Source: a virus
DNA: 56,832 nt
Virus record (IMG/VR): IMGVR_UViG_3300001533_002366
Coordinates: 1-56,832 of that record
Reading direction: 5' to 3' (one strand)
Both the position numbers and the translations under genes were made by a program. Numbering within the stretch: position 1 is the stretch's first letter; every line of letters begins with the position of its first letter. The notes below the pieces were generated by a model. That model ran no database searches and was not told the origin of the DNA. It saw nothing but the letters and a program-made list of their open reading frames with translations. Of the stretch, positions 1-56,832 are shown one piece after another.

Positions 1-1
1 A

Positions 2-46
2 ATAAAAAATAGTCCAGAAATCAGAAAGTATATAAAGGAGAAATAA
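2..46 (+). CDS. 3' end of an upstream WAY-repeat protein (partial)
   Basis: Only the last 14 codons are in the window, reading I-K-N-S-P-E-I-R-K-Y-I-K-E-K and then TAA. This is the same tail as the following paralogues. The TAA overlaps the next ATG by one base (TAATG), so the two genes are translationally coupled. It shows that the repeat array continues beyond the left edge. Confidence 0.75.
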   Translation: MKNSPEIRKYIKEK

Positions 47-555
47 TGTGGTTAGAACCAAGAGAAATATCAGAATGGGCTTATTGGTATTGTAAAAACA
101 TGAAGGATGATCCAGAAGTAAGAAAACATATTACTGATTCGAAATGGGCTTATTGGTATTGTAAATTTGTAAAAGATGATCCAGAAGTTAGAAAATATAT
201 TAATAGATCAATGTATGCTTATTTGTATTGTAAACATATAAAAGATAATCCAGAAGTCAGCAAATATATTACTGATCCAGAATGGGCTTATCGTTATTGT
301 GCAATTATAAGAGATGACCCAAATGTAAGAAAACATATTACTGATTCACAATGGACATATTATTATTGTAAAGAAATGGGGAATGATTCAGAAGTCAGAA
401 AACAAATTACTAATTCATACTGGGCCTATCGTTATTGTAAAACCGTAAGAGATGATCCAGAAGTCAGAAAATATATTACTGATTCAATGTGGGCTTATTG
501 GTATTGTAGAGATGTAAAAGATGATCCAGAGGTGAGAAAATATATAAAGGAGTAA
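46..555 (+). CDS. WAY-repeat protein 1
   Basis: Function unknown. After a short MWLEPREISE leader the 169 residues are seven units of 23 residues (WAYWYC, WAYWYC, YAYLYC, WAYRYC, WTYYYC, WAYRYC, WAYWYC as unit starts). The alternation of an aromatic Y-x-Y-C segment with a charged DDPEVRK segment suggests short paired helices forming a solenoid. It recalls the DUF4116 type of repeat (aLxyAsxxLKxDxEVV), a resemblance judged by eye only. There is no signal peptide and no membrane segment. The start is set by the TAATG overlap with the upstream paralogue and by AAAGGAG seven bases before it. Every unit carries one invariant Cys. Confidence 0.85.
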   Translation: MWLEPREISEWAYWYCKNMKDDPEVRKHITDSKWAYWYCKFVKDDPEVRKYINRSMYAYLYCKHIKDNPEVSKYITDPEWAYRYCAIIRDDPNVRKHITDSQWTYYYCKEMGNDSEVRKQITNSYWAYRYCKTVRDDPEVRKYITDSMWAYWYCRDVKDDPEVRKYIKE

Positions 556-557
556 GA

Positions 558-929
558 ATGTGGTTAGAACCAAAAGAAATATCAAAGTGGGGATACTATT
601 ATTGTAGAGATGTAAAAGATGATCCAGAAGTCAGAAAACATATTACTGATTCATACTGGGCATATACTTATTGTACAGATGTAAAAGATGATCCAGAAGT
701 TAGAAAGTATATCACTGATTCACAATGGGCATATAATTATTGTAGATATATAAAAGATGATCCAGAAGTTAGAAAACTCATTGTTGATTCATCATGGGCT
801 TATTGGTATTGTAGGAAAGTAAGAAATGATCCAGAAATCAAAAAACAAATTACTGATTCATATTGGGCACATCATTATTGCAAAGATATAAAAGATGATC
901 CAGAAATCAGAAAATATATAAAGGGGTGA
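558..929 (+). CDS. WAY-repeat protein 2
   Basis: Function unknown. It has 123 residues: the MWLEPKEIS leader and five 23-residue units (WGYYYC, WAYTYC, WAYNYC, WAYWYC, WAHHYC), ending PEIRKYIKG. The start ATG lies two bases after the previous TAA and uses the AAGGAG formed by the last codons of gene 1. It is shorter than its neighbours by whole units, as expected if copies expand and contract by recombination between units. Confidence 0.85.
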   Translation: MWLEPKEISKWGYYYCRDVKDDPEVRKHITDSYWAYTYCTDVKDDPEVRKYITDSQWAYNYCRYIKDDPEVRKLIVDSSWAYWYCRKVRNDPEIKKQITDSYWAHHYCKDIKDDPEIRKYIKG

Positions 930-951
930 AAATGTGGCTAGAACCAAAAGA

Positions 952-965
952 AATGTCAAATGTCA
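952..965 (+). repeat. 7-bp tandem duplication (AATGTCA x2) causing a frameshift
   Basis: The third paralogue begins with the usual MWLEPKE leader at 932, with AAGGGG upstream, but AATGTCA is present twice in a row (952-958 and 959-965). Removing one copy restores GAA-ATG-TCA-GAA-TGG, exactly the junction seen in the other paralogues. With both copies, the frame from 932 runs to a TAG at 986-988. Confidence 0.9.
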
Positions 966-1865
966 GAATGGGCTTATTATTATTGTAGAGGTGTAAAGGA
1001 TGATCCAGAAATTAGAAAACATATCACTGATTCAAAATGGGCTTATTGGTATTGTAAATTTATAAAAGATAATCCAGAAGTTAGAAAATATATTAATAGG
1101 TCAATGTATGCTTATTTGTATTGTAAACATATAAAAGATGATCCAGAAGTTAGAAAACACATTATTGATCCAGAATGGGCTTATCGTTACTGTGTAATTG
1201 TAAGAGATGATCCAGAAGTAAGAAAACATATTACTGATTCACAATGGACATATTATTATTGTAAAGAAATGGGGAATGATTTAGAAATCAGAAAACAAAT
1301 TACTAATTCATACTGGGCCTATCGTTATTGTAAAACCGTAAGAGATGATCCAGAAGTCAGAAAATATATTACTGATCCAGAGTGGGCACTTGATTATTGT
1401 AAAAATATAAAAGATGATCCAGAAGTTAGAAAATATATTACTAATTCAAATTGGGCTTATCATTATTGTAGAAATGTAAGAGACGACCCAGAAGTAAAAA
1501 AACATATTACTGATTCATACTCTACATATTTATATTGTAAAGATATAAGAGATGACCCAGAAATTAGAAAGTATATTACTGATTCATATTGGGCATATGC
1601 TTATTGTAAAGAGGTAAAAGATGATCCAGAAGTCAGAAAACAAATTACTAATTCATACTGGGCCTATCGTTATTGTAAAACCGTAAGAGATGATCCAGAA
1701 GTCAGAAAATATATTACTGATCCAGAATGGGCTTATTGGTATTGTAATGGTATAAAAGATGATCCAGAAATCAGAAAACAAATTACTGATTCACATTGGG
1801 CATATAATTATTGTAAAAATATAAAAGATGATCCAGAAATCAGAAAACATATAAAGGAGAAATAA
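960..1865 (+). CDS. WAY-repeat protein 3 (frameshifted leader)
   Basis: Function unknown. It is the longest copy, with thirteen 23-residue units. The unit order near its start (WAYWYC, YAYLYC, WAYRYC, WTYYYC, WAYRYC) repeats that of protein 1, and one unit pair recurs again inside it. The ancestral start is 932, but a 7-bp duplication breaks that frame. The reading frame given here starts at an ATG created by the duplication and has no good ribosome-binding site of its own, only AAGGGG about 35 bases upstream. It may be expressed by reinitiation, switched by slippage, or be off. It ends in TAATG, coupled to the next copy. Confidence 0.7.
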   Translation: MSEWAYYYCRGVKDDPEIRKHITDSKWAYWYCKFIKDNPEVRKYINRSMYAYLYCKHIKDDPEVRKHIIDPEWAYRYCVIVRDDPEVRKHITDSQWTYYYCKEMGNDLEIRKQITNSYWAYRYCKTVRDDPEVRKYITDPEWALDYCKNIKDDPEVRKYITNSNWAYHYCRNVRDDPEVKKHITDSYSTYLYCKDIRDDPEIRKYITDSYWAYAYCKEVKDDPEVRKQITNSYWAYRYCKTVRDDPEVRKYITDPEWAYWYCNGIKDDPEIRKQITDSHWAYNYCKNIKDDPEIRKHIKEK

Positions 1866-2236
1866 TGTGGTTAGAACCAAAAGAAATATCGGAGTGGGCA
1901 TACTATTATTGTAAAGAGATAAAAGATGACCCAAATGTAAGAAAACATATTACTAATTCATACTGGGCATATAATTATTGTAGAGAGATAAAAGATGATC
2001 CAGAAATCAGAAAACATATTACTGATTCATTATGGGCATATAATTATTGTAAATATGTAAAAGATGACCCAAAAATCAGAAAATATATTACTGATTCATA
2101 CTGGGCATATAATTATTGTAAAAATATAAGAGATGACCCAAAAATCAGAAAATATATTACTGATTCAAATTGGGCATATAATTATTGTAGATATATAAAA
2201 GATGACCCAAATGTCAGAAAATATATAAAGGAGTGA
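1865..2236 (+). CDS. WAY-repeat protein 4
   Basis: Function unknown. It has 123 residues with the MWLEPKEISE leader and five units (WAYYYC then four WAYNYC units). The four consecutive WAYNYC units are more alike than units elsewhere, which fits recent internal duplication. The start overlaps the previous stop by one base (TAATG) with AAAGGAG upstream. Confidence 0.85.
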   Translation: MWLEPKEISEWAYYYCKEIKDDPNVRKHITNSYWAYNYCREIKDDPEIRKHITDSLWAYNYCKYVKDDPKIRKYITDSYWAYNYCKNIRDDPKIRKYITDSNWAYNYCRYIKDDPNVRKYIKE

Positions 2237-2238
2237 TA

Positions 2239-2781
2239 ATGTGGTTAGAGTCAAAAGAAATATCAGAATGGACTTATCGTTATTGTAAATTTATAAAAGA
2301 TGACCCAGAAGTGAGAAAACATATTACTGATTCAAAGTGGGCTTATCGTTATTGTAGAGATGTAAAAGATGACCCAGAAATTAGAAAACAAATTACTAAT
2401 TCATACTGGGCTTATCGTTATTGTAAATTTATAAGAGATGACCCAAAAATCAGAAAATATATTATTGATTCAGAATATGCTTATTGGTATTGTCTAGATG
2501 TAAAAGATGATCCAAAAGTTAGAAGAAATATCACTAATTCAGAATGGGCATATTGGTATTGTAAAGATATAAGGAATGATTCAAAAGTTAGAAAACGTAT
2601 CACTAACTCAGAGTATGCACATTATTATTGTAGAAATATAAAAGATGATCCAGAAGTTAGAAAATACATTACTGATTCAGAATGGGCATATCATTATTGT
2701 GATCAAATAAAAAATGACCCGGAAATTAAAAAATATACTACTGGTACAGTGTGGTGGGTAGTATTGAATGATGAGAAATAA
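2239..2781 (+). CDS. WAY-repeat protein 5 with altered C-terminus
   Basis: Function unknown. It has seven units. I chose ATG 2239 rather than the in-frame GTG at 2233 because MWLESKEISE then aligns with the leaders of the other copies and AAAGGAG sits at a normal distance. The last unit ends abnormally: after DPEIKKYT it continues TGTVWWVVLNDEK and stops. The missing tail (NPEIRKYIN) is readable in another frame at 2771-2821, so the 3' end is frameshifted and decaying. This is the last gene of the array. Confidence 0.8.
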   Translation: MWLESKEISEWTYRYCKFIKDDPEVRKHITDSKWAYRYCRDVKDDPEIRKQITNSYWAYRYCKFIRDDPKIRKYIIDSEYAYWYCLDVKDDPKVRRNITNSEWAYWYCKDIRNDSKVRKRITNSEYAHYYCRNIKDDPEVRKYITDSEWAYHYCDQIKNDPEIKKYTTGTVWWVVLNDEK

Positions 2782-2821
2782 TCCAGAAATTAGAAAATAT
2801 ATTAATGATAAAAAATTGTAG
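2771..2821 (+). pseudogene. Remnant of a WAY-repeat C-terminus
   Basis: From ATG 2771 the sequence reads MRNNPEIRKYINDKKL and stop, the conserved end of a unit, displaced in frame relative to the gene before it. It is a decayed fragment, not an independent gene. Confidence 0.6.
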
Positions 2822-2856
2822 AGATATAGTACATAAGATATAAAAGGATTCAGGGA

Positions 2857-2866
2857 GGAACAAATA
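2857..2866 (+). promoter_or_regulatory. AGAACAAATA-type element (GGAACAAATA)
   Basis: A variant of the element found before many transcription units here. It sits between GGGAGG and the ATG at 2872, so it may be fortuitous. Confidence 0.25.
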
Positions 2867-2871
2867 AAAAA

Positions 2872-5418
2872 ATGATACAACACATAATAAAAGACATAGA
2901 ATTTGTAGAATGTCCTTATTGTGAAAAAGGACCGAATAATAGATATAAACTACTACATTGGAAACATTTAAGAATTCATAATAAAACACTTGAAGATGTA
3001 ATTAGGGAGTTTCCCGATCTTCCAACAATAACCTTAGTTGAATCAGAAAAAAGAGAAAGAATTAGAGAACAGCCAAGAGAGGATAAAAAACAAAAAGAAT
3101 TCACAAATACAAAACGAGTTAATTGCTGTATCTGCGGTGGAGAATATGAAGTAAACATAAATATTTCTAATAAATATTTTGTTTGTCCTAGTTGCAAAGA
3201 GAAAGGACATAAAAGTCCAATATCTAAAAAAGTTTATGAAAAACAAAAAGAGGGAATGTTAAAAAAGTATGGTGTTTCTAATCCGAGTAATTTAAACCAA
3301 GTAGTAGAAAAAAGAAAACAGATAGTTGAAGAGAAAAAGAGAAATGATCCAAACTATTTTGACGAAATTCAAGAGAAGAGAGAAAAGACTATGTCTAATA
3401 AGTTTGGGGATAATTGGACAAAGAAAGTTAATGAAATATCTAAAGAGGAAATGTTAGAAAAATATGGAGTAGAACATGCACTTCAAAAAGATGAGTTTAA
3501 AGAAAAAGCTAAAGATACATATAAAGAAAGAACTGGATATGATAATGCTATGCATAACCCAGAAATTGTAGAGAAGATGAGGGAAAATAATATTAAGAAG
3601 TTTGGTGTCGACAATCCAATGAAGAGGGAAGATATAAAAGATAAAGTTGTTAAGACCAATGTAGAAAGATATGGAGTAAAATATCCTACACAATCTCAAG
3701 AAATTAAAGATAAATTAAAAGAAAAACAAACAAAAAGTTTTTTAAATAGATTAGATAAACTTCTCGATTTATATAAACTAGAAATTCTAGATAGTTATAA
3801 AGATGCGTATACTAAATATCAATTTAAATGTAAAGTTTGTGGTAATATATTTACTCAAAATTGGAATTCTATTCAACAAGGATATAAATGTCCTATTTGT
3901 TATCCAAGAATACAAGGAAAGAAATCTCATGGTCAAGAAGAGGTTGAAACATTTATATCTAATTTAGGAATAGAGTTTAAGAGTAATGAAAGAGAATTAA
4001 TACAACCACAAGAACTAGATATTTTGATACCAGAACATAGAATTGCAATAGAATATTGTGGTTTGTACTTTCATAACTATCATATATTACAAGAGACTAG
4101 ACCAAATATAAAAGACATTAAATTATATCATTATAATAAATGGAGAGATTGTAAAAACAAAGGGTATCAATTAATTACTATATTTGAAGATGAGTGGTTA
4201 TTCAAAAATAAAATTGTAAAAGAAAGGTTGAAATACTTACTAAAAATAAGTGATGCAACTAAAGTGAATGCTAGAGAATGTATAGTAGAAGAGATAGATC
4301 CAACTACTAAAAATGATTTTTTAGATGAATTTCATATCCAAGGAAAAGACTCTTCTAATATAAAACTTGGAGCATTTTTTAATGATGAATTGGTTTCTGT
4401 GATGACTTTTTCTCACGGAAGCAGATCTAAAGGAATAATTCAAATAGATGAAAGTGTATGGGAACTAAGTCGTTTTTGTACCAATTATAATTATAATGTT
4501 AGAGGAATATCTTCAAAATTATTAGAGTGTTTTAAAAGAAATTACAAATGGGAAGAAATATTTTCTTATGCAGATCTTAGATGGTCTAATGGTAATGTAT
4601 ATAGACAACTTGGATTTCAAACAAATGAGAAGTCATTATTAAATTACTGGTATATTGACGTAAATAAGATAAAAAGAATACATAGGTATGAATTAAGAAA
4701 GAGACCAGATGAACCAAAAGATATTACTGAAGTAGAATTAAGAATTAATGAGGGTTATCTTATTATATGGGATTGTGGAAATTTAAAGTTTGTGTTAAAT
4801 AATCCCACTATAGTTAAGAAAAGTAGAGAGGAGGAAAATAGTGAAGAAGATGTAAAAATTGAAATACCAAAGATTAAAAGACAATATCAAAAAGAAAATG
4901 TTCAAGAAAGGAGGAATAGAACTAGTACAAAAAGATATGGTGGAATTGGTTTTCAATCTAAAGAGTTAAGGGATAAAGCTAAAAGTTCTATGAAAGAAAA
5001 ATATGGTGATACCAATATTATGAAAACTAGTGAAGGAAAAGAAATTTTCAAGAAGTCTATGGTTGACAAATATGGTGTTGATAATCCAATGAAGATACCA
5101 GAGATAGGAAAAAGAGCATTAGAAAAATTAAAGGGACAGGAATCAAAATTAAAAAATAGAACTTATGAAGATATTCATGGAACAGAAAAAGCTGAAGATA
5201 TTAAGAAAAAGAAGAGTTATATTCTTCGAGAAAGATTCAAAGAGAAAGATATACCAAAGACATTAGATCCTCGTGGTTGGGAATTCTTGGATGATGAATA
5301 TTTTGGAAGGGAATTTGAACATAGATATAGATGCAAGAAATGTGGAACAGAGTTTAAATGTACATGGGAAGATATAAAACATGGATTTACTTGTCCTGGT
5401 TGTTTTCCAAGAATTTAA
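2872..5418 (+). CDS. Putative homing-type endonuclease: zinc fingers, modular repeats, Vsr-like nuclease, GNAT/Mom-like domain
   Basis: 848 residues. In order: a C2H2-like finger (CPYC...HWKHLRIH, about 14-37); a zinc ribbon (CCIC...CPSC, about 82-110); NUMOD-like repeats with K-Y/F-G-V-x-N-P motifs (about 120-285); a zinc ribbon (CKVC...CPIC, about 317-340); a Vsr/PD-(D/E)xK-like region (LDILIPEHRIAIEYCGLYFH and GYQLITIFEDEW, about 350-455); and a domain with LGAFFNDELVSVMTF, WELSRF and YADLRWSNGNVYRQLGF (about 465-640) that resembles GNAT folds such as phage Mu Mom. Unusually, it then repeats the modular region and a zinc ribbon and stops at CPGCFPRI, where a second nuclease domain would begin. 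The paralogue at 43390-45153 lacks this tail. Presumed role: a site-specific selfish nuclease. The Mom-like role is inference. Confidence 0.7.
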   Translation: MIQHIIKDIEFVECPYCEKGPNNRYKLLHWKHLRIHNKTLEDVIREFPDLPTITLVESEKRERIREQPREDKKQKEFTNTKRVNCCICGGEYEVNINISNKYFVCPSCKEKGHKSPISKKVYEKQKEGMLKKYGVSNPSNLNQVVEKRKQIVEEKKRNDPNYFDEIQEKREKTMSNKFGDNWTKKVNEISKEEMLEKYGVEHALQKDEFKEKAKDTYKERTGYDNAMHNPEIVEKMRENNIKKFGVDNPMKREDIKDKVVKTNVERYGVKYPTQSQEIKDKLKEKQTKSFLNRLDKLLDLYKLEILDSYKDAYTKYQFKCKVCGNIFTQNWNSIQQGYKCPICYPRIQGKKSHGQEEVETFISNLGIEFKSNERELIQPQELDILIPEHRIAIEYCGLYFHNYHILQETRPNIKDIKLYHYNKWRDCKNKGYQLITIFEDEWLFKNKIVKERLKYLLKISDATKVNARECIVEEIDPTTKNDFLDEFHIQGKDSSNIKLGAFFNDELVSVMTFSHGSRSKGIIQIDESVWELSRFCTNYNYNVRGISSKLLECFKRNYKWEEIFSYADLRWSNGNVYRQLGFQTNEKSLLNYWYIDVNKIKRIHRYELRKRPDEPKDITEVELRINEGYLIIWDCGNLKFVLNNPTIVKKSREEENSEEDVKIEIPKIKRQYQKENVQERRNRTSTKRYGGIGFQSKELRDKAKSSMKEKYGDTNIMKTSEGKEIFKKSMVDKYGVDNPMKIPEIGKRALEKLKGQESKLKNRTYEDIHGTEKAEDIKKKKSYILRERFKEKDIPKTLDPRGWEFLDDEYFGREFEHRYRCKKCGTEFKCTWEDIKHGFTCPGCFPRI

Positions 5419-5424
5419 CAATGT

Positions 5425-5468
5425 AAAAAAATCCCTGAAGTCTCTTACGAGATCCAGGGATTTTTTTT
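5425..5468. terminator. Bidirectional terminator between convergent genes
   Basis: The stem AAAAAATCCCTG...CAGGGATTTTTT encloses an inner TCTC/GAGA pair, with A-tract and T-tract on the two sides. It lies between the nuclease gene (+) and the capsid gene (-). Confidence 0.85.
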
Positions 5469-5483
5469 GTTTAAAAGTTAATA

Positions 5484-6935
5484 TTAACCACCAATGGTCA
5501 ATGAAGCTATACCATTACTCCGAATCAAACTTGTCGCGTACCTACTCAGAATAGTTAAACTTGGCGTATATCCTAAAGGATATGGATGAAGTACCGCAGG
5601 GACATAAGGAGCATAAATATAGACAGCCTTAAGATCTTCTACAGGTTTGTATATAACTATCATCTCTCCCTCAGGAACAACAGCACTTGTAAGAACTCTC
5701 CATTTTCCACCAGCAACCGTTGCAGTTCTATAACCAAGATCACCGTCCATACTAGATGTTCCAGTATAATTGAATGTCTGTAAGTCTTCAAGTATAGAAA
5801 CATCAAGAGGATTAGCAAGAATAGTATTTCCACCATCCATGTTTGTGTCTTGATAAATCTGCGCAGATAACTGATTAAGAACAGGAGTAATATTCTCATG
5901 CCAATACTTAACGCCCCAAGTATATGCATCAGGTGGTGTCCTGTCAAAATTGGATGTATGAGTAGCAGCATTTAATCGAGTATTACCAGTCAGTAATGCA
6001 TTTACAATTTCCCTATCTATATCAAGAGCGATCTGCTGTCCAAGAAGATTTACAATCTCTGCTTGCATAGACAAATCAAATAAGGATCTCATATCCTGCT
6101 CCATATTAATGGACCATTTTGAAGAGATCTGACGATCTTTAGCATAAAGTCTTACCTTATCTACAGTAAGAGTTACTTGAGGATTAATTCTATTCTCTTC
6201 TAATGAACATGTCACTGTATATCTAATATAAGTGGCACCACCAGTAGCACTAGAAACAGCAACAGTACCTGCAAGATAATTTACTTGACCAGATATAACA
6301 TCCGCTACTCCACCAATATCTACACTTGAAGAAAAATGACCTTCTACAGCGGGTATAATAGATACATCTGTATAAGCTGTACCATCTGAAGAAACGCCAG
6401 TAATTTCGAAGTCTCTTTCAAGATGAGCTTGTTCAGATGTAATATCAGCAACCTCAAGTACATTATAAGCAGTACTTCCAATAGGCATAGTAGCTGTAAT
6501 GGGAGTACCAATACTTGGTCCACCAGAAATATCTGTTCCAGTAACAGGTGCAGTGTATTCAGTAGTACTATTTGCTGGACTAAAAGATGCCCGAATAAAA
6601 GCTTTTACTGTTTCTGGTTTGTCCATTGGAGCAACAGTTACTGCTTCTTTGGCTATTAGTTTGGGATAAAAATATCTTAAAATTGGAAGAGTTAGTGTTT
6701 CATATGGATTAATTTGAAACATAGAATTTTCCAAAAGATTTACCCTAGTATTTTCAGCCAATTGTACAAATACATTTCTAACCTTTTTATCTTCAATAGA
6801 CTCTGCAAGACCAGTAACATATGCCTCAAATGCAGTATCGTCCACGAGAACCGCTTTTAAATTTCCAGGTTTTCCAGGATCAATACCAGATACTTTTTTG
6901 GTAGTCCTATAAACCTCAGTTAGTAATTCCTTCAT
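5484..6935 (-). CDS. Major capsid protein, T4 gp23-like
   Basis: 483 residues, forming the hexamers of the head shell (HK97-type fold). The N-terminal half contains the T4-type stretch NPYETLTLPILRYFYPKLIAKEAVTVAPM, the region that in gp23 homologues precedes the A-domain. The middle is rich in Ser/Thr/Gly beta segments. The C-terminus carries the long conserved block from GNTRLNAATHTSNFDRT to YPLGYTPSLTILSRYATSLIR. The gene is last in a portal-protease-(scaffold)-capsid order, which strongly supports the call. The start is fixed by AAGGAGG eight bases upstream, and the AGAACAAATA element lies 54 bases upstream. A prohead protease cleavage near the N-terminus is likely, but the site cannot be placed. 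Confidence 0.85.
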   Translation of the reverse strand: MKELLTEVYRTTKKVSGIDPGKPGNLKAVLVDDTAFEAYVTGLAESIEDKKVRNVFVQLAENTRVNLLENSMFQINPYETLTLPILRYFYPKLIAKEAVTVAPMDKPETVKAFIRASFSPANSTTEYTAPVTGTDISGGPSIGTPITATMPIGSTAYNVLEVADITSEQAHLERDFEITGVSSDGTAYTDVSIIPAVEGHFSSSVDIGGVADVISGQVNYLAGTVAVSSATGGATYIRYTVTCSLEENRINPQVTLTVDKVRLYAKDRQISSKWSINMEQDMRSLFDLSMQAEIVNLLGQQIALDIDREIVNALLTGNTRLNAATHTSNFDRTPPDAYTWGVKYWHENITPVLNQLSAQIYQDTNMDGGNTILANPLDVSILEDLQTFNYTGTSSMDGDLGYRTATVAGGKWRVLTSAVVPEGEMIVIYKPVEDLKAVYIYAPYVPAVLHPYPLGYTPSLTILSRYATSLIRSNGIASLTIGG

Positions 6936-6988
6936 ATTTATTTTCCTCCTTGTTTATAAGATAACTAAACGAATAATATTTAATTTAC

Positions 6989-6998
6989 TATTTGTTCT
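6989..6998 (-). promoter_or_regulatory. AGAACAAATA element upstream of the capsid gene
   Basis: An exact AGAACAAATA on the minus strand, followed by an AT-rich leader (TAAATATTATT) and the AAGGAGG of the capsid gene. It is likely the promoter or initially transcribed region of the capsid mRNA. Confidence 0.5.
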
Positions 6999-7024
6999 TA
7001 GTAGTAAATAAGATTAGTAATAAT

Positions 7025-7056
7025 AGAACAGTTCTATTAATAATGGGAACTGTTCT
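7025..7056. repeat. 10-bp inverted repeat (AGAACAGTTC/GAACTGTTCT)
   Basis: A perfect 10-bp stem with a 12-base loop between the scaffold-position gene and the capsid gene. There is no strong T-run on the minus strand, so a processing or attenuating hairpin is as likely as a terminator. Its arms carry the AGAACA half of the recurrent element. Confidence 0.55.
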
Positions 7057-7077
7057 TCAAGGAAATTTTAAATTATA

Positions 7078-7488
7078 TTATGAAAATCTTTTGTTTATTA
7101 TTCTCATGGTTTCTTGGAGGTGAAAGTCCAATTTTTCATCATTTAAAGAATCTATTACTTTCAATAATATTAATGTTTCATTTTTTAATGAACCATCATA
7201 TAATAGACCAGAATTTAAAAGTTTTGCTATTCTAATTAACAACTTTTTAACTTTCTTTTCTCTTGTATAAACTTTAAAAAGTTCCTCTATTTTATTTTTA
7301 TTTTCAATAATTCTCTCTTTCTTCTTTTCTAATTCCCCTTTTAATTGCTTTAACTCAGAAGATTTTTCAGAATATATTTCATCGAACAAGGGATATACGT
7401 TTTGAATAATAGAATTTGCTAATTCCACCTTTGATAAATCAATATTAAATTCGTTAATTGCTGGAATGTTTGTTTCAACTATTTTCAT
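7078..7488 (-). CDS. Hypothetical protein in scaffold position (coiled coil)
   Basis: 136 residues, not recognised by sequence. Residues about 40-75 (SSELKQLKGELEKKKERI and following) form a highly charged coiled coil, followed by two amphipathic helices. It lies between the prohead protease and capsid genes, where T4 keeps the scaffold gene 22, so an internal core role is plausible. It is far shorter than gp22 and could be one half of a split scaffold. It starts three bases downstream of the neighbour's stop and shares its transcription unit. Confidence 0.6.
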   Translation of the reverse strand: MKIVETNIPAINEFNIDLSKVELANSIIQNVYPLFDEIYSEKSSELKQLKGELEKKKERIIENKNKIEELFKVYTREKKVKKLLIRIAKLLNSGLLYDGSLKNETLILLKVIDSLNDEKLDFHLQETMRIINKRFS

Positions 7489-7490
7489 TT

Positions 7491-7790
7491 CTATCCCTCC
7501 AATGATTCTATTAATTTAACTTTCTCATCATTATTCTCTGAATGTAATATATTTACTCTTCTATTTATATCTTTATAAATTGTATTTGCTTGTTCTAATA
7601 ACTTATTCTGCTTATCAATTCTTTCTCTCTTATTTTTTAATTTATTTTCAATTTCTTTAGTCTGTTCTTTTAATTGAAAGTTCTTATCTGTTTTACATAT
7701 TAAGAATATTCTGTTTATAATATTAGACATTGACTCTGTTTGATTTGTCTTCTGTTCTAATATATTCTTCTCTGTACTATGTATTCTCAT
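7491..7790 (-). CDS. Hypothetical coiled-coil protein in scaffold position
   Basis: 99 residues, unrecognised. Residues about 40-95 (KEQTKEIENKLKNKRERI and following) are a long Lys/Glu-rich coiled coil like that of the next gene. The two genes are tandem and similar in character and may together replace a T4-type scaffold. The ribosome-binding site is weak (AAGGAA at 7801-7806, eleven bases before the ATG). A morphogenetic role is inferred from gene order only. Confidence 0.55.
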   Translation of the reverse strand: MRIHSTEKNILEQKTNQTESMSNIINRIFLICKTDKNFQLKEQTKEIENKLKNKRERIDKQNKLLEQANTIYKDINRRVNILHSENNDEKVKLIESLEG

Positions 7791-7814
7791 ATTTGAATTA
7801 TTCCTTACATTAAT

Positions 7815-8474
7815 TTAAACCCATTTATCAAAAAATTCTATTAATTTTGTTTCTACTAATTTGTCAAAATAATTTGGAAGATAACATCTACCATTTAAAC
7901 ATACTAAACCACTTTGTTCTGTCAAAACTCCAGATTCAAATTTCATTTCATTAAAATCAACCACTGCTGACTCATGAGAAGGAAATGATACACTATCATA
8001 GGATACAATAGTTAATGGACCTTTTACAGTATTATACTCATTACCACGTTCGAGTTCTGCTAATCCTCTCATTGAAAATCCAACTCCAGATTTATCTCTT
8101 AAGAGACCTAGAAGAATCTTCCCATTTGGGGTACTACTAGTTTCGATTTCACTTACCAAATGATTTCCTCGAAATTCATAATCTCTTATTATATGAGATA
8201 CATTTGCTAAAAGAACTGTAGTTTGTCTAATTACATCACATTTTTCCTCTCCAGTTGGAATTGGGTGATCTAATTCTCCAAGGAATGCTCTTCTTAACAT
8301 CCTTGATCTACAAGCTTCTATTCCCTCAGAAATTACACTTTTTGGATATAATCTATGATTTTGATTTACTTCATCAACTGTTTGAATTGCACAACGGAAA
8401 ATTGCTTTACCCGGATCATTTTTAATTATCTGGGCTTCTTGAAAAATTGGGCTTTCAATAATAAAAGAGCTCAT
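7815..8474 (-). CDS. Prohead protease, T4 gp21-like
   Basis: 219 residues. This serine protease of the herpesvirus-assemblin/gp21 type matures the prohead by cutting the scaffold and capsid proteins. Visible family marks are N-x-N-H-R-L-Y-P-K near 39-46, GELDHP (about 65-70) with the expected catalytic His, and GVGFSMRGLAELE (about 132-144) with the catalytic Ser in S-M-R-G. The protein has the size of T4 gp21 (212 residues). It lies between the portal region and the scaffold/capsid genes. The start has AGGAGA upstream. Confidence 0.85.
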   Translation of the reverse strand: MSSFIIESPIFQEAQIIKNDPGKAIFRCAIQTVDEVNQNHRLYPKSVISEGIEACRSRMLRRAFLGELDHPIPTGEEKCDVIRQTTVLLANVSHIIRDYEFRGNHLVSEIETSSTPNGKILLGLLRDKSGVGFSMRGLAELERGNEYNTVKGPLTIVSYDSVSFPSHESAVVDFNEMKFESGVLTEQSGLVCLNGRCYLPNYFDKLVETKLIEFFDKWV

Positions 8475-8501
8475 TATACGTAATCTCCTTTTAAAAAAGT
8501 A

Positions 8502-9035
8502 TTATTTATTTTCTTTTTTTTCTTTATCTATATAATATTTAGAAACTACAGAATAGATTACATCTATAAATTTATAAAATAATACAATAATTGTTGTTAA
8601 TTTATCTTTGAATTTATCTAGATTCGAAGATATTAGTTCAAATAGTTCAATAGCTTGTAAAGTATAGTTTCTAACTTTTAATAAATTTATATTACTACTA
8701 TCCGCTAAATGTGACTCTATAGACACAAGTCTTGAGTAAATTTTCTTTAACTCATAGATTCTACCCAAAGTAGTTATATCAAAATCGTTCTTTTCTTCAC
8801 CGCCCATTCCATATCCCATTCCCCCCATTCCACCTGCTTCATCTCCCATTCCACCTGCTTCATCTCCCATTCCACCTGCTTCATCTCCCATTCCACCTGC
8901 TTCATCTCCCATTCCTTCTTCACCACCACCTCCTGTTTCATCCTCACTAGGAGGTGCATCTTCTTCTTGTTCCAACATTATAACCTTAAAAATAGAATCA
9001 AGTTGATTAATAATATTTTTTGTTTTTGTTGTCAT
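8502..9035 (-). CDS. Gly/Met/Asp-repeat protein, possible prohead core component
   Basis: 177 residues, no recognised family. Residues about 35-80 are a low-complexity acidic stretch of perfect GGMGDEA repeats ending GGMGGMGYGMGG. The rest is helical (about 90-175) with a charged Lys tail. It sits between portal and protease, where T4 has the small core proteins gp67/gp68, so a prohead core role is reasonable inference. The GGMG motif also ends the adjacent portal protein, suggesting that the two share an interaction mode or have exchanged sequence. Confidence 0.6.
   Translation of the reverse strand: MTTKTKNIINQLDSIFKVIMLEQEEDAPPSEDETGGGGEEGMGDEAGGMGDEAGGMGDEAGGMGDEAGGMGGMGYGMGGEEKNDFDITTLGRIYELKKIYSRLVSIESHLADSSNINLLKVRNYTLQAIELFELISSNLDKFKDKLTTIIVLFYKFIDVIYSVVSKYYIDKEKKENK
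8826..8909. repeat. 21-bp perfect tandem repeat, four copies
   Basis: CATTCCACCTGCTTCATCTCC occurs four times head to tail with partial copies on either side. It encodes GGMGDEA on the minus strand. Identity at the DNA level implies recent slippage expansion. Confidence 0.95.
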
Positions 9036-9056
9036 TATTTTTATCCTAGAAATTTA

Positions 9057-9067
9057 TATTTTGTTCT
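9057..9067 (-). promoter_or_regulatory. AGAACAAAATA element
   Basis: On the minus strand TATAAT-ATAGAACAAAATA stands 22 bases before the start of the repeat protein gene. The preceding TATAAT resembles a -10 box, which would place initiation at or just before AGAACA. Confidence 0.45.
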
Positions 9068-9076
9068 ATATTATAA

Positions 9077-10939
9077 TTAATATGTTGGCATTCCACCCAT
9101 TCCACCCATTCCTCCTGATTCCTCTTCTTCATTCGTTCCTTTCTCCAAATTCGTTTCAACTTCATATTTTTTAACTTCATCCCAATCAATAGATGAAAGA
9201 TATTTCTTTTTACTATATTCCCTCGGTATTCCAATTCTTTCTAATGTTTCTACTAGTGTTGCTAATTCACCCAAATATCTTGCCTCACGTTCATATTGTA
9301 ATGATTTGGGTGATGGAAGAGAAATAGATACATTATCTAAAATGTTTAGTGATTTTTCTGGTTCTATTATCCCATATACTTTTTCAATTAATTCATTAAT
9401 TTGTTGTGTAAAATATTTTTGATGAGAAACAACAGTCCTTGCAAATAAAATTGATTCTTCACTTAAAGCTGCTTTATTAGATATATTTTCTTCTAATCCA
9501 ATAAAACTCGGAGGTACTTGTAAACCAGCAATAATAGAATCTCTTACATATTTTAACTCATCTACTTTACTTCTAACATCTACATTTCCTTCTGTAAAAC
9601 CTGCTACATCTACATATGCTTTTCCATCTTTAGTGGGAATATATATATCTTCAAATGTACCAATCATGCTAGGAATTGTATCTACTGTACCAAAAGAATC
9701 CAAAGTTATTTTTCTAGAATTAAATGTTCTCTTTAAATCTTCTATTAACTTTCTGGCATCCCTTGGAAGACCCATTTCCACTGATATTTTTCTTTTTTCA
9801 GTAGATCTAGATAACCTTTGAATAGTTAGTGCTGTCTCCAAAGCAATTAACATTTTTGCCGAGAATTGAGCTGAATCAAATATAGATTCTCCATAAGGAA
9901 AGAATTTTGTAGATGGAATTTTAAAATGGACCATTTTATCTGGGGGAACATATCTAACTTTCAGAGATTTGTAGGAATCTTTAGTTGTTATCAGGATTCG
10001 AAGAATATCTTTTATATCATCAGTATTTTTAAGATTATCTAATTTAAGAGTTGGAATTTTCTTCTCTACATTTTGTAATATAGATAAACATAAAGAATTA
10101 ATCATTTCATCTTCAATAGTACCATACGGTGTAGAAATCTCTGGATATGGAAATACTAAATAACCAAAACAAATTGGAACTGTAGAACTTTGAAGTCTTA
10201 CTACCCTTTTTGGTTCATGATATAATAATGAAATATTATTAAGTTTTGTTTCCCCACTTTCTTTCTTAGATTCATCAAAACTTGAATAGTCAATACTTGC
10301 TTTAAGACCGCTATCTGTTATTATATTTTCAATACTGTTTTCTTCACCATTTGCATAATTAATAAGTGTTTCAGAAATCATTGATCTACTCGTAATAGCT
10401 GTTTTATGATCAGCAATTTCGCTAAAGAAATCTCCATATAGTAGAGTATTCTTTACAATCATATCTAAATATGATTCCAATTTCAGTGTTTTAATTACTT
10501 GTTGTACATGTCCCAATTCTGCTTCTGTTTCATCTTTATCTTCCAAAAATGATAGAGGTATGACATTGAGAGATACCTTTGTTATATCATCAGGGGAAAG
10601 AATATTATCTCTAAGAACATTAAGTGCTCTATTACAATAATTAATATTTGCTAAAATTGATTCATATGCTTTATAACGTCTAAGTCGATCTCCTTGACCA
10701 AGAGCTGCTGGACTAGATCCTTGACCTGACATTCCAGTAATACCACCAAGATCTATAGATGACGATATCGCAGATTTAGAAATAATAGTTTTTACAAGTT
10801 CTATATATCCATTACGTCCACTTTGTGTTTTATATGAAGAAATTCCTTTTATTGCATCATTTAATCTATCATCTATTTTTTTCGTAGTAGAACCAACTAC
10901 TGTTCTTTTTAAGTCATCAAATATATCTTTTATACTCAC
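9077..10939 (-). CDS. Portal protein, T4 gp20-like
   Basis: 620 residues. It forms the dodecameric DNA-entry vertex on which the prohead is built. Family-typical segments are the early AYESILANINYCNRALNVLRDNILSPDD, the central KMVHFKIPSTKFFPYGESIFDSA, and the C-terminal VPPSFIGLEENISNKAALSEESILFARTVVSHQ leading to YFTQQINELIEKVYGI. The position at the head of the portal-protease-capsid block fits. The C-terminus is an acidic/Gly-Met tail (GGMGGMGGMPTY) echoing the next gene. The start follows AGGA eight bases upstream. Confidence 0.82.
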   Translation of the reverse strand: MSIKDIFDDLKRTVVGSTTKKIDDRLNDAIKGISSYKTQSGRNGYIELVKTIISKSAISSSIDLGGITGMSGQGSSPAALGQGDRLRRYKAYESILANINYCNRALNVLRDNILSPDDITKVSLNVIPLSFLEDKDETEAELGHVQQVIKTLKLESYLDMIVKNTLLYGDFFSEIADHKTAITSRSMISETLINYANGEENSIENIITDSGLKASIDYSSFDESKKESGETKLNNISLLYHEPKRVVRLQSSTVPICFGYLVFPYPEISTPYGTIEDEMINSLCLSILQNVEKKIPTLKLDNLKNTDDIKDILRILITTKDSYKSLKVRYVPPDKMVHFKIPSTKFFPYGESIFDSAQFSAKMLIALETALTIQRLSRSTEKRKISVEMGLPRDARKLIEDLKRTFNSRKITLDSFGTVDTIPSMIGTFEDIYIPTKDGKAYVDVAGFTEGNVDVRSKVDELKYVRDSIIAGLQVPPSFIGLEENISNKAALSEESILFARTVVSHQKYFTQQINELIEKVYGIIEPEKSLNILDNVSISLPSPKSLQYEREARYLGELATLVETLERIGIPREYSKKKYLSSIDWDEVKKYEVETNLEKGTNEEEESGGMGGMGGMPTY

Positions 10940-10965
10940 AAAAGGAATCCTCCAATCTATTTATA

Positions 10966-11403
10966 CTATGAATTATTTTCTGCCAAATTATCCACTGCTG
11001 TTTTTCTAATTTCGTCGGTTTCAAATCTTGAGTTAAAATATTCAATAACATTAAACATAAGAGTTTCTTCGTCACCGAAAAAGTTTATTAAATTATTGTG
11101 TATAAATGGACCAATCATTCGTAAAAATAATAATCCAAACTGTTTTGAAACATTATTAAATTCCGAATCATTCATTTTTGTAGCTTCTAATGAATATATT
11201 AAAACACTATCTTTGTAAACAATATCATATGCTTTTTCAAGAAAATAATTAAAGAGAGTCAAAGTCTCTTGAGAATTATTAATATTCGCTAACTTTTCCT
11301 TATAATTAATAAACCTGATTAAAAATATAGAAAAACTAACAGAAGAAATAAATAAACAAAATAATGCAGTTATATATATTATTAGATTCATTTTTTTATT
11401 CAT
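10966..11403 (-). CDS. Small membrane protein, unknown
   Basis: 145 residues with one N-terminal transmembrane helix (about 7-30, LIIYITALFCLFISSVSFSIFLI), then a soluble helical domain. It is likely inner-membrane anchored with the C-terminal domain on one face. The start overlaps the stop of the upstream gene. T4 proheads assemble on the membrane with a chaperone (gp40), so a similar job is conceivable but not shown. Confidence 0.55.
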   Translation of the reverse strand: MNKKMNLIIYITALFCLFISSVSFSIFLIRFINYKEKLANINNSQETLTLFNYFLEKAYDIVYKDSVLIYSLEATKMNDSEFNNVSKQFGLLFLRMIGPFIHNNLINFFGDEETLMFNVIEYFNSRFETDEIRKTAVDNLAENNS

Positions 11404-11689
11404 CGGTTATTACACCAACTAATTCCCCCCCTTCAATTGTTGTACTTTGAACTTCTTTGTCTTCTATTGTAACCTTTTTCTCTTCTTTACTTTCTAAATC
11501 TTTTATCACAAATGACAGAATTGATCCTGGTTTTCCCACAAAACACCCAGACGTAGTTTCTATAATAAAAGTATTTGTCATCATAAAAGTTTTAGACAAC
11601 TCTTGAGAATATGAAAATAAATCAGAAGAATCATCATCTATTAATATAACATTTTCTTTTCTTCCCAAGACTATAGTTATTTCCTTCAT
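11396..11689 (-). CDS. Hypothetical protein
   Basis: 97 residues, unrecognised. It is predicted to be mostly beta, beginning MKEITIVLGRKENVILIDDD, with Gly-containing turns and an acidic C-terminus. Eight bases overlap the following gene. It belongs to the head-gene transcription unit. Confidence 0.5.
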   Translation of the reverse strand: MKEITIVLGRKENVILIDDDSSDLFSYSQELSKTFMMTNTFIIETTSGCFVGKPGSILSFVIKDLESKEEKKVTIEDKEVQSTTIEGGELVGVITDE

Positions 11690-11711
11690 TGTTCAATTTC
11701 CTTTAATCTTC

Positions 11712-11987
11712 TTATAATTCTTCAACAATTACATCATGTTCATTAACTTTTATATCCTCTATAATAATATCTATCATTTTCTCTGACTTTTGATTTCCAG
11801 TATTAGATTTATTTATTTCTCTAATTGAATACCTAGAAATTCCCTCACTGTATAACATAACTTTTATCAAATTTAATTGTTTTAAATTAACAGTAGCTTT
11901 TAATGGAGTTCTTACTACCTTATTGTTTATGTATAATACATGGTTTGGTTCTTTTACATAAATTTCAAAATATTGTTTATTAGTCAT
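11712..11987 (-). CDS. Hypothetical protein
   Basis: 91 residues, unrecognised and beta-rich (YFEIYVKEPNHVLYINNKVVRTPLKATVNL). It is compact and soluble with an acidic tail. Like the next gene it could be a small virion or assembly protein. The ribosome-binding site is weak (AAGGGA). Confidence 0.5.
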   Translation of the reverse strand: MTNKQYFEIYVKEPNHVLYINNKVVRTPLKATVNLKQLNLIKVMLYSEGISRYSIREINKSNTGNQKSEKMIDIIIEDIKVNEHDVIVEEL

Positions 11988-11999
11988 ATATTCCCTTAG

Positions 12000-12041
12000 A
12001 ACAAACGATCTTTAATAATATAAAATTAAAGATCGTTTGTT
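12000..12041. terminator. 17-bp perfect inverted repeat between minus-strand genes
   Basis: AACAAACGATCTTTAAT and its complement flank an 8-base AT loop. It is a long perfect dyad after the acidic-protein gene. No T-run follows on the minus strand, so an operator or processing site is also possible. Confidence 0.6.
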
Positions 12042-12067
12042 AAACTCATTATATTAATGTTAATAAA

Positions 12068-12889
12068 TTAAACTTGAATTTTTTCAGAATCTATTTCAAC
12101 TGGTTCCTCTTCTTCTTCCTCATCCTCATCCTCATCCTCATCCTCATCAATTTGTTCACTAAATATCTTAAAAGATTCTTCTACTTCTCCCTCTAATTCC
12201 TTATCTACGTCCAATTCCTCTTCTTCTTCCTCATCCTCATCTTCCTCTTTATCTGCTTGTTCTTTTAATTTGTTTACTTCTTCTTCCTCATCCTCATCCT
12301 CATCCTCATCTTCCTCTTTATCTGCTTGTTCTTTTAATTTGTTTACTTCTTTTTCTGTGACACCTGATCCTTCCCCATCATCTTCTCTATCAGGAATTGC
12401 TTTTTCGTCATCACCAGTTCCAGCTGCTTTTGTTCCAGCGCCCTCATCACCTTCTTCCTCCATTTCAGCTACCAGTTTCTCAATTATAGAATTCTCTATT
12501 TCTGTAGCTTCCGAAACATCTTCTTCTTCCTCTGCATCTTCTAAATCTTTTGTAGCCTTCTTAGGTGTTTCTTCTTGCTCCTGAACTGCTTTTTCTATCT
12601 CTTCCTTTGTCTTTTCAATATCTTCATCTGGAACTTCATCAATATCATTAGATTCAGCAGGTGGAGTATCCACTTCAATAGTAATACCATCGTCATTATC
12701 TTCATTGAAGTAATACCTTTCTAGAATACCTGATGCATCCTTGTGAGTAGGGAGTTCCCCACCACCTTTATATGATACTATTCCATCTACAAACGGACCT
12801 TTCAGATCTACAGTATCTGTAGTATCACCATCAGTCGAACCATTTATAGCTTCTTTCAGTAAGTCTATATATTGTTTTTTTCTTGACAT
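12068..12889 (-). CDS. Acidic low-complexity protein, possible internal scaffold
   Basis: 273 residues, extremely acidic. Residues about 1-85 look foldable (MSRKKQYIDLLKEAINGS, GGGELPTHKDASGILERYYF). The rest is Glu/Asp-rich coiled or disordered sequence, including two copies of VNKLKEQADKEEDEDE. Such charge and length variation are typical of head scaffolds or DNA mimics. Its place just upstream of the head genes favours a scaffold or internal head protein, but this is inference. It has a good GGGAGG ribosome-binding site. Confidence 0.6.
   Translation of the reverse strand: MSRKKQYIDLLKEAINGSTDGDTTDTVDLKGPFVDGIVSYKGGGELPTHKDASGILERYYFNEDNDDGITIEVDTPPAESNDIDEVPDEDIEKTKEEIEKAVQEQEETPKKATKDLEDAEEEEDVSEATEIENSIIEKLVAEMEEEGDEGAGTKAAGTGDDEKAIPDREDDGEGSGVTEKEVNKLKEQADKEEDEDEDEDEEEEVNKLKEQADKEEDEDEEEEEELDVDKELEGEVEESFKIFSEQIDEDEDEDEDEEEEEEPVEIDSEKIQV
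12241..12349. repeat. 40-bp direct repeat, two copies 69 bp apart
   Basis: Positions 12241-12280 and 12310-12349 are identical (CTTCCTCTTTATCTGCTTGT at their left ends). They encode NKLKEQADKEED inside the acidic protein and are separated by a TCCTCA microrepeat. Confidence 0.85.
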
Positions 12890-12936
12890 AATTAAATTCC
12901 TCCCTTATTTACGAATTACTATCCTTTTAAATTTTT

Positions 12937-12946
12937 TATTTGTTCT
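12937..12946 (-). promoter_or_regulatory. AGAACAAATA element
   Basis: Exact AGAACAAATA on the minus strand, 48 bases before the acidic-protein start and followed by an A-rich leader. Confidence 0.5.
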
Positions 12947-12978
12947 GGGGAAAAATACTAATTAACGACGGAACTGTT

Positions 12979-14469
12979 CTAAATTCCCTTTCCCCTTTTT
13001 CCTAATGAAATCATATCACCAGTATCCTCATTTTTTCCCATTGATGAAAATGATAAATTTATAAATTTATACTTATTAAAATCTACTTTAAATTTTAATG
13101 AAACATTTGATTTTCCAGATCTATTTTTACCAACTCTCATATGTACAATACTATCATCTGAAACATCTTTCCCTAAAAGACATACAAAATCAGAATGTTC
13201 AATCTTTTTAATTGATTCACCAACTTGATCTACATTTAATTTTTCTGCTCCATCTATTCTATAAGCTGACCGTCCTAACTGAGTTGCCGTAATTACAGGA
13301 ATATTATATTCTACCGCCAATACTTTTAATGATAATGTTATATGACCTAATTCTAATCTATACATATCATATTTAGTATCAACAGAGAGTAAATCCAAAT
13401 AATCGACATATATTCCTTTTATTGCATCTTTTCCATATTCCATGATTGCATCATCAATGACCATTGCTAAATCTACAGCACTAATTGACATTGCTGGAAA
13501 ATACTTCATTATAATAGTAGCTCCATTTTTTCTTAATTCATCTTTAATTCTACTTTGTATATTAACTTTAGCAGCAATATCCTGTACAGCTTCAGTTGTA
13601 GTCTTATTAAATAGTGGTTGATACGTTCTCATTATTAATGATTCTTCTATTGTATTCTCTAATGTTATATAAATATAAACTTTATTTATCCCATCTTTAT
13701 TTGTTAAATCCATATTATCATTACGAACTAAAGTTGGTTGTAGAGCAGAACGAATAATCATATTATTTATAAGAGTGGATTTCCCTGAACCAGATCCTCC
13801 AGCAACTAAATATAATCTGGATGGTTCAAATCCTCCATGGAGAACTCCATTATCAAGAGTTTTAAAACCAGTAGATGTAGAATTAGACCTATCATATTTC
13901 TTAATAAATGTTTCAATTACTGAATTATAATCATCTTTTGTTAAGTCAATAGATGATACAGATTCAATATTAATAATTCGATTACTTTCTGCAAGATTAG
14001 AATACATCTTTTTAACAACGACTTCATAATCCTCTACTAAATTATCAATAGAATCAAACGAACCATCTTTAATTGATTCTAATAAAGTTTCCATTTCGTC
14101 ATAATTAGAAAATAAAAAGTTTACTTTCTTTCGTAATCTAACTTGCCGAACTAAGCTATCAAGAGTTATATCGTTTAATTTTTCTTTTGATTTCTGTTCC
14201 AGAAATCCTCTATATTGTTTAAATTTTTCACTAAAAGTTACACTATCAAGAATCGAATCTATTTGTTTATTTTCCAAAAACATAGTACAAATTTGCTGTA
14301 AACATTGAGTTTTATTTTTTACGGCAAGTGGTATATCTATCTTTTCCTTATTTTCGTAATATTGAAGGATCGATAGTATATCCCGAAATAATGTTTTATC
14401 CCGTCTAATTTTTGGATTATCTGTTAATATTAAAGAAAAGCAAGAATTCAAAAAGAAATCTGTAATCAT
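12979..14469 (-). CDS. Replicative DNA helicase, DnaB/T4 gp41-like (SF4)
   Basis: 496 residues. This hexameric 5'-3' helicase unwinds the fork ahead of the polymerase. A helical N-terminal domain (about 1-170) precedes a RecA-like core: Walker A GGSGSGKST (224-232), the Walker B-like GIYVDYLDLLS (about 352-362), and the sensor region IPVITATQLGRSAY with ...GESIKKIEHSDFVCLL, typical of the family. The C-terminus has basic residues (VGKNRSGKSN), perhaps the arginine-finger region. It shares a strand and region with the polymerase and primase genes. AAGGAA serves as ribosome-binding site. Confidence 0.85.
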   Translation of the reverse strand: MITDFFLNSCFSLILTDNPKIRRDKTLFRDILSILQYYENKEKIDIPLAVKNKTQCLQQICTMFLENKQIDSILDSVTFSEKFKQYRGFLEQKSKEKLNDITLDSLVRQVRLRKKVNFLFSNYDEMETLLESIKDGSFDSIDNLVEDYEVVVKKMYSNLAESNRIINIESVSSIDLTKDDYNSVIETFIKKYDRSNSTSTGFKTLDNGVLHGGFEPSRLYLVAGGSGSGKSTLINNMIIRSALQPTLVRNDNMDLTNKDGINKVYIYITLENTIEESLIMRTYQPLFNKTTTEAVQDIAAKVNIQSRIKDELRKNGATIIMKYFPAMSISAVDLAMVIDDAIMEYGKDAIKGIYVDYLDLLSVDTKYDMYRLELGHITLSLKVLAVEYNIPVITATQLGRSAYRIDGAEKLNVDQVGESIKKIEHSDFVCLLGKDVSDDSIVHMRVGKNRSGKSNVSLKFKVDFNKYKFINLSFSSMGKNEDTGDMISLGKRGKGI

Positions 14470-14486
14470 ATATTTTATTCCTTCAT

Positions 14487-15872
14487 TTAAATTTTAAATA
14501 ACTTATCATCCATCTGTTCTAATGAAGAAAATTCATCCTTAGCTAAACGTTTCATTACAACATCTTTACAATTATCTTCATCCAATGATGTTAGTAAATC
14601 CATACTACGTCGAACACTTAATGATTTAACCATATGTTTTCTTGATAATTTTCCTTGGTTTAGAATTTTTGTGACTTGATCTAGACGACTAACAAATTCT
14701 CCAAAATCACCACTCTCATAAAATTCATATATTTCTTCAGATGCTCCCTTTAAAAAGTTTTGTACTACACTATAAAAATCTAACATATATAACATAGAAT
14801 AAATTTTTACATCATCATAAAATGTTTTAGTCATGGGATCATATACACCTTTTAAATCAATCTTCTTTAAATTCCATTTATTTGCTAATGTATTTAATAT
14901 CTCACTATAAACATCTATGACTTTTAATTTATTTGAAAACCTAGAATTTAAATTGTTACTTCTAAGGTCTATTTTCTTTAGAAGTCCATTATCAAATAGA
15001 TTTAGATATCTTCCAATCATTAAACCTTTAAAAAGTCCAGAAGAATCATATGAAAATGTTAAATCAATATCATGAACTTTTTTTACATGGAGTTGAAATA
15101 ATTCATAAAAGAATACATCTCTATAACTAGCTCCACCAAGAATGTGGAAATTAAAATGTTTTCTTCCTCGTTCCTTTGCTCTTCTTAATAATGGAACAAG
15201 TGGCAATATATAAAGAATATATGGAATTCTTGTATCAGATGCCATATTTGCAACAATTCCACCAGTTGAAAAGTTTTCAAATTTATCAAACATATCATCA
15301 CTATCCAAAATTTTGGTAAATATATTCCATAAAACTGGACTTCTAAAATGATGAATATAAACCATTTTTTGACGAATATGATCTGGTAAATTTTTTGCAA
15401 GGGTATATGTTTGAAAATTCCAATCCTCTATTTCACCATAATTTTTAAATATTTTACAACCTGGACCTGGTGGTAAATCAAGAACGAATGCTCTATCGAA
15501 TAATTCATATTTTTCATTTAAAAATTGATGATATATTTTAATTAAATTACTTGTTTCATCTCTATTAATTTTTCCAATACTAGCTTGAAATCCTCCACTA
15601 TCTATTATAAATAAAGAATCTTTAAAATAACCAAAATCTCTACACTTCTTTATAAGCTTTCCTTCTTGCTCTACATACTTATCATATGTCTTTTTACCAG
15701 TAAAGTTTTGACCAAATCCATGAAGAAAACCATAACATGTATTACTTAATAAATTCGCTATATCTTCTGTTTTAAAATGATTGTCAAAACTATCTCTTAC
15801 AGTATTATATTGAAAATTATAAAGTAATGTTGCAAGGGTTTCAAAACCCGCTAAAACATATCCCGATTTCAT
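14487..15872 (-). CDS. dpdA: TGT/DpdA-like 7-deazaguanine DNA transglycosylase
   Basis: 461 residues. Members of this tRNA-guanine-transglycosylase relative exchange guanine in DNA for a 7-deazaguanine such as preQ0. Residues 91-96 are DSGGFQ, the family signature with a catalytic Asp. FVLDLPPGPG and FSTGGIVANMASDTR follow, then FHILGGASYRDVFFYELFQLH and DLTFSYDSSG, consistent with the barrel half that carries the second Asp. The four-Cys zinc site of bacterial TGT is not evident, as in phage DpdA. QueE (18156) and QueC (25957) are encoded in the same window and would make its base substrate. The start overlaps the stop of the preceding gene (ATGA). Confidence 0.75.
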   Translation of the reverse strand: MKSGYVLAGFETLATLLYNFQYNTVRDSFDNHFKTEDIANLLSNTCYGFLHGFGQNFTGKKTYDKYVEQEGKLIKKCRDFGYFKDSLFIIDSGGFQASIGKINRDETSNLIKIYHQFLNEKYELFDRAFVLDLPPGPGCKIFKNYGEIEDWNFQTYTLAKNLPDHIRQKMVYIHHFRSPVLWNIFTKILDSDDMFDKFENFSTGGIVANMASDTRIPYILYILPLVPLLRRAKERGRKHFNFHILGGASYRDVFFYELFQLHVKKVHDIDLTFSYDSSGLFKGLMIGRYLNLFDNGLLKKIDLRSNNLNSRFSNKLKVIDVYSEILNTLANKWNLKKIDLKGVYDPMTKTFYDDVKIYSMLYMLDFYSVVQNFLKGASEEIYEFYESGDFGEFVSRLDQVTKILNQGKLSRKHMVKSLSVRRSMDLLTSLDEDNCKDVVMKRLAKDEFSSLEQMDDKLFKI

Positions 15873-16099
15873 TATGCCTCCCTAAATACTCTTGGTTTCA
15901 CACTTATTGTAATGTATCTATTTTCCCCTGGTTCTTTTTCCATAAAACCATCTCTCTGTGTTTCCTTTACATCAACAGATGTAATAAGTTCAAGATCCAT
16001 GTTATCATTTTCCACTACTTCTTTAAAAAACTTTTTTACTATTTTATATACTTGTGCTTTGCGTTTTCGAACTTCTATTATATCTTCTTTGCTTTCCAC
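15872..16099 (-). CDS. Hypothetical protein (GTG start)
   Basis: 75 residues, unrecognised. The N-terminal half is a basic helix (EVRKRKAQVYKIVKKFFKEVV), then a beta segment ending RYITISVKPRVFREA. The GTG start is chosen because AGGGGG is well placed upstream. The gene is coupled to dpdA by ATGA, so it may belong to the DNA-modification unit. Confidence 0.5.
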   Translation of the reverse strand: MESKEDIIEVRKRKAQVYKIVKKFFKEVVENDNMDLELITSVDVKETQRDGFMEKEPGENRYITISVKPRVFREA

Positions 16100-16117
16100 T
16101 CTAATTACCCCCTTTTA

Positions 16118-16127
16118 TATTTGTTCT
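16118..16127 (-). promoter_or_regulatory. AGAACAAATA element
   Basis: Exact AGAACAAATA on the minus strand, 18 bases before the GTG of the small gene ahead of dpdA. TACAAT lies just upstream of it. Confidence 0.5.
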
Positions 16128-16158
16128 TAATAATTGTATTACGTTCATATTTTTTATT

Positions 16159-16545
16159 TTATTCTATTTGACGGATCTGTCGAAATATTGTATTTTCAAG
16201 TGTTCTAACTATATAATGAAGAGATTCTTGTACTCTATCCTCTGGATGAATTTCATTCACTAAACATGTCAAAGGAGCTAATAGTAGTTCAGTCACTTCA
16301 TGAAATGCAGACACCCTAATCATAAATTCTGCTGAGTTAAGATCATAAGTATCATTCCATTCTGTATTTAAGGATATAGCAGCAAATCTATTAGAAACAT
16401 TCCACACTATTGAAGCCCGAGTAAGATTACCATTATCTATAAATTCCCAATTCGTAGAAACATACCAATCTTTTAATCCATAATAATCTAACCAAAACAT
16501 AACCTCTTCTTGAAATAATTTAAAATGCTCTTCCGTTGTTTTCAT
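16159..16545 (-). CDS. Putative metallopeptidase-like phage protein
   Basis: 128 residues. The central SAFHEVTELLLAPL (about 83-96) has the H-E-x-x-E pattern on a hydrophobic helix found in small phage proteins related to SprT/zincin folds. A canonical HExxH is absent, so catalysis is uncertain. The preceding beta segment (RFAAISLNTEW) and the helix after it fit that fold. It overlaps the upstream thymidylate synthase gene by 26 bases. Confidence 0.5.
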   Translation of the reverse strand: MKTTEEHFKLFQEEVMFWLDYYGLKDWYVSTNWEFIDNGNLTRASIVWNVSNRFAAISLNTEWNDTYDLNSAEFMIRVSAFHEVTELLLAPLTCLVNEIHPEDRVQESLHYIVRTLENTIFRQIRQIE

Positions 16546-17233
16546 GAATGTCTTCCCCTCTTAATTCTGTTTTGAATTGTTGTATTGTTTTTCCAGTTCT
16601 TAATTCGGCAAGTTCCCATGTATATTGATATAAATGCAATCCCTTTGAATAGCATATAAAAGGTCCTGGTTCTACTCCAATTTCCATTGCCATATATTCT
16701 TTTAACATTTGAATACCACCAAGATTAGCTGGAAAACCAGCCCATAAATCCCAACTTCGAAAATATGTATAAAAAATTAATTTATTATCTTTAATCCTCA
16801 TATCTATATGTCTAAGACAAGGTGGATCATTTAATTTATAATCTTCTGGTCTTGCAACCTGTAAAATAGCTTGATTTGTATTTGGTGTTTTCTTTAATAA
16901 TTCTATAAAATGTGGAATTTGAGAATAGATTCTTTCACCATATGTATAATCTTCATTCTCAGCCTTATTTGGTGTCATAAGATATGGAAGATATTGTTCT
17001 ATATATCCTTCTTGAACTGGATTCGGAATTCCATATTGTGAAGGTATGTCTGGTTCAAGTGGTCTTGTTTCTGGATGTTTAATATAAACTGTAATAGAAT
17101 CAAACTCTAATCTTGATTGTCCAACCCAAGAACCATGTTGAATTTTATAATTAAATCCACTATCTAATATTTTATAAATGCAAGTAAACCATGCATCTGG
17201 AATATCTCTACATGTTACCTCTACTATTTTCAT
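16520..17233 (-). CDS. Thymidylate synthase family protein (ThyA-type)
   Basis: 237 residues. This family methylates or hydroxymethylates dUMP/dCMP with methylene-THF. DYTYGERI (nucleotide/folate region), the catalytic-Cys motif DPPCLRHIDMRI, and the dUMP-binding FYTYFRSWDLWAGFPANLGG (R-S-x-D-x-x-x-G-x-P-x-N) are all present, followed by HLYQYTWELAE. It is shorter than E. coli ThyA (264). I prefer the Met at 17233 over the ATG at 17245 because AGGAG is then correctly spaced. Whether it makes dTMP or a hydroxymethyl pyrimidine cannot be told by eye. It works with the dCMP deaminase at 27351. Confidence 0.75.
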   Translation of the reverse strand: MKIVEVTCRDIPDAWFTCIYKILDSGFNYKIQHGSWVGQSRLEFDSITVYIKHPETRPLEPDIPSQYGIPNPVQEGYIEQYLPYLMTPNKAENEDYTYGERIYSQIPHFIELLKKTPNTNQAILQVARPEDYKLNDPPCLRHIDMRIKDNKLIFYTYFRSWDLWAGFPANLGGIQMLKEYMAMEIGVEPGPFICYSKGLHLYQYTWELAELRTGKTIQQFKTELRGEDIHENNGRAF

Positions 17234-17249
17234 AAATCTCCTCATTTAT

Positions 17250-17606
17250 TTATTTACGTTTATTCCATTTAATTTGATTACTAATAGCAAATCCCCAATT
17301 TACAGTACCATACGTTGCTAATAGTGCCTTTCTATATTCTGGAAAAATGTGAGCAATTGTTAACCCCAAAATCGTAGTAAAAGAAAAGTAGAAAGCTAAT
17401 TTTAGATCTGAAGGATGTTTATCTAAAATTGGATTTATTTCATACCACCCATCTCTATCTAAATTTCTTTCTGTAGTTAACATATCTGCAGCATGTCCCA
17501 AAAGAAAATATCCAGCATATATTTTGTCTTCTTTTGTCCATTTAATTGGAGTTGCACAACTTGTAAACAAAAAAATACATAATATAATTATTACTAATTT
17601 TTTCAT
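17250..17606 (-). CDS. Small lipoprotein
   Basis: 118 residues with a classic lipoprotein signal: MKKL, a hydrophobic stretch, then lipobox F-T-S-C (Cys 17). The mature part has DMLTTERNLDRDGWYEINPIL and two hydrophobic helices (about 65-85 and 93-105), so it is probably membrane-embedded beyond the lipid anchor. The stop overlaps nothing, but the start overlaps the stop of the GroES gene (ATGA). The lipid anchor implies action in the host envelope, for example superinfection exclusion or lysis, neither shown. Confidence 0.6.
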   Translation of the reverse strand: MKKLVIIILCIFLFTSCATPIKWTKEDKIYAGYFLLGHAADMLTTERNLDRDGWYEINPILDKHPSDLKLAFYFSFTTILGLTIAHIFPEYRKALLATYGTVNWGFAISNQIKWNKRK

Positions 17607-17908
17607 GATGAAACACTTACTCCTGTAAACTCATTCTCATCATACTCATCGAGAACTCCATAGATCTCATCAAATTTTAATACTTTCATTATATTTCTAT
17701 CTAATAAAATATCTTGACCAGCAAATTGTGCAAAAAGAACTACATCTCCAACATTTAATCCCTTGATATCAGTACCAATAGATACAACTTTTCCATAACC
17801 CTGTGGTTCATTAATAACATTCTCTGGTATGATAATTCCTCCTTTGGTCTGATCCCTTTTTATAACCTTTACTATTACTTTATCACTCAATGCCAAAATT
17901 GATTTCAT
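17603..17908 (-). CDS. groES: GroES-like co-chaperonin
   Basis: 101 residues, the size of bacterial GroES (97). It begins ILALSDKVIVKVIKRDQTKGGIIIPE, containing the mobile loop that contacts GroEL (TKGGIIIP). It continues GYGKVVSIGTDIKGLNVGDVVLFAQFAGQDI and ends in an acidic tail. T4 uses gp31 in the same way to fold its capsid protein. No GroEL gene is present, so it would work with the host chaperonin. It lies directly after bS21. Confidence 0.85.
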   Translation of the reverse strand: MKSILALSDKVIVKVIKRDQTKGGIIIPENVINEPQGYGKVVSIGTDIKGLNVGDVVLFAQFAGQDILLDRNIMKVLKFDEIYGVLDEYDENEFTGVSVSS

Positions 17909-17911
17909 ATT

Positions 17912-18145
17912 CTATTCTCCTTTTTTTGGTTTTAAATTTAATTTTCTCTCCTCTCTTAATCGTCTTAATTTTGCAATTGCCATTTTTCTTTTCTTTCTAT
18001 CACTTGGCTTTCTGTAGTACATATTTTCTCGAACATCTATTAGAATACCACTTTTCATATACTTTTTTCTAAATCTCTTAAATAATTGACCAATAGGTTC
18101 CCTATCTCTTAATACTACAGCAACCCCATTTAACATTTCCTCCAT
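17912..18145 (-). CDS. rpsU: Ribosomal protein bS21 homologue
   Basis: 77 residues, close to bacterial S21 (about 70). VAVVLRDREPIGQLFKRFRKKYMKSGILIDVRENMYYRKPSDRKKRKMAIAKLRRLREERK matches the S21 pattern of central RF(K/R)K, SGIL, and the KPS-(x)-K-RK block. S21 sits near the anti-Shine-Dalgarno of 16S rRNA and promotes initiation. Phage copies are known in large phages and are thought to bias host ribosomes to phage mRNA. Here most phage genes have strong AAGGAGG sites, which fits that idea. Confidence 0.85.
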   Translation of the reverse strand: MEEMLNGVAVVLRDREPIGQLFKRFRKKYMKSGILIDVRENMYYRKPSDRKKRKMAIAKLRRLREERKLNLKPKKGE

Positions 18146-18155
18146 TTACTCCTCC

Positions 18156-18851
18156 TTATATAAATCCATATATTATATGACTTCTTGTAGAAAAATTTAC
18201 TTTATATTTCTCACACATATCAAATACTTCTCCTGAATGTTTTATTAACTTTTCTATCGTATCTCCTTCTGGCATTAAATATATATGTTCTGTATTACCA
18301 TTATTAATTCTTATTAATTCCTCCAAATATTGATGTATAAGATCATTATTTTCATATACAATTTTAAAATAAACTCTTTTATCTTTTAGAACTGCTTCAG
18401 ATAATTCCAAATTAGTTTTTAATTCCTCAGAACTAAATATCTTTGGTGAATATATAAATTTTATATTATCTTCTTGTGTATCTTTAATAAATGAAGTTAA
18501 ATTACACCCATTTGTTTCTACATTTGCATACGGATAAATAAGTTCATTTAACATTAATAATGATTCATTGTAATTGTTACTATAACCAGGTTCTCCTCCT
18601 GTAATCATAATTCCACATTTAGTATTATACAATGTTGTTTGTAGATCTTGTAATGTAAGTGACATTTTATTAGAGATAGACATGGTAACTAATGTATCAC
18701 AATATTCACATGGATGACCATTTGCAACTCTATCACATTCCTTAAATCTTATTAACATCATTCTTCTACCAGCATCAGGTCCCTCTCCCTGCATAGTAAT
18801 AAATGAATGAATTGGATGAATAGTTTGATCTTCATTAAATTCTACACTCAT
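18156..18851 (-). CDS. queE: QueE-like 7-carboxy-7-deazaguanine synthase (radical SAM)
   Basis: 231 residues. It would convert 6-carboxytetrahydropterin to 7-carboxy-7-deazaguanine. The beginning IHSFITMQGEGPDAGRRMMLIRFKECD is typical of QueE. Cys 39, 48 and 51 form the cluster-binding set (C-x8-C-x2-C, then DT). MITGGEPGYS and VETNGCN follow as the SAM-binding GGEP and the family TNG motif. With QueC (25957) and DpdA (14487) it makes a near-complete route to deazaguanine in DNA. FolE and QueD are not in the window. GAAAGGAG provides initiation. Confidence 0.85.
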   Translation of the reverse strand: MSVEFNEDQTIHPIHSFITMQGEGPDAGRRMMLIRFKECDRVANGHPCEYCDTLVTMSISNKMSLTLQDLQTTLYNTKCGIMITGGEPGYSNNYNESLLMLNELIYPYANVETNGCNLTSFIKDTQEDNIKFIYSPKIFSSEELKTNLELSEAVLKDKRVYFKIVYENNDLIHQYLEELIRINNGNTEHIYLMPEGDTIEKLIKHSGEVFDMCEKYKVNFSTRSHIIYGFI

Positions 18852-18895
18852 TTTTCACTCCTTTCTATTATTGTTAAAATTCAAAAAATTTACAA

Positions 18896-18923
18896 AAAAA
18901 GAAGACCATTTAGTCTTCTTTTT
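18896..18923 (-). terminator. Terminator/attenuator hairpin between polymerase and queE
   Basis: AAAAAGAAGAC/GTCTTCTTTTT form an 11-bp stem with a T-run on the minus strand. It terminates the polymerase mRNA. Because the AGAACAAATA element at 18931 lies upstream of it, it may also attenuate queE transcription. Confidence 0.8.
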
Positions 18924-18930
18924 ATATGAT

Positions 18931-18940
18931 TATTTGTTCT
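18931..18940 (-). promoter_or_regulatory. AGAACAAATA element before queE
   Basis: Exact AGAACAAATA on the minus strand just after the polymerase stop, 80 bases before queE, with a terminator-like hairpin in between. Confidence 0.45.
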
Positions 18941-18944
18941 CCTA

Positions 18945-21900
18945 TTATATGGTTAGTATCCTTTCATTGACATCAAACACGTGTTCTAATAATTGTTCAT
19001 ATCTTTTTTCCCATGCAAATTCGTACATAGCTTTTGCATCAATAATAAAATAATCCGGAAGTTTTATTTCCTCATTAGGAACACATATTACATCTAATTT
19101 CTTTCCATTATCTAAATATTCTTTTCTATATCTCTCAACAACATCTTTCGGAGCCTTATCAATATCAATCCCATTGATTTTAAATAAATAACCCCTATCT
19201 CCAACTACAAAAGCTTTATATACTAAATTATTCCAAGCTAAACACCCCCTAACACTTTGAGGCACAGTCTTGTAGCTTTTTAACTCTTTAGTAAATGCTG
19301 CTGGTTTTGCTATAGATTTTTCTCCTCTTTTAATTTTCGTTATAAATTCTTTTTTCTTTCTCTCAATAAATTGATAAATTTTTGGTAATGATAATAATTC
19401 ACTATTCAATAATAAATCTAGTAATTCCTCAAGACTTGATTTTGTATCAACAGAAAAATCTGATCTCTTTGTTTCCAATCCCATAGATCTAATTTCATTT
19501 ACTTCCCTTCCCTCTTGTGAAATAATCTTATTGGCATAATGTTTCTTTGATATATATAATCCTCTTTTAATTACCAATTCATTTTTCAAAGACAATCTAT
19601 TAGATCTTTCATTTACATTATGTTGTTTTACAAGATCTTTGATATAGTTATTTAAATGATCTTGTATTGTATTACAATATTTTTCTATTTTTATCATTTT
19701 ATCTTCAGATTTTTCAGATATAATAAGTTTATCTAATTTTGCAAATAATGAATCAGTATCTCCTGTTATAACATATTCAGTCTCTCTATCCATTTTTCCA
19801 TACATTTCACTTTTTGTAAGTATCTTTTCTTCTTTTACTTTATTATGAATAAGATTATATATATAAGAGTTTGCTTCTAAAATTGCCGACTTAATTGCTT
19901 GTTGTCCAGATAATGTAATTGATCTACTCATATCAACACTAAAATATCTAAATATTTTATTCCCAAGTACACCATATAATGCATTTGAAAAAATCTTATA
20001 TACTTGCTGTCTTGTATCATACATTGATTGTAAGTCTGTCTCATTCTTTTGTTTTGCTTCAAACATCTTATCTTTATATTCTTTTCGAGAAGTTAATAGT
20101 GAAGAAAGAATTTCACTATAATAAGAAGTTTCCTCCTTATGATTTCGAAAGAAACAACCAGTTATTGTATATACTAAATCTTCCTTCTTAACTTTCTCAA
20201 TTAATTCTTCTTTAGTAAATTCTTGTTCTTTTGATGAATATAATGGATCCATTACCATTGTAACTTTATCTGGGAAAGAATCAAAATCATATACAAAATC
20301 ATATCCAAGTTCATAATCTTTAAATTTCATTATAAATGTATTAATTCCAATATTATATGTAATAATAATACTTGGATACAGAGATGTAAAGTCAAAGTCA
20401 ACAATATAATCATGAAGGCCAACAATGGGCTCCTTGACATATGCACCAGGAAATTCCACTTTCTCTCTATGCATGTCTGCATCCTTTGAAGCAAATCCCT
20501 TGTTTTTCATAAAAGAGACCATGAGTGAATCAAGCATTCCCATACTTGAAGAAGATCCTCTAAAACTACTATTACTTATTTTCTTCACCTCATCTTGAAG
20601 AGAAATATGTTGAAGCTTTTCCTCCAACTTTTCTACAATCTGGACGTCTCTAATATTATACTTAATAGCATCATTTATATTTTCTCTAAACATATCAGAA
20701 AAACTTGAACCAACCCCCAACTTTTTCATTCCAAGTTCTATTTCTCCAATAGTATCAAGCTTGTAATTTTCACGACTCCCCTGAACAAAGTTCCTATATA
20801 ATACATATTGATCCAGAATTACAATACCATTTATTTCTGCATAATTTCTACTTGTATCTACATATACTTCTCCTAATTCAGAAAACATATTTGGATTAAT
20901 TCCAATTTTTATACATCTATTATAATTATATGGAATATCAAAATTTACTATATTCCACCCAGCCAAAATATCAATTTTCAATTTCTTTAAATCTCTTGCA
21001 AAAGTAGTTAATAGTTCTCTTTCATTTTTACATATAATTACTTCTGAAAGTGGATTATCTTTTATTTCTTCAACATCTTTCCTTTTTAACACCTCTTTAT
21101 TATCTACAACCAATGTAACAAATTTACCATGAAAAGAATATGTAATCATACAAACCATATGTTCTGCTTTATCCACTAATGGAAATCCCCTCTCTTCAGA
21201 ATATGTTTCAATATCGAAAAACATTATATTTAAATCATATTTTGTGGGTTCCCCCTTTGAATAAAAATAATAATCTTGGGAATGTTTTACAGGAAGTTTT
21301 AAATCTCCCTCGTATGTTATAACTGGATCTAATAATGTTTTCTGTTTATATGGTATTTTTACTTGAACAAGATCTTCATATTTCACGAGATATCTCATTT
21401 CAGTTTTACTATCTTTTGGAATTTGATAACAATAATAATCATCATTTTCTTTATGGAAGATTTTATTATTTTCATTATCCCTAAAGATATATAATATTTT
21501 TTTCTCTTTTTCAAGATATTGAATATCAACTAATCTATAAAGATCTGAATAAAACTTGTCAGGTATTTTATATCTGAATACTTCATTTTTTTGTAAAACA
21601 GTTCCAATTTTATTTCTAATTATTCCCTGAGTAGAAGATCCCATATAAGTAGATATATCTTTCATATCTTGTTCAAACTTGGGTTCAAATGATCTATTTC
21701 TATTCACAAAGGAGGGATGTACTGTAAGATATACATTATAATTATTCCACTTATGAAATCCCCTTAAATTTGTAATTCCACTCTTTGCAATTCCAAAAGC
21801 TTTCATTGGGGTTCCACCCATCAATACTATTAGCTTTGGTTTGCAATATTCAATAATTTTAAAACAATTTTCTTTACATATATCAATTGTTTCATCAGTT

Positions 21901-22190
21901 GGATTTCCTGTAGTACCGTCTGGATTTAAAGTTTGACATAATACAACATTCGTAAGGAGATATTTAAGTTTATTTAATCCAAACGATTTAAAATATTTTC
22001 GAAACATTTCTCCAGCTCTTCCAATTAATGGTAATTCTCCTTTAACTTCTTTTTCACCAGGATTTTCTGCTACAAAAACTATGTCAACTTTTGATAAATC
22101 ATCTTTACAATTTGTTTCTAAAATACAGGAATTTGATTCTAATAAAGGACATGCTGCACAATTCGCGAACGAACTTTTAATACTAAACAT
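18945..22190 (-). CDS. Uracil-DNA glycosylase / family B DNA polymerase fusion
   Basis: 1081 residues. Residues about 1-180 are a family 4/5-type Fe-S uracil-DNA glycosylase: Cys 11, 14, 85 and 105 as likely cluster ligands, VFVAENPGEKE (38-48), GRAGEMF, LTNVVLCQTLNPDG, PKLIVLMGG and VHPSFVNRN. Then comes a complete PolB: ExoI FFDIETYSEE, ExoII WNIVNFDIPYNYNR, ExoIII YNIRDVQIVEK, motif A DFDFTSLYPSI, motif B KIFSNALYGVLGN, motif C TGDTDS. All catalytic acids are present, so both proofreading and synthesis should work. It is the replicase, with a built-in uracil sensor or excision domain. Initiation uses AAAAGGAG. No frameshift separates the domains. Confidence 0.9.
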   Translation of the reverse strand: MFSIKSSFANCAACPLLESNSCILETNCKDDLSKVDIVFVAENPGEKEVKGELPLIGRAGEMFRKYFKSFGLNKLKYLLTNVVLCQTLNPDGTTGNPTDETIDICKENCFKIIEYCKPKLIVLMGGTPMKAFGIAKSGITNLRGFHKWNNYNVYLTVHPSFVNRNRSFEPKFEQDMKDISTYMGSSTQGIIRNKIGTVLQKNEVFRYKIPDKFYSDLYRLVDIQYLEKEKKILYIFRDNENNKIFHKENDDYYCYQIPKDSKTEMRYLVKYEDLVQVKIPYKQKTLLDPVITYEGDLKLPVKHSQDYYFYSKGEPTKYDLNIMFFDIETYSEERGFPLVDKAEHMVCMITYSFHGKFVTLVVDNKEVLKRKDVEEIKDNPLSEVIICKNERELLTTFARDLKKLKIDILAGWNIVNFDIPYNYNRCIKIGINPNMFSELGEVYVDTSRNYAEINGIVILDQYVLYRNFVQGSRENYKLDTIGEIELGMKKLGVGSSFSDMFRENINDAIKYNIRDVQIVEKLEEKLQHISLQDEVKKISNSSFRGSSSSMGMLDSLMVSFMKNKGFASKDADMHREKVEFPGAYVKEPIVGLHDYIVDFDFTSLYPSIIITYNIGINTFIMKFKDYELGYDFVYDFDSFPDKVTMVMDPLYSSKEQEFTKEELIEKVKKEDLVYTITGCFFRNHKEETSYYSEILSSLLTSRKEYKDKMFEAKQKNETDLQSMYDTRQQVYKIFSNALYGVLGNKIFRYFSVDMSRSITLSGQQAIKSAILEANSYIYNLIHNKVKEEKILTKSEMYGKMDRETEYVITGDTDSLFAKLDKLIISEKSEDKMIKIEKYCNTIQDHLNNYIKDLVKQHNVNERSNRLSLKNELVIKRGLYISKKHYANKIISQEGREVNEIRSMGLETKRSDFSVDTKSSLEELLDLLLNSELLSLPKIYQFIERKKKEFITKIKRGEKSIAKPAAFTKELKSYKTVPQSVRGCLAWNNLVYKAFVVGDRGYLFKINGIDIDKAPKDVVERYRKEYLDNGKKLDVICVPNEEIKLPDYFIIDAKAMYEFAWEKRYEQLLEHVFDVNERILTI

Positions 22191-22229
22191 AAATTACTCC
22201 TTTTAAATTCAAAATATATCTTTCTTTTA

Positions 22230-22239
22230 TATTTGTTCT
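22230..22239 (-). promoter_or_regulatory. AGAACAAATA element before the polymerase gene
   Basis: Exact AGAACAAATA on the minus strand, 40 bases ahead of the polymerase ATG. Confidence 0.5.
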
Positions 22240-22316
22240 ATTAGTAATAATGATGATCAATTAATTTTTGTATTTCTTCTTATAATTATTTTCTAAAAAA
22301 ATATGTTTCTTTATTA

Positions 22317-22333
22317 CCAATTTATATATATAG
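22317..22333 (-). promoter_or_regulatory. Partial strong-promoter block, minus strand
   Basis: CTATATATATAAATTGG on the minus strand matches the left 15 bases of the conserved block found before the hairpin genes. It is oriented towards the polymerase gene and diverges from the promoter at 22349. The 22191-22348 interval otherwise shows only AT-rich sequence. Confidence 0.4.
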
Positions 22334-22348
22334 TTAATTATCTCTCTT

Positions 22349-22370
22349 CTATATATATAAATTAATGAAG
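22349..22370 (+). promoter_or_regulatory. Conserved TATA-type promoter (variant)
   Basis: CTATATATATAAATTAATGA is a diverged copy of the 23-bp block (CTATATATATAAATT...TTGGAAT). It lies 27 bases before the ATG of the small membrane protein. TATAAATT resembles the T4 late promoter TATAAATA. Confidence 0.6.
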
Positions 22371-22396
22371 GAGATAAAATTTAACTAAGGAGGCAA

Positions 22397-22564
22397 ATGA
22401 AATACATACTATTGATAATGGGGGTTGTAATATTGACTCCCATTATCTATGTAGTGGGGGTAAAAATAGGAGGAATAGCATTAATAGGAATAACACTATT
22501 TCTCCTATTAAAGAATAAGAAAAATGATAGTGTCGATGTCTCAGATGATATTGACACTATCTAA
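22397..22564 (+). CDS. Small two-helix membrane protein; hairpin-rich gene
   Basis: 55 residues, unrecognised. There are two hydrophobic helices (about 3-20 and 25-38, joined by G-V-K-I-G-G) and an acidic tail (DSVDVSDDIDTI). AAGGAGG lies just upstream. The mRNA folds densely: 22414-22424 pairs with 22437-22447, 22465-22478 with 22496-22509 (14 bp with one G-U), and 22526-22540 with 22547-22561 (15 bp with two G-U), the last ending at the base before the TAA. It is a member of the hairpin-gene set. Function unknown; a membrane role in host takeover is conceivable. Confidence 0.7.
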   Translation: MKYILLIMGVVILTPIIYVVGVKIGGIALIGITLFLLLKNKKNDSVDVSDDIDTI

Positions 22565-22570
22565 AAAAAA

Positions 22571-22606
22571 GGTTCTTGGATATAACAAAAATTATATCCA
22601 AGAACC
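22571..22606. terminator. 15-bp terminator hairpin
   Basis: GGTTCTTGGATATAA and its complement with a 6-base loop, preceded by an A-run. The distal arm encodes the last codons of the convergent glycosyltransferase gene. Confidence 0.8.
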
Positions 22607-23626
22607 AGTATAAAAACTATTTAAATTTTGTTTACAAATTGCAGAAAACGATAAATTAGTATCTATTAAATCTTTAATTTTTTGTTTGATTATTGTTTGA
22701 TTATTATATACCTCACTTACTTTGTCTGATATATTATTATCATTATATACAAATATCCCATTTTGATTTTTATAATATTTTAAAAGTCTAGTTTCATCTC
22801 TAACAATAAGTGGTGTGCCTGACATTAATATTTCAGTCATAGCACGAGGACAACCATCTTTCATATTAGAATTTACTATTCCACAACAACTTTGATTTAA
22901 GAGAAGATTTAATTGAGACCTATCAACCCATCCAGCAAACTCTACATTTTTTACTGCATATTTCTTACATAATTTCTTTCCAACTTCAGGTTGATTTCCA
23001 CAATGTATTATCTTTGATTTTCTAAGAATACTATTTTGTTGTATCTTTGAAATAAAGTATTCCTGCCCTTTTTGAGTAATCTGACTAAAATTTGCAACCC
23101 AACAAATATCATATTTTTTTGTTTGTTTTTCTAATGGTCTAAATATGTTTGGATTGGCAGTTTTATAGAAAGGAGAACATTGATAATTTTTATTAATATC
23201 TCTTTCATCTTCCAATAAAATTACTTTATATTTCCCACCGTATTGTGGAAATACTCTTTTCCCAGAACCAAGATACATACTAATGCCAAATTGCTTTGGT
23301 TGATCTTTTGTTAATTCATCATATTCTGGGAAACCACCTCTAAATAATGTTATATTTGGTGGATCTAAATTATATGTTTCTTTAAAGGAATCACACCATC
23401 TTTGTATAAACTTCTTTCCATTTACATCAAATACAATCTCTTTTTGTTTTTCTTTTGGATTCAACCTCCATACAGTAACCTCATCAAATACATCATTTTC
23501 TAAATACCATATTCCTTGTAGTAAATAGAAATCATGACAATTATCTTTAAATGTTTGGAGGTCTTTATATTTATGATAATATTCAAGGTTTCTTAAATTA
23601 GTTCTGAATATCCAAAATTTTTTCAT
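22592..23626 (-). CDS. Glycosyltransferase, GT-B fold (family 4-like)
   Basis: 344 residues. The C-terminal Rossmann half has KIIHCGNQPEVGKKL, VEFAGWVDRSQLNLLLNQS and the donor-binding CPRAMTEILMSGTPLIV (E-x7-G/P pattern of retaining GT4 enzymes). The N-terminal half is divergent (FWIFRTNLRNLEYYHKYKDLQTF). Substrate unknown. It would transfer a sugar from a nucleotide donor in the cytoplasm, to DNA, protein or envelope glycan. It is an AT-rich gene isolated among hairpin genes, and its 3' end forms half of their terminator. Confidence 0.7.
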   Translation of the reverse strand: MKKFWIFRTNLRNLEYYHKYKDLQTFKDNCHDFYLLQGIWYLENDVFDEVTVWRLNPKEKQKEIVFDVNGKKFIQRWCDSFKETYNLDPPNITLFRGGFPEYDELTKDQPKQFGISMYLGSGKRVFPQYGGKYKVILLEDERDINKNYQCSPFYKTANPNIFRPLEKQTKKYDICWVANFSQITQKGQEYFISKIQQNSILRKSKIIHCGNQPEVGKKLCKKYAVKNVEFAGWVDRSQLNLLLNQSCCGIVNSNMKDGCPRAMTEILMSGTPLIVRDETRLLKYYKNQNGIFVYNDNNISDKVSEVYNNQTIIKQKIKDLIDTNLSFSAICKQNLNSFYTGSWI

Positions 23627-23698
23627 ACAATTAGTCCTTTCGTTTATATACAGTTTTATATTATCTTTATGACTTTTCCAAAGTCACTTTTTATTTTT

Positions 23699-23785
23699 TC
23701 AAGGTCTTTTTCTCCCCCATTTTACATCTTTAAAGAACTTCTTTCTATCCTTTTTTGATATTCTTCTTACTCTTTTTTTATCCAT
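23699..23785 (-). CDS. Very small basic protein
   Basis: 28 residues, MDKKRVRRISKKDRKKFFKD then VKWGRKRP, highly positive. AAGGAG sits seven bases before the ATG, which is the main support. It could bind nucleic acid. It is too short for family assignment. Confidence 0.4.
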   Translation of the reverse strand: MDKKRVRRISKKDRKKFFKDVKWGRKRP

Positions 23786-23811
23786 TTCAACTCCTTAGAT
23801 ATTAGATTAAT

Positions 23812-23833
23812 CTATATATTTCAATTAATGAAA
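23812..23833 (+). promoter_or_regulatory. Conserved TATA-type promoter (variant)
   Basis: CTATATATTTCAATTAATGA is a diverged copy of the conserved block immediately before the GGAGG of the next gene. Confidence 0.5.
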
Positions 23834-23845
23834 GGAGGAATTGTC

Positions 23846-23980
23846 ATGAGACAATTACTAATTGATGCAATAGAGCGCGGAAACTTAATCCGTGCTCGAC
23901 AAATCCTCTGTGTCATGAAGGCTCTTGGGAAGGAGCCTCCAAAAAAGGCACAGGATTTAATCAGAAGGCTACTTTCATAG
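23846..23980 (+). CDS. Small basic protein; hairpin-rich gene with start codon in a loop
   Basis: 44 residues, MRQLLIDAIERGNLIRARQI then LCVMKALGKEPPKKAQDLIRRLLS. It is an all-helical, basic, possibly nucleic-acid-binding or helix-hairpin protein with no recognised family. The mRNA is a chain of stems: 23839-23845 with 23850-23856, leaving ATGA as the loop so that the start codon is presented at the tip; 23873-23881 with 23889-23897 (9 bp, one G-U); AGGCTC/GAGCCT (23919-23938); and 23965-23973 with 23979-23987 across the stop codon. AGGAGG abuts the first stem. Confidence 0.65.
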   Translation: MRQLLIDAIERGNLIRARQILCVMKALGKEPPKKAQDLIRRLLS

Positions 23981-24018
23981 TAGCCTTTTGAGACTACTCA
24001 ATATGGGTAGTCTTTTTT
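23965..24018 (+). terminator. Double hairpin: stop-codon stem and terminator
   Basis: AAGGCTACT/AGTAGCCTT (9 bp, loop TTCAT) contains the TAG. It is followed by AGACTAC/GTAGTCT and TTTTTTT. The same two-hairpin layout is seen after the other small genes. Confidence 0.85.
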
Positions 24019-24046
24019 TATTTATTCTATCATTAATTTATGATAA

Positions 24047-24068
24047 CTATATATATTAATTAATGAAT
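24047..24068 (+). promoter_or_regulatory. Conserved TATA-type promoter (variant)
   Basis: CTATATATATTAATTAATGA block, shared almost exactly with the one at 25125, 30 bases before the next ATG. Confidence 0.6.
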
Positions 24069-24098
24069 AGAAAATTAACTTTTAAATAGGAGAGAATT

Positions 24099-24239
24099 AT
24101 GAGCCAGTATTGGGAAAGACGATTAATTTCCGCCTTCAGTTCTGAGAAATTGGAGGGGGAAATTAAAAAGTTTAAGGAGGGGGGGGAGAAATTAGAACCC
24201 TATCCCCCGAGACAAAGAAAGCGGTGCTGGATTTTATGA
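24099..24239 (+). CDS. Small charged protein; hairpin-rich gene
   Basis: 46 residues, unrecognised. An amphipathic N-terminal helix (SQYWERRLISAFSSEKLEGE) is followed by a Lys/Gly segment and a basic PYPPRQRKRCWIL end. The GC content is visibly higher than in neighbouring large genes. Stems: TTAATTTCC 24123-24131 with 24158-24166, a G-run/CCCCC pair, and an 11-bp stem 24223-24233 with 24239-24249 whose loop and 3' arm contain the TGA. AGGAGAG is the ribosome-binding site. Confidence 0.65.
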   Translation: MSQYWERRLISAFSSEKLEGEIKKFKEGGEKLEPYPPRQRKRCWIL

Positions 24240-24301
24240 ATCCAGCACCCAAAAAATAAAATGGTTCCCCCATTTAGGAGAATGGGGGATTCTTTTTTTT
24301 G
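24223..24301 (+). terminator. Double hairpin: stop-codon stem and terminator
   Basis: GGTGCTGGATT/AATCCAGCACC spans the stop codon. TCCCCCATT/AATGGGGGA with a run of eight T follows (24266-24301). Confidence 0.85.
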
Positions 24302-24323
24302 TATGCTTTTTTCAATCTCCCCT

Positions 24324-25028
24324 TTATATCCGTGCTTGGTTTTGTTGAAAAGCTATTATTCTTCTATTTGGAACTTCCATACACTGCAAACCAACTACTG
24401 ATAATGAATGAAGTGTAATGAAATTTGATCTAAATGCATTCCTTCCAAGATCTAAATTGGGCACCCCAGGTCTTCTTTTTCCACTAATTGTGTACCTCTT
24501 TGATAAATCTGATTCCTTTAAAAACTTCCTTAATAAAAATCGTATTGTATCAACATCCATTGTTTTATTAAAATAACATACAATATGAAAACCTGTCTTA
24601 CCTGTATATCTTATTTCTGCCTCTCTTATAATTGGAATATTAATAATGGTATTATATACATCTGAAGTGGTTGTTTTTGCCCATCTAAATCCATCATTTC
24701 CAACATCTACATCGATAATTCCAAAGTCTTCTTTTCTTTTCATTCCACTATGAATACTAATAGTACGTCCTGTAATTATTGTATCATAGTTAGAATTTGT
24801 TAATTGTATAAACCCAGCATTTGTGTCCTTTCTTTTTATAATTGTTTTATTTAGATCGACCGCTATAAAAAACATAAGATCTCTCCCAACAACCTCTTTT
24901 AATATTTTTGATCTTACTTTTTGATAATAATTCCAAATATCTATTTCTCTCAATCCTTTTGGATAAAATGTATTCTTTACAATAATCGTTTCTGGGTTCT
25001 CAGGGTAAGCCACTTTAATATCCTCCAT
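24324..25028 (-). CDS. Archaeo-eukaryotic primase-type polymerase (LigD PolDom-like)
   Basis: 234 residues. It probably makes primers for the family B polymerase. Evidence: IDIWNYYQKVRSKILKEVVGRDLMFFIAVDL resembles the start of LigD PolDom proteins. FGIIDVDVGNDG supplies the paired catalytic acids, EIRYTGKTGFHIVCYF matches the S/T-G-x-K-G-x-H motif, and GVPNLDLGRNAFRSNFITLHSLS is a late conserved arginine region. No zinc or helicase domain is attached. The ATG at 25028 has no ribosome-binding site, whereas GGAGG inside the frame precedes a GTG at 25013, so translation may start there (MAYPENPET). Confidence 0.65.
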   Translation of the reverse strand: MEDIKVAYPENPETIIVKNTFYPKGLREIDIWNYYQKVRSKILKEVVGRDLMFFIAVDLNKTIIKRKDTNAGFIQLTNSNYDTIITGRTISIHSGMKRKEDFGIIDVDVGNDGFRWAKTTTSDVYNTIINIPIIREAEIRYTGKTGFHIVCYFNKTMDVDTIRFLLRKFLKESDLSKRYTISGKRRPGVPNLDLGRNAFRSNFITLHSLSVVGLQCMEVPNRRIIAFQQNQARI

Positions 25029-25041
25029 TATAAAAATTTAG

Positions 25042-25051
25042 TATTTGTTCT
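25042..25051 (-). promoter_or_regulatory. AGAACAAATA element before the primase gene
   Basis: Exact element on the minus strand only 13 bases before the apparent ATG, with TATATACTAAT upstream. Initiation at or near AGAACA would give a very short leader, supporting the downstream GTG start. Confidence 0.5.
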
Positions 25052-25124
25052 ATTAGTATATAGTTATAATCTTTCATCTATGTATTTTTCACATAACATA
25101 ATATATAATGATTAATATATTGTA

Positions 25125-25146
25125 CTATATATATTAATTAATGAAT
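25125..25146 (+). promoter_or_regulatory. Conserved TATA-type promoter (variant)
   Basis: CTATATATATTAATTAATGA, 29 bases before the next ATG and nearly identical to the block at 24047. Confidence 0.6.
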
Positions 25147-25175
25147 AGGAGATACAACCTTAAAAGGAGGTAGAA

Positions 25176-25316
25176 ATGACAACTTTAATTGGTATTGGTA
25201 TATTTCTCCTAGTAATAGGGGGGGTAGACTTATTACTAGGAGGAATAGCAATAGGGTTCTCCTGCATAATTGCGGGAGGACTCTGGCTAGTAAATCTCCT
25301 GCGAATACATCCGTAG
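25176..25316 (+). CDS. Small Gly-rich membrane protein; hairpin-rich gene
   Basis: 46 residues, hydrophobic throughout (MTTLIGIGIFLLVIGGVDLL then LGGIAIGFSCIIAGGLWLVN). It forms two Gly-zipper transmembrane helices and is related in character to the protein at 22397. Stems: 25206-25217 with 25231-25242 (12 bp, perfect), 25257-25266 with 25271-25280 (10 bp, two G-U), and 25293-25303 with 25312-25322 (11 bp, one G-U) with the TAG in the 3' arm. AAGGAGGT is a near-perfect Shine-Dalgarno. A holin-like or membrane-modifying role is possible but not shown. Confidence 0.7.
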   Translation: MTTLIGIGIFLLVIGGVDLLLGGIAIGFSCIIAGGLWLVNLLRIHP

Positions 25317-25360
25317 GAGATTGAAATAAACCCTGGAACATAAATCTGGGGTTTATTTTT
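25293..25360 (+). terminator. Double hairpin: stop-codon stem and terminator
   Basis: AATCTCCTGCG/CGTAGGAGATT encloses the stop codon. AAATAAACCC/GGGTTTATTT with a T-run follows at 25324-25360. Confidence 0.85.
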
Positions 25361-25404
25361 TGATACAAATTATATCATAAGAAAATAAGAATAACCAACA
25401 ATAT

Positions 25405-25427
25405 CTATATATATAAATTATTGGAAT
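25405..25427 (+). promoter_or_regulatory. Conserved 23-bp promoter, exact copy 1
   Basis: CTATATATATAAATT followed by ATTGGAAT; identical over 23 bp to copies at 43130 (-), 48018 and 49383. ATTAATCTTTA follows here and at 49383. Confidence 0.75.
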
Positions 25428-25447
25428 GATAATTAATCTTTATTGAA

Positions 25448-25457
25448 AGAACAAATA
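25448..25457 (+). promoter_or_regulatory. AGAACAAATA element within a leader
   Basis: Exact AGAACAAATA 20 bases downstream of the conserved TATA block and just before AAGGAGG. This is the one place where both elements serve one gene. Confidence 0.45.
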
Positions 25458-25476
25458 ACTAAAAAGGAGGTACAAT

Positions 25477-25809
25477 ATGAAAATGAAAAAAGTAATAGTA
25501 ATATTCATAGCAATGTTTATGATGGTGTCATTATCGGCTCCACTATATGCCCGAGGTCATAGGCACTATAATGGACATAGTCACAGGAGTGATATAATAA
25601 CAGGAATAATAATTGGATCTATTCTTGGAGGAATAGCAACCTCCAATTATTATCCACAATATCACCACTACAACCACGACAACTACCACCAACCACGATA
25701 TCACAATCACCACTACAATCATTCATATCACCAACAAGTGTGGCATCCCGGTTATTACGACCGTTGTAGAGGTATATGGATACCTGGATGGTATTCATAT
25801 AGTAGATAA
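25477..25809 (+). CDS. Secreted His/Tyr-rich protein with WxPGxW-like motifs
   Basis: 110 residues. Sec signal peptide MKMKKVIVIFIAMFMMVSLS with cleavage likely after LYA (about 26). A Gly-zipper hydrophobic segment (IITGIIIGSILGGIA, about 41-55) is followed by a His/Tyr/Asn-rich region and a C-terminal WHPGYYDRCRGIWIPGWY, which resembles the YXWGXW/WXPGHW repeats of bacterial outer-envelope proteins. It is probably periplasmic or outer-membrane associated; metal binding by the His run is possible. The mRNA can form ATAATAATTGGA (25606-25617) with 25642-25653, in competition with TTGGAGG/CCTCCAA. It looks like a host-derived gene. Confidence 0.65.
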   Translation: MKMKKVIVIFIAMFMMVSLSAPLYARGHRHYNGHSHRSDIITGIIIGSILGGIATSNYYPQYHHYNHDNYHQPRYHNHHYNHSYHQQVWHPGYYDRCRGIWIPGWYSYSR

Positions 25810-25813
25810 TATT

Positions 25814-25893
25814 TGTCCTTGAGAACTAAACATAAAGAAGGCATCACCTCCTTTCTTTTAGATGTTCTCAAGGACATTCTATTTTTTTAGAAC
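25814..25893 (+). terminator. Long hairpin and T-run
   Basis: TGTCCTTGAGAAC (25814-25826) pairs with 25864-25876. The 37-base loop contains CACCTCCTTTCTTT, complementary to Shine-Dalgarno sequences, and a T-run follows. It is a terminator, and the loop could also act as an anti-SD RNA. Confidence 0.7.
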
Positions 25894-25908
25894 GAATATA
25901 TAATTAAT

Positions 25909-25918
25909 AGAACAAATA
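25909..25918 (+). promoter_or_regulatory. AGAACAAATA element before queC
   Basis: Exact element preceded by TATATAATTAAT; 38 bases before the queC ATG. It is the likely promoter of the long plus-strand operon. Confidence 0.5.
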
Positions 25919-25956
25919 AAAAATAAGAAGTATGAATATAAAGAAAGGAGAATAGA

Positions 25957-26532
25957 ATGGATAACAAAAAGATATTAATTTTATTTAGTGGTGGTGCAGA
26001 TAGTGTTCTGATGTTAGAAATTGCACTTGCAATGGGATATAAACCATATTGTTTGTTAGTAGATTATCAACAATTACATATAGTAGAATTAACATATGCA
26101 AATAACTATTTACAAAAGAAGAAAATTCCATATCAAACATTTAAATTAGATCTTCAAGGAATAAACAGTGGACTTACTGGGAATGGAAAACAAGGAACTT
26201 TTAAGAATGTAAATCCTCATTATGTTCCAGGAAGAAATACTATACTCTTATCTATAGGAGCAAGTATCGCAGAATCAATGGGAATTAATACTATTTGGTT
26301 GGGTGCAGACTATTCTGATATGGAAAATAAATTTCCTGACTGTACTCAAAAATATATATATAAAGCAAATCAGATGTTTAAAACATCTGGGTCAATACCA
26401 ATTAAAATCGAAGCTCCATTATTAGGACTTACCAAAGAAAATGTAATAAAGTTATTAAAACATTTTGGTGTAGAAATAACAGAAATTTTCTCTGGGTATG
26501 GAGAATTCGAAGAACAAGGAAACAAAACATAA
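25957..26532 (+). CDS. queC: QueC-like 7-cyano-7-deazaguanine synthase (short form)
   Basis: 191 residues. It would convert carboxy-deazaguanine to preQ0 with ATP and ammonia. The PP-loop ILFSGGADS (8-16) and the QueC motif GTFKNVNPHYVPGRNTILLSIGASIAES are clear, with WLGADYSDMENKFPDC and KIEAPLLGLTKENVI. It is about 30-40 residues shorter than usual, and the C-terminal four-Cys zinc site is missing; it ends EIFSGYGEFEEQGNKT. It is either a phage-specific minimal form or impaired. Its stop overlaps the HPRT start (TAATG). AAAGGAG precedes the ATG. Confidence 0.8.
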   Translation: MDNKKILILFSGGADSVLMLEIALAMGYKPYCLLVDYQQLHIVELTYANNYLQKKKIPYQTFKLDLQGINSGLTGNGKQGTFKNVNPHYVPGRNTILLSIGASIAESMGINTIWLGADYSDMENKFPDCTQKYIYKANQMFKTSGSIPIKIEAPLLGLTKENVIKLLKHFGVEITEIFSGYGEFEEQGNKT

Positions 26533-27059
26533 TGAAAGAAAAAATAATATATACAAAAGAGATGATCGCAGAAAGAGTAAAAGAAATAGGAAAGAGTATA
26601 ACAAAGGAATATACTTCAAATAAAGAAGAATTAGTATTAGTATGTGTACTATATGGAGCCGTCCTTTTCTTTTCCGATTTAATAAGAAATATAGATCTTC
26701 CAATAACAATTGATTTCGTAAGGGCTGAAAGTTATGGTCCAAGAATGAAGTCAAGTGGAGTAGTAAATATAACAAAAGATATTGAAAATAATATTACAAA
26801 TAAACAAGTAATATTGGTGGAAGATATCATAGATAGTGGTCTAACAATAACAAATTTAATTGAACACTTCGAACAGAAAAACCCAGATAGTATCCAAATA
26901 TGTTCATTGATTAATAAAACAGAGAGAAGAGACATACCAATTGATATTGATTATAGTGGATTCAAATTAAAAGAAGGTTTTGTAGTTGGTTATGGACTTG
27001 ACTATAATCAAAAAATGAGAAACTTGGCAGATATATATCTTATTGAGGAGGAAGATTAA
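26532..27059 (+). CDS. hpt: Hypoxanthine(-guanine) phosphoribosyltransferase
   Basis: 175 residues, the normal length. It joins hypoxanthine or guanine to PRPP. ELVLVCVLYGAVLFFSDLIR is the first loop, and VILVEDIIDSGLTITNL is the PRPP motif with its acidic pair. SYGPRMKSSG is the flexible loop and FVVGYGLDYNQKMRNL the typical C-terminal base-contact region. It is coupled to queC. A phage purine-salvage enzyme beside a deazaguanine gene could recycle guanine released when DpdA swaps bases, or feed nucleotide pools. The link is inference. Confidence 0.88.
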   Translation: MKEKIIYTKEMIAERVKEIGKSITKEYTSNKEELVLVCVLYGAVLFFSDLIRNIDLPITIDFVRAESYGPRMKSSGVVNITKDIENNITNKQVILVEDIIDSGLTITNLIEHFEQKNPDSIQICSLINKTERRDIPIDIDYSGFKLKEGFVVGYGLDYNQKMRNLADIYLIEEED

Positions 27060-27082
27060 TAATTAAAAATCAAGGAGAAATT

Positions 27083-27316
27083 ATGGTCAGTTATGATATG
27101 TTAGAGTTAAATCAGATATTAAAAAGAAGAGATGTGTTAAGAGATAGAATATTAACTTTTATTAAAAGTAGTGATGAAGATAAACAAAAATCATTAACAC
27201 AAAATGAAAGACGATCTATTAAAACTAATAAACTTCATAAGTATGATGATCCAAAATTAATTGAGGTTGCAAGGAAAATTATTAACCCAGAATTTCCAAA
27301 AGAGATGTATCAATAA
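27083..27316 (+). CDS. Hypothetical protein
   Basis: 77 residues, helical and charged (LNQILKRRDVLRDRILTFIK and later KYDDPKLIEVARKIINPEFP), unrecognised. AAGGAG is upstream. It lies in the nucleotide-metabolism operon. Confidence 0.55.
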   Translation: MVSYDMLELNQILKRRDVLRDRILTFIKSSDEDKQKSLTQNERRSIKTNKLHKYDDPKLIEVARKIINPEFPKEMYQ

Positions 27317-27350
27317 TAACAATAATTATATTAAGGAGAATATTTGAATT

Positions 27351-27875
27351 ATGGAATGGGATAAATATTTCTACACAATATGTAAAGCAGTATCGTCTAA
27401 TTCGAAATGTTTTTCACGACAAATTGGTGCAATCTTAGTAAAAGACAAAAGTATTATAAGCACTGGGTACAATGGACCTCCAAGAGGAATTCCAACTTGT
27501 GATAAAAGATATAAATTAGACAATAATTTAAGACAAATGTTTATTGAAAAAGGAATAGATATAAACAATGATTCTCTTTTCAAAGGAAAATGTCCAAGAA
27601 GAATTTTAGGATACGGTTCTGGGGAGGGATTACAATATTGTGTTGCTGGTCACGCAGAAAGAAATTGTTTAATTAATGCTGGAAGAAATGGAATTTCAAC
27701 AAAATATACGAAAATGTATATGACCTGTTCTATTCCCTGTAGTCCCTGTCTTGTGGAAATTATTAATGCGGGGGTAGAAGAAATAATAGTTTCAGAATTA
27801 AATTACTATGATGTAAGTGCAAAATATTTAATAGAACAATCAGAATTGACAGTAAGAAAATTTAAATTAGAATAG
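27351..27875 (+). CDS. dCMP deaminase
   Basis: 174 residues. This zinc enzyme turns dCMP into dUMP for thymidylate synthase. AGHAERNCLINAG carries the H-A-E active site and CSIPCSPC supplies the two zinc Cys. The extended insert GYNGPPRGIPTCDKR...CPRR is typical of the dCMP type, as in T4 gene cd. There is no separate allosteric domain. It feeds the TS-like enzyme at 16520. Confidence 0.87.
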   Translation: MEWDKYFYTICKAVSSNSKCFSRQIGAILVKDKSIISTGYNGPPRGIPTCDKRYKLDNNLRQMFIEKGIDINNDSLFKGKCPRRILGYGSGEGLQYCVAGHAERNCLINAGRNGISTKYTKMYMTCSIPCSPCLVEIINAGVEEIIVSELNYYDVSAKYLIEQSELTVRKFKLE

Positions 27876-27884
27876 GAAAAACAA

Positions 27885-28208
27885 ATGGAAACTACCAACT
27901 TAAAAGTAAAAAAAGAAAATTTTCCAACGTTTTCTAAATTAATTGAAAATCAATTTATGCATGCTGGTAAAACAAAATACCAACTAAGTGAAGATAAAGA
28001 AATGACTGATTTAATTTGTGAGTTCGTTCCTGGTGACAGTGGAGTAGATTGGCCATTAGGAACAATATTAAAATATCTTGGTAGATTTAAAAACGAAGGA
28101 ATGGAAAAGGACTTATTAAAGATAGCAACATATTGCTATATAACCTGGTTAAAAATGGGTTTTCATTTAAATAGGGAACATTATGAAGACGTAGGTGAAA
28201 AGAAATGA
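27885..28208 (+). CDS. Hypothetical protein, DUF3310-like
   Basis: 107 residues. GTILKYLGRFKNEGMEKDLLKIATYCYITWLKMG (about 65-98) resembles the K-Y-x-x-R-x-K-x-G-x-x-D-L-x-K-A helix pair of small phage proteins called DUF3310 or nucleotide-kinase-like. The function of that family is unsettled. It overlaps the next gene by four bases (ATGA). Confidence 0.5.
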   Translation: METTNLKVKKENFPTFSKLIENQFMHAGKTKYQLSEDKEMTDLICEFVPGDSGVDWPLGTILKYLGRFKNEGMEKDLLKIATYCYITWLKMGFHLNREHYEDVGEKK

Positions 28209-28723
28209 ATTCAAAAATAGAATTTGTATCAATATATTGTAAAATATATACTGATACATTTGACTCAAAATTAACAAATACATTCGCAACAGGGGATGAA
28301 GTATTTGAATTTTTAATGAAAGATTGCGGTCATTGTTTTGATAAAAATGATAACATAATTCCAGGTGATTCTAATATTTGGTATCTTGGTTGTAATGAAA
28401 AATTTGGAGAGATGAGATATCGGTACCATTCTATTGAATGGGGGCATGGGGAATCATCTTTTGATAACGTTAAATTATTTATAAAAATTATGTTTGAGGA
28501 TAATTTTATAACTAAGAAACAGTATGATATACTTGGTAAAAAAATTGAAGAAGGATTACTAATTAATAATATGTATGATATCGGAGAATATCTTATAAAA
28601 AAACAAAATAATGAAAAATGGGTTACCCATAAAGATTCTAAAACTTTTAGAGAAAACTTTAAGAAAATGATATCTAATGTAAAAAACACATTAGAAAGAA
28701 TGAATTATACTATCTTAAGATAA
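28205..28723 (+). CDS. Hypothetical protein
   Basis: 172 residues, unrecognised. A beta-rich N-terminus (GHCFDKNDNIIPGDSNIWYL, EMRYRYHSIEWGHGESSF) is followed by a helical C-terminal half. It is translationally coupled to the preceding gene, so it may work with it. Confidence 0.5.
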   Translation: MNSKIEFVSIYCKIYTDTFDSKLTNTFATGDEVFEFLMKDCGHCFDKNDNIIPGDSNIWYLGCNEKFGEMRYRYHSIEWGHGESSFDNVKLFIKIMFEDNFITKKQYDILGKKIEEGLLINNMYDIGEYLIKKQNNEKWVTHKDSKTFRENFKKMISNVKNTLERMNYTILR

Positions 28724-28736
28724 ATGGAGGGAAATA

Positions 28737-29231
28737 GTGGAAAAAAAACAAACACAAGGAATTGATAATATTATAGAGCAAGTAAAAAAAGATGCTGATG
28801 ATAAGTTTTTGAAAAAAATAAAACAACATACAGAAAGAGAAGGTTTAGTAATTGATAAAGTATCAACTGCTTTACTTGACAAAAACTTTTCTCCATTAAT
28901 TGTCCGAAAATACCAAGTGGAAGGATGGCCATTATATATCGGTCTAATATGTGATATAAGTTTATCCGATTTGGATCATCTTATTTGGAAAATAATAAGA
29001 GATAGTGGACAATTAGAAAATGATATACAAAACATAAGAAATCTAACAGGAATCATTAGTGACAAACTATTAGAACATTATAACAATATAAAAGAAGGAT
29101 GTGTGGAAGGAATTGCAGTAATATATTACTGTGATAAAATGATGGTCTCCTCTTTGTGGGGAGATTTTATGACTCACCTAAGTTGTAAAATGGAGTTATA
29201 TAGCATTATACAAACACTTCCTCACATATAA
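28737..29231 (+). CDS. Hypothetical protein (GTG start)
   Basis: 164 residues, unrecognised. A charged helical N-terminus (about 1-45) precedes a mixed domain with hydrophobic helices (LYIGLICDISLSDLDHLIWK). The GTG start is chosen for the GGAGG seven bases upstream. Confidence 0.5.
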   Translation: MEKKQTQGIDNIIEQVKKDADDKFLKKIKQHTEREGLVIDKVSTALLDKNFSPLIVRKYQVEGWPLYIGLICDISLSDLDHLIWKIIRDSGQLENDIQNIRNLTGIISDKLLEHYNNIKEGCVEGIAVIYYCDKMMVSSLWGDFMTHLSCKMELYSIIQTLPHI

Positions 29232-29255
29232 TATTTTATATAAGGAGAATAAAGC

Positions 29256-29777
29256 ATGAAGATTATTGAATTATTAAGACAAAAGAAGATTATCAAAAAA
29301 CGAATGGATGACAATATCAGAAGAATTCAACAATATTCTTCGATGGTTTCTGTAGAAAAAGCAATATATGATACAGAACAAAAACAAAAAGAAGAAGTGA
29401 AAAAACTTATCCAATCAAATGTTGATCTATTAAAACAAATAATGAAAGTTCAAAGACAAATTGAAGAAATGAATTTAAAAACAAAAATAGAAATTGATGG
29501 GATATACTATACAATTAGTGACCTCCTTCTTCTAAAAAGAGGTATGATTCAAACTATGGTCAGAACATATGAAGCTCTAAATGACCAAGAAGGAAAAAAT
29601 AGAATGATGTATTATCGATCTGATGGAGGAGGAAAAACATATAATTCTCAACCACAGCTTGTACGTCTATATGATGAAGAAGTAAAAAATAATGGTCTTA
29701 ATGTATGGAAATATTTTGAAGATAATATTAATTCAAAATTAGAGATCGTAAATGCTACAACTGATGTAACAGAATAA
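29256..29777 (+). CDS. Hypothetical coiled-coil protein
   Basis: 173 residues. A long charged coiled coil (about 1-90, with KKRMDDNIRRIQQYSSMV and KQKEEVKKLIQSNVDLLK) precedes a small C-terminal domain. The layout (coil, then IEIDGIYYTISDLLLLKRGM) is seen in several phage proteins of unknown function. AAGGAG is upstream, and the candidate ncRNA follows directly. Confidence 0.55.
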   Translation: MKIIELLRQKKIIKKRMDDNIRRIQQYSSMVSVEKAIYDTEQKQKEEVKKLIQSNVDLLKQIMKVQRQIEEMNLKTKIEIDGIYYTISDLLLLKRGMIQTMVRTYEALNDQEGKNRMMYYRSDGGGKTYNSQPQLVRLYDEEVKNNGLNVWKYFEDNINSKLEIVNATTDVTE

Positions 29778-29782
29778 ATAAG

Positions 29783-29792
29783 TGAACAAATA
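29783..29792 (+). promoter_or_regulatory. TGAACAAATA element before the structured RNA
   Basis: A near-exact copy of AGAACAAATA ten bases before the first paired base of the candidate ncRNA, so the RNA may have its own promoter. Confidence 0.4.
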
Positions 29793-29801
29793 AAAAAGAA
29801 T

Positions 29802-30100
29802 GGGGTTTGGTTACGTTAAAAAGAGAAAATTTAAGAGCCCAATCTAACAGGGAATGTTAGTTACTTGACATGACTTTTTGTATAGAAATTTAGCAACAAT
29901 TTCTACGCAACATCTAATGTTTAAAGATAGAAAGACTAAAGTATAAGTCGGTCCCACCGATGATAAAACAATGGTTTTAAAGATATTAAGATAAAAGACA
30001 GCAAGATAGGGCAGTTTAAATACTGTAGATAAATCCAAGATTAAGTGGAGTCCCTCTTAAGACTACTCACCACTCTTGGCTGTAACATAAACCCCTTTTT
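29802..30100 (+). ncRNA. Candidate structured non-coding RNA, about 299 nt, unassigned class
   Basis: No plausible reading frame lies between the genes on either side. The ends pair: GGGGTTT (29802-29808) with AAACCCC (30089-30095), and GTTAC (29810-29814) with GTAAC (30082-30086). Internal stems: 29844-29849 with 29855-29860, 29883-29890 with 29898-29905, 29948-29952 with 29956-29960, 29964-29969 with 29974-29979, and a stacked domain 30035-30040/30074-30079, 30045-30048/30070-30073, 30049-30052/30061-30064. A T-run follows the closing stem. Not a tRNA, tmRNA, RNase P or recognisable group I intron. Its function is unknown. Confidence 0.6.
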
Positions 30101-30126
30101 AACTTTATTGGAGCATTTATATATAT

Positions 30127-30411
30127 ATGAAAAAATTTAAAAGTGATGGTTGTTCATTTTTCTTTAATGGAAATTGGAAAAAATGTTGCATAGAACATGA
30201 CAAAAAGTATTGGAAGGGTGGTACAAGGACAGAAAGAAAAAAAGCTGATATTGAACTAATGAAATGTGTTCTATTAAATGGACACCCTTTTATTGCATTT
30301 ATAATGTATGTTGGAGTAAGAATAGGAGGATTATCTATATTACCAACTCCTTTTAGATGGGGGTTTGGATATAATTGGCCATTCTCTAAATCAGAAGATA
30401 AAGATATATAG
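30127..30411 (+). CDS. Phospholipase A2-like small protein
   Basis: 94 residues. DGCSFFFNGNWKKCCIEHDKKYWKGGTRTERKKAD contains the C-C-x-x-H-D motif of secreted PLA2 folds, with the upstream D-G-C-S and downstream Asp expected in phage versions. A hydrophobic segment (FIAFIMYVGVRIGGLSI, about 57-73) suggests membrane contact. It may hydrolyse phospholipid or simply use the fold. No signal peptide. TTGGAG is a modest ribosome-binding site. Confidence 0.6.
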   Translation: MKKFKSDGCSFFFNGNWKKCCIEHDKKYWKGGTRTERKKADIELMKCVLLNGHPFIAFIMYVGVRIGGLSILPTPFRWGFGYNWPFSKSEDKDI

Positions 30412-30443
30412 AAAATTCATTTTTTAATTGAATAGGAGAAATT

Positions 30444-30926
30444 ATGAATGAAAGTAAAAAACAAACAATTATAGTTGCACCACACCCAGATGATGAAATT
30501 ATTGGATGTTATGAAATTCTAATTAAAGAAAAACCAATAATTATTTATTCAGCATCTACAAGTAAAGACAGAAGAGAAGAATCTATAAGATTAAAAGAAT
30601 TTGTAGATATTAATGTACAATTATTTTTAGAAACAATACCCTCAAATTTCATAAATCCAGACACTACAATCTATATGCCTGATCCAAATTATGAAATACA
30701 TCCACTACATAGACAATGGGGACATATTGGTGAATCAATAGCAAGAAGTAAACAATCTAATATTATCTTTTACAATACTACAATGACTGCACCATATATT
30801 CATGAAGTGGGAGAATCAGAAAACAAAGAAAAACTCCTAAATGATGTATATACAAGTCAAAAATCTTTGTGGGAATATGAAAAGAAATACATACTTTTTG
30901 AAGGATATTGTAAGTGGATATTTTAA
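30444..30926 (+). CDS. PIG-L/LmbE-family deacetylase
   Basis: 160 residues, shorter than the usual 220-270. IIVAPHPDDEIIGCYE (10-25) is the zinc-binding A-H-P-D-D-E motif. The downstream zinc His is probably in IHPLHRQWGH (about 90-99). The family removes acetyl groups from N-acetylglucosaminyl compounds. With the sugar-nucleotide genes nearby it could process a sugar used in glycan modification. AGGAG lies upstream. Confidence 0.75.
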   Translation: MNESKKQTIIVAPHPDDEIIGCYEILIKEKPIIIYSASTSKDRREESIRLKEFVDINVQLFLETIPSNFINPDTTIYMPDPNYEIHPLHRQWGHIGESIARSKQSNIIFYNTTMTAPYIHEVGESENKEKLLNDVYTSQKSLWEYEKKYILFEGYCKWIF

Positions 30927-31144
30927 AAGTTGTGGAACTAATATCTACAGTTTTTGTAATGATTGGTGTTCCATTAATTTCAATACCTGATATTCGTGGA
31001 TTATACTTTCTATTACTTGGTCAAATTGGATGGTCCATTTTTGGCTATTTTAATGAATCTTATTTTTTTACAATTCAAAGTATATTTCTATTAATGTTTA
31101 ACTTTATTGGAATTTATAATTGGAGGAAAAAAAGAATAGGATAA
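30914..31144 (+). CDS. Small three-helix membrane protein (GTG start)
   Basis: 76 residues with three hydrophobic helices (about 5-22, 28-44, 50-68) ending NWRKKRIG, a positive cytoplasmic end. The helix with a closing Y-N-W-R-K resembles half of PnuC-type transporters. The start is GTG with AAGGA inside the end of the preceding gene, overlapping it by 13 bases. Confidence 0.55.
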   Translation: MDILKVVELISTVFVMIGVPLISIPDIRGLYFLLLGQIGWSIFGYFNESYFFTIQSIFLLMFNFIGIYNWRKKRIG

Positions 31145-31187
31145 AACATAAATCGTCATTTAAAATTCTTTTGAAAGGAGAAAAATT

Positions 31188-31925
31188 ATGACAAACACAG
31201 AAATAGAAAAATTAATAAAAACTACATGGGAACAATCACCACACGGACATTTATGGTTCAATAATAGAGATTTTGAACCATTCCATCTTTTAAGTTGGGA
31301 CTATAATCCACATCAAATTACAAAAATAAATAATGATATAATTGAATATTACTTCCCTTACCAAGAATGTTGGTATTGTACTGGGCAATATGGTCCAAAT
31401 AAAATGGAATGTTATAATTCTCCAGAATGTCACTTCAACTTTCGTTGTAGAGACAAACAATCAGAAAAATCATTTCTAAAAAGCGGATGGATCGAAACTC
31501 GTTTTGAAGCAAATGATCCAAGAGCTATCTTAATGACAAGAGCTGCATTATCATTTAATTTCTATTCTTCTTATCCAATAATTGTTAGAACTGGAAATTG
31601 GACTTCTCTAGTTTTACATCACATCAATTGTAATGGATGGGATGATAGAAAAAACAATCATGCATTAACACACATGCCTCTCCATACAGGATACCATAAT
31701 AAAAGAGATGCGTCGAAAAGGAAATTACATAATGCAGAAAAAAAATTAGATCAATTATTAAATAATCCAAGATCTGATAAAAAACTAATTGAAAATATAA
31801 TAGCAGAAATTCAATTAGAAAGACAAATTTTTAAAAGTATTACAGAGATAGATCTTAGGACTGCAGATTATGCCCAAGATCTACTTGCTTATATGATATC
31901 AAAAAGAAATGGAAAGAATAACTAA
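31188..31925 (+). CDS. HNH-like protein, paralogue 1
   Basis: 245 residues. It has a Cys-rich zinc-binding region (CWYCTGQYGPNKMECYNSPEC, about 63-83) and an HNH core: SLVLHHINCNGWDDRKNNHALTHMPLHTGYHNKRDA (about 140-175), with H-H-x-N, D-D and the final H intact. A helical C-terminus follows. Four relatives occur at 34727, 35487, 36653 and 38783. Such free-standing HNH proteins are usually homing or nicking endonucleases. AAGGAG is upstream. Confidence 0.7.
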   Translation: MTNTEIEKLIKTTWEQSPHGHLWFNNRDFEPFHLLSWDYNPHQITKINNDIIEYYFPYQECWYCTGQYGPNKMECYNSPECHFNFRCRDKQSEKSFLKSGWIETRFEANDPRAILMTRAALSFNFYSSYPIIVRTGNWTSLVLHHINCNGWDDRKNNHALTHMPLHTGYHNKRDASKRKLHNAEKKLDQLLNNPRSDKKLIENIIAEIQLERQIFKSITEIDLRTADYAQDLLAYMISKRNGKNN

Positions 31926-32412
31926 AATGAATAATCATAAGAGTTATATGAAAAAAATCTTTTTAACAGGAATGGAACCTTTATTAAAAGATACAATAGA
32001 AACATTAAAACATGCACACCAGAAAATAGTTTTCACAAATGGATGTTTTGAGATATTACATTGTGGACATTTAGACACACTACTTGCGGCAAAAACAGTT
32101 GGAGATATATTAATAGTTGGATTAAACAGCAATAGATCAGTGATGTTAAATAAAGGAAGACAAATAATAGATGAGAAAGAAAGAAGTAGAATTCTTGCAG
32201 CTATAGAATTTGTGGACTTTGTTATTATATTTAATGAGAAAACTCCATATAAAATAATTAAATATCTAAAACCAGACATTTTGGTAAAAGGAATAGATTG
32301 GAGTGGGAATATTGTTGGTTCTAATTTAGTAGAAGAAACAATAATAGTTCCACATAAATTAGATATTTCAACAACAAAAATTATTAAAAAAATAAAGGAA
32401 GAAATCAAATGA
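31909..32412 (+). CDS. Nucleotidyltransferase, HldE C-terminal/RfaE2-like
   Basis: 167 residues. KIVFTNGCFEILHCGHLDTLL is the cytidylyltransferase H-x-G-H core. LKPDILVKGIDWSGNIVGSNLVEE and the ISTTKIIKKI end match ADP-heptose (or related sugar) 1-phosphate adenylyltransferases. It would activate a sugar phosphate for transfer. The start may be one of the internal Met residues (31927 or 31948), since the first lacks a ribosome-binding site and overlaps the HNH gene by 17 bases. Confidence 0.8.
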   Translation: MERITKMNNHKSYMKKIFLTGMEPLLKDTIETLKHAHQKIVFTNGCFEILHCGHLDTLLAAKTVGDILIVGLNSNRSVMLNKGRQIIDEKERSRILAAIEFVDFVIIFNEKTPYKIIKYLKPDILVKGIDWSGNIVGSNLVEETIIVPHKLDISTTKIIKKIKEEIK

Positions 32413-32771
32413 TTAGATCATTACTGCTTTCATGTCTAATTATAATATCATTACTAATAAATCCATTATTTAGTAGTGGGAAGGATAATCATTCATTAAT
32501 AAGCATGAAAAACACAAACAATAAGCTAATGACTTATCTTGTATTTTGGATAGATCACCCATATCCACAAATCAAAGAACCAATAAATGTGGCTGGAGGA
32601 GAACTAAAACCCGGTGAAAAAAACACATTAAATTATGTATATAAAAATGGTCACTATTATATATTATGGTATGATAAATACGGAAAATTTTCTAATAGTA
32701 TTACATTTAAAATGACAGATGAAATTAGAGAAGTATTCTTAACAGATAAAGAAGTTAAGTATTTAAAATAA
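32409..32771 (+). CDS. Secreted hypothetical protein
   Basis: 120 residues with a Sec signal peptide (MIRSLLLSCLIIISLLINPL, cleavage near FSSG). The mature part is a small beta domain (YLVFWIDHPY, LKPGEKNTLNYVYKNGHYYILWYDKYGKF). It is probably periplasmic. It overlaps the preceding stop by four bases. Confidence 0.6.
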   Translation: MIRSLLLSCLIIISLLINPLFSSGKDNHSLISMKNTNNKLMTYLVFWIDHPYPQIKEPINVAGGELKPGEKNTLNYVYKNGHYYILWYDKYGKFSNSITFKMTDEIREVFLTDKEVKYLK

Positions 32772-32783
32772 GGAGTCAATTAT

Positions 32784-33776
32784 ATGAAAACAATACTAAT
32801 AACTGGAGGATGTGGATTTATTGGACATCATATAATAGAACATTTCCTAAAGACTACTGATTGGAATATTATTGTATTTGATAAACTAACATACGCATCA
32901 AGTGGATATGATAGAGTTAGAGATATCGAAGCTTTTGACAATAAACGAGTTTCTTTTTTCGCTTTAGAAATGTCAACAGAAATATCTGAGGGAATTTTAA
33001 AAGAAACTGAAGATAAAGTAAATTATATTCTACATCTTGGTGCCGAAACACATGTAGACAAATCAATTATTAATCCAGAACCATTTGTATTATCAAATGT
33101 GGTTGGAACTATGCATATGTTAAATTATGCAAGAAAACTAAATAACCTAGAAGCATTTGTATATTTTAGTACCGATGAAGTGTTTGGTCCTGCTCCTGAA
33201 AATATTCAATATAAAGAATGGGATAGATATAATAGTACAAATCCTTATGCTGCAACAAAAGCAGGTGGAGAAGAACTAACATTATCTTATATGAATACTT
33301 ATAAGCTTCCAGGATTCATTACTCATACAATGAATGTATTTGGAGAACGTCAACATCCAGAAAAATTTATACCAATGACTATAAAAAATATACTAAATGG
33401 AAATACTGTATATATACATTCTAATGTAGCCAAAACGAAGTCAGGAACAAGATTCTATATACATGCAAGAAATGTGGCATCTGCACTTCACTTCTTATTA
33501 AATAAATTTCAACAAAGAGAAAAATATAATATTACAGGATCTAAAGAAGTTAGTAATTTTGAATTAGCAGAAATGATTGCAAAAATCTTAAACAAAGAAT
33601 TAAAATATGAATTTATAGATTTTCATAGTTCTCGTCCTGGTCATGATTTGAGATACTCATTAGATGGTACAAAATTAAAAGAATTAGGGTGGTCACCACC
33701 CATGGATTTTGAAGAATGTTTACAAAGAACAGTAATCTGGATAAAGGAAAGAGACTTCTGGGGAGATTTAAAATGA
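32784..33776 (+). CDS. dTDP-glucose 4,6-dehydratase-like SDR epimerase
   Basis: 330 residues. NAD-binding ITGGCGFIGHHI (6-17). ILHLGAETHVDKSI, STDEVFGPAPE and the catalytic YAATK (Y-x-x-x-K) follow the RmlB/RfbB pattern, as do the NVFGERQHPEKFIP and GTRFYIHARN segments. The probable product is a 4-keto-6-deoxy sugar nucleotide. It is adjacent to the heptose-type nucleotidyltransferase and deacetylase, so it belongs to a sugar-modifying set. AAGGAG is upstream and ATGA overlaps the next gene. Confidence 0.85.
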   Translation: MKTILITGGCGFIGHHIIEHFLKTTDWNIIVFDKLTYASSGYDRVRDIEAFDNKRVSFFALEMSTEISEGILKETEDKVNYILHLGAETHVDKSIINPEPFVLSNVVGTMHMLNYARKLNNLEAFVYFSTDEVFGPAPENIQYKEWDRYNSTNPYAATKAGGEELTLSYMNTYKLPGFITHTMNVFGERQHPEKFIPMTIKNILNGNTVYIHSNVAKTKSGTRFYIHARNVASALHFLLNKFQQREKYNITGSKEVSNFELAEMIAKILNKELKYEFIDFHSSRPGHDLRYSLDGTKLKELGWSPPMDFEECLQRTVIWIKERDFWGDLK

Positions 33777-34066
33777 TCAGATGTACAATAGAGTTAATTC
33801 CCCATGGTAATGAAAAATATAAAGAATCAATTGGAATAATAGAAATTGTAAATGATGGAAGTGGAAATTTTGAGTATGGAAATTATATGGTATTTATTAG
33901 AAATCAAAAACCATATACTAAAATTTCAATTGATGATTTGAAAAAAATGATGATTAAAAAAGAGAAAATAGACGGAATAATTTTAGGGAAAGTAAAGAAA
34001 TTTAAAAGAATTAATAATATTTATGAATTACTTATTAAATCACTTAAATCATGTGGTTTCAAATAA
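33773..34066 (+). CDS. Hypothetical protein
   Basis: 97 residues, unrecognised (MIRCTIELIPHGNEKYKESI and onward). It is an alpha/beta domain ending in basic helices. The start is set by the ATGA overlap with the dehydratase rather than an upstream in-frame TTG-type codon. Confidence 0.55.
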   Translation: MIRCTIELIPHGNEKYKESIGIIEIVNDGSGNFEYGNYMVFIRNQKPYTKISIDDLKKMMIKKEKIDGIILGKVKKFKRINNIYELLIKSLKSCGFK

Positions 34067-34091
34067 TTTAGTAATATAGTATGGAGGAAAA

Positions 34092-34496
34092 ATGTCATAT
34101 ATAGTATTATCAAGACACTACTCTCTTAGTGGTGAAGAAAATTATCTTCTTGCAAGTACTCAATTAGAAGATGATTTAAATATTGAAATAGGAGAAATAG
34201 TAAATATTATTCCACGTTATAAAACGATATCACTTAATAAGGATGAAACAGTTGAGTTTAGATCCACTATTTGTAAGACATGTCATGCTGTAACATATGG
34301 TGATTTTATTTATTGTCCTTGGTGTGGAACAAAATATGATTTCAATCCAAAAAAGAAGACTCATAAAAAGAAAGAAGATAAAGATCAAAAGTACGAAAAA
34401 CAAAACAATATTCAATCTACCCTTCTTAAGCTGATTGCACCGTATAAAACTAAGGAGGAGAAAAAAAATGAAGACGAATCCGAAAGAAGTGAATGA
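34092..34496 (+). CDS. Zinc-ribbon protein
   Basis: 134 residues. CKTCHAVTYGDFIYCPWCGTKY (about 60-81) is a two-CxxC zinc ribbon. It is flanked by a beta N-terminus and a Lys-rich tail that may bind nucleic acid. GGAGG is upstream. The 3' end overlaps the next gene. Confidence 0.6.
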   Translation: MSYIVLSRHYSLSGEENYLLASTQLEDDLNIEIGEIVNIIPRYKTISLNKDETVEFRSTICKTCHAVTYGDFIYCPWCGTKYDFNPKKKTHKKKEDKDQKYEKQNNIQSTLLKLIAPYKTKEEKKNEDESERSE

Positions 34497-34737
34497 ATTA
34501 ATAAAAGAACAAGAAGAACTCTTTTATAAATGGAAAGATCTTAAATATAGTATAGATATAATTGCTTCTATATTACAAAATCCAATAAATGAATACATAC
34601 TAACAAGTTCGGATAAAATAGAATGGAAAAATAACGTGATTAAATTTACAAAGGAAATAGTAAATTTAACAAATCAGTCTATAAAACTTTTAAACAAATT
34701 TAAAATAACAGAAGGAGAGGGAAACAATGTTAGATAA
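34468..34737 (+). CDS. Hypothetical helical protein
   Basis: 89 residues, unrecognised, beginning MKTNPKEVNELIKEQEELFY; all helical. I chose the ATG at 34468 because AAGGAGGAG precedes it. It overlaps the zinc-ribbon gene by 29 bases and the next gene by 11. Confidence 0.5.
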   Translation: MKTNPKEVNELIKEQEELFYKWKDLKYSIDIIASILQNPINEYILTSSDKIEWKNNVIKFTKEIVNLTNQSIKLLNKFKITEGEGNNVR

Positions 34738-35500
34738 TAGAAGCCCAAGAAATCCATTTGATATATCAAAAAGAAGTATATATAATCCATATAATGTACA
34801 AAGAATTGAAGAAACCATAAAGAGATATTTTCTCCCCATGGGTGATAAATGCAAATATTGTAAATTTGAATTAGAAGATCCATTACCCACATGTATTTTA
34901 GATTGTCCATGGAGAGTACATTGGACACCAGGTAATCGATATCCAAAAGGGCATCCGATGATAGAAAGTAAAAGACCAAATCCATTTAGTATTTTTATTA
35001 AGAAAACAAACTTATTATTTTGCTACTACAACAAATTAGATTTTATCTTCTTGGGATCAGTTTTACATGGAATGGAAATTGATCATATTAATTCAGATCC
35101 ATTTGATGATAGAGAAGAAAATCTAGTTCCAATCTTATCACAAGGACCAAATCTAATCAAAGGAAAAGAATATAAAGCATTACAAAAGAGATTTAAAGAA
35201 ATATGGGAAATAAAGAATCAGGGAGTTAAACACTTTACACCAGAAATAGAAACAGAACTAAGAGATATAATAAATAAATTAAACAAATATTCGGATAAGA
35301 TAATTCCAGAAAGATTTTATCACCTAATCATTCATATGCAAAATTCGATAAATCAAAACAAAATATTTGTCCCACCAAAATCATGGTGGGTACACTATAA
35401 TAGTAGTGAACTTTTAGATCATGTAGAAAAGAAATTAAAAGAAGAACCAGAAAAATATTATCATCCAGAAGAAAAGGAGGAAGAGAATGATAGACAATAG
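34727..35500 (+). CDS. HNH-like protein, paralogue 2 (terminal His lost)
   Basis: 257 residues. Zinc region CKYCKFELEDPLPTCILDC (about 40-58). Core GMEIDHINSDPFDDREENLVPILSQGPNLIKGK keeps D-H-x-N and the second Asp pair, but has K-G-K where active paralogues have a His, so nuclease activity is doubtful. The C-terminus NKIFVPPKSWWVHYNSSELL is shared with the next gene, as is the tail KKLKEEPEKYYHPE. GGAGAGG is upstream. Confidence 0.65.
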   Translation: MLDNRSPRNPFDISKRSIYNPYNVQRIEETIKRYFLPMGDKCKYCKFELEDPLPTCILDCPWRVHWTPGNRYPKGHPMIESKRPNPFSIFIKKTNLLFCYYNKLDFIFLGSVLHGMEIDHINSDPFDDREENLVPILSQGPNLIKGKEYKALQKRFKEIWEIKNQGVKHFTPEIETELRDIINKLNKYSDKIIPERFYHLIIHMQNSINQNKIFVPPKSWWVHYNSSELLDHVEKKLKEEPEKYYHPEEKEEENDRQ

Positions 35501-36230
35501 AACACCTAGAAATCCGTGGGATATATCTCAGTATGATATATATAATCCATCTGGACTTGGAGGGGTATCACCTACGCTTATGGAATTATTTTGTCCATCA
35601 GGAATTAAAATGTGTGCAACATGCCCATTAGAATATTCAAATATTATTCCCCAATGTTTCATTCCATGTCTGTGGGGAACACATCTTATGACTCCAACAA
35701 TTAAATATCCAGATGGATATCCTTTTGTAGAAAGCATAATATCTAGAAACCCCTTTAGTTTACATATCAAGAAACCTCATTTTTTCTATACTTATTATAA
35801 AAAATTAGATTTTATGTTTATGAGTAGTTGGCTTCATGGAATTATATTAGATCATCTTGATGGTAATGCATTTAATGATAGTGAAGAAAATTTAGTACCA
35901 ATTGTTAGTTCACAAGAAAATATGCAAAGGGGTAAAGACTTAATACAGCTACAAAAAAAATTTAAAGATTTATGGAAAAATACAAAACGTAATGGAAAAA
36001 TGCCAGAAGAAATCCAGGAGATAATATTAAAGATGAATGAACACTTAAAGAAGGAAGCCGATCAAAGAATATATCAATTAATTGAATATACCAATAAAGC
36101 AATATCAGAAAATAAAATATTTGTACCCCCAAAGTCTTGGTGGGTAAAAAGAAATAATAGTGAAGTACTTATATATGTAGAAAAGAAATTAAAAGAAGAA
36201 CCAGAAAAATATTATCATCCAGAAAAATAA
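35487..36230 (+). CDS. HNH-like protein, paralogue 3 (degenerate core)
   Basis: 247 residues, closest to paralogue 2 (same MxDNRxPRNPxDIS start and FVPPKSWWV...KYYHPEK end). Zinc region CATCPLEYSNIIPQCFIPC. Core GIILDHLDGNAFNDSEENLVPIVSSQENMQRGK: Asn of HxxN is replaced by Asp and the last His is absent. It is probably non-catalytic and could have been kept for DNA binding. AAGGAGG is upstream and inside paralogue 2. Confidence 0.65.
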   Translation: MIDNRTPRNPWDISQYDIYNPSGLGGVSPTLMELFCPSGIKMCATCPLEYSNIIPQCFIPCLWGTHLMTPTIKYPDGYPFVESIISRNPFSLHIKKPHFFYTYYKKLDFMFMSSWLHGIILDHLDGNAFNDSEENLVPIVSSQENMQRGKDLIQLQKKFKDLWKNTKRNGKMPEEIQEIILKMNEHLKKEADQRIYQLIEYTNKAISENKIFVPPKSWWVKRNNSEVLIYVEKKLKEEPEKYYHPEK

Positions 36231-36240
36231 GGAGGATAAA

Positions 36241-36669
36241 ATGAAAGTAAAAGGTAAAATACAAATAGGAAGAGTAATTTCTAATTCGGAAGATGATTAC
36301 ATTATTATAGATTTAGAAGACCAAACATCAAATAAAAACTTTGCTACTGCCAAATTATCACTACAAAATTTTGCAAAAGCTATAACTTCTCAAACTGTAG
36401 AATGTGAAATAGAAGTAAGAAGTTTAGAAAAAGTTGGAAAGAAACGTGAAATAAAATATATACAGATAGATATTCCAAACTCAACAAATGAAGAAGAAAT
36501 AAAAACAATTATTTCTTCTTTTGAAATAGATGGATGGAAAGGAAATTTAAATGATGTAAAAAATCATCATAATCGAATTAAATCAGAAATCACTGGTACA
36601 TATGATTGTTACAAAGTATTATTTGAAAGATATATAAACATAGAGGAAAAAGATGAACAGAAAAGATAA
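36241..36669 (+). CDS. Hypothetical protein
   Basis: 142 residues, unrecognised. The N-terminal beta domain (KGKIQIGRVISNSEDDYIII then DLEDQTSNKNFATAKLSLQNFAKAI) is a type seen as a single-domain unknown in many phages. A helical C-terminus follows. AAGGAGG is upstream, and it overlaps the next HNH gene. Confidence 0.5.
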   Translation: MKVKGKIQIGRVISNSEDDYIIIDLEDQTSNKNFATAKLSLQNFAKAITSQTVECEIEVRSLEKVGKKREIKYIQIDIPNSTNEEEIKTIISSFEIDGWKGNLNDVKNHHNRIKSEITGTYDCYKVLFERYINIEEKDEQKR

Positions 36670-37141
36670 TAGAACTATATTTGATCCTTTAAATAATTTT
36701 GCAAGATTGAATCATAATCAAGGAAGGATAAAAAAAATTACATCAGAAATTTTTTCAAAATATATCATTTCTAGTAAATGTTATAATTGTAAATTACGAG
36801 AAGAAGAAATAATTCCACCATGTTATCTTGACGGGAGATGTAAATTTTATATCCACTACAGACCATCCCCAGTTGTTGTAACAAAGAACTTAAAAAACTC
36901 AATCTATTTAACAAGGGGAACTTTGATTATAAACTATTATCTTCAACTACCATTCATTCTTCGTGCAACTGCAAGTACTGGTCTTGTTATTCATCATAAG
37001 GATTTAAACCCATTTAATGATAATTTTTCCAATTTAGCGGTTATAACAGAAAATGGCGAAAATGGACACGCCAGTATACATTCACATGATTATCTATCAA
37101 AATTAAAAAGGATTACTATCAAATATAAAACAAATATCTAA
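36653..37141 (+). CDS. HNH-like protein, paralogue 4 (frameshifted)
   Basis: 162 residues before a premature stop. Zinc region CYNCKLREEEIIPPCYLDGRC. Core GLVIHHKDLNPFNDNFSNLAVITENGENGHASIHSHD has both H-H and the final His. Compared with its paralogues the C-terminal helical part is missing, but it is present in the +1 frame just downstream, ending at 37322. A one-base insertion near the AAAAAGG at 37105-37111 would explain it. Confidence 0.65.
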   Translation: MNRKDNRTIFDPLNNFARLNHNQGRIKKITSEIFSKYIISSKCYNCKLREEEIIPPCYLDGRCKFYIHYRPSPVVVTKNLKNSIYLTRGTLIINYYLQLPFILRATASTGLVIHHKDLNPFNDNFSNLAVITENGENGHASIHSHDYLSKLKRITIKYKTNI

Positions 37142-37322
37142 TAAAGAATTAGAAGAATATACTAAATTATATAAAGACATGGAATTATCAAATTCTGAAG
37201 ATATGCCTCCTCTTTGTGAACGGGCATTAAACATATCACATGATATAATAACATCAATTTTAGAGGGACGTATATATGAACCACCACCAGAATGGAATAT
37301 TAAAAAAGGACATATAAAATGA
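37107..37322 (+). pseudogene. Out-of-frame C-terminus of HNH paralogue 4
   Basis: In the +1 frame the sequence reads QISNKELEEYTKLYKDMELS and on to LEGRIYEPPPEWNIKKGHIK, aligning with the I-Y-[VI]-P-P-x-x-W endings of paralogues 2, 3 and 5. Its TGA overlaps the RNA ligase ATG (ATGA), the arrangement expected if the intact gene once ended here. Confidence 0.65.
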
Positions 37323-38446
37323 TAAATAAAGCAGCCAGATTGCTAGATACTACAGAAGATCTATTACAGGAATTTACTGAAATAGATCCATTCTCCAATA
37401 ATCAATTATACGGATATATATGTAGAGAATCTACGCATAATTATGGCGCTATGGTGTTATATAAAATAAATGAGGAAAATACTGAACAAGTAATATATTG
37501 CACTCCTAAATTGGAATATCCTTTTGATAAAGGTGGCCATTTTCATTGGCCACCAATTACACAATTAGAAATATGGGATAAGTTAGATGGTACTAATATT
37601 CTTGCTTATCATTATATATACAATAATAAAGATTATGTTACATTTAAAACAAGATTAAGTGTTATTTTAAAAAATGGTCGATTTGGTAATTTTTTAAATT
37701 TATGGAAAGAATGTCTAACTAATAGTAAATGGATTAAAAACACAATTCAAATGAATCCAGAATTTAATTTATCATTTGAATTATATGGTTTTAGAAATCC
37801 ACATACAATTACCTATAATGTTCCATTAGATACTGTATTATTATTTGGTGTAGATAAAGATCATAAAATAAAACCACCAAGTCAATTAAATTTAGATAAA
37901 GATAATGTAAAATTACCAACATATATTCAAAGTGAAAAGAAGAGTGATCTGACATCTACATATGAAAAATTACGTTCTGAAATGTCAGCTATAAATAATA
38001 AACTCAAAGATGAATTTACAGTTGAGGGAGTTGTATTATATGCATTTACAGATGAACATATATGGAGACAATTTAAATGTAAACCAGAAGAAATACAACA
38101 AATACATTGGTCAAATTCTTCTATTCCAAAAAGAGAATTATGGAATACAGCAATTAATTCATTTGAAGAGGGTAATTCATCTATAGAACATTTTACTAAA
38201 TTATTACGAGAAGAATATACAAATCAACAAATAGGGAGAATCGAACAAAAAATTAAGAAAGTATTTTATGAAGCTAAACAACACGTAGAATTCGTACAAA
38301 AAGTAAATCACTGTTGGGATGAAGCCAAAAAACAGGGATTTGATATAACAAAGAATAAAGCAGATACCTTTAGATTTTTGAGTAAATTCTTTGAAAAGAA
38401 AGAAATGAAAAAAGTCGGTCGTGTTGTATTACGTCAAATCATATAA
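37319..38446 (+). CDS. RNA ligase family protein
   Basis: 375 residues. Nucleotidyltransferase motif I KLDGTN (88-93, Lys 88 would be adenylylated), motif III/IIIa-like LSFELYGFRNPHTI, motif IV VEGVVLYAF, and motif V WRQFKCKPEE. The C-terminal helical region is typical of phage RNA ligases of the Rnl type. It would seal RNA breaks, for example host anticodon-nuclease damage; no polynucleotide kinase is in the window. The start is coupled to the broken HNH gene. Confidence 0.75.
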   Translation: MINKAARLLDTTEDLLQEFTEIDPFSNNQLYGYICRESTHNYGAMVLYKINEENTEQVIYCTPKLEYPFDKGGHFHWPPITQLEIWDKLDGTNILAYHYIYNNKDYVTFKTRLSVILKNGRFGNFLNLWKECLTNSKWIKNTIQMNPEFNLSFELYGFRNPHTITYNVPLDTVLLFGVDKDHKIKPPSQLNLDKDNVKLPTYIQSEKKSDLTSTYEKLRSEMSAINNKLKDEFTVEGVVLYAFTDEHIWRQFKCKPEEIQQIHWSNSSIPKRELWNTAINSFEEGNSSIEHFTKLLREEYTNQQIGRIEQKIKKVFYEAKQHVEFVQKVNHCWDEAKKQGFDITKNKADTFRFLSKFFEKKEMKKVGRVVLRQII

Positions 38447-38525
38447 ATATCTATATGGAAAAATAAATACAAATAGTCTTTATAATAAACAAAAGAATAT
38501 GTAATAATATGAAGGAGAAAAATAG

Positions 38526-38777
38526 ATGAAAACACCACGTGAAAAATACCAACTAGATAGTGATTATAGAGCTTTTGTAGATACATTAGTAGAGTATATA
38601 ACTAAATGTAAATATACACCATCTGAAGTGAGAGAAGCTGCAATACTTGCTTGTATTATATATGAAAAAAATAGAATACGTACTCCTCTAATAAAAGATA
38701 CTTCTAGAGTACATATAATGTTAAATAATTTACATGAATGGTTAGACGAAATAACATATGAATATAGAGGAGATTAA
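38526..38777 (+). CDS. Hypothetical small helical protein
   Basis: 83 residues. KTPREKYQLDSDYRAFVDTL followed by PSEVREAAILACIIYEKNR is a pattern seen as a small unknown in many phages. GAAGGAG is upstream. No function is known to me. Confidence 0.55.
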   Translation: MKTPREKYQLDSDYRAFVDTLVEYITKCKYTPSEVREAAILACIIYEKNRIRTPLIKDTSRVHIMLNNLHEWLDEITYEYRGD

Positions 38778-38782
38778 TTTTA

Positions 38783-39520
38783 ATGGAAGATTACAGAAAA
38801 CCATACGATCCATTTAATTTTATGGCAGACGGAAATTATAATTTACATAATCATACAAGAATTACTAAGGAATTATATGATCATTATTTTCCTTACGGGA
38901 AAAAATGTGAAAGTTGCAACCTTCTCACTGAAACAATAATTCCAGAATGTTATGAAACTTGTAACATGTGGAATCATTGGGAAGATGGAAAACATTTAAA
39001 TCCGAGAATTGAAACACGACAATTACAAAAAGATGAAAAATCTATTTATATGTCTCGACCAACATTTCTATTTAATTACTATAACAATATTCCATTTATT
39101 TTTAGATGTACTTCAATGAATGGACTTATCATTCATCATAAAAACTTAAACAAGTGGGATGATTCACCAGAAAATATTGTAATAATGACAAGTAGAGAAC
39201 ATTCTTCCCTACATAAAAGATATAACATAATAAGGGAAAGAATAAACAAAATTCTTAAAGAATGTAAGAATAATCCCAGTAGACTAAAAGATGAAGAACT
39301 AAAAATATTAAATTACTATATTGATTTATTAAGACTAATATCAAAAGTAAATCATAGTTTTAGAGTAAATGAAATTATATATGAAGTTACTCTTGCTATA
39401 ACAATAAATCAAATATATATTCCACCCTTAAAATGGGCAGTGAATACAGGTCATACAAAACGTACAAAAGATATATTGAATGAAAAATTTTACAATAAAA
39501 AGGAAACAAGGATCGATTAG
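38783..39520 (+). CDS. HNH-like protein, paralogue 5
   Basis: 245 residues. Zinc region CESCNLLTETIIPECYETC. Core GLIIHHKNLNKWDDSPENIVIMTSREHSSLHKRY has H-H-x-N, D-D and the final His, so it may be active. It continues to the IYIPPLKWAV C-terminus. It is the best preserved copy along with paralogue 1. Confidence 0.7.
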   Translation: MEDYRKPYDPFNFMADGNYNLHNHTRITKELYDHYFPYGKKCESCNLLTETIIPECYETCNMWNHWEDGKHLNPRIETRQLQKDEKSIYMSRPTFLFNYYNNIPFIFRCTSMNGLIIHHKNLNKWDDSPENIVIMTSREHSSLHKRYNIIRERINKILKECKNNPSRLKDEELKILNYYIDLLRLISKVNHSFRVNEIIYEVTLAITINQIYIPPLKWAVNTGHTKRTKDILNEKFYNKKETRID

Positions 39521-39522
39521 GG

Positions 39523-39532
39523 AGAACAAATA
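39523..39532 (+). promoter_or_regulatory. AGAACAAATA element
   Basis: Exact element just after the HNH stop, 34 bases before the next ATG. It starts a new unit within the operon. Confidence 0.5.
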
Positions 39533-39565
39533 ATAAATAATATAACAACTAAGAAAGGAGAATTT

Positions 39566-39874
39566 ATGAAAACATCATATAACGGGCAATTGGGAAAAGG
39601 TGTAGTTTGGGCATTACAACAATATAATGATTTAACAATCACTGATATATCAAAACTTATTGGTTGGAGATATATGTCAGTAAAAGCGGAGCTTAGAAGA
39701 CTAACTCATAACACTTTATTAGGACATTACATTACAAAAGAAAAACGAGAACATAGGACAATATTCAATATGGATAATGAACTTCGATCTTCTTCAGTTG
39801 AATTTCTAACTGATATTGCAAAAAGGACTTTTCAATTTAACACTCCAATCGTTAAAAGACATGATATCCTCTAG
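39566..39874 (+). CDS. Putative winged-helix DNA-binding protein
   Basis: 102 residues. LTITDISKLIGWRYMSVKAELRRLTHNTLLGHYITKEKREHR reads as helix-turn-helix plus wing. It might be a phage regulator, but the family is not certain. AAAGGAG is upstream, with its own AGAACAAATA element. Confidence 0.45.
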   Translation: MKTSYNGQLGKGVVWALQQYNDLTITDISKLIGWRYMSVKAELRRLTHNTLLGHYITKEKREHRTIFNMDNELRSSSVEFLTDIAKRTFQFNTPIVKRHDIL

Positions 39875-40823
39875 ATTAATATTTGTGCCAGCTCTACCTG
39901 TTTATATGAGATATCAACAATGGTATTACTATCTATTTAGAAAAGAATTAAAAAAATATTTTGAAGAAGTAGTTGTTCTTGGTAACTCTGATTCCTATTC
40001 ACTTACTTCTGATTCTGACCAAGGATCATTCTCAAAAATAGATAATGCCATTCAATTCGAATGTAAACAGGTAGAAGAATTTCGTAAAATGGAATTAAAA
40101 GAAGATGATACTTTATTATTGGGTGATCTAAGCTTTCCTGGTATATTCTCAAACATATTATTTCACAAACCAATAAAGAATATGTATGCTATATGTCATG
40201 CTACATCTATTAATAAATATGATATATTTCAACAACAACGAAAATCAAAATGGCAAGTAGAAACTGGTCACTCTAAACTATTTAAAAAAATATTTATTGG
40301 GAGTGAATACCATCAGAAAAAGCTTGGATGGAAAAATACTGTTGTTACATATCTTCCATTTCCACCATCATTCCTTTATTCAAGTATCAAAAAGAATGTT
40401 CAAAAAAATAAACAGATTATTAGTGTTACTAGACCAGGTATACAAAAAACAACTTCTAAACTTGAAAAAGAGGTAAAGAAAAAATTCGGTGCAATATATC
40501 GTAATAATTTTACAACATGGAGTGATTACTATCAATATATTTCTGAATCTAAAATATTATTATCTACGGCAAAAGAAGAAACATTTGGTTATCAAATAGT
40601 AGATGCTATTCTTGGAGGAGCAATACCAATTGTACCAAATTCATTTTCTTATCCAGAATTACTACCAAAAGAATATATGTATAATAATAAAGAAGAGCTA
40701 ATTGAAATTATTCAAAATGCACTGAATGGAAATTTAAAAGTACCAACTTTATTATGCAGAGAACAAATGACAAAGTTTTTTGAAAATATATCAACTATTA
40801 TGATACAAGGATTAATAGAATAA
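39861..40823 (+). CDS. Glycosyltransferase, GT-B fold
   Basis: 320 residues. The C-terminal half has LSTAKEETFGYQIVDAILGGAIPIVPN, the E-x7-G donor-binding signature of GT4-like enzymes, then SYPELLPKEYMY. The middle has KIFIGSEYHQKKLGW. Substrate unknown. I start at ATG 39861 (MISSRLIFVPALP); an in-frame TTG further up is less likely. It overlaps the regulator gene by 14 bases. Confidence 0.7.
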   Translation: MISSRLIFVPALPVYMRYQQWYYYLFRKELKKYFEEVVVLGNSDSYSLTSDSDQGSFSKIDNAIQFECKQVEEFRKMELKEDDTLLLGDLSFPGIFSNILFHKPIKNMYAICHATSINKYDIFQQQRKSKWQVETGHSKLFKKIFIGSEYHQKKLGWKNTVVTYLPFPPSFLYSSIKKNVQKNKQIISVTRPGIQKTTSKLEKEVKKKFGAIYRNNFTTWSDYYQYISESKILLSTAKEETFGYQIVDAILGGAIPIVPNSFSYPELLPKEYMYNNKEELIEIIQNALNGNLKVPTLLCREQMTKFFENISTIMIQGLIE

Positions 40824-41371
40824 TGCCGTATAAAACATTTCAAAACTGGTTATTTGATGGAGATAGAAAATCAAAAATACCTCCTCCGAAATTTGACAAA
40901 GATGGAAAAATAATTGTACCAGATATATTAAAATATAATTCACCAATAACACCTGAATACATTTTGACAATGTTTTTAAAAACACCTACAATAAATAGAT
41001 TCTTAAATATCTACTTCAATAATATTGGAGTAAGATATATCAGTAAAGAAGAACTATTTAAATTCATAAAGAAGTGTGTATTTGATTTCAAATTAAGAAG
41101 AGAAAACGTTGTTTACATTCCATATTACAGAGAAAAAGACCAATTATTTAAAGTACTTAGAGACAAGATTAAAACTTTAAAAAATCATGATATTAAATTA
41201 TTATGTAATCTAATTAATGAATCAGATAATAAAGACGAAATATACAAAACATTGGGGGTAACAAAAGTTAAAAAACAAAAAATTAAAATACAAAAAAATA
41301 AAAAGATTGAGGAAAAAATATCAGTTGATGAACTACTAAATAGATTTTTTAAAATTGAAAAGACAGGGTAA
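40823..41371 (+). CDS. Hypothetical protein
   Basis: 182 residues, basic and helical, unrecognised (PYKTFQNWLFDGDRKSKIPP and on, with a Lys-rich tail). TAATG overlap with the glycosyltransferase. Last gene of the plus-strand operon. Confidence 0.5.
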   Translation: MPYKTFQNWLFDGDRKSKIPPPKFDKDGKIIVPDILKYNSPITPEYILTMFLKTPTINRFLNIYFNNIGVRYISKEELFKFIKKCVFDFKLRRENVVYIPYYREKDQLFKVLRDKIKTLKNHDIKLLCNLINESDNKDEIYKTLGVTKVKKQKIKIQKNKKIEEKISVDELLNRFFKIEKTG

Positions 41372-41392
41372 ATTAATACCCTGTCTTTTTTT
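41361..41392. terminator. Bidirectional terminator
   Basis: AGACAGGGTA/TACCCTGTCT, 10 bp, six-base loop and T-run, between convergent genes. Confidence 0.9.
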
Positions 41393-41929
41393 CTATACTA
41401 ACTTTATATTATTGGGGGTCAAGACTTTACTTTCAAATTGCCTTTTTTTAAGTCCAGTTCCACCACATGATGTACATGTAGTTATTTTATGGACTTGAAC
41501 TTTTCTGCGTACCATAACATTTCCGGCCCCCCCACAATAAGTACAAGGAGTTTTAAGATGAATTCCAGTTCCACCACATGATGTACATGTTTTACCATTT
41601 TTTAATCCATTATCACATTTATTACATTTTATAGTAAACGTGCCACTTCCACCACATGCACGACAAGGAATTTGTTTTGTTGCTTGAATATAGGAGACTT
41701 TAACTCCTAGTCCATTACAACTACGACATGCACTAACAGGTGAAACAAATCGAGTTGGATCAAACATTAAATGCTTATTAATATATTCTTTCACTTGTTG
41801 ATTCTTTGCTTCAAGGGCATTTTTATCTTTTGGATCTGGGTTTAATAAAACATAACCCAATATAATATCTCTCATACTAGCATTCTTTTTTATTTTAAGT
41901 ATCTTCCTCGCTTCATCTGATTTCATCAT
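41393..41929 (-). CDS. DnaJ-type zinc-finger protein
   Basis: 178 residues. At least six C-x-x-C motifs in the C-x-x-C-x-G-x-G style (CRSCNGLG, CRACGGSG, CNKC, CTSCGGTG, CTYCGGAG, CTSCGGTG) form a DnaJ central-domain-like region. The N-terminus (SDEARKILKIKKNASMRDII) faintly recalls a J-domain but lacks HPD. It could assist folding or bind nucleic acid. AGGGTT before the start is weak. Confidence 0.65.
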   Translation of the reverse strand: MMKSDEARKILKIKKNASMRDIILGYVLLNPDPKDKNALEAKNQQVKEYINKHLMFDPTRFVSPVSACRSCNGLGVKVSYIQATKQIPCRACGGSGTFTIKCNKCDNGLKNGKTCTSCGGTGIHLKTPCTYCGGAGNVMVRRKVQVHKITTCTSCGGTGLKKRQFESKVLTPNNIKLV

Positions 41930-41979
41930 AACCCTCCATTTTTAAATTTTTTATTTTTATACTAAAAGGAAAATTTTTT

Positions 41980-42465
41980 ATGATATACTTCACTTCTGAT
42001 CAACATTTTGATCATATTAATGTAATTAAATATTGTGATAGACCATTCAAAGATATAAAGACAATGAACAACACAATAATTAAAAACTATAATAATATTA
42101 TATCAAATGAAGATATCGTTTATATGCTTGGAGATTTCAGTTTATATGGTCCAACACACAAATTGGCAGTCGAAGTATTTGTCCAAAAATTACGTGGACA
42201 AAAACATCTAATCTTAGGAAACCATGATAGACTGTCTCCATCACAATATCTTGAAATAGGATTCTTATCTGTTCATACAACACTAATTTTAGATGACTTT
42301 ATATTGGTACATGATCCCGCATTATCTATCTTAGATAAATCTAAAATATGCTTATGCGGACATATACACAATTTATTTAAACGCATTAACAATGTTATCA
42401 ACGTTGGGGTGGATGTATGGGATTTCAATCCTGTTTCGATAGAAGAAATCAATGATCTACTATAA
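41980..42465 (+). CDS. Calcineurin-type metallophosphoesterase (YfcE-like)
   Basis: 161 residues. FTSDQHFDHINV, YMLGDFS, LILGNHDR, FILVHDP and CGHIH are the five dinuclear-metal motifs in order. These proteins act as single-domain phosphodiesterases; the substrate is unknown. The 3' end overlaps a minus-strand small gene by 17 bases. Confidence 0.85.
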   Translation: MIYFTSDQHFDHINVIKYCDRPFKDIKTMNNTIIKNYNNIISNEDIVYMLGDFSLYGPTHKLAVEVFVQKLRGQKHLILGNHDRLSPSQYLEIGFLSVHTTLILDDFILVHDPALSILDKSKICLCGHIHNLFKRINNVINVGVDVWDFNPVSIEEINDLL

Positions 42466-42595
42466 TTTTCTTTTTTTCTTCCTTTAATTTCTCCATTTCT
42501 GCTTTAAGACAAGTCTCACATAAACTTTGTGAAACACCCCTCCCCTCCTTCTTTCCAATCACCTTCTTACAAACACTACAAATAACAATCATCAT
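42449..42595 (-). CDS. Small zinc-finger protein
   Basis: 48 residues, MMIVICSVCKKVIGKKEGRG then VSQSLCETCLKAEMEKLKEEKKKIIVDH. Two CxxC pairs (6/9 and 26/29) form a zinc ribbon, followed by a charged helix. GGAGG lies just upstream. It runs antisense into the last codons of the phosphoesterase gene. Confidence 0.6.
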   Translation of the reverse strand: MMIVICSVCKKVIGKKEGRGVSQSLCETCLKAEMEKLKEEKKKIIVDH

Positions 42596-42627
42596 ATTCA
42601 CCTCCAAATTAAAAGATTAAAAATGAA

Positions 42628-42669
42628 GTTAGAGACTACAATAGAATTCAATCCATTGTAGTCTCTAAC
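42628..42669 (-). terminator. 15-bp terminator hairpin
   Basis: GTTAGAGACTACAAT and its complement with a 12-base loop, right after the hairpin-rich gene that ends at 42672. T-rich sequence follows on the minus strand. Confidence 0.85.
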
Positions 42670-42671
42670 CA

Positions 42672-43097
42672 TTATATATCATCAATAGAGATTGATTTGC
42701 GCCAGTCTCTATTGACAACCATGTATGTGAAGCCACGTCCTCCCCCATTGGAAGAAGCCCTCCTGAAGTACAGAGCTCCTTCCTCTTCGGATAGGTCTCC
42801 TCTGTCTCTTCGTTCACCCCACCTCTCCCTCAAAAGGTGGTGTTTTGCCCCTTCCATCGTTGGGTGAAAACATGAGGTCCCCTTTTTGGAGACCCAAAAA
42901 TTTCCAGGAAGAACATCGATTACCCGTCCGTCAATGTTGTAATAGTTCATATGGATTTCTTTCCATGAAAGGAAGTCAATACTCTCATTCATTTCAGTAT
43001 CTATTGGAATCTCGTCCAACACAAACGTCAGATTTGGACGATATTTCCCATAGTCCAAATATAGCCACTGACCATTGTCTAATTTTGTAAAACTCAT
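42672..43097 (-). CDS. Hypothetical protein; hairpin-rich gene
   Basis: 141 residues, unrecognised (MSFTKLDNGQWLYLDYGKYR, later GRGFTYMVVNRDWRKSISIDD). It is GC-richer than its neighbours. Stems in the sense RNA: 42775-42783 with 42750-42758 (9 bp, complete only with a G-U), 42876-42882 with 42888-42894 (7-8 bp, again G-U), 43012-43019 with 43034-43041, and 42682-42691 with 42706-42715 just before the stop. GGAGGG ribosome-binding site and an exact copy of the conserved promoter. Function unknown. Confidence 0.7.
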   Translation of the reverse strand: MSFTKLDNGQWLYLDYGKYRPNLTFVLDEIPIDTEMNESIDFLSWKEIHMNYYNIDGRVIDVLPGNFWVSKKGTSCFHPTMEGAKHHLLRERWGERRDRGDLSEEEGALYFRRASSNGGGRGFTYMVVNRDWRKSISIDDI

Positions 43098-43129
43098 TTT
43101 TCCCTCCTTAAAAATTAAAGTTAATTACC

Positions 43130-43152
43130 ATTCCAATAATTTATATATATAG
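43130..43152 (-). promoter_or_regulatory. Conserved 23-bp promoter, exact copy 2
   Basis: Minus-strand CTATATATATAAATT plus ATTGGAAT, 33 bases before the ATG of the hairpin-rich gene. GGTAATTAA follows, as at 49383. Confidence 0.75.
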
Positions 43153-43177
43153 AATAGGGATCAATCATAACATAAAG

Positions 43178-43187
43178 AGAACAAATT
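43178..43187 (+). promoter_or_regulatory. AGAACAAAT element
   Basis: AGAACAAATT before AAAAGGAG of the FmdB-like gene; divergent from the conserved 23-bp promoter. Confidence 0.45.
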
Positions 43188-43201
43188 TAAAAGGAGTACA
43201 T

Positions 43202-43393
43202 ATGCCATTATATGAATATGAATGTTCTAAATGTAAAAATAAAATAGAATTGTTAGAAAAGTATTCAGAAAATACAACAAAGATTTGTAGTATATGTGGT
43301 GGATTAATGAAACGTATTATGTCAAAAAATACTTTTCATTTAAAAGGAAATGGTTGGTATATTACCGACTATAAGAATAAGGAACAAAAATGA
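43202..43393 (+). CDS. FmdB-like zinc-ribbon protein
   Basis: 63 residues. MPLYEYECSKCKNKIELLEK...CSICGGLMKRIMSKNTFHLKGNGWY matches the FmdB/CxxC_CxxC_SSSS family of small regulators. In phages its role is unknown. ATGA overlap with the nuclease gene that follows. Confidence 0.8.
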   Translation: MPLYEYECSKCKNKIELLEKYSENTTKICSICGGLMKRIMSKNTFHLKGNGWYITDYKNKEQK

Positions 43394-45153
43394 AAATCAA
43401 ATGTGTGATATGTAATAAAGAATTTACAGAAAAAGGAATAGGAAGACATATTCTAAATAGTCACAAGATAACTGTTAAAGAATACTATGATAAATATCTA
43501 AAGAAGAAGGAAGAGGGAATATGTAAAAATCCCTCTTGTAATAATAAGACTAGATTTATTAGTATTACAAGAGGTTATTATAAATATTGTTCTAATAAGT
43601 GTGCAACAAATGATGAGATTTTAAAACAGAAAAGAAAGAAAACATTATTAGAAAAGTACGGAGTAGAAAATATATCACAATCTTCAATAATTCAAGAAAG
43701 GATTCGACAAACAAATTTAGAAAGATATGGGGTTGAATACTCATCTCAAAATCCAGAAATCAAGAAGAGAATGAATGATACACATAATAAAACAATACAA
43801 GAAAGGGGGAATGAAATTAACGAAAAAAGAAAACAAAACAATTTACAAAAATGGGGAGTTGAGTGGACGACTCAATTTAAAGAAGTAAAAGAAAAGATAA
43901 AACAAACTAATTTAGAAAGATATGGAGTAGAACACAATTCTCAAAATCCACAAATTCAAGAGAAAAGAAAAAAGTCACATAATAAAACAATTCAAGAAAG
44001 AGGTAACGAAATTAACGAAAAAAGAAAACAAACAAACTTGGAAAAATATGGAGTAGAATACCCAACACAATTCAAAGCCTTTATTGAAAGAAGTAGAGAA
44101 ACAACTATTAAATCGTTTAGGAAAAAAGTGGTAGAATGTTTAAAAGAGCAACACATATCACTTTTAGATAAAAATGAATTAGTATATACAAATGATTTAA
44201 TTCATTTAAAATGTGATATATGTGGAAGAGAATATATTAATAGGTGGTATAACATACAAATGGGATGGGGTAGATGTCCAAAATGCTTTCCTAGAAATGC
44301 TCCAAGTAACGGTGAAAAAGAAATAACAGAATTTATTGAATCATTTGGATTAGAAACAAAAAGTGGAGACTTTGATTTAATTAGACCTTTACAACTTGAC
44401 ATTGTAATTAAAGAGAAAAAAGTTGCAATAGAATATAACGGATTATACTGGCATAGTTTTAAAAATGAAAATTATCATTTAGATAAAACGATAAAATGTC
44501 AAGAAAAAGGATATCAACTAATTCAAATATTTGAAGATGAATGGATGTTTAAAAAAGATATTGTAAAGTCAATTTTAAAAAATATTCTAAATATAAACAA
44601 TTCAAAAAGAGTCTCTGGAAGACAATGTTATATTAAGGAAATTTCTCCAAAAGATAAAAATGAGTTCCTAAATAAATTCCATCTACAGGGAGAAGATAAA
44701 TCAATTATTAAACTTGGAGCATTTTTCAATGATGAATTAGTTTCTGTAATGACATTTTCTCATGGGAGTATTTCAAGAGGAAAATTAAAATCAGATCTAG
44801 AATGGGAATTAAGCAGATATTGCTCAAATTACAATTATATTACTCCTGGTGTTGCAAGTAAACTACTAGAACATTTTAAAAGAAATTATAAGTGGAATAA
44901 AATCTATACTTATGCAGATCTAAGATGGACAGTTGGTAATTTATATAGAACACTTGGATTTAAATTTGTACATCAAACAAAACCCGACTATTGGTATTTA
45001 GATCAAACAATGATTAAACGAATACATAGATTTGCTCTAAGAAAAAAACCTGATGAGCCAAAAGATAAAACGGAGTGGGAATTAAGATTAAATGAAGGAT
45101 ATAAAAAAATATTTGACTGTGGGAAGATAAAATATGTTCTAGAAAAAGAGTGA
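43390..45153 (+). CDS. Putative homing-type endonuclease, paralogue of 2872-5418
   Basis: 587 residues. Domains: N-terminal C2H2-like finger (CVICNKEFTEKGIGRHILNSH), a second Cys cluster (CKNPSCNNKTRF...YCSNKC), NUMOD-like repeats (K/R-Y-G-V-E-x-x-S-Q, about 85-250), a zinc ribbon (CDICGREY...CPKC, about 277-300), a Vsr-like nuclease (LDIVIKEKKVAIEYNGLYWHS and YQLIQIFEDEWMF, about 310-395), then the Mom/GNAT-like domain (LGAFFNDELVSVMTFSHGS, YADLRWTVGNLYRTLGF, about 410-587). It lacks the duplicated tail of its paralogue, so it probably shows the basic form. Inserted between the zinc-ribbon gene and the tail sheath. Confidence 0.7.
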   Translation: MKIKCVICNKEFTEKGIGRHILNSHKITVKEYYDKYLKKKEEGICKNPSCNNKTRFISITRGYYKYCSNKCATNDEILKQKRKKTLLEKYGVENISQSSIIQERIRQTNLERYGVEYSSQNPEIKKRMNDTHNKTIQERGNEINEKRKQNNLQKWGVEWTTQFKEVKEKIKQTNLERYGVEHNSQNPQIQEKRKKSHNKTIQERGNEINEKRKQTNLEKYGVEYPTQFKAFIERSRETTIKSFRKKVVECLKEQHISLLDKNELVYTNDLIHLKCDICGREYINRWYNIQMGWGRCPKCFPRNAPSNGEKEITEFIESFGLETKSGDFDLIRPLQLDIVIKEKKVAIEYNGLYWHSFKNENYHLDKTIKCQEKGYQLIQIFEDEWMFKKDIVKSILKNILNINNSKRVSGRQCYIKEISPKDKNEFLNKFHLQGEDKSIIKLGAFFNDELVSVMTFSHGSISRGKLKSDLEWELSRYCSNYNYITPGVASKLLEHFKRNYKWNKIYTYADLRWTVGNLYRTLGFKFVHQTKPDYWYLDQTMIKRIHRFALRKKPDEPKDKTEWELRLNEGYKKIFDCGKIKYVLEKE

Positions 45154-45176
45154 TAAACAAATCACTCTTTTTCTAG
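45139..45176. terminator. 16-bp bidirectional terminator overlapping the nuclease stop
   Basis: CTAGAAAAAGAGTGAT and its complement with loop AAACAA. The TGA lies in the 5' arm. It serves the convergent tail sheath gene too. Confidence 0.88.
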
Positions 45177-45189
45177 AAGTTAAAAGTTA

Positions 45190-47148
45190 TTACTTAATAA
45201 AGAAGTTTAACATAATATGCTCAACAACTCTTGTAGGTTCTAATTCAACATTTACATGAAACGTCTTTGATTTGAGTTCATAATCAGTTGCCCCAACACT
45301 TACATTATAACTATATAAACCTCTCCTAGATCTAAGATCTTCCAAGAATTCAGTAATATCTCCACCAACCTGTCCCCAAGTAATAGCGTCGTTCAGTTCG
45401 AAAATAAAGAATTGACAATATTGCTCTATCGCCCTCTTTATATAAAGTACAAGACGAACAATATTCAAATCTTGAAGTGCACTAGCTTTTGCTTGAGAAG
45501 TCAACTGGCCCCATACAACATAACCAGCATTAAACTGAACAATTGGATTTAATTGTTTCAAATACATTTGATCCCTTTGTCCAGATCTTGGATTAAACCT
45601 CAGTTCTTTAATTGTATCTATTGCAGCTCGATTAAATCCAGCAGCCGCATACCAAATTTCGGCGACTCTATCATTTCTCGGAAGCAAGTAAGACATATGA
45701 TATATGGGTGAGAACCAAACATCCCTTCCAGAAAATATATCATACACCCTATTATAAGATTCATATAATGCAACAAGATAATTATTATATGTTTGAGTAT
45801 CTTGTCTTTCATCCATTGCAGTATCAAAACTAGCATTATCTCCATTATCAAGAATAGCTACACAATCACTTCTTGTAGTAACAAGAGTGACTATACTATC
45901 TTTAACACTTTCATTATATCCACAATCAAATACCATATTAAAATACATTCTTTCAGGATCAAGTATTTCAGGATCTAATGTTCCAGCATAACCATTTGAA
46001 AGAGCACTATCACCTTCCGCACTAACGATGTCACCAGTAGCATCAAGAAGAGCTCCATCAGAACCTCTTTTTAATGGTGCAGGTTCAATTGAAGTAAATG
46101 CATCTGCCACACTTCCATAAGACTTCTTAATTATATATGTAATTTCAGATGTAGGATCAAAACTAGTAGGACTTCCATTCCAAGATTGAGTTGCACCAGC
46201 AAAACTTCTTTCATTCCATACATTTATTGTTTCATTATTTGCATCAGTTGAAGCTCCTAACCAACCCCACACCTCAACTCCCTTTCCATCTTTTGCTATA
46301 ATAACATAATTAGCATCACCATCTTCTGGATCCGTTTCCCATGCACTAAAGTCTTGTTTATTATCCGTAATAGTAGCTGCACCATCTGTCATTACAGCGG
46401 AAAGAGTACCCATTTCTTTATCATATACTCGAGCCCAATTTTCATAACCAGAAGAATAAGCACCACTAGATAATGTCATTTCAGCTCTTAATACTGAAGA
46501 ATAAAGTTGTAAAATATCTGTTATAAATATTGAATCACCAGCAGAATCAATAGCACTCGGATTAAACGATACTTCAAAAGATTCAATAATAACATCATCT
46601 CCATCTGATTGTTTCTCATAAACATCCATTACATATGTATCAAATAATAAGGAATTAGAATGTTCGGTAAATCTTATTCCAAGACCATTATAATATTCTC
46701 CCCTACCTATTGGATATATCATACATAGTGGCCAAAGAGAAACAAGACTCTCCAAAGATGTTTTAATTCCTGCCGTAGTATTTAATCCAGTAACATGTGA
46801 AAAGGATATACCAGCAGTCGTATCTCCATCTCCAAAACTAACATCTAATCTCATATTAGCATAAGCAGCATCATCAGGAAGACATCTCATAAAGTATAGA
46901 GAAGAAGACTCCCCAAGAAAGTTATATGCACAATATAACCCCTGTGAAAAATGCTTTCCATAATCTGTAATATTTGGTTCTCCATATTGACTTGTTAATT
47001 CTGATCTAGAACCAATAAAATTTATCTTATTATCTTCTCCTTTTGGAGTGAGTGCACATATCATTCCAACACTTCCAGGTACAGCTTGAACATATGTACT
47101 TAAATCAACTATTTTAGTATATACACCAGGTGATATAGGATTTGCCAT
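45190..47148 (-). CDS. Tail sheath protein, T4 gp18-like
   Basis: 652 residues, near T4 gp18 (659). N-terminus PISPGVYTKIVDLSTYVQAVPGS and the NFIGSRSELTSQYGEP stretch are typical sheath features. The C-terminal domain (SQAKASALQDLNIVRLVLYIKRAIEQYCQFFIFELND and YELKSKTFHVNVELEPTRVVEHIML) is the conserved core that inserts strands into neighbouring subunits. A variable surface domain lies between. It confirms a contractile tail. AGGA upstream. Confidence 0.87.
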   Translation of the reverse strand: MANPISPGVYTKIVDLSTYVQAVPGSVGMICALTPKGEDNKINFIGSRSELTSQYGEPNITDYGKHFSQGLYCAYNFLGESSSLYFMRCLPDDAAYANMRLDVSFGDGDTTAGISFSHVTGLNTTAGIKTSLESLVSLWPLCMIYPIGRGEYYNGLGIRFTEHSNSLLFDTYVMDVYEKQSDGDDVIIESFEVSFNPSAIDSAGDSIFITDILQLYSSVLRAEMTLSSGAYSSGYENWARVYDKEMGTLSAVMTDGAATITDNKQDFSAWETDPEDGDANYVIIAKDGKGVEVWGWLGASTDANNETINVWNERSFAGATQSWNGSPTSFDPTSEITYIIKKSYGSVADAFTSIEPAPLKRGSDGALLDATGDIVSAEGDSALSNGYAGTLDPEILDPERMYFNMVFDCGYNESVKDSIVTLVTTRSDCVAILDNGDNASFDTAMDERQDTQTYNNYLVALYESYNRVYDIFSGRDVWFSPIYHMSYLLPRNDRVAEIWYAAAGFNRAAIDTIKELRFNPRSGQRDQMYLKQLNPIVQFNAGYVVWGQLTSQAKASALQDLNIVRLVLYIKRAIEQYCQFFIFELNDAITWGQVGGDITEFLEDLRSRRGLYSYNVSVGATDYELKSKTFHVNVELEPTRVVEHIMLNFFIK

Positions 47149-47269
47149 TTAAAATTTTCCTCCATTATTTCTTTTCTATATTTTTATAAACTTTTATTAA
47201 GTCAAATCACCTTTCTTATTAATCTCTAATCTATTAATCTAAATTTTCTAAAATTCCTTTTGTAATTTC

Positions 47270-47944
47270 TTAAAAATAAAGATACCAAACAAAAACCAAT
47301 TGAATAGTAGCAGATTTTATTATAGTTGGAAAAGTAAGTTTTGAAAATAAGTGAAATGGTCCAACATAACCACCAGCATCACTAGCAGCAGTAAATAAGC
47401 CAACTTCATTCACTTCTTGGTCTACAGCATCAGCTACTCCAAAAGTAATTCCTATTTTAGCAATAAGCCAAGCATTATCATTATATCCATCTTGCTCATA
47501 CTCAAGAGTAAATGGAACTTTATGATAATAACCATCATGAAAATCTGCATAAGCTGCATTAGTTGGATTAATTGGAACATCATTCCCCAAAGAAACATCT
47601 TGATTAATTGGTGGATATGGATCAAAAGGATCTGCGGGATTTACACTCCCGTTACCAATACCAGCCCAACAAAGAAATTCTGATATCTCAGGTGATGTGG
47701 ATGCATTTTCTATATTAAAAATCTTCTCACAAATTAATTCTCGAGCTAAATATACAACTAGGTTATTATTTTTATAAATAACTTTATCTTCACCTTTTTC
47801 ATTAATTTCGTGTATCTCTACTTTTCCTTGAGGACGTCTCTTATGTATATTTTTTGAACGACCCCCCAAACTATCAGCAAGACATACATCTCCATAATAA
47901 TCCTTTGCTGAAACAATTATTGTTTTCTTTTTTTCTTCAAACAT
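47270..47944 (-). CDS. Virion/baseplate-associated structural protein
   Basis: 224 residues, not firmly assigned. It ends EVGLFTAASDAGGYVGPFHLFSKLTFPTIIKSATIQLVFVWYLYF, a pattern (N-E-V-G-L-F then LF-x-K-x-T-F-P-x-I-x-K then L-x-F-x-W) common in phage tail or baseplate proteins. The N-terminus is charged. Directly upstream of the sheath gene in transcription, so it is likely a tail component. Confidence 0.6.
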   Translation of the reverse strand: MFEEKKKTIIVSAKDYYGDVCLADSLGGRSKNIHKRRPQGKVEIHEINEKGEDKVIYKNNNLVVYLARELICEKIFNIENASTSPEISEFLCWAGIGNGSVNPADPFDPYPPINQDVSLGNDVPINPTNAAYADFHDGYYHKVPFTLEYEQDGYNDNAWLIAKIGITFGVADAVDQEVNEVGLFTAASDAGGYVGPFHLFSKLTFPTIIKSATIQLVFVWYLYF

Positions 47945-47978
47945 AGATATTTATCCTTTTTAATAATATCCCCATTTT

Positions 47979-47989
47979 TATTTTGTTCT
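47979..47989 (-). promoter_or_regulatory. AGAACAAAATA element
   Basis: Minus-strand element with TACAAT upstream, 35 bases before the structural gene. Confidence 0.45.
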
Positions 47990-48017
47990 ACTATTGTATC
48001 GAAGTTAGTAAATTGAA

Positions 48018-48040
48018 CTATATATATAAATTATTGGAAT
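48018..48040 (+). promoter_or_regulatory. Conserved 23-bp promoter, exact copy 3
   Basis: CTATATATATAAATT plus ATTGGAAT, 25 bases before the ATG of the next gene. Confidence 0.75.
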
Positions 48041-48064
48041 ATAAATCAACCTTAAAAGGAGGAA

Positions 48065-48523
48065 ATGATGGGACAAATAGAAATAGAAGATGCAAGTGGA
48101 AGAGTCGTTGAAATTGAAGAAGTCAACGACAAAATCTTCGTCTTCCTGAACAGCCAACATAAATTATTGGCTGAGCAGGAGGAAATCCTAAATGCCAGTT
48201 TTGGAACTGGCACTTGGGAAATCTTCGAAGTTCCAGCCGAAGGCTGGACTATTGAGGAAATAGAGAAAGTAGCAGAAAATAATTTCCAAAATGGGGAGAC
48301 GGCAGTATTTGCCTCACCCATTCCAGCACTGATCTCCCGCCTTGCCTTTTCGCGGGGGGCGTGGTCATGGTCAGAGACCATAAACCACCAACCCGACAGC
48401 GTCTTTTGCGGCGCTGTCTGGATATTCCACAACGACCGCCGGGTCTCAAAAGAGGTCCCCGACGGCAAGGGGGGAGTTAGGATAATCAAGACCGTTGCCC
48501 CGACTGGATGGCAACTGGTCTAA
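48065..48523 (+). CDS. Hypothetical protein; hairpin-rich, GC-rich gene
   Basis: 152 residues, acidic N-terminus, no recognised family (residues MMGQIEIEDASGRVVEIEEV at the start, WIFHNDRRVSKEVPDGKGGV near the end). The start may be 48065 or the adjacent ATG at 48068. Codons are unusually GC-rich. Stems: 48104-48110/48124-48130, 48151-48157/48167-48173, 48193-48200/48205-48212, 48232-48238/48242-48248, 48361-48372/48376-48388 (internal loop), and 48395-48403/48410-48418 (9 bp, one G-U). A bulged GTTGCC/GGCAAC stem abuts the stop. Nearly the entire mRNA can pair. Confidence 0.7.
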   Translation: MMGQIEIEDASGRVVEIEEVNDKIFVFLNSQHKLLAEQEEILNASFGTGTWEIFEVPAEGWTIEEIEKVAENNFQNGETAVFASPIPALISRLAFSRGAWSWSETINHQPDSVFCGAVWIFHNDRRVSKEVPDGKGGVRIIKTVAPTGWQLV

Positions 48524-48529
48524 CTAGAA

Positions 48530-48569
48530 GGTTCATTGTGATACAGAGAGATTTGTATCACAATGAACC
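48530..48569 (+). terminator. 15-bp perfect hairpin after the stop
   Basis: GGTTCATTGTGATAC and its complement, 10-base loop. An A-rich rather than T-rich tract follows, so some read-through into the PEP-CTERM gene is likely. Confidence 0.7.
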
Positions 48570-48646
48570 CATAGAACAAAAAAAAGAAAGGAGGGAAAAA
48601 ACGGTAGGAGTATTTTTTTAATTAATCTTTAAGGAGGAAGGAAAGT

Positions 48647-49321
48647 ATGAAAAAAGTTATTTTAATGAAAAGAGTTATTTTAGTAGTTTTAATGGTAATG
48701 TTTCTAGCATCATTTGGGTGGGCATATACAATAAACGACCACCCAAATGATGCCATAGAGGCATCACCAGGAATTTATGAAAGTCTTGGAATAGACATCA
48801 ATGTCGTAAATGGATTTATGACATTCGATCTGTTTACAGCATTTGATGGATATAATCGGGTTGGCTCTTGGGATACATATGGTGCCGATCTGGCTCTTGA
48901 TTTTAATCGAGATGGATGGTTTGAAACCGCGTTTGGTCTGGATAATCATTCACCCACTTATGGCCACCTGATGACAGGAGTAACATCCTGGTTATCAAGT
49001 ACAGACAGAAAGAACCAAGACGGTGGTGCAAGTGGGAATTACAATTACGGTAATTCTCAATGGATTACAGCAGAGAACTTTACCGACTCGGTATTTTATG
49101 GAGTTGAACATGACACTATAGGATATCATTTCGAATTTCTAACCCCAGTAGACTACAATGGAGAAGATATTCAAATCCATTGGGGCACTGCAACATGTGC
49201 TAATGATATAGTTCAGGGAGATGCAAATGTACCTGTCCCTGAACCAGCAACTATGCTCTTACTGGGAAGTGGATTGATTGGACTTGCGGGAATTGGAAGG
49301 AAAAAAATGAAGAGAAGCTAG
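48647..49321 (+). CDS. PEP-CTERM sorting-domain protein
   Basis: 224 residues. Signal peptide (MKKVILMKRVILVVLMVMFL, cleavage near GWA, about 27), a beta-rich mature domain, and a C-terminal VPEPATMLLLGSGLIGLAGIGRKKMKRS: the V-P-E-P motif, hydrophobic helix and basic end that exosortase recognises in Gram-negative EPS producers. The start could be MKRV eight codons in. The mRNA carries a perfect 15-bp stem (48707-48721 with 48739-48753) across the signal-cleavage region and several 6-7 bp stems, for example GAATTAC/GTAATTC. It has its own AAGGAGG and probably reads through from the conserved promoter at 48018. I know of no well-studied phage example. Confidence 0.85.
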   Translation: MKKVILMKRVILVVLMVMFLASFGWAYTINDHPNDAIEASPGIYESLGIDINVVNGFMTFDLFTAFDGYNRVGSWDTYGADLALDFNRDGWFETAFGLDNHSPTYGHLMTGVTSWLSSTDRKNQDGGASGNYNYGNSQWITAENFTDSVFYGVEHDTIGYHFEFLTPVDYNGEDIQIHWGTATCANDIVQGDANVPVPEPATMLLLGSGLIGLAGIGRKKMKRS

Positions 49322-49368
49322 AAAAAAAAGTAGATAGGATTTATTAATAATCCTATCTACTTTTTTTT
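49322..49368 (+). terminator. Terminator after the PEP-CTERM gene
   Basis: AAGTAGATAGGAT and its complement flanked by A8 and T8. Confidence 0.9.
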
Positions 49369-49382
49369 GTAAAAATTTTATT

Positions 49383-49405
49383 CTATATATATAAATTATT
49401 GGAAT
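49383..49405 (+). promoter_or_regulatory. Conserved 23-bp promoter, exact copy 4
   Basis: CTATATATATAAATT plus ATTGGAAT, then GGTAATTAATCTTTAAAG and the GGAGG of the next gene. Confidence 0.78.
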
Positions 49406-49433
49406 GGTAATTAATCTTTAAAGGAGGGGAAAA

Positions 49434-49640
49434 ATGAATATAAAGCGACAACCCGATTATGGGTTCGAGGACTTTATCAGATTCACTCGAACCCATAAGT
49501 CATTCCGACAGTCAGTCGGAATGACATTTCGATTAATAACATGGTCAGTAAAGGGGGCTGACTATGTTATTGGCAAAATAGCTGACCCCTTCTTCAATAA
49601 GGTTGACAAAAAAGTGTCAACCTTATTGAAATTAGAATGA
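49434..49640 (+). CDS. Small basic protein encoded by an almost fully paired mRNA
   Basis: 68 residues, basic and amphipathic (MNIKRQPDYGFEDFIRFTRT and later VDKKVSTLLKLE), unrecognised. The coding sequence is a series of stems: 49457-49469 with 49486-49498 (13 bp), 49499-49509 with 49515-49525 (11 bp, loop AGTCA), 49535-49548 with 49558-49571 (14 bp, one G-U), and 49593-49608 with 49615-49630 (16 bp). These cover about 144 of 207 nt. The stop follows seven bases after the last stem, then a terminator. It is the clearest member of the hairpin-gene set. Confidence 0.7.
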   Translation: MNIKRQPDYGFEDFIRFTRTHKSFRQSVGMTFRLITWSVKGADYVIGKIADPFFNKVDKKVSTLLKLE

Positions 49641-49641
49641 G

Positions 49642-49684
49642 AAAAATAGGTAGGATTATTAATAAATCCTACCTATTTTTTTTG
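49642..49684. terminator. Bidirectional terminator
   Basis: AATAGGTAGGATT and its complement with A-tract and T-tract, between the small gene and the convergent phosphoesterase. Confidence 0.9.
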
Positions 49685-49692
49685 TAAAATTT

Positions 49693-50922
49693 TTATTCTA
49701 AAATTGGATGATCTAACTTTTCTATCTCTATTAAACTATGATCATAGTTTTTCCAATCATCTTGAATCTCATCAAAACAATAAAATTTTGACTCAAAATT
49801 TAATAGATAACCATTACTTGGTTTCAAATCTGCCTGAATTATCCATCCACCAATTGCCGGTGTTAATCCTTTTCTTTTTAAGTAATTTGTTTTTCCTTCA
49901 AATGTACCACAACATGCTCCAAATATTGGTCCAAACATTGCCTGAACTTCTATATGAAGATGCCCACAAAACACAAATCGAGTAGTTGGTCTTGATTCAG
50001 GACTATGAGTAATTGCTGATAACTCATTTAGAGCAACCTGTTCTACTCCCTTTTGAAGTCTATATGACAAACTATATGGGACCCCTCCACTTGGGTGCCA
50101 TAGTTTTGCAGTAACATTATCTAATAAAGGTATATCAGCCTCATCATAACCAAGATAATGAAAGTCTGGTCTTTTACTAGCAATAGATAAAAGAGGATTA
50201 TGACCCCCACCATTCTTAATAAAAGAATAATCATGATTACCACCAATAGCGTACCATTCAAATCCATTCGGAAGATTTCTTATTGCTGAAGATTCTTGTT
50301 CCTCTGCTGTCATTGCATATATATCAAATAATTGACCTCTATAAACTGAATTCCCAGTTACAACATCTCCTGGACATAAAATATGTTTTATTCCTTTCTT
50401 TCTACATATTTCAGCAAATTCATTTAAAGCTGTTATTTGAACTGAAGTAGAACCAAAATGAGGATCTGATACTACTGCAAATATAATTGACCTCCGTGAA
50501 ATTTGATCTATATATTCTTTTCTTGGGCCGAGTGTAGAAAATATTACATTACCATGACTCGTGTCCATTTCATATCCTTTTTCCCTGAAATAATCTACTA
50601 ATTCATAAACTATATTTGGTGAACAATGTAATTCATTACACATATCAACAATTTTAGCAACTTTTAATTTCGTTATTAAATCTAAGAATCTATTATCTAT
50701 TGGTATACTATCATCAAATTGAGAACTCTCATTAACATGATTATTCTTCCTTTTAAGAATAGAATATATATACTTTCTAAAAGCACTAAGACTTGAATTA
50801 TAATTATAATTAGATACTGCTGTTTTATACATCTCCGAGGCCGGAACTCCTTTTTTATGTGACTTTATAATAAAATTAATAAAATCTTTAAAGTCTTTAT
50901 TGGTACAATAATAATTTGACAT
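49693..50922 (-). CDS. Metallophosphoesterase with N-terminal helical region
   Basis: 409 residues. Residues about 1-145 are helical, with a possible helix-turn-helix (CNELHCSPNIVYELVDYFREKG). Residues about 150-340 are a calcineurin-type phosphoesterase: VSDPHFGST, LCPGDVV, AIGGNHDY, and FCGHLH. The layout resembles phage or plasmid DNA-processing exonuclease-like proteins but the substrate is unknown. AAGGAG upstream. Confidence 0.78.
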   Translation of the reverse strand: MSNYYCTNKDFKDFINFIIKSHKKGVPASEMYKTAVSNYNYNSSLSAFRKYIYSILKRKNNHVNESSQFDDSIPIDNRFLDLITKLKVAKIVDMCNELHCSPNIVYELVDYFREKGYEMDTSHGNVIFSTLGPRKEYIDQISRRSIIFAVVSDPHFGSTSVQITALNEFAEICRKKGIKHILCPGDVVTGNSVYRGQLFDIYAMTAEEQESSAIRNLPNGFEWYAIGGNHDYSFIKNGGGHNPLLSIASKRPDFHYLGYDEADIPLLDNVTAKLWHPSGGVPYSLSYRLQKGVEQVALNELSAITHSPESRPTTRFVFCGHLHIEVQAMFGPIFGACCGTFEGKTNYLKRKGLTPAIGGWIIQADLKPSNGYLLNFESKFYCFDEIQDDWKNYDHSLIEIEKLDHPILE

Positions 50923-50964
50923 ACTATCTCCTTTTTAAAATTTATAATGAATTATTTAATTTTA

Positions 50965-50974
50965 TATTTGTTCT
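50965..50974 (-). promoter_or_regulatory. AGAACAAATA element
   Basis: Exact minus-strand element 43 bases before the phosphoesterase ATG. Confidence 0.5.
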
Positions 50975-51072
50975 ACTGTAGTAGAAAGAATATCGAATTA
51001 AACACTTACCAATGTTATATTAGAGTAGTTCATATACAAAAAGATTTGAACAGTTTTCAATAGAAATAATCT

Positions 51073-51678
51073 CTATTTATGTAAATGCTCCAATTTAAAT
51101 TCTTCCATCTCTTTCGTATAAAAACAATAATGAATTATCTTTGATTTTGCTAAAAATCTATTTGTATGATAATCTGGTTTTGGTAATATATGACTTGGAA
51201 AATGTGGAATTGCATAATCCATATAATGTGGAGTAAATGATATGCTTGGCATCCACATAAAAGCTTTACAATGTCTTGCTCTTGGATATTTTATCACTTC
51301 TCTGCCATCTTTCGTTGCCATATGATAATCAAATAACATATAAGGAAGATTACTTTGTTTAAAATTTTCGAAATCTTCTTTGAAACCAGGACCATATTCT
51401 TCATCTTCATCTAAAGTTAATACATAATCAGGTCGAACAAAATCGAGGGCTCTAATCATCACCTCTCTCCAATTCCACCTATTCCACTTTTCCTCATCTT
51501 TAATTACTTTTATATCTTTTGTATGATCACTTATATTACTCAAACATTCATCTAATATATTCTTATCTCCATTATTTTGATCAAAACGAATAACCAAATA
51601 ATCTACTATATCAGATAGTTTCCCAACCATTGTGGGCGCCATAGAAAAATTATTCACTGCTATTGTTCCAGCTATCAT
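51073..51678 (-). CDS. Glycosyltransferase family 2-like protein
   Basis: 201 residues. VIRFDQNNGDKN and VRPDYVLTLDEDEEYGPGF place a D-x-D-type metal motif where GT-A enzymes have it. The C-terminal half has KAFMWMPSISFTPHY and HFPSHILPKPD. It begins immediately after the stop of the upstream glycosyltransferase, so the pair probably act together. Acceptor unknown. Confidence 0.65.
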   Translation of the reverse strand: MIAGTIAVNNFSMAPTMVGKLSDIVDYLVIRFDQNNGDKNILDECLSNISDHTKDIKVIKDEEKWNRWNWREVMIRALDFVRPDYVLTLDEDEEYGPGFKEDFENFKQSNLPYMLFDYHMATKDGREVIKYPRARHCKAFMWMPSISFTPHYMDYAIPHFPSHILPKPDYHTNRFLAKSKIIHYCFYTKEMEEFKLEHLHK

Positions 51679-52908
51679 CTACTTTTCACCCTCCTTTAAT
51701 AATAGTGGTTTAAATTGTTCATACCATATTTTCTCATAAGAAAATTCCCACAACCCACTTCTATCTGGAAGACGAGGAATAACTTTATCCACTAATTCAT
51801 TAAAATAATCATCTTCAGTTGGATGATAATTTACTAATTGTAAATCCCCAGTATCGCCACTTTGAATTCCGGGTGTCCTAAATGAAGCATCAAAATACAT
51901 TGCTTGTGCCCCACCAAATTCCGCTAAAGATGGAAGTCTATTACTGAGTACTAATAAATTACCAGATATTTTAGCTTCCAACTCCACATTTGGAGATACT
52001 TCAGAATAACTTGCAAACACAAATAAATTTGCAAGTTTATATATATCTGATACGGCCTTTCTTGGGAGTGGTCTATTCTCATTTAAATCAGATGTAAAAA
52101 CAAAATCTTCATTTTCGATTAGACCTTTTGAAGTTGCTAAACTCTTCTTTACCATTATTTCAGATTGTACTCTACTTGCATTTGCATTTGCAAATACTAA
52201 TGCTACCTTCAAGCCCTTTCTTTTTAAAGATGCAAATACATTAATTACAGAGTCTAATCCCTTTGAATCCATTCTTGTAGCACAATGTGGAAGTATTTGT
52301 ATAGCATCCTTCTCGTAAAAATTTAACAACTTCGTAATCTTCCATGATAATGGATGAAAATCATTAAACTCTCTAAAATCTTTTGGGTTATATATACAAG
52401 CTACATCATCAATAGAACAATTGTACATTTTAGCTACACCTTGTCTTTCTGATTTATTCATATATACAATTGTAGATTTTGGTGGGAGATTATATCTAAG
52501 ACTATCTGGATACTGAGGATTTTTGGGTGGGTTTATCCAAGAAGAATGAATCCAATGATACCAGTGAGCTTTTAATTCAGGAGCAGCATTTCTTATTGCT
52601 TGATTCCAACAAAGAAAATTCCCATTTTTTTGGTATATTAAATCTGGAGTAAGAATTGCATCATAATCTTTTAAAAGAGTCTTATATTGATTTGTATAAA
52701 AATCGACCTTTTCTTTAAAATCATTAGAATGTGGTGGTACTAAATTTTTTACCATATGTGGATAAATGTCAGTACTACATCTCGAATCTACTAAAAAATC
52801 AAAATCCTGTTTAAAATAATCTAATAATCTTGCTCTTGCCAACCATCCAACATGAAGAGCATAACCATCCTGAAACGAACCAAAATGACTTAAAATTGCT
52901 ATCTTCAT
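51679..52908 (-). CDS. Glycosyltransferase, GT-B fold (family 4-like)
   Basis: 409 residues. N-terminal Rossmann half (MKIAILSHFGSFQDGYALHV), C-terminal half with ILPHCATRMDSKGLDSVINVFASL and FVFASYSEVSPNVELEAKISGNLLVLSN, the E-x7-E-type donor site of GT4. Upstream gene in a three-gene glycosyltransferase/phosphoesterase block. AAAGGGAAG is a weak ribosome-binding site. Confidence 0.75.
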   Translation of the reverse strand: MKIAILSHFGSFQDGYALHVGWLARARLLDYFKQDFDFLVDSRCSTDIYPHMVKNLVPPHSNDFKEKVDFYTNQYKTLLKDYDAILTPDLIYQKNGNFLCWNQAIRNAAPELKAHWYHWIHSSWINPPKNPQYPDSLRYNLPPKSTIVYMNKSERQGVAKMYNCSIDDVACIYNPKDFREFNDFHPLSWKITKLLNFYEKDAIQILPHCATRMDSKGLDSVINVFASLKRKGLKVALVFANANASRVQSEIMVKKSLATSKGLIENEDFVFTSDLNENRPLPRKAVSDIYKLANLFVFASYSEVSPNVELEAKISGNLLVLSNRLPSLAEFGGAQAMYFDASFRTPGIQSGDTGDLQLVNYHPTEDDYFNELVDKVIPRLPDRSGLWEFSYEKIWYEQFKPLLLKEGEK

Positions 52909-52947
52909 AAAACTTCCCTTTCATAATTAATTATATTCATTTATATT

Positions 52948-52957
52948 TATTTGTTCT
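52948..52957 (-). promoter_or_regulatory. AGAACAAATA element
   Basis: Exact minus-strand element 40 bases before the glycosyltransferase. Confidence 0.5.
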
Positions 52958-52981
52958 TTAAAAATAATGTTAGTTCAAAAA

Positions 52982-54277
52982 TTATTTTACATTCACAATA
53001 GAATTTGAAAATGTGCTATTCATTTCAAATTGTGGATATTTAGATTGCACTTCATTTGGTGAATAAAACATAACATATGACAAATATTTTAATGAAACAA
53101 ATTTTGAATCAAATATTGTTCTATAAAAAGTTTTATTCCAAGTACCAGTATTAAAATAAAAATATTCTTTATCATCAACAATTTTTAATGGAACTTTCTT
53201 TGGTATATGAGTATGACCATAGACAATATATTGGACTTTATCACTCAATGATTGTATTTCTTTTTCTGCTTTTTTTATATAAATATCTTTCCCATTCCAG
53301 AATTTTAGTTTCTCAATTATTTCTAAAAACTTTCTTAATTTAAAAATATTTAAATATTTTAAGAAGAACAATACTAATCTAATTTTATCTGATAAATCAA
53401 AAAATAAATACCAATGATTGTGTTTTTTATGCCAATCTTTTACATAAAAAAGATTATTATAGTCATCTATAATCTCTTTAATTTCATATCGAATAATATT
53501 TTGTATAGATAAGTTATCAGATATTTGATATGTTAACCATTTTATTACACTAGAAATTGGACGAATTTCATCCATCTCTTCAAAATTTCTCCATAACAAA
53601 CTTTTCTCTTTATCACTTAGTATTTGTATATCTGGATTCTTCATTAATTTCCAAGTAAACTTTTCAATTAATTCAGTTGTATTTACATCACCAATTGAAA
53701 CATTTCTATAATCATCAAATCTATGTTCTGACAATCCCTCATAATTAAATGAATCAAACTCATGTCCATGTCTTGCAAAGACTCCATAATTTTCTTCTAA
53801 GATACTAGTTGGAAAAGGTCCCTTTATCTCTGGTATATTTAACCACTTACATACCTTATGCCTTATAGATTCGTATTCATTACATAATCTATCATGATTA
53901 CCTGGTATAAATATTCTTATTGGTTCATAAGGAAAGTTAAATTCATCTTTTAAATTTCTACTTAATAAATCAAATATTTCTTGATTCTCTTTAATAAGAT
54001 TATCAAATATATCATTTGAACGAGATTCAATACTATTATATAGACATCCCCATGGTCTCTCTTCTTCTGAAGCATCTAACCATATACTACTCCTAAATAA
54101 ATCAAAAATATCTCCTAAAAATACTAACTTAATTTCTTCAATATGTCCACCTTGTTTCTCAATTAATTTACACTTACCAGAAAGTATTGAAAGAAAATCT
54201 TTAAACATATTTACATTTATTTTCTTCTTAGTCGTAGTTCCATCTGTAAAATGTAAATCACTAATAAAAGTAATCAT
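52982..54277 (-). CDS. Large calcineurin-type metallophosphoesterase
   Basis: 431 residues. FISDLHFTDG (4-13), VFLGDIFDLF, IFIPGNHDRL, FARHGHEFD and YIVYGHTHIPK are the five motifs. An insert of about 150 helical residues (WRNFEEMDEIRPISSVIKWL and on) separates the last two. Third phosphoesterase in the window. It may be a lipid-linked or nucleotide-sugar phosphodiesterase (UshA/LpxH-like folds look similar), but this is unproven. AAAGGAG upstream. Confidence 0.78.
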   Translation of the reverse strand: MITFISDLHFTDGTTTKKKINVNMFKDFLSILSGKCKLIEKQGGHIEEIKLVFLGDIFDLFRSSIWLDASEEERPWGCLYNSIESRSNDIFDNLIKENQEIFDLLSRNLKDEFNFPYEPIRIFIPGNHDRLCNEYESIRHKVCKWLNIPEIKGPFPTSILEENYGVFARHGHEFDSFNYEGLSEHRFDDYRNVSIGDVNTTELIEKFTWKLMKNPDIQILSDKEKSLLWRNFEEMDEIRPISSVIKWLTYQISDNLSIQNIIRYEIKEIIDDYNNLFYVKDWHKKHNHWYLFFDLSDKIRLVLFFLKYLNIFKLRKFLEIIEKLKFWNGKDIYIKKAEKEIQSLSDKVQYIVYGHTHIPKKVPLKIVDDKEYFYFNTGTWNKTFYRTIFDSKFVSLKYLSYVMFYSPNEVQSKYPQFEMNSTFSNSIVNVK

Positions 54278-54327
54278 TAATTAATTACTCCTTTTAAAAT
54301 TAACAAAAAGAATGTAAGAACAAAAAA

Positions 54328-54345
54328 TATAAGAAATTTCTTATA
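54328..54345. repeat. 18-bp perfect palindrome
   Basis: TATAAGAAATTTCTTATA in the intergenic region between two minus-strand genes; possible operator. Confidence 0.5.
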
Positions 54346-54418
54346 ATAAAATCAAGTATTTACACACCACTTTTTAACAGTTCTTAGTAAATAATAGGAT
54401 TTTTTAATATATCTATAA

Positions 54419-56152
54419 CTACTTCATTTTATTATATTTTCTCTTAGTACTTTTTTTTGTATTTTCTTCGGTTTTTGGATTAGATTCATCTTCTATAATA
54501 TCGTTCTCTACAGTGACTTCTTCTACTTTTTCTTCAATCTTTTTAACTGGTTTATTTTTTTCTATAGTAATATTAATTTCATTAACATTCTTAATCACTT
54601 CTTCTGGGTCTGGAATATAATCCAACATATCTCCACGAACTATATCAATTGTATCTGGAGAGAAAGATGTAAAATTAATATCTAAATCATCAATAGTTAA
54701 CTTTTTATATAATGCTTTTACTTTATAATCTTGTCTTCCATGTCTGTATGGAATAATATGCCACGGCCATTTTGCTGATGGTATTACAACTAACCAATTA
54801 TCAAATGCCCCAGAAATATGAACTGGACAGGAATCATTTGTAATTGTGATTTTAGCTTGACTTATTATTGCTATTAGTCCTCCGAGAGTTGTTAAATCTC
54901 TAAAATCAACAGCCCCACTTGGGCAAGTTACATCTACATAACCTTGTTTATCATCCATTCTTTTTCCAATAATTCCAACTTTATAACCCTCTTCTACTAA
55001 ATCATCAATTATTTTTTGCCACCACTCAACTGGAAAGGTTTTGCTTGGCCACCATTTTCCTGGGTGTACTAAAACAAACTCTCTTAAATCAGTTATACCT
55101 GCGATTTCTATAATTTCGCTGAAATCCTCTGGATCCACTTCTAATTTTATATCTTTCTCATCTGGTGGAATTGTTTGTTTAATCATAGATATACTTGAAA
55201 AATCTGTTGGATGAAACATTACATGAGATAAATGATGTTCAGAATCTTTATCATCTGGACAGGAATGTAAAACTAATGTTGCATCATCATTTCCTTTATA
55301 TGTATTATAATCTAGTACTTCTACTTCTTTAATATGTTGAAACAATCTTGGATGATGTGTAACCACTTTCATATCAGAATCTGGAAATATATGTTTCTTT
55401 GTATATCTAATTACTGGTTCTGTACATAATTGATCTCCCATTCCAGCACTTACCGATATAACAACATTTCTTTTATGAACCGGATAATTAGGAGTATGTT
55501 CTTTAAAATACTCTATATCTTTTAATAAGATTGGAAATAATTGATCTTCTGGAGCTCCGGCGTAATGAAGGATATATGAATTATATCTAGATATACCAAT
55601 AATTTTATCCATCATACTCATTCTATTAAAATCCCAATGCAGATCCTGAACTTCATACTTATCTTTAGCAAGTCGAAGATTAATATACTGTTGATCAGCT
55701 TCAATAGTTTCACACTTTATTGGAAGTTTAAAGATATGCTTATGTATTCTAGACATTACCATTACACCAGAATTGTAAAATTTTCCATTCCAATTAAATA
55801 CATCTTCTCCATAAGCTTTACTTGCATCACGAATAAATTCTAAACGAGATTCATATCTCCCTTCATCAAAAGCAGCAAACTTATTTTCAGGAACTATATC
55901 AAATAAATCTGGGGTATCATCTCTTACTAATATATCTGTATCAAAAAATATTAATCTTTGATATCTATTTAGTAATTCATGTATCTGAAACTTTTGCCAT
56001 TTTTGAGTAGAAAATTTAGGATTTACTTCATCGATTACTACAAAATCTGCATCTATTTTCTCAGCATATGCTTTCATAAATGGATGAGTTAATTCGGCTA
56101 TCTTTTTATAGTAATCACCAATTGCCACAGTCATAATACATCTTTTATTCAT
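54419..56152 (-). CDS. GT8-like / GT9-like glycosyltransferase fusion
   Basis: 577 residues. Residues about 1-215 resemble GT8/GT-A enzymes: YQRLIFFDTDILVRDDTPDLF (D-x-D), FYNSGVMVMSR and ILHYAG. Residues about 225-490 look like a heptosyltransferase (GT9): VSAGMGDQLCTEPVIRYTKK, VLVHPGKWWPSKTFPVEWWQ, GIIGKR and TITNDSCPVHISGA. The tail is charged low complexity (KKIEEKVEEVTVENDIIEDE). Two sugar transfers in one chain, perhaps for a phage-made glycan using the heptose-type donor from 31909. The fused order is unusual. GGAG upstream. Confidence 0.72.
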   Translation of the reverse strand: MNKRCIMTVAIGDYYKKIAELTHPFMKAYAEKIDADFVVIDEVNPKFSTQKWQKFQIHELLNRYQRLIFFDTDILVRDDTPDLFDIVPENKFAAFDEGRYESRLEFIRDASKAYGEDVFNWNGKFYNSGVMVMSRIHKHIFKLPIKCETIEADQQYINLRLAKDKYEVQDLHWDFNRMSMMDKIIGISRYNSYILHYAGAPEDQLFPILLKDIEYFKEHTPNYPVHKRNVVISVSAGMGDQLCTEPVIRYTKKHIFPDSDMKVVTHHPRLFQHIKEVEVLDYNTYKGNDDATLVLHSCPDDKDSEHHLSHVMFHPTDFSSISMIKQTIPPDEKDIKLEVDPEDFSEIIEIAGITDLREFVLVHPGKWWPSKTFPVEWWQKIIDDLVEEGYKVGIIGKRMDDKQGYVDVTCPSGAVDFRDLTTLGGLIAIISQAKITITNDSCPVHISGAFDNWLVVIPSAKWPWHIIPYRHGRQDYKVKALYKKLTIDDLDINFTSFSPDTIDIVRGDMLDYIPDPEEVIKNVNEINITIEKNKPVKKIEEKVEEVTVENDIIEDESNPKTEENTKKSTKRKYNKMK

Positions 56153-56176
56153 AACATTTCTCCATTCTAAATTTTT

Positions 56177-56187
56177 TATTTTGTTCT
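56177..56187 (-). promoter_or_regulatory. AGAACAAAATA element
   Basis: Minus strand TATAAT-ATAGAACAAAATA before the fusion gene, the same arrangement as at 9057. Confidence 0.5.
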
Positions 56188-56211
56188 ATATTATATTCAT
56201 CTGATCAAATT

Positions 56212-56439
56212 TTATTCAACAAGAATTGGAACATTAGCTCTATTGATCTCATAATGTTTCTGGGTTCTATAAAATATATCACTATATTTTGAATCTCCAT
56301 AAGAAGCATTTCTTATTATAAATGATTCATTCCGGAGAGAATTAAAATTCTTCTGTGTATTATTTCTTGTTTTCTCATATTTAGATCCAAAGTCAAAACT
56401 AAGTTTTGGTGTTACTTGAACACACTCATAATGTGACAT
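56212..56439 (-). CDS. Hypothetical protein
   Basis: 75 residues, unrecognised, polar (MSHYECVQVTPKLSFDFGSK and on). GGGAGG upstream. Probably a small virion-region protein judging from its neighbour. Confidence 0.5.
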   Translation of the reverse strand: MSHYECVQVTPKLSFDFGSKYEKTRNNTQKNFNSLRNESFIIRNASYGDSKYSDIFYRTQKHYEINRANVPILVE

Positions 56440-56456
56440 AAAAACCTCCCATATCT

Positions 56457-56816
56457 TTAAGTATTAGTCTCACCATTTTCTAATAAACCAACTTTTTCAC
56501 CAGCAAAATAAAAATATCTATATGCTTTATCAGCAATAACAAACTCATCACCCACTGCTGGATTTGATGTCCAATTCTCATCAACTATAATCTGTTCATT
56601 GGTATTTGATAAAATCGTTCTTGTCTGACCAAGACCACTTCCAGATATAATTATAATTGCTTTTCCTGCAAATTCATTTGTAATCCAGTTTTCACCAGTA
56701 CTATCTACAGAATTATTAGAAGATGAAGATACAGTCCCTTCATCACGTTTTTCAACAGCTACCATATCTTCATAGGAGAGCCCAAAAGCAATATATGATA
56801 TTCCTGTATTAATCAT
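56457..56816 (-). CDS. Virion structural protein, possibly 5'-truncated by window edge
   Basis: 119 residues from the Met at 56816, but the frame stays open to the window edge, so more N-terminus may exist. GSGLGQTRTILSNTNEQIIVDENWTSNPAVGDEFVIADKAYRYFYFAGEK is a beta-strand pattern (G-x-x-R-x-I then V-D-x-x-W-x-x-x-P-x-x-G) common in phage tail and decoration proteins. Function unassigned. Confidence 0.5.
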   Translation of the reverse strand: MINTGISYIAFGLSYEDMVAVEKRDEGTVSSSSNNSVDSTGENWITNEFAGKAIIIISGSGLGQTRTILSNTNEQIIVDENWTSNPAVGDEFVIADKAYRYFYFAGEKVGLLENGETNT

Positions 56817-56832
56817 TGCATGATATAATGCA

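Follow-up and report, generated by a model that had tools for sequence, protein, structure and literature searches.

In single-stranded RNA phages of the MS2 type, the genome is the RNA itself and the coding RNA is arranged as successive hairpins. Structured coding sequences (CDSs) are known in general (PMC6544989), and in the GORS-like systems, as in the genes described here, the arrangement of synonymous codons gives ORF folding above expectation and generic foldedness (PMC6544989; PMC6563262); immune evasion has already been proposed as the reason. In T4-type infection, decay of mRNA is intense and a host nuclease cuts single-stranded RNA (PMC3014915). Here we analyze nine small genes, each designated by its lower coordinate, in a DNA stretch of 56,832 nucleotides (the window; IMG/VR virus record IMGVR_UViG_3300001533_002366), which belongs to an AT-rich phage of the T4-like (gp20/gp23) type.

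Excess folding of nine coding sequences

Compared with 120-300 synonymous-codon shuffles per gene, in which the protein and the codon usage were held fixed, eight of the nine genes fold beyond their controls, with z ranging from -2.6 to -6.2. The median excess folding energy is -0.096 kcal/nt for the nine genes vs. -0.004 kcal/nt for the other 67 genes, over which the excess is not spread. Excess energy per nucleotide (p = 1.2e-6, AUC 0.987) and raw energy per nucleotide (AUC 0.995) separate the two groups almost completely, which confirms the claim of a first-pass annotation that these CDSs, unlike those of the other genes, contain strong stems. GC-rich perfect stems, defined as those 8 bp or longer that include four or more G/C, are found at 4.1 per kb in the nine CDSs and at 0.10 per kb in the other CDSs, a density about 40 times higher. 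The annotation had also named folding energies inside the range of shuffles or of other genes as grounds for giving up its claim. Eight genes fold significantly beyond their shuffles, while 25477 does not and fails individually as a hairpin gene, its CDS not being significantly structured (Table 1); it resembles the rest of the set in its upstream element and following hairpin. The excess folding is statistically real and confined to one gene set.

The CDS of 22397 has three long stems at nt 18-51, 69-113 and 130-165, the third of which reaches the stop codon. An 11-bp stem of 24099 at positions 24223-24249 holds the stop codon in its loop, and 25176 has stems of 19 and 14 bp counting G.U pairs, with a stem spanning the stop codon. 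The final stem of 42672 is 16 bp long and lies immediately ahead of the stop codon; the stems of 49434 are 13, 11, 14 and 16 bp; and 48647 has a 17-bp stem near its start, where the first about 170 nt account for most of its excess folding. In 22397, 23846, 24099, 25176 and 48065 a stem extends up to or across the stop codon, and in 42672 and 49434 the stems finish close to it, in agreement with the earlier description of a stem at the stop codon in most genes. Every gene of the set possesses a start codon and a ribosome-binding site, and predicted pairing is lower in most leaders than in the CDSs. The stems are not copies of one repeat: they have no common sequence, for which reason a dispersed palindromic repeat family of the REP or Rickettsia palindromic element type was rejected, and the direct repeats are mainly segments of promoter, leader and terminator plus one 12-mer coding motif. 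No Rfam model reached its gathering score anywhere in the window.

Flanking elements and relatives in other phages

The sequence TATATATWAATTA occurs in exactly seven copies in the window, each of which precedes a gene of the set by 44-69 nt; we infer that this element, termed class A, is a promoter. Core operons bear another upstream element. The conserved promoter previously assigned to all nine genes is thus represented by seven exact copies and a degenerate one before 23846, while 48647, which is downstream of 48065, has no element of its own. The exact 24-nt promoter was not found in viral contigs. In a 277-kb relative that carries the class-A element, the link between element and structure is weak and dependent on the cut-off, and the element was rejected there as a predictor of structure. 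Reading by eye, we found a hairpin 3' of every gene; a terminator had been claimed for each, but for 22397 and 48065 the strand of the gene lacks a U-run at this hairpin, and the one after 22397 resembles a terminator belonging to the convergent gene 22592-23626.

Table 1. Upstream elements, genes and downstream hairpins of the set; z_syn, z against synonymous-codon shuffles.
Feature	Coordinates	Strand	Remarks
Upstream element of 22397	22352..22364	+	Class-A promoter-like element TATATATAAATTA, 45 nt before gene
Gene 22397	22397..22564	+	Hairpin gene, 55 aa, small membrane protein; z_syn -5.6, codon-order z -10.0
Hairpin after 22397	22571..22606	+	No U-run on +
Upstream element of 23846	23812..23832	+	Degenerate class A
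Gene 23846	23846..23980	+	Hairpin gene, 44 aa, basic; z_syn -4.0
Hairpin after 23846	23992..24019	+	Terminator-like
Upstream element of 24099	24050..24062	+	Class A
Gene 24099	24099..24239	+	Hairpin gene, 46 aa; weakest passing, z_syn -2.6, 2/300 shuffles as low
Hairpin after 24099	24266..24299	+	Terminator-like
Upstream element of 25176	25128..25140	+	Class A
Gene 25176	25176..25316	+	Hairpin gene, 46 aa, small membrane protein; z_syn -3.5
Hairpin after 25176	25327..25361	+	Terminator-like
Upstream element of 25477	25408..25420	+	Class A
Gene 25477	25477..25809	+	110 aa, secreted, His/Tyr-rich; CDS not significantly structured, z_syn -1.4, 12/120 shuffles as low
Hairpin after 25477	25814..25887	+	Terminator-like, 13 bp
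Upstream element of 42672	43137..43149	-	Class A
Gene 42672	42672..43097	-	Hairpin gene, 141 aa; z_syn -3.7
Hairpin after 42672	42628..42669	-	15 bp
Upstream element of 48065	48021..48033	+	Class A
Gene 48065	48065..48523	+	Hairpin gene, 152 aa; undescribed protein family, predicted Rossmann-like fold; z_syn -6.2
Hairpin after 48065	48530..48569	+	16 bp, no U-run
Gene 48647	48647..49321	+	PEP-CTERM secreted protein, 224 aa (PF07589, E 1.2e-6); z_syn -4.0
Hairpin after 48647	49322..49368	+	Terminator-like
Upstream element of 49434	49386..49398	+	Class A
Gene 49434	49434..49640	+	Hairpin gene, 68 aa; z_syn -4.5, codon-order z -10.4
Hairpin after 49434	49642..49683	+	Terminator-like

Relatives of 48065 are found in unrelated uncultivated phages, and most have hairpin-rich CDSs: 8 of the 11 distinct relatives are structured, as are neighboring genes. 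In two phages whose genes are 80-84% identical (L033 vs. L038), the stems differ and pairs are broken while the total folding energy is equal, and stem positions are not conserved among the relatives. It is therefore foldedness, and not any single structure, that is retained; an RNA structure conserved base by base was rejected in favor of generic foldedness. Searches for relatives of 48065 among named phages, of its relative L033 among named phages and plasmids, of the PEP-CTERM protein 48647 in named phages, and of 49434 and 42672 in viral contigs found none.

The 48065 family has the conserved motifs NEQHxLLPxQ, SPIP and FHNDxRxxKExPxGK, and the 48065 product was modeled with a pLDDT of 89. 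A fold search with this product placed about ten CARF chains in the top 50 (E 0.08-0.35, none significant), and one relative scored 12.1 bits (E 0.17) with the NCBIfam model of Csx15, whose cut-off is 35. In its predicted structure the product, like Csx15 and other CARF-fold ring nucleases (PMC13148439, PMC12409355), is small and Rossmann-like and has an antiparallel beta hairpin late in the chain, but the resemblance falls below all thresholds. Being sub-threshold by both sequence and fold, Csx15 was not accepted as its identity.

Possible roles of the hairpins

Because the tests preserve codons and the proteins are unrelated, the property shared by these genes is one of nucleic acid and not of protein. 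As our best explanation of the whole, which we hold tentatively and at somewhat less than even probability, we propose that the hairpins slow the decay of transcripts from small accessory genes defined by the promoter. Mostly as single-gene units, these genes would combine a promoter-like element, a strong ribosome-binding site, a hairpin-folding CDS and a downstream hairpin; strong local hairpins would block exonucleases and hold AU-rich RNA partly folded, so that transcript decay is slowed and each small transcript may stay abundant while phage and host nucleases destroy the mRNA in the cell. The encoded proteins are probably host-directed accessory factors.

The first-pass annotation had suggested RNase resistance, and as coverage of the whole message this is not supported. 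Unpaired runs of 10 nt or more are fewer in the messages than in shuffles (43 vs. 55); the longest unpaired runs, when summed, do not differ (304 vs. 303 nt), and open RNase-E-like motifs are not depleted (39 vs. 40). A simple full-length RNase shield is weakened because neither long unpaired runs nor RNase-E-like sites are depleted. The weak link between element and structure in the 277-kb relative also tells against slowed decay, as do ribosome-binding regions that are not clearly open in the predicted folds and the comparison of RNA with DNA in the window alone, which is not significant.

That comparison bears on a cause at the DNA level, where quasi-palindromes would be sharpened by template switching during replication or cruciforms would be selected as DNA. 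Watson-Crick pairs make up most of the stems, the antisense strands are almost as foldable as the sense strands, and in the window G.U pairs are not significantly above A.C mismatches (23:15), all of which such a cause would accommodate. Over all genes, however, the balance favors G.U pairs over A.C mismatches (79:46; p = 0.015 relative to shuffles), the sense strand folds more strongly than the antisense strand in a comparison partly biased by the choice of genes, and the confinement to one promoter class would be left unexplained. We regard a DNA-level cause as unlikely. Selection on sense RNA is modestly supported, and the earlier assignment of the property to mRNA stands firmly for nucleic acid over protein and only to this degree for RNA over DNA.

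If RNA is the level of selection, the hairpins could instead conceal messages from guide-directed RNA recognition by type III or type VI CRISPR and thereby shield genes needed early. In vitro, type III detection drops by as much as two orders of magnitude when the target RNA is structured (PMC8682760), and in RNA viruses backfolding has been put forward as a protection from targeting by small RNAs (PMC6544989). Such pressure would favor generic foldedness without fixed stems. Relatives of 48065 adjoin the anti-restriction genes ArdA (L030) and ArdC (L034), and the 48065 product has the non-significant fold resemblance to CARF proteins. The CDSs nevertheless retain open runs of up to 34 nt, core genes of the same phage are unstructured although they could be targeted as well, and no structuring is seen in T7 and SPO1 genes for anti-restriction or host takeover or in the sampled early genes of T4. 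It is doubtful that unrelated, probably anti-host accessory genes under a dedicated promoter, here and in unrelated phages, use hairpin-chain codons to make their messages resist RNA-directed host defense; if true, this would be a nucleic-acid counterpart of anti-CRISPR proteins.

Control of translation, in which ribosomes would open the stems in turn and output or product folding would track ribosome supply, is slightly less plausible again. The stems do lie within CDSs that follow strong ribosome-binding sites, and many are located at stop codons, but the encoded proteins are not related to one another, the relatives do not conserve the positions of the stems, and nothing points to a shared control point. 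That the RNAs themselves act as structured RNAs, with the ORFs secondary, is very unlikely: amino-acid order also fits the fold in 22397 and 49434 (codon-order z about -10), but 48065 has conserved protein relatives, each gene keeps its translation start signals, and neither a common RNA structure nor an Rfam match was found. An artefact of base composition or chance is the least credible: GC content is higher in the nine genes (0.31-0.49) than genome-wide (about 0.28), but the excess persists in shuffles that preserve codons and hence GC, which is thus not its source.

Comparison with known systems

These genes show that in a DNA phage an entire group of unrelated genes can be subject to an additional constraint at the level of nucleic acid, and the same constraint recurs in other uncultivated phages. 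If the hairpins guard against RNases or RNA-guided immunity, the folding of mRNA would by itself suffice to find phage accessory genes that lack any protein similarity, and a protective role would open a new route to anti-defense genes. The first-pass annotation knew of no described system of this kind; in the papers searched we found no promoter-defined set of structured CDSs in a dsDNA phage, which upholds that statement for such a set, although not for structured CDSs in general.

The sampled genes of T4, T7 and SPO1 contain nothing comparable (T7 ocr, z -2.3), and structured CDSs were therefore rejected as a general trait of early or anti-host genes. The SPO1 host-takeover module likewise consists of many small early genes, but shows no excess CDS folding. 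Control of mRNA in T4 (RNase E, RegB, RNase LS/Dmd, gene 32; PMC3014915) is alike in the broad phage group, in the fate of mRNA as a control point and in the importance of stable transcripts, but it works through single sites, pseudoknots and proteins, and the sampled T4 genes are without comparable hairpin chains. Successive coding hairpins are shared with the MS2-type phages, whereas here they are restricted to selected transcripts of a dsDNA phage. With the GORS-like systems the set shares folding beyond shuffles (eight of nine genes) and foldedness without a fixed structure (L033 vs. L038); GORS-like structure is genome-wide and strongest in RNA viruses, whereas here it is limited to unrelated small genes of a dsDNA phage with one upstream element.

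Excess folding of the coding sequences

Nine genes, named by their lower coordinate (22397, 23846, 24099, 25176, 25477, 42672, 48065, 48647 and 49434), had been described in the first-pass annotation as unusually folded within their coding sequences (CDSs). Against controls in which the synonymous codons of each CDS were shuffled, with protein and codon usage unchanged, eight of the nine have stronger folding than nearly every one of their own shuffles (z -2.6 to -6.2; more negative is stronger), while 25477 displays no significant excess (z -1.4; 12/120 shuffles). The comparison of folding energies with shuffles and with other genes, on which the description was to stand or fall, sets the nine apart as a group: the median excess energy per nucleotide is -0.096, versus -0.004 in 67 others (Mann-Whitney p = 1.2e-6, AUC 0.987). 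Long GC-rich stems are also concentrated in them, as had been claimed: these CDSs have 4.1 perfect stems (≥8 bp, ≥4 G/C) per kb, versus 0.10 per kb in the other CDSs. The amino-acid order itself matches the fold in 22397 and 49434 (codon-order z ~-10), and the excess in 48647 lies mostly within the first tile. Four other genes of the window possess moderately low shuffle z (-3.3 to -4.9) with ordinary folding energy per nucleotide (Table).

The phage and the elements upstream of the set

The window is a complete IMG/VR record of 56,832 bases, and it is part of an AT-rich (~28% GC) T4-like phage, because it encodes a T4-type portal (gp20), major capsid protein (gp23), tail sheath, DnaB-type helicase and B-family DNA polymerase. 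The closest polymerase relatives (53% identity) come from uncultivated viruses, on contigs of 142-277 kb, and the polymerase fusion (Table) has a full-length match in the 277-kb relative. The PEP-CTERM gene 48647, for whose product no relative was found in named phages, suggests that the host may be Gram-negative and have an exosortase.

The class-A element, TATATATWAATTA, has seven mismatch-free copies in the window. A gene of the nine follows each of them after 44-69 nt, and 23846 is preceded by a degenerate version. The set also shares the leader downstream of the element, which reads ATTGGAATGRTAATTAATCTTTAAAGGAGG or is shorter. A different element, TAGAACAAAT or close variants, lies ~25-70 nt upstream of many core operons, including those of the polymerase and capsid (40 matches with at most one mismatch versus 17.7 expected), and is probably a second promoter class. 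The set is marked by one conserved upstream element, as described before, and position and conservation suggest that both elements are promoters. The stems of the set genes have no sequence relationship among them, and a search for an Rfam match returned none. The notable repeat within CDSs is the 12-mer GGAGGAATAGCA (Gly-Gly-Ile-Ala) of 22397, 25176 and 25477, which forms one arm of a stem in two of the three.

Coordinates of features in the window and in related contigs
Feature	Sequence	Position	Strand	Basis
B-family DNA polymerase with N-terminal uracil-DNA-glycosylase-like domain (fusion)	window	18945-22190	-	
Large DUF7487 protein	window	2872-5418	+	sub-threshold match to Mom DNA-modification family, E 1.4e-5, under curated cut-off
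PEP-CTERM secreted protein (48647)	window	48647-49321	+	PF07589, E 1.2e-6
Genes with moderately low z	window	1865-2236, 14487-15872, 28205-29777, 30914-31144		shuffle z
TAGAACAAAT copies (plus one-mismatch variants)	window	22231-22240, 25043-25052, 25908-25917, 50966-50975		
GGAGGAATAGCA coding 12-mer	window	22466-22481, 25236-25251, 25624-25639		
ArdA	L030	1594-2115		Pfam E 7e-35
ArdA	L038	1707-2228		recognised by eye
ArdC	L034	879-1733		E 2e-29
Intergenic hairpin, examples	L007	1907-1930, 6050-6086		
Most structured gene	277-kb relative	199315-199578		z -6.0

Recurrence in other phages and probable selection on RNA

Relatives of the 152-aa product of 48065 are found in several unrelated viral contigs and one Sideroxydans MAG contig, and their CDSs are structured in eight of 11 distinct relatives (z -2.8 to -6.6), those on contigs L034, L040 and L041 being outside this range. 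The adjacent operon gene has z of -8.3 in L033 and -7.0 in L038, contigs of two phages with 80-84% nucleotide identity. Between them, 33/190 and 26/104 of the base pairs predicted for one phage are lost in the other, and two-sided compensation amounts to one pair per gene only, yet total energies are nearly equal; therefore, foldedness, not one specific structure, is conserved. Three of the contigs place a relative beside an anti-restriction gene, ArdA in L030 and L038 and ArdC in L034; the ArdC CDS has z -5.5. The L033 member has a confident predicted model (pLDDT 89) whose fold is Rossmann-like and includes a late antiparallel beta hairpin. Its 50 best PDB matches include ~10 CARF chains, none significant; as a Csx15 member, the family does not reach the curated cut-off.

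In L007, a soil phage contig, a lysozyme gene and three more genes are also structured (z -3.1 to -9.4). The same contig carries, before or after many genes, an intergenic hairpin with CCTAGG arms and loop-side TCAAAAAGTG/ACACTTTTTG repeats. Among the 376 genes of the 277-kb relative, the one with the strongest structure carries a class-A element (one mismatch), but class-A genes there are as a group only weakly enriched for structure.

If selection acts on the sense RNA, stems should tolerate G.U pairs more than A.C mismatches. When the nine genes are pooled with 24 structured genes of relatives, the counts are 79 versus 46 (p = 0.015, given a G.U share of 53% expected from shuffles), and 23 versus 15, not a significant difference, in the window alone. 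Excess folding is also stronger in sense than in antisense (p = 2e-5 on energies), a test of 30 genes that is biased because most comparison genes were selected for strong sense folding; by z-scores of the nine genes alone the difference is not significant. Selection probably acts on the RNA. A mutational, DNA-level origin of the palindromes leaves their restriction to one promoter class unexplained.

Possible function and comparison with known systems

The unpaired fraction is below that of shuffles, but shuffles match the genes in their longest unpaired runs and in the number of open RNase-E-like motifs, which weakens the idea that the whole message is shielded from RNases. The selected property is strong local hairpins rather than full coverage. 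Such hairpins can block 3' exonucleases and limit access to AU-rich RNA. In T4-type infection mRNA decay is intense, including cutting of single-stranded RNA by a host nuclease (PMC3014915). On these two grounds we tentatively favor the explanation that strong local hairpins may stabilize the transcripts of the set genes during infection. The most interesting rival is that the hairpins help the messages to evade RNA-guided immunity, as type III detection in vitro is strongly lowered by target structure (PMC8682760) and 48065 relatives lie beside ArdA and ArdC.

The statement that no such system had been described needs narrowing: in the literature searched, with subscription papers mostly outside reach, no account of a dsDNA phage with a promoter-defined set of hairpin-chained genes was found, but published work describes selection for structured ORFs throughout life and viruses, strongest in RNA viruses, and suggests escape from small-RNA targeting as one explanation (PMC6544989), and a catalog of viral coding structures exists (PMC6563262). 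Unlike this phage, T4, T7 and SPO1 have no comparable structured set in the regions sampled.

Follow-up and report, generated by a model that had tools for sequence, protein, structure and literature searches.

Hairpin-tiled small gene cassettes in a contractile-tailed phage and the case for selection on message folding

Stem-loops of the ORF at 49434-49640

How can a 207-nt gene encode a protein of 68 residues while most of its letters lie in stem-loops, and what would such an arrangement be for? This question is raised by the ORF at 49434-49640 of a 56,832-base linear virus fragment, the whole of which was analyzed and is called the window below. The window belongs to a contractile-tailed phage, with PHROGs matches to sheath, portal, major head, and DNA polymerase proteins, and relatives found via the sheath protein reach up to 277 kb. 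Elsewhere in the window, we observed two queuosine-type genes, 25957-26532, with a QueC-like PHROGs match, and 18156-18851, which we take to be QueE-like. An earlier note, made from the letters of the DNA, had described four consecutive perfect stem-loops with almost no gaps, covering about 70% of the ORF. The features of the locus are as follows.

49434-49640, plus strand: hairpin-tiled ORF of 68 aa, the central feature, with a promoter-like motif and a Shine-Dalgarno (SD) sequence 5' and a terminator-like hairpin 3'
49386-49403, plus strand: promoter-like motif TATATATAAATTATTGGA, 48 nt 5' of the 49434 start codon, a putative promoter
49422-49429, plus strand: SD sequence AGGAGGGG, seen in the sequence, with predicted pairing to 49586-49593
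49457-49498, plus strand: stem-loop 1, arms 49457-49469 and 49486-49498, 13 bp, loop of 16
49499-49525, plus strand: stem-loop 2, arms 49499-49509 and 49515-49525, 11 bp, loop of 5
49535-49571, plus strand: stem-loop 3, arms 49535-49548 and 49558-49571, 14 bp including one G-U, loop of 9
49593-49630, plus strand: stem-loop 4, arms 49593-49608 and 49615-49630, 16 bp, loop of 6
49642-49680, plus strand: perfect terminator-like hairpin of 16 bp followed by a T run, starting 1 base past the stop of 49434-49640

All four stems were found at the sizes that had been claimed for them, 13, 11, 14 (one G-U), and 16 bp. Stem bases make up 108 of the 207 nt (52%), and the stem-loops, loops included, occupy 144 nt (70%), in agreement with the proportion given earlier. 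Three stems are perfect Watson-Crick helices, but the 14-bp stem is not, owing to its single G-U pair. Similarly, stem-loops 1 and 2 abut (0 nt), whereas the other intervals measure 9 and 21 nt and do not fit the description of a chain with almost no gaps. The four stems are unrelated in sequence to one another, and a repeat family was rejected as their source, each stem being found once in the window (at most 1 mismatch) and none exactly in 152 other loci. We also observed that GGTCAG, within 49535-49592, has two downstream partners, CTGAC at 49558 and CTGACC at 49583; since it can pair with either copy, stem-loop 3 has a competing partner.

The predicted minimum free energy (MFE) of 49434-49640 was -84.6 kcal/mol, compared to -41.8 ± 4.1 kcal/mol for 200 dinucleotide shuffles, none of which reached it (z = -10.4), and to a mean of -37.3 and a best value of -52.2 for 100 synonymous resamplings with the codon usage of the phage. 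The whole-gene codon-shuffle z was -5.1. Of 1000 synonymous resamplings, none contained more than one perfect stem of 11 bp or longer, and 95 contained one. The constraint on coding is as real and unusual as first thought. Together, the shuffles and the resamplings establish that the stems are real and go far past chance and past the demands of the protein. In the whole window, we counted 22 perfect hairpins with a stem of at least 11 bp, versus 1 to 6 in five Markov simulations.

The first 18 nt of the ORF are predicted to be open (0.89 unpaired), which translation requires. Sequestration of the SD sequence was considered as a function of the folding and rejected: a helix between 49422-49429 and 49586-49593 is predicted, yet the accessibility of the SD sequence equals that of codon shuffles. 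The same holds in 7 of the 8 computable cassettes of the set described below, the cassette at 42672 being lower (0.24 versus 0.48 ± 0.10). The 68-aa product was modeled as a low-confidence helix (pLDDT 69). It had no homolog in the viral_contigs, phages, genome_contigs, plasmids, NCBIfam, and PADLOC collections or among the loci of 80 relatives (E ≤ 0.01), and its matches in PHROGs and Pfam were at E values of 0.06 to 0.36 only.

Nine cassettes and their common layout

The gene had originally been taken singly, but it is one of a set with a common promoter-like motif, and it is the extreme member of nine cassettes laid out as promoter-like motif, SD sequence, ORF, and hairpin. The eight others are given below with their whole-gene codon-shuffle z scores, which preserve the protein and the codon counts. 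A codon-shuffle score was run on 49 window ORFs and on small ORFs behind the promoter-like motif.

48065-48523, plus strand: cassette of 152 aa, hairpin-rich, with homologs in other phages, z -8.5
48647-49321, plus strand: PEP-CTERM cassette of 224 aa, hairpin-rich, z -6.5, without the TATATATA motif
42672-43097, minus strand: cassette of 141 aa, hairpin-rich, z -3.6
22397-22564, plus strand: cassette of 55 aa, hairpin-rich, z -5.8
23846-23980, plus strand: cassette of 44 aa, hairpin-rich, z -3.8
24099-24239, plus strand: cassette of 46 aa, moderately structured, z -2.7
25176-25316, plus strand: cassette of 46 aa, hydrophobic, structured, z -2.9
25477-25809, plus strand: cassette of 110 aa, His/Tyr rich, the weakest member, z -1.4

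Eight of the nine cassettes fold more than their codon shuffles, with z scores from -2.7 to -8.5, and in several of them, such as 22397-22564 and 25176-25316, the hairpin chains are readable by eye. The ninth, 25477-25809, has the motif and is hardly structured; its antisense strand folds better, and a z of only -1.4 makes it hardly a member by structure. When scored in 120-nt windows, the nine cassettes had a mean z of -4.1, versus -0.75 for 44 other ORFs (Mann-Whitney p = 7e-6), the lowest of which (-3.7) was ORF 1865-2236, encoding a repeat protein. We noticed that this ORF is among five adjacent ones, in 46-2781, that consist of roughly 22-residue repeats (WAYxYCK..DDPEVRKHITDS). Background z scores averaged -0.6 in 220 random ORFs of relatives, none being below -5, and had minima of -2.9 in T7 (41 genes) and -5.3 in T4 (73 genes). 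Small size alone was rejected as the cause of the folding, as other small ORFs of the window, for example 16159-16545, 17250-17606, and 34092-34496, are unstructured.

The motif TATATATWAATTAWTGRA, with at most 2 mismatches, has 8 sites in the window for 0.90 expected, and all 8 precede cassettes, 31 to 69 nt 5' of the start codon; 48647-49321 alone lacks a site. A looser pattern also matches two unstructured window ORFs, 51679-52908 (z 0.0) and 24324-25013 (z 0.7). The exact variant of the putative promoter had no match in viral_contigs. The motif family is also present in relatives, ahead of genes that fold near-normally (76 ORFs, mean z -0.67), showing that the motif by itself does not track folding. 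Furthermore, 57 additional pieces of relative genomes (1.11 Mb, 1575 ORFs) contained no comparable set, the strong residuals being mostly spurious-looking ORFs as judged by eye. Thus, in the sample examined, hairpin tiling belongs to the cassettes of this phage and not to the motif family. At the other end of the layout, a stable hairpin lies near or behind the stop codon in all nine cassettes.

Two of these hairpins, 49322-49368 and 49642-49680, are alike and terminator-like, and a nearly identical stretch, TTTTTGTAAAA..TTTTATTCTA, comes after each, as if cassettes inserted by recombination between repeated spacers. In a separate observation, 48647-49321 matched Pfam PF07589 above the cutoff and carries, close to its start, a perfect hairpin of 15 bp (48707-48753); a phage-borne PEP-CTERM gene suggests a host with exosortase sorting.

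The cassettes might have been inherited from donors, phages or hosts that are generally structured, in which case their folding would have no role here. Most of them have a GC content (0.31 to 0.49) above that of the phage (about 0.30), and the family of the 48065-48523 protein is spread across different phages. An example of a generally structured phage is L143, a small contig with a mean z of -2.9 over 13 ORFs; there, many genes and not just accessory ones are structured, one of them at -6.8, showing that the effect is not always confined to cassettes. Nevertheless, the cassettes bear the motif variant of this very phage, suggesting that they have long resided in it; 22397-22564, with a GC content of 0.31, ranks with the most structured; and perfect 16-bp stems would erode under neutral drift. 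We therefore consider it unlikely that the folding is a mere inheritance.

Protein, sense RNA, and the 48065 family

The earlier note had left it undecided whether the RNA or the peptide is the main product. Our analysis favors neither, as both layers look selected; the annotated frame of 49434 has the best codon-usage score, and the ORF takes up the room between the promoter-like motif with its strong SD sequence and the terminator-like hairpin. In the RNA alternative, the cassettes specify structured regulatory or decoy RNAs, with ORFs that are incidental or that only shield the RNA via translation. It would account for a folding that 0 of 200 shuffles matched at 49434, for units that have a promoter-like motif as well as a terminator-like hairpin, and for the fact that most cassette products have no protein-family match. 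However, phage codon usage ranks the annotated frame first of six in 8 of the 9 cassettes (at 49434, -0.24 versus -0.61 for the next frame), the SD sequence is strong, and two cassettes yield recognizable proteins, the PEP-CTERM protein of 48647 and the 48065 family, which has 24 invariant columns over 7 sequences. In addition, the window contains no Rfam match at the gathering threshold, 47950-49700 having sub-threshold matches only, and hairpin positions in the 48065 family are not fixed beyond rotation (see below). Considering the codon usage of the frames, the two recognizable proteins, the lack of an Rfam match at threshold, and the predicted open start of 49434, we take the cassettes as coding. 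Their frames look translated, and an RNA as the main product seems improbable to us.

The mismatches within the stems bear on the molecule that is under selection. We counted isolated mismatches in the stems of the window cassettes and of the L142-L149 set of loci, which have homologs of 48065-48523: with a minimum of 8 Watson-Crick pairs, 13 were G-T and 2 were A-C; at a minimum of 7 pairs, the counts were 16 and 5. In contrast, 26 other ORFs gave 9 G-T and 15 A-C, these controls being picks from the window, like the 13 controls used for the whole-gene z. Of the two strands, the sense strand has the more stable fold in 7 of the 9 cassettes and in all 7 sequences of the 48065 homolog set. Since G-T pairs in the sense RNA and A-C does not, selection on the sense RNA is favored over cruciform DNA or template switching. 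At the level of the set, the sense RNA of the cassettes thus appears to be the target of selection, whereas 49434 alone is a tie (-86.3 for antisense versus -84.6 for sense).

The same data weigh on a mutational origin, in which template switching during replication perfects inverted repeats that small dispensable genes tolerate. Template switching would make stems of the kind observed, which are short, for the most part perfect, and mutually unrelated in sequence, and this mechanism is discussed for nematomorph coding palindromes in PMC6649704. On the other hand, 13 G-T for 2 A-C is an RNA-strand signature that would not be expected from a DNA process, and the sense strand out-folds the antisense strand in most cases. 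Moreover, the small ORFs of the same phage named above are unstructured, and the conserved 48065 family holds its hairpin density across several phages. We accordingly attach a low probability to a mutational origin.

This family offers the comparison that 49434-49640 itself does not. Homologs of 48065-48523, 44 to 50% identical to the window protein, are present in six loci (L142, L143, L145, L146, L148, and L149). L142 is a contig of a MAG labeled Sideroxydans, and the phages concerned differ, with a T7-type RNA polymerase in L146 and a T4-type terminase in L145. The codon-shuffle z, -8.5 in the window, was -6.6, -4.5, -3.3, -3.2, -2.9, and -1.7 in the homologs. The 7 sequences contain 38 hairpins, versus 16.2 ± 3.0 and a maximum of 24 in 200 codon shuffles. 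Left out of this count were L139, L140, L141, L144, L147, and L150, as duplicates of L143, L145, L146, and L148: L139 and L141 share their contigs with L143 and L148, L140 shares its contig with L144 and its protein with L139, and L147 and L150 were called duplicates from coordinates and scores only. The L149 gene begins 5 bases into its locus, so that its N terminus is possibly cut, and the L145 homolog was started at 5971 for the per-locus z comparison and at 5998 in later analyses.

At the LNxxF position, stems coincide while their letters differ, TGCCAGTT/AACTGGCA in the window and AATTCCCAGTT/AGCTGGGAATT in L145. Over the whole family, 26 positions were coincident, for a rotation null of 20.5 ± 4.0 that 214 of 2000 rotations brought to this value or above; the coincidence not being significantly above the null, a fixed RNA product is unsupported and a conserved architecture is not demonstrated. 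The 48065 family retains hairpin density with changed stem letters. The comparison with related phages proposed in the earlier note, carried out on this sister cassette, thus supports its interpretation in part: protein and hairpin density were kept while letters changed, but the positions were not significantly coincident. What the 7 sequences display goes against the outcome that was to speak against the structure, homologs keeping the protein without pairing. Inverted repeats do lie inside conserved translated regions in this family, as in coding palindromes of the nematomorph type, and the product of 49434-49640 had no homolog for the same comparison. The model of the 48065 protein (pLDDT 81) had no convincing fold match.

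In L145, only the 48065 homolog (z -6.6) and its upstream partner stand out among 11 ORFs. This partner, L145:5370-5987, encodes 205 aa, has a z of -7.1, and lies directly 5' of the homolog, so that a different phage has a second pair of genes tiled with hairpins; its product had no homolog in the phage collection.

Proposed message protection and known systems

Altogether, the computation supports the stems, their excess over the constraints of protein and codons, the link to a promoter-like motif, the sense bias, and the hairpin density of the homologs, and it supports that the cassette messages are under selection to remain folded, beyond codon choice. Short messages with their own promoters and no fixed shape would benefit from being folded as such, and protection fits this best, hence we infer that the purpose of the folding is protection of the message. 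The explanation that we prefer, and to which we would give an even chance, is that 49434-49640 genuinely encodes a small protein and that selection favors bulk folding of the cassette mRNAs, most likely to let them survive RNases or RNA targeting.

According to this explanation, each accessory cassette would be transcribed, apparently alone, in a large contractile-tailed phage, and the choice of codons would superimpose a series of stem-loops on the protein code of its mRNA. The resulting armored transcript would be short and nowhere unpaired over any great length, and it would withstand endonucleases specific for single strands, or attack by RNA-guided systems or antisense RNA. Such protection may act early in infection, a timing guessed from the genes behind the motif in relatives, and ribosomes could still read the armored transcript because its first codons are predicted to be open. 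A bolder proposal, which we put forward as tentative, is that some phages possess a promoter-defined regulon of armored messages whose hairpins, written in the synonymous codons of accessory proteins, leave no stretch open to host RNases or RNA-guided immunity. A second, density-type code would then sit atop the protein code and persist while the stem letters turn over.

If folding does protect the transcripts, phage accessory genes would be subject to a strong pressure at the RNA level that has so far gone unnamed, with RNases, RNA-targeting CRISPR, and antisense as candidates. The cassettes would then be natural, evolved examples of stability-optimized messages, and the codon-shuffle z combined with the promoter motif would provide a simple signature for such genes in metagenomes.

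Several known systems share part of this arrangement. In leader-peptide attenuators, a short ORF overlaps stem-loops and is followed by a terminator-like hairpin, as is the case at 49434; unlike in attenuators, there is no co-directional regulated gene 3' of 49434, since the neighboring gene, 49693-50922, runs on the opposite strand. Rickettsia palindromic elements are likewise palindromic and are read through as part of coding genes, but they are similar copies of one mobile repeat family, whereas every stem is unique here. For phage cassettes tiled with hairpins, we found no resembling report among the papers that our searches of an open-licence library returned, judged by title and the start of the abstract. 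The PACKEIS study describes a synonymous codon arrangement that gives ORFs more backfolding than shuffles, in dsDNA viruses too, and proposes RNA stability or small-RNA evasion as reasons (PMC6544989). As described there, that signal is a genome-wide statistical tail, whereas ours concerns one gene class with visible, near-perfect hairpin chains. A further parallel is with the mitochondrial genes of Nematomorpha, for which PMC6649704 reports coding palindromes with a mean of 43 bp and up to 142 bp, both arms being coding and the midpoints common to some species and not to others. Like the genes with these palindromes, the cassettes have perfect inverted repeats inside what look like translated genes, and in the 48065 family, protein and hairpin density are kept together. 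They differ from what PMC6649704 describes in that their stems, of 8 to 16 bp, follow one another along the small accessory genes of a dsDNA phage, with a link to one promoter-like motif and a G-U signature that points to RNA.
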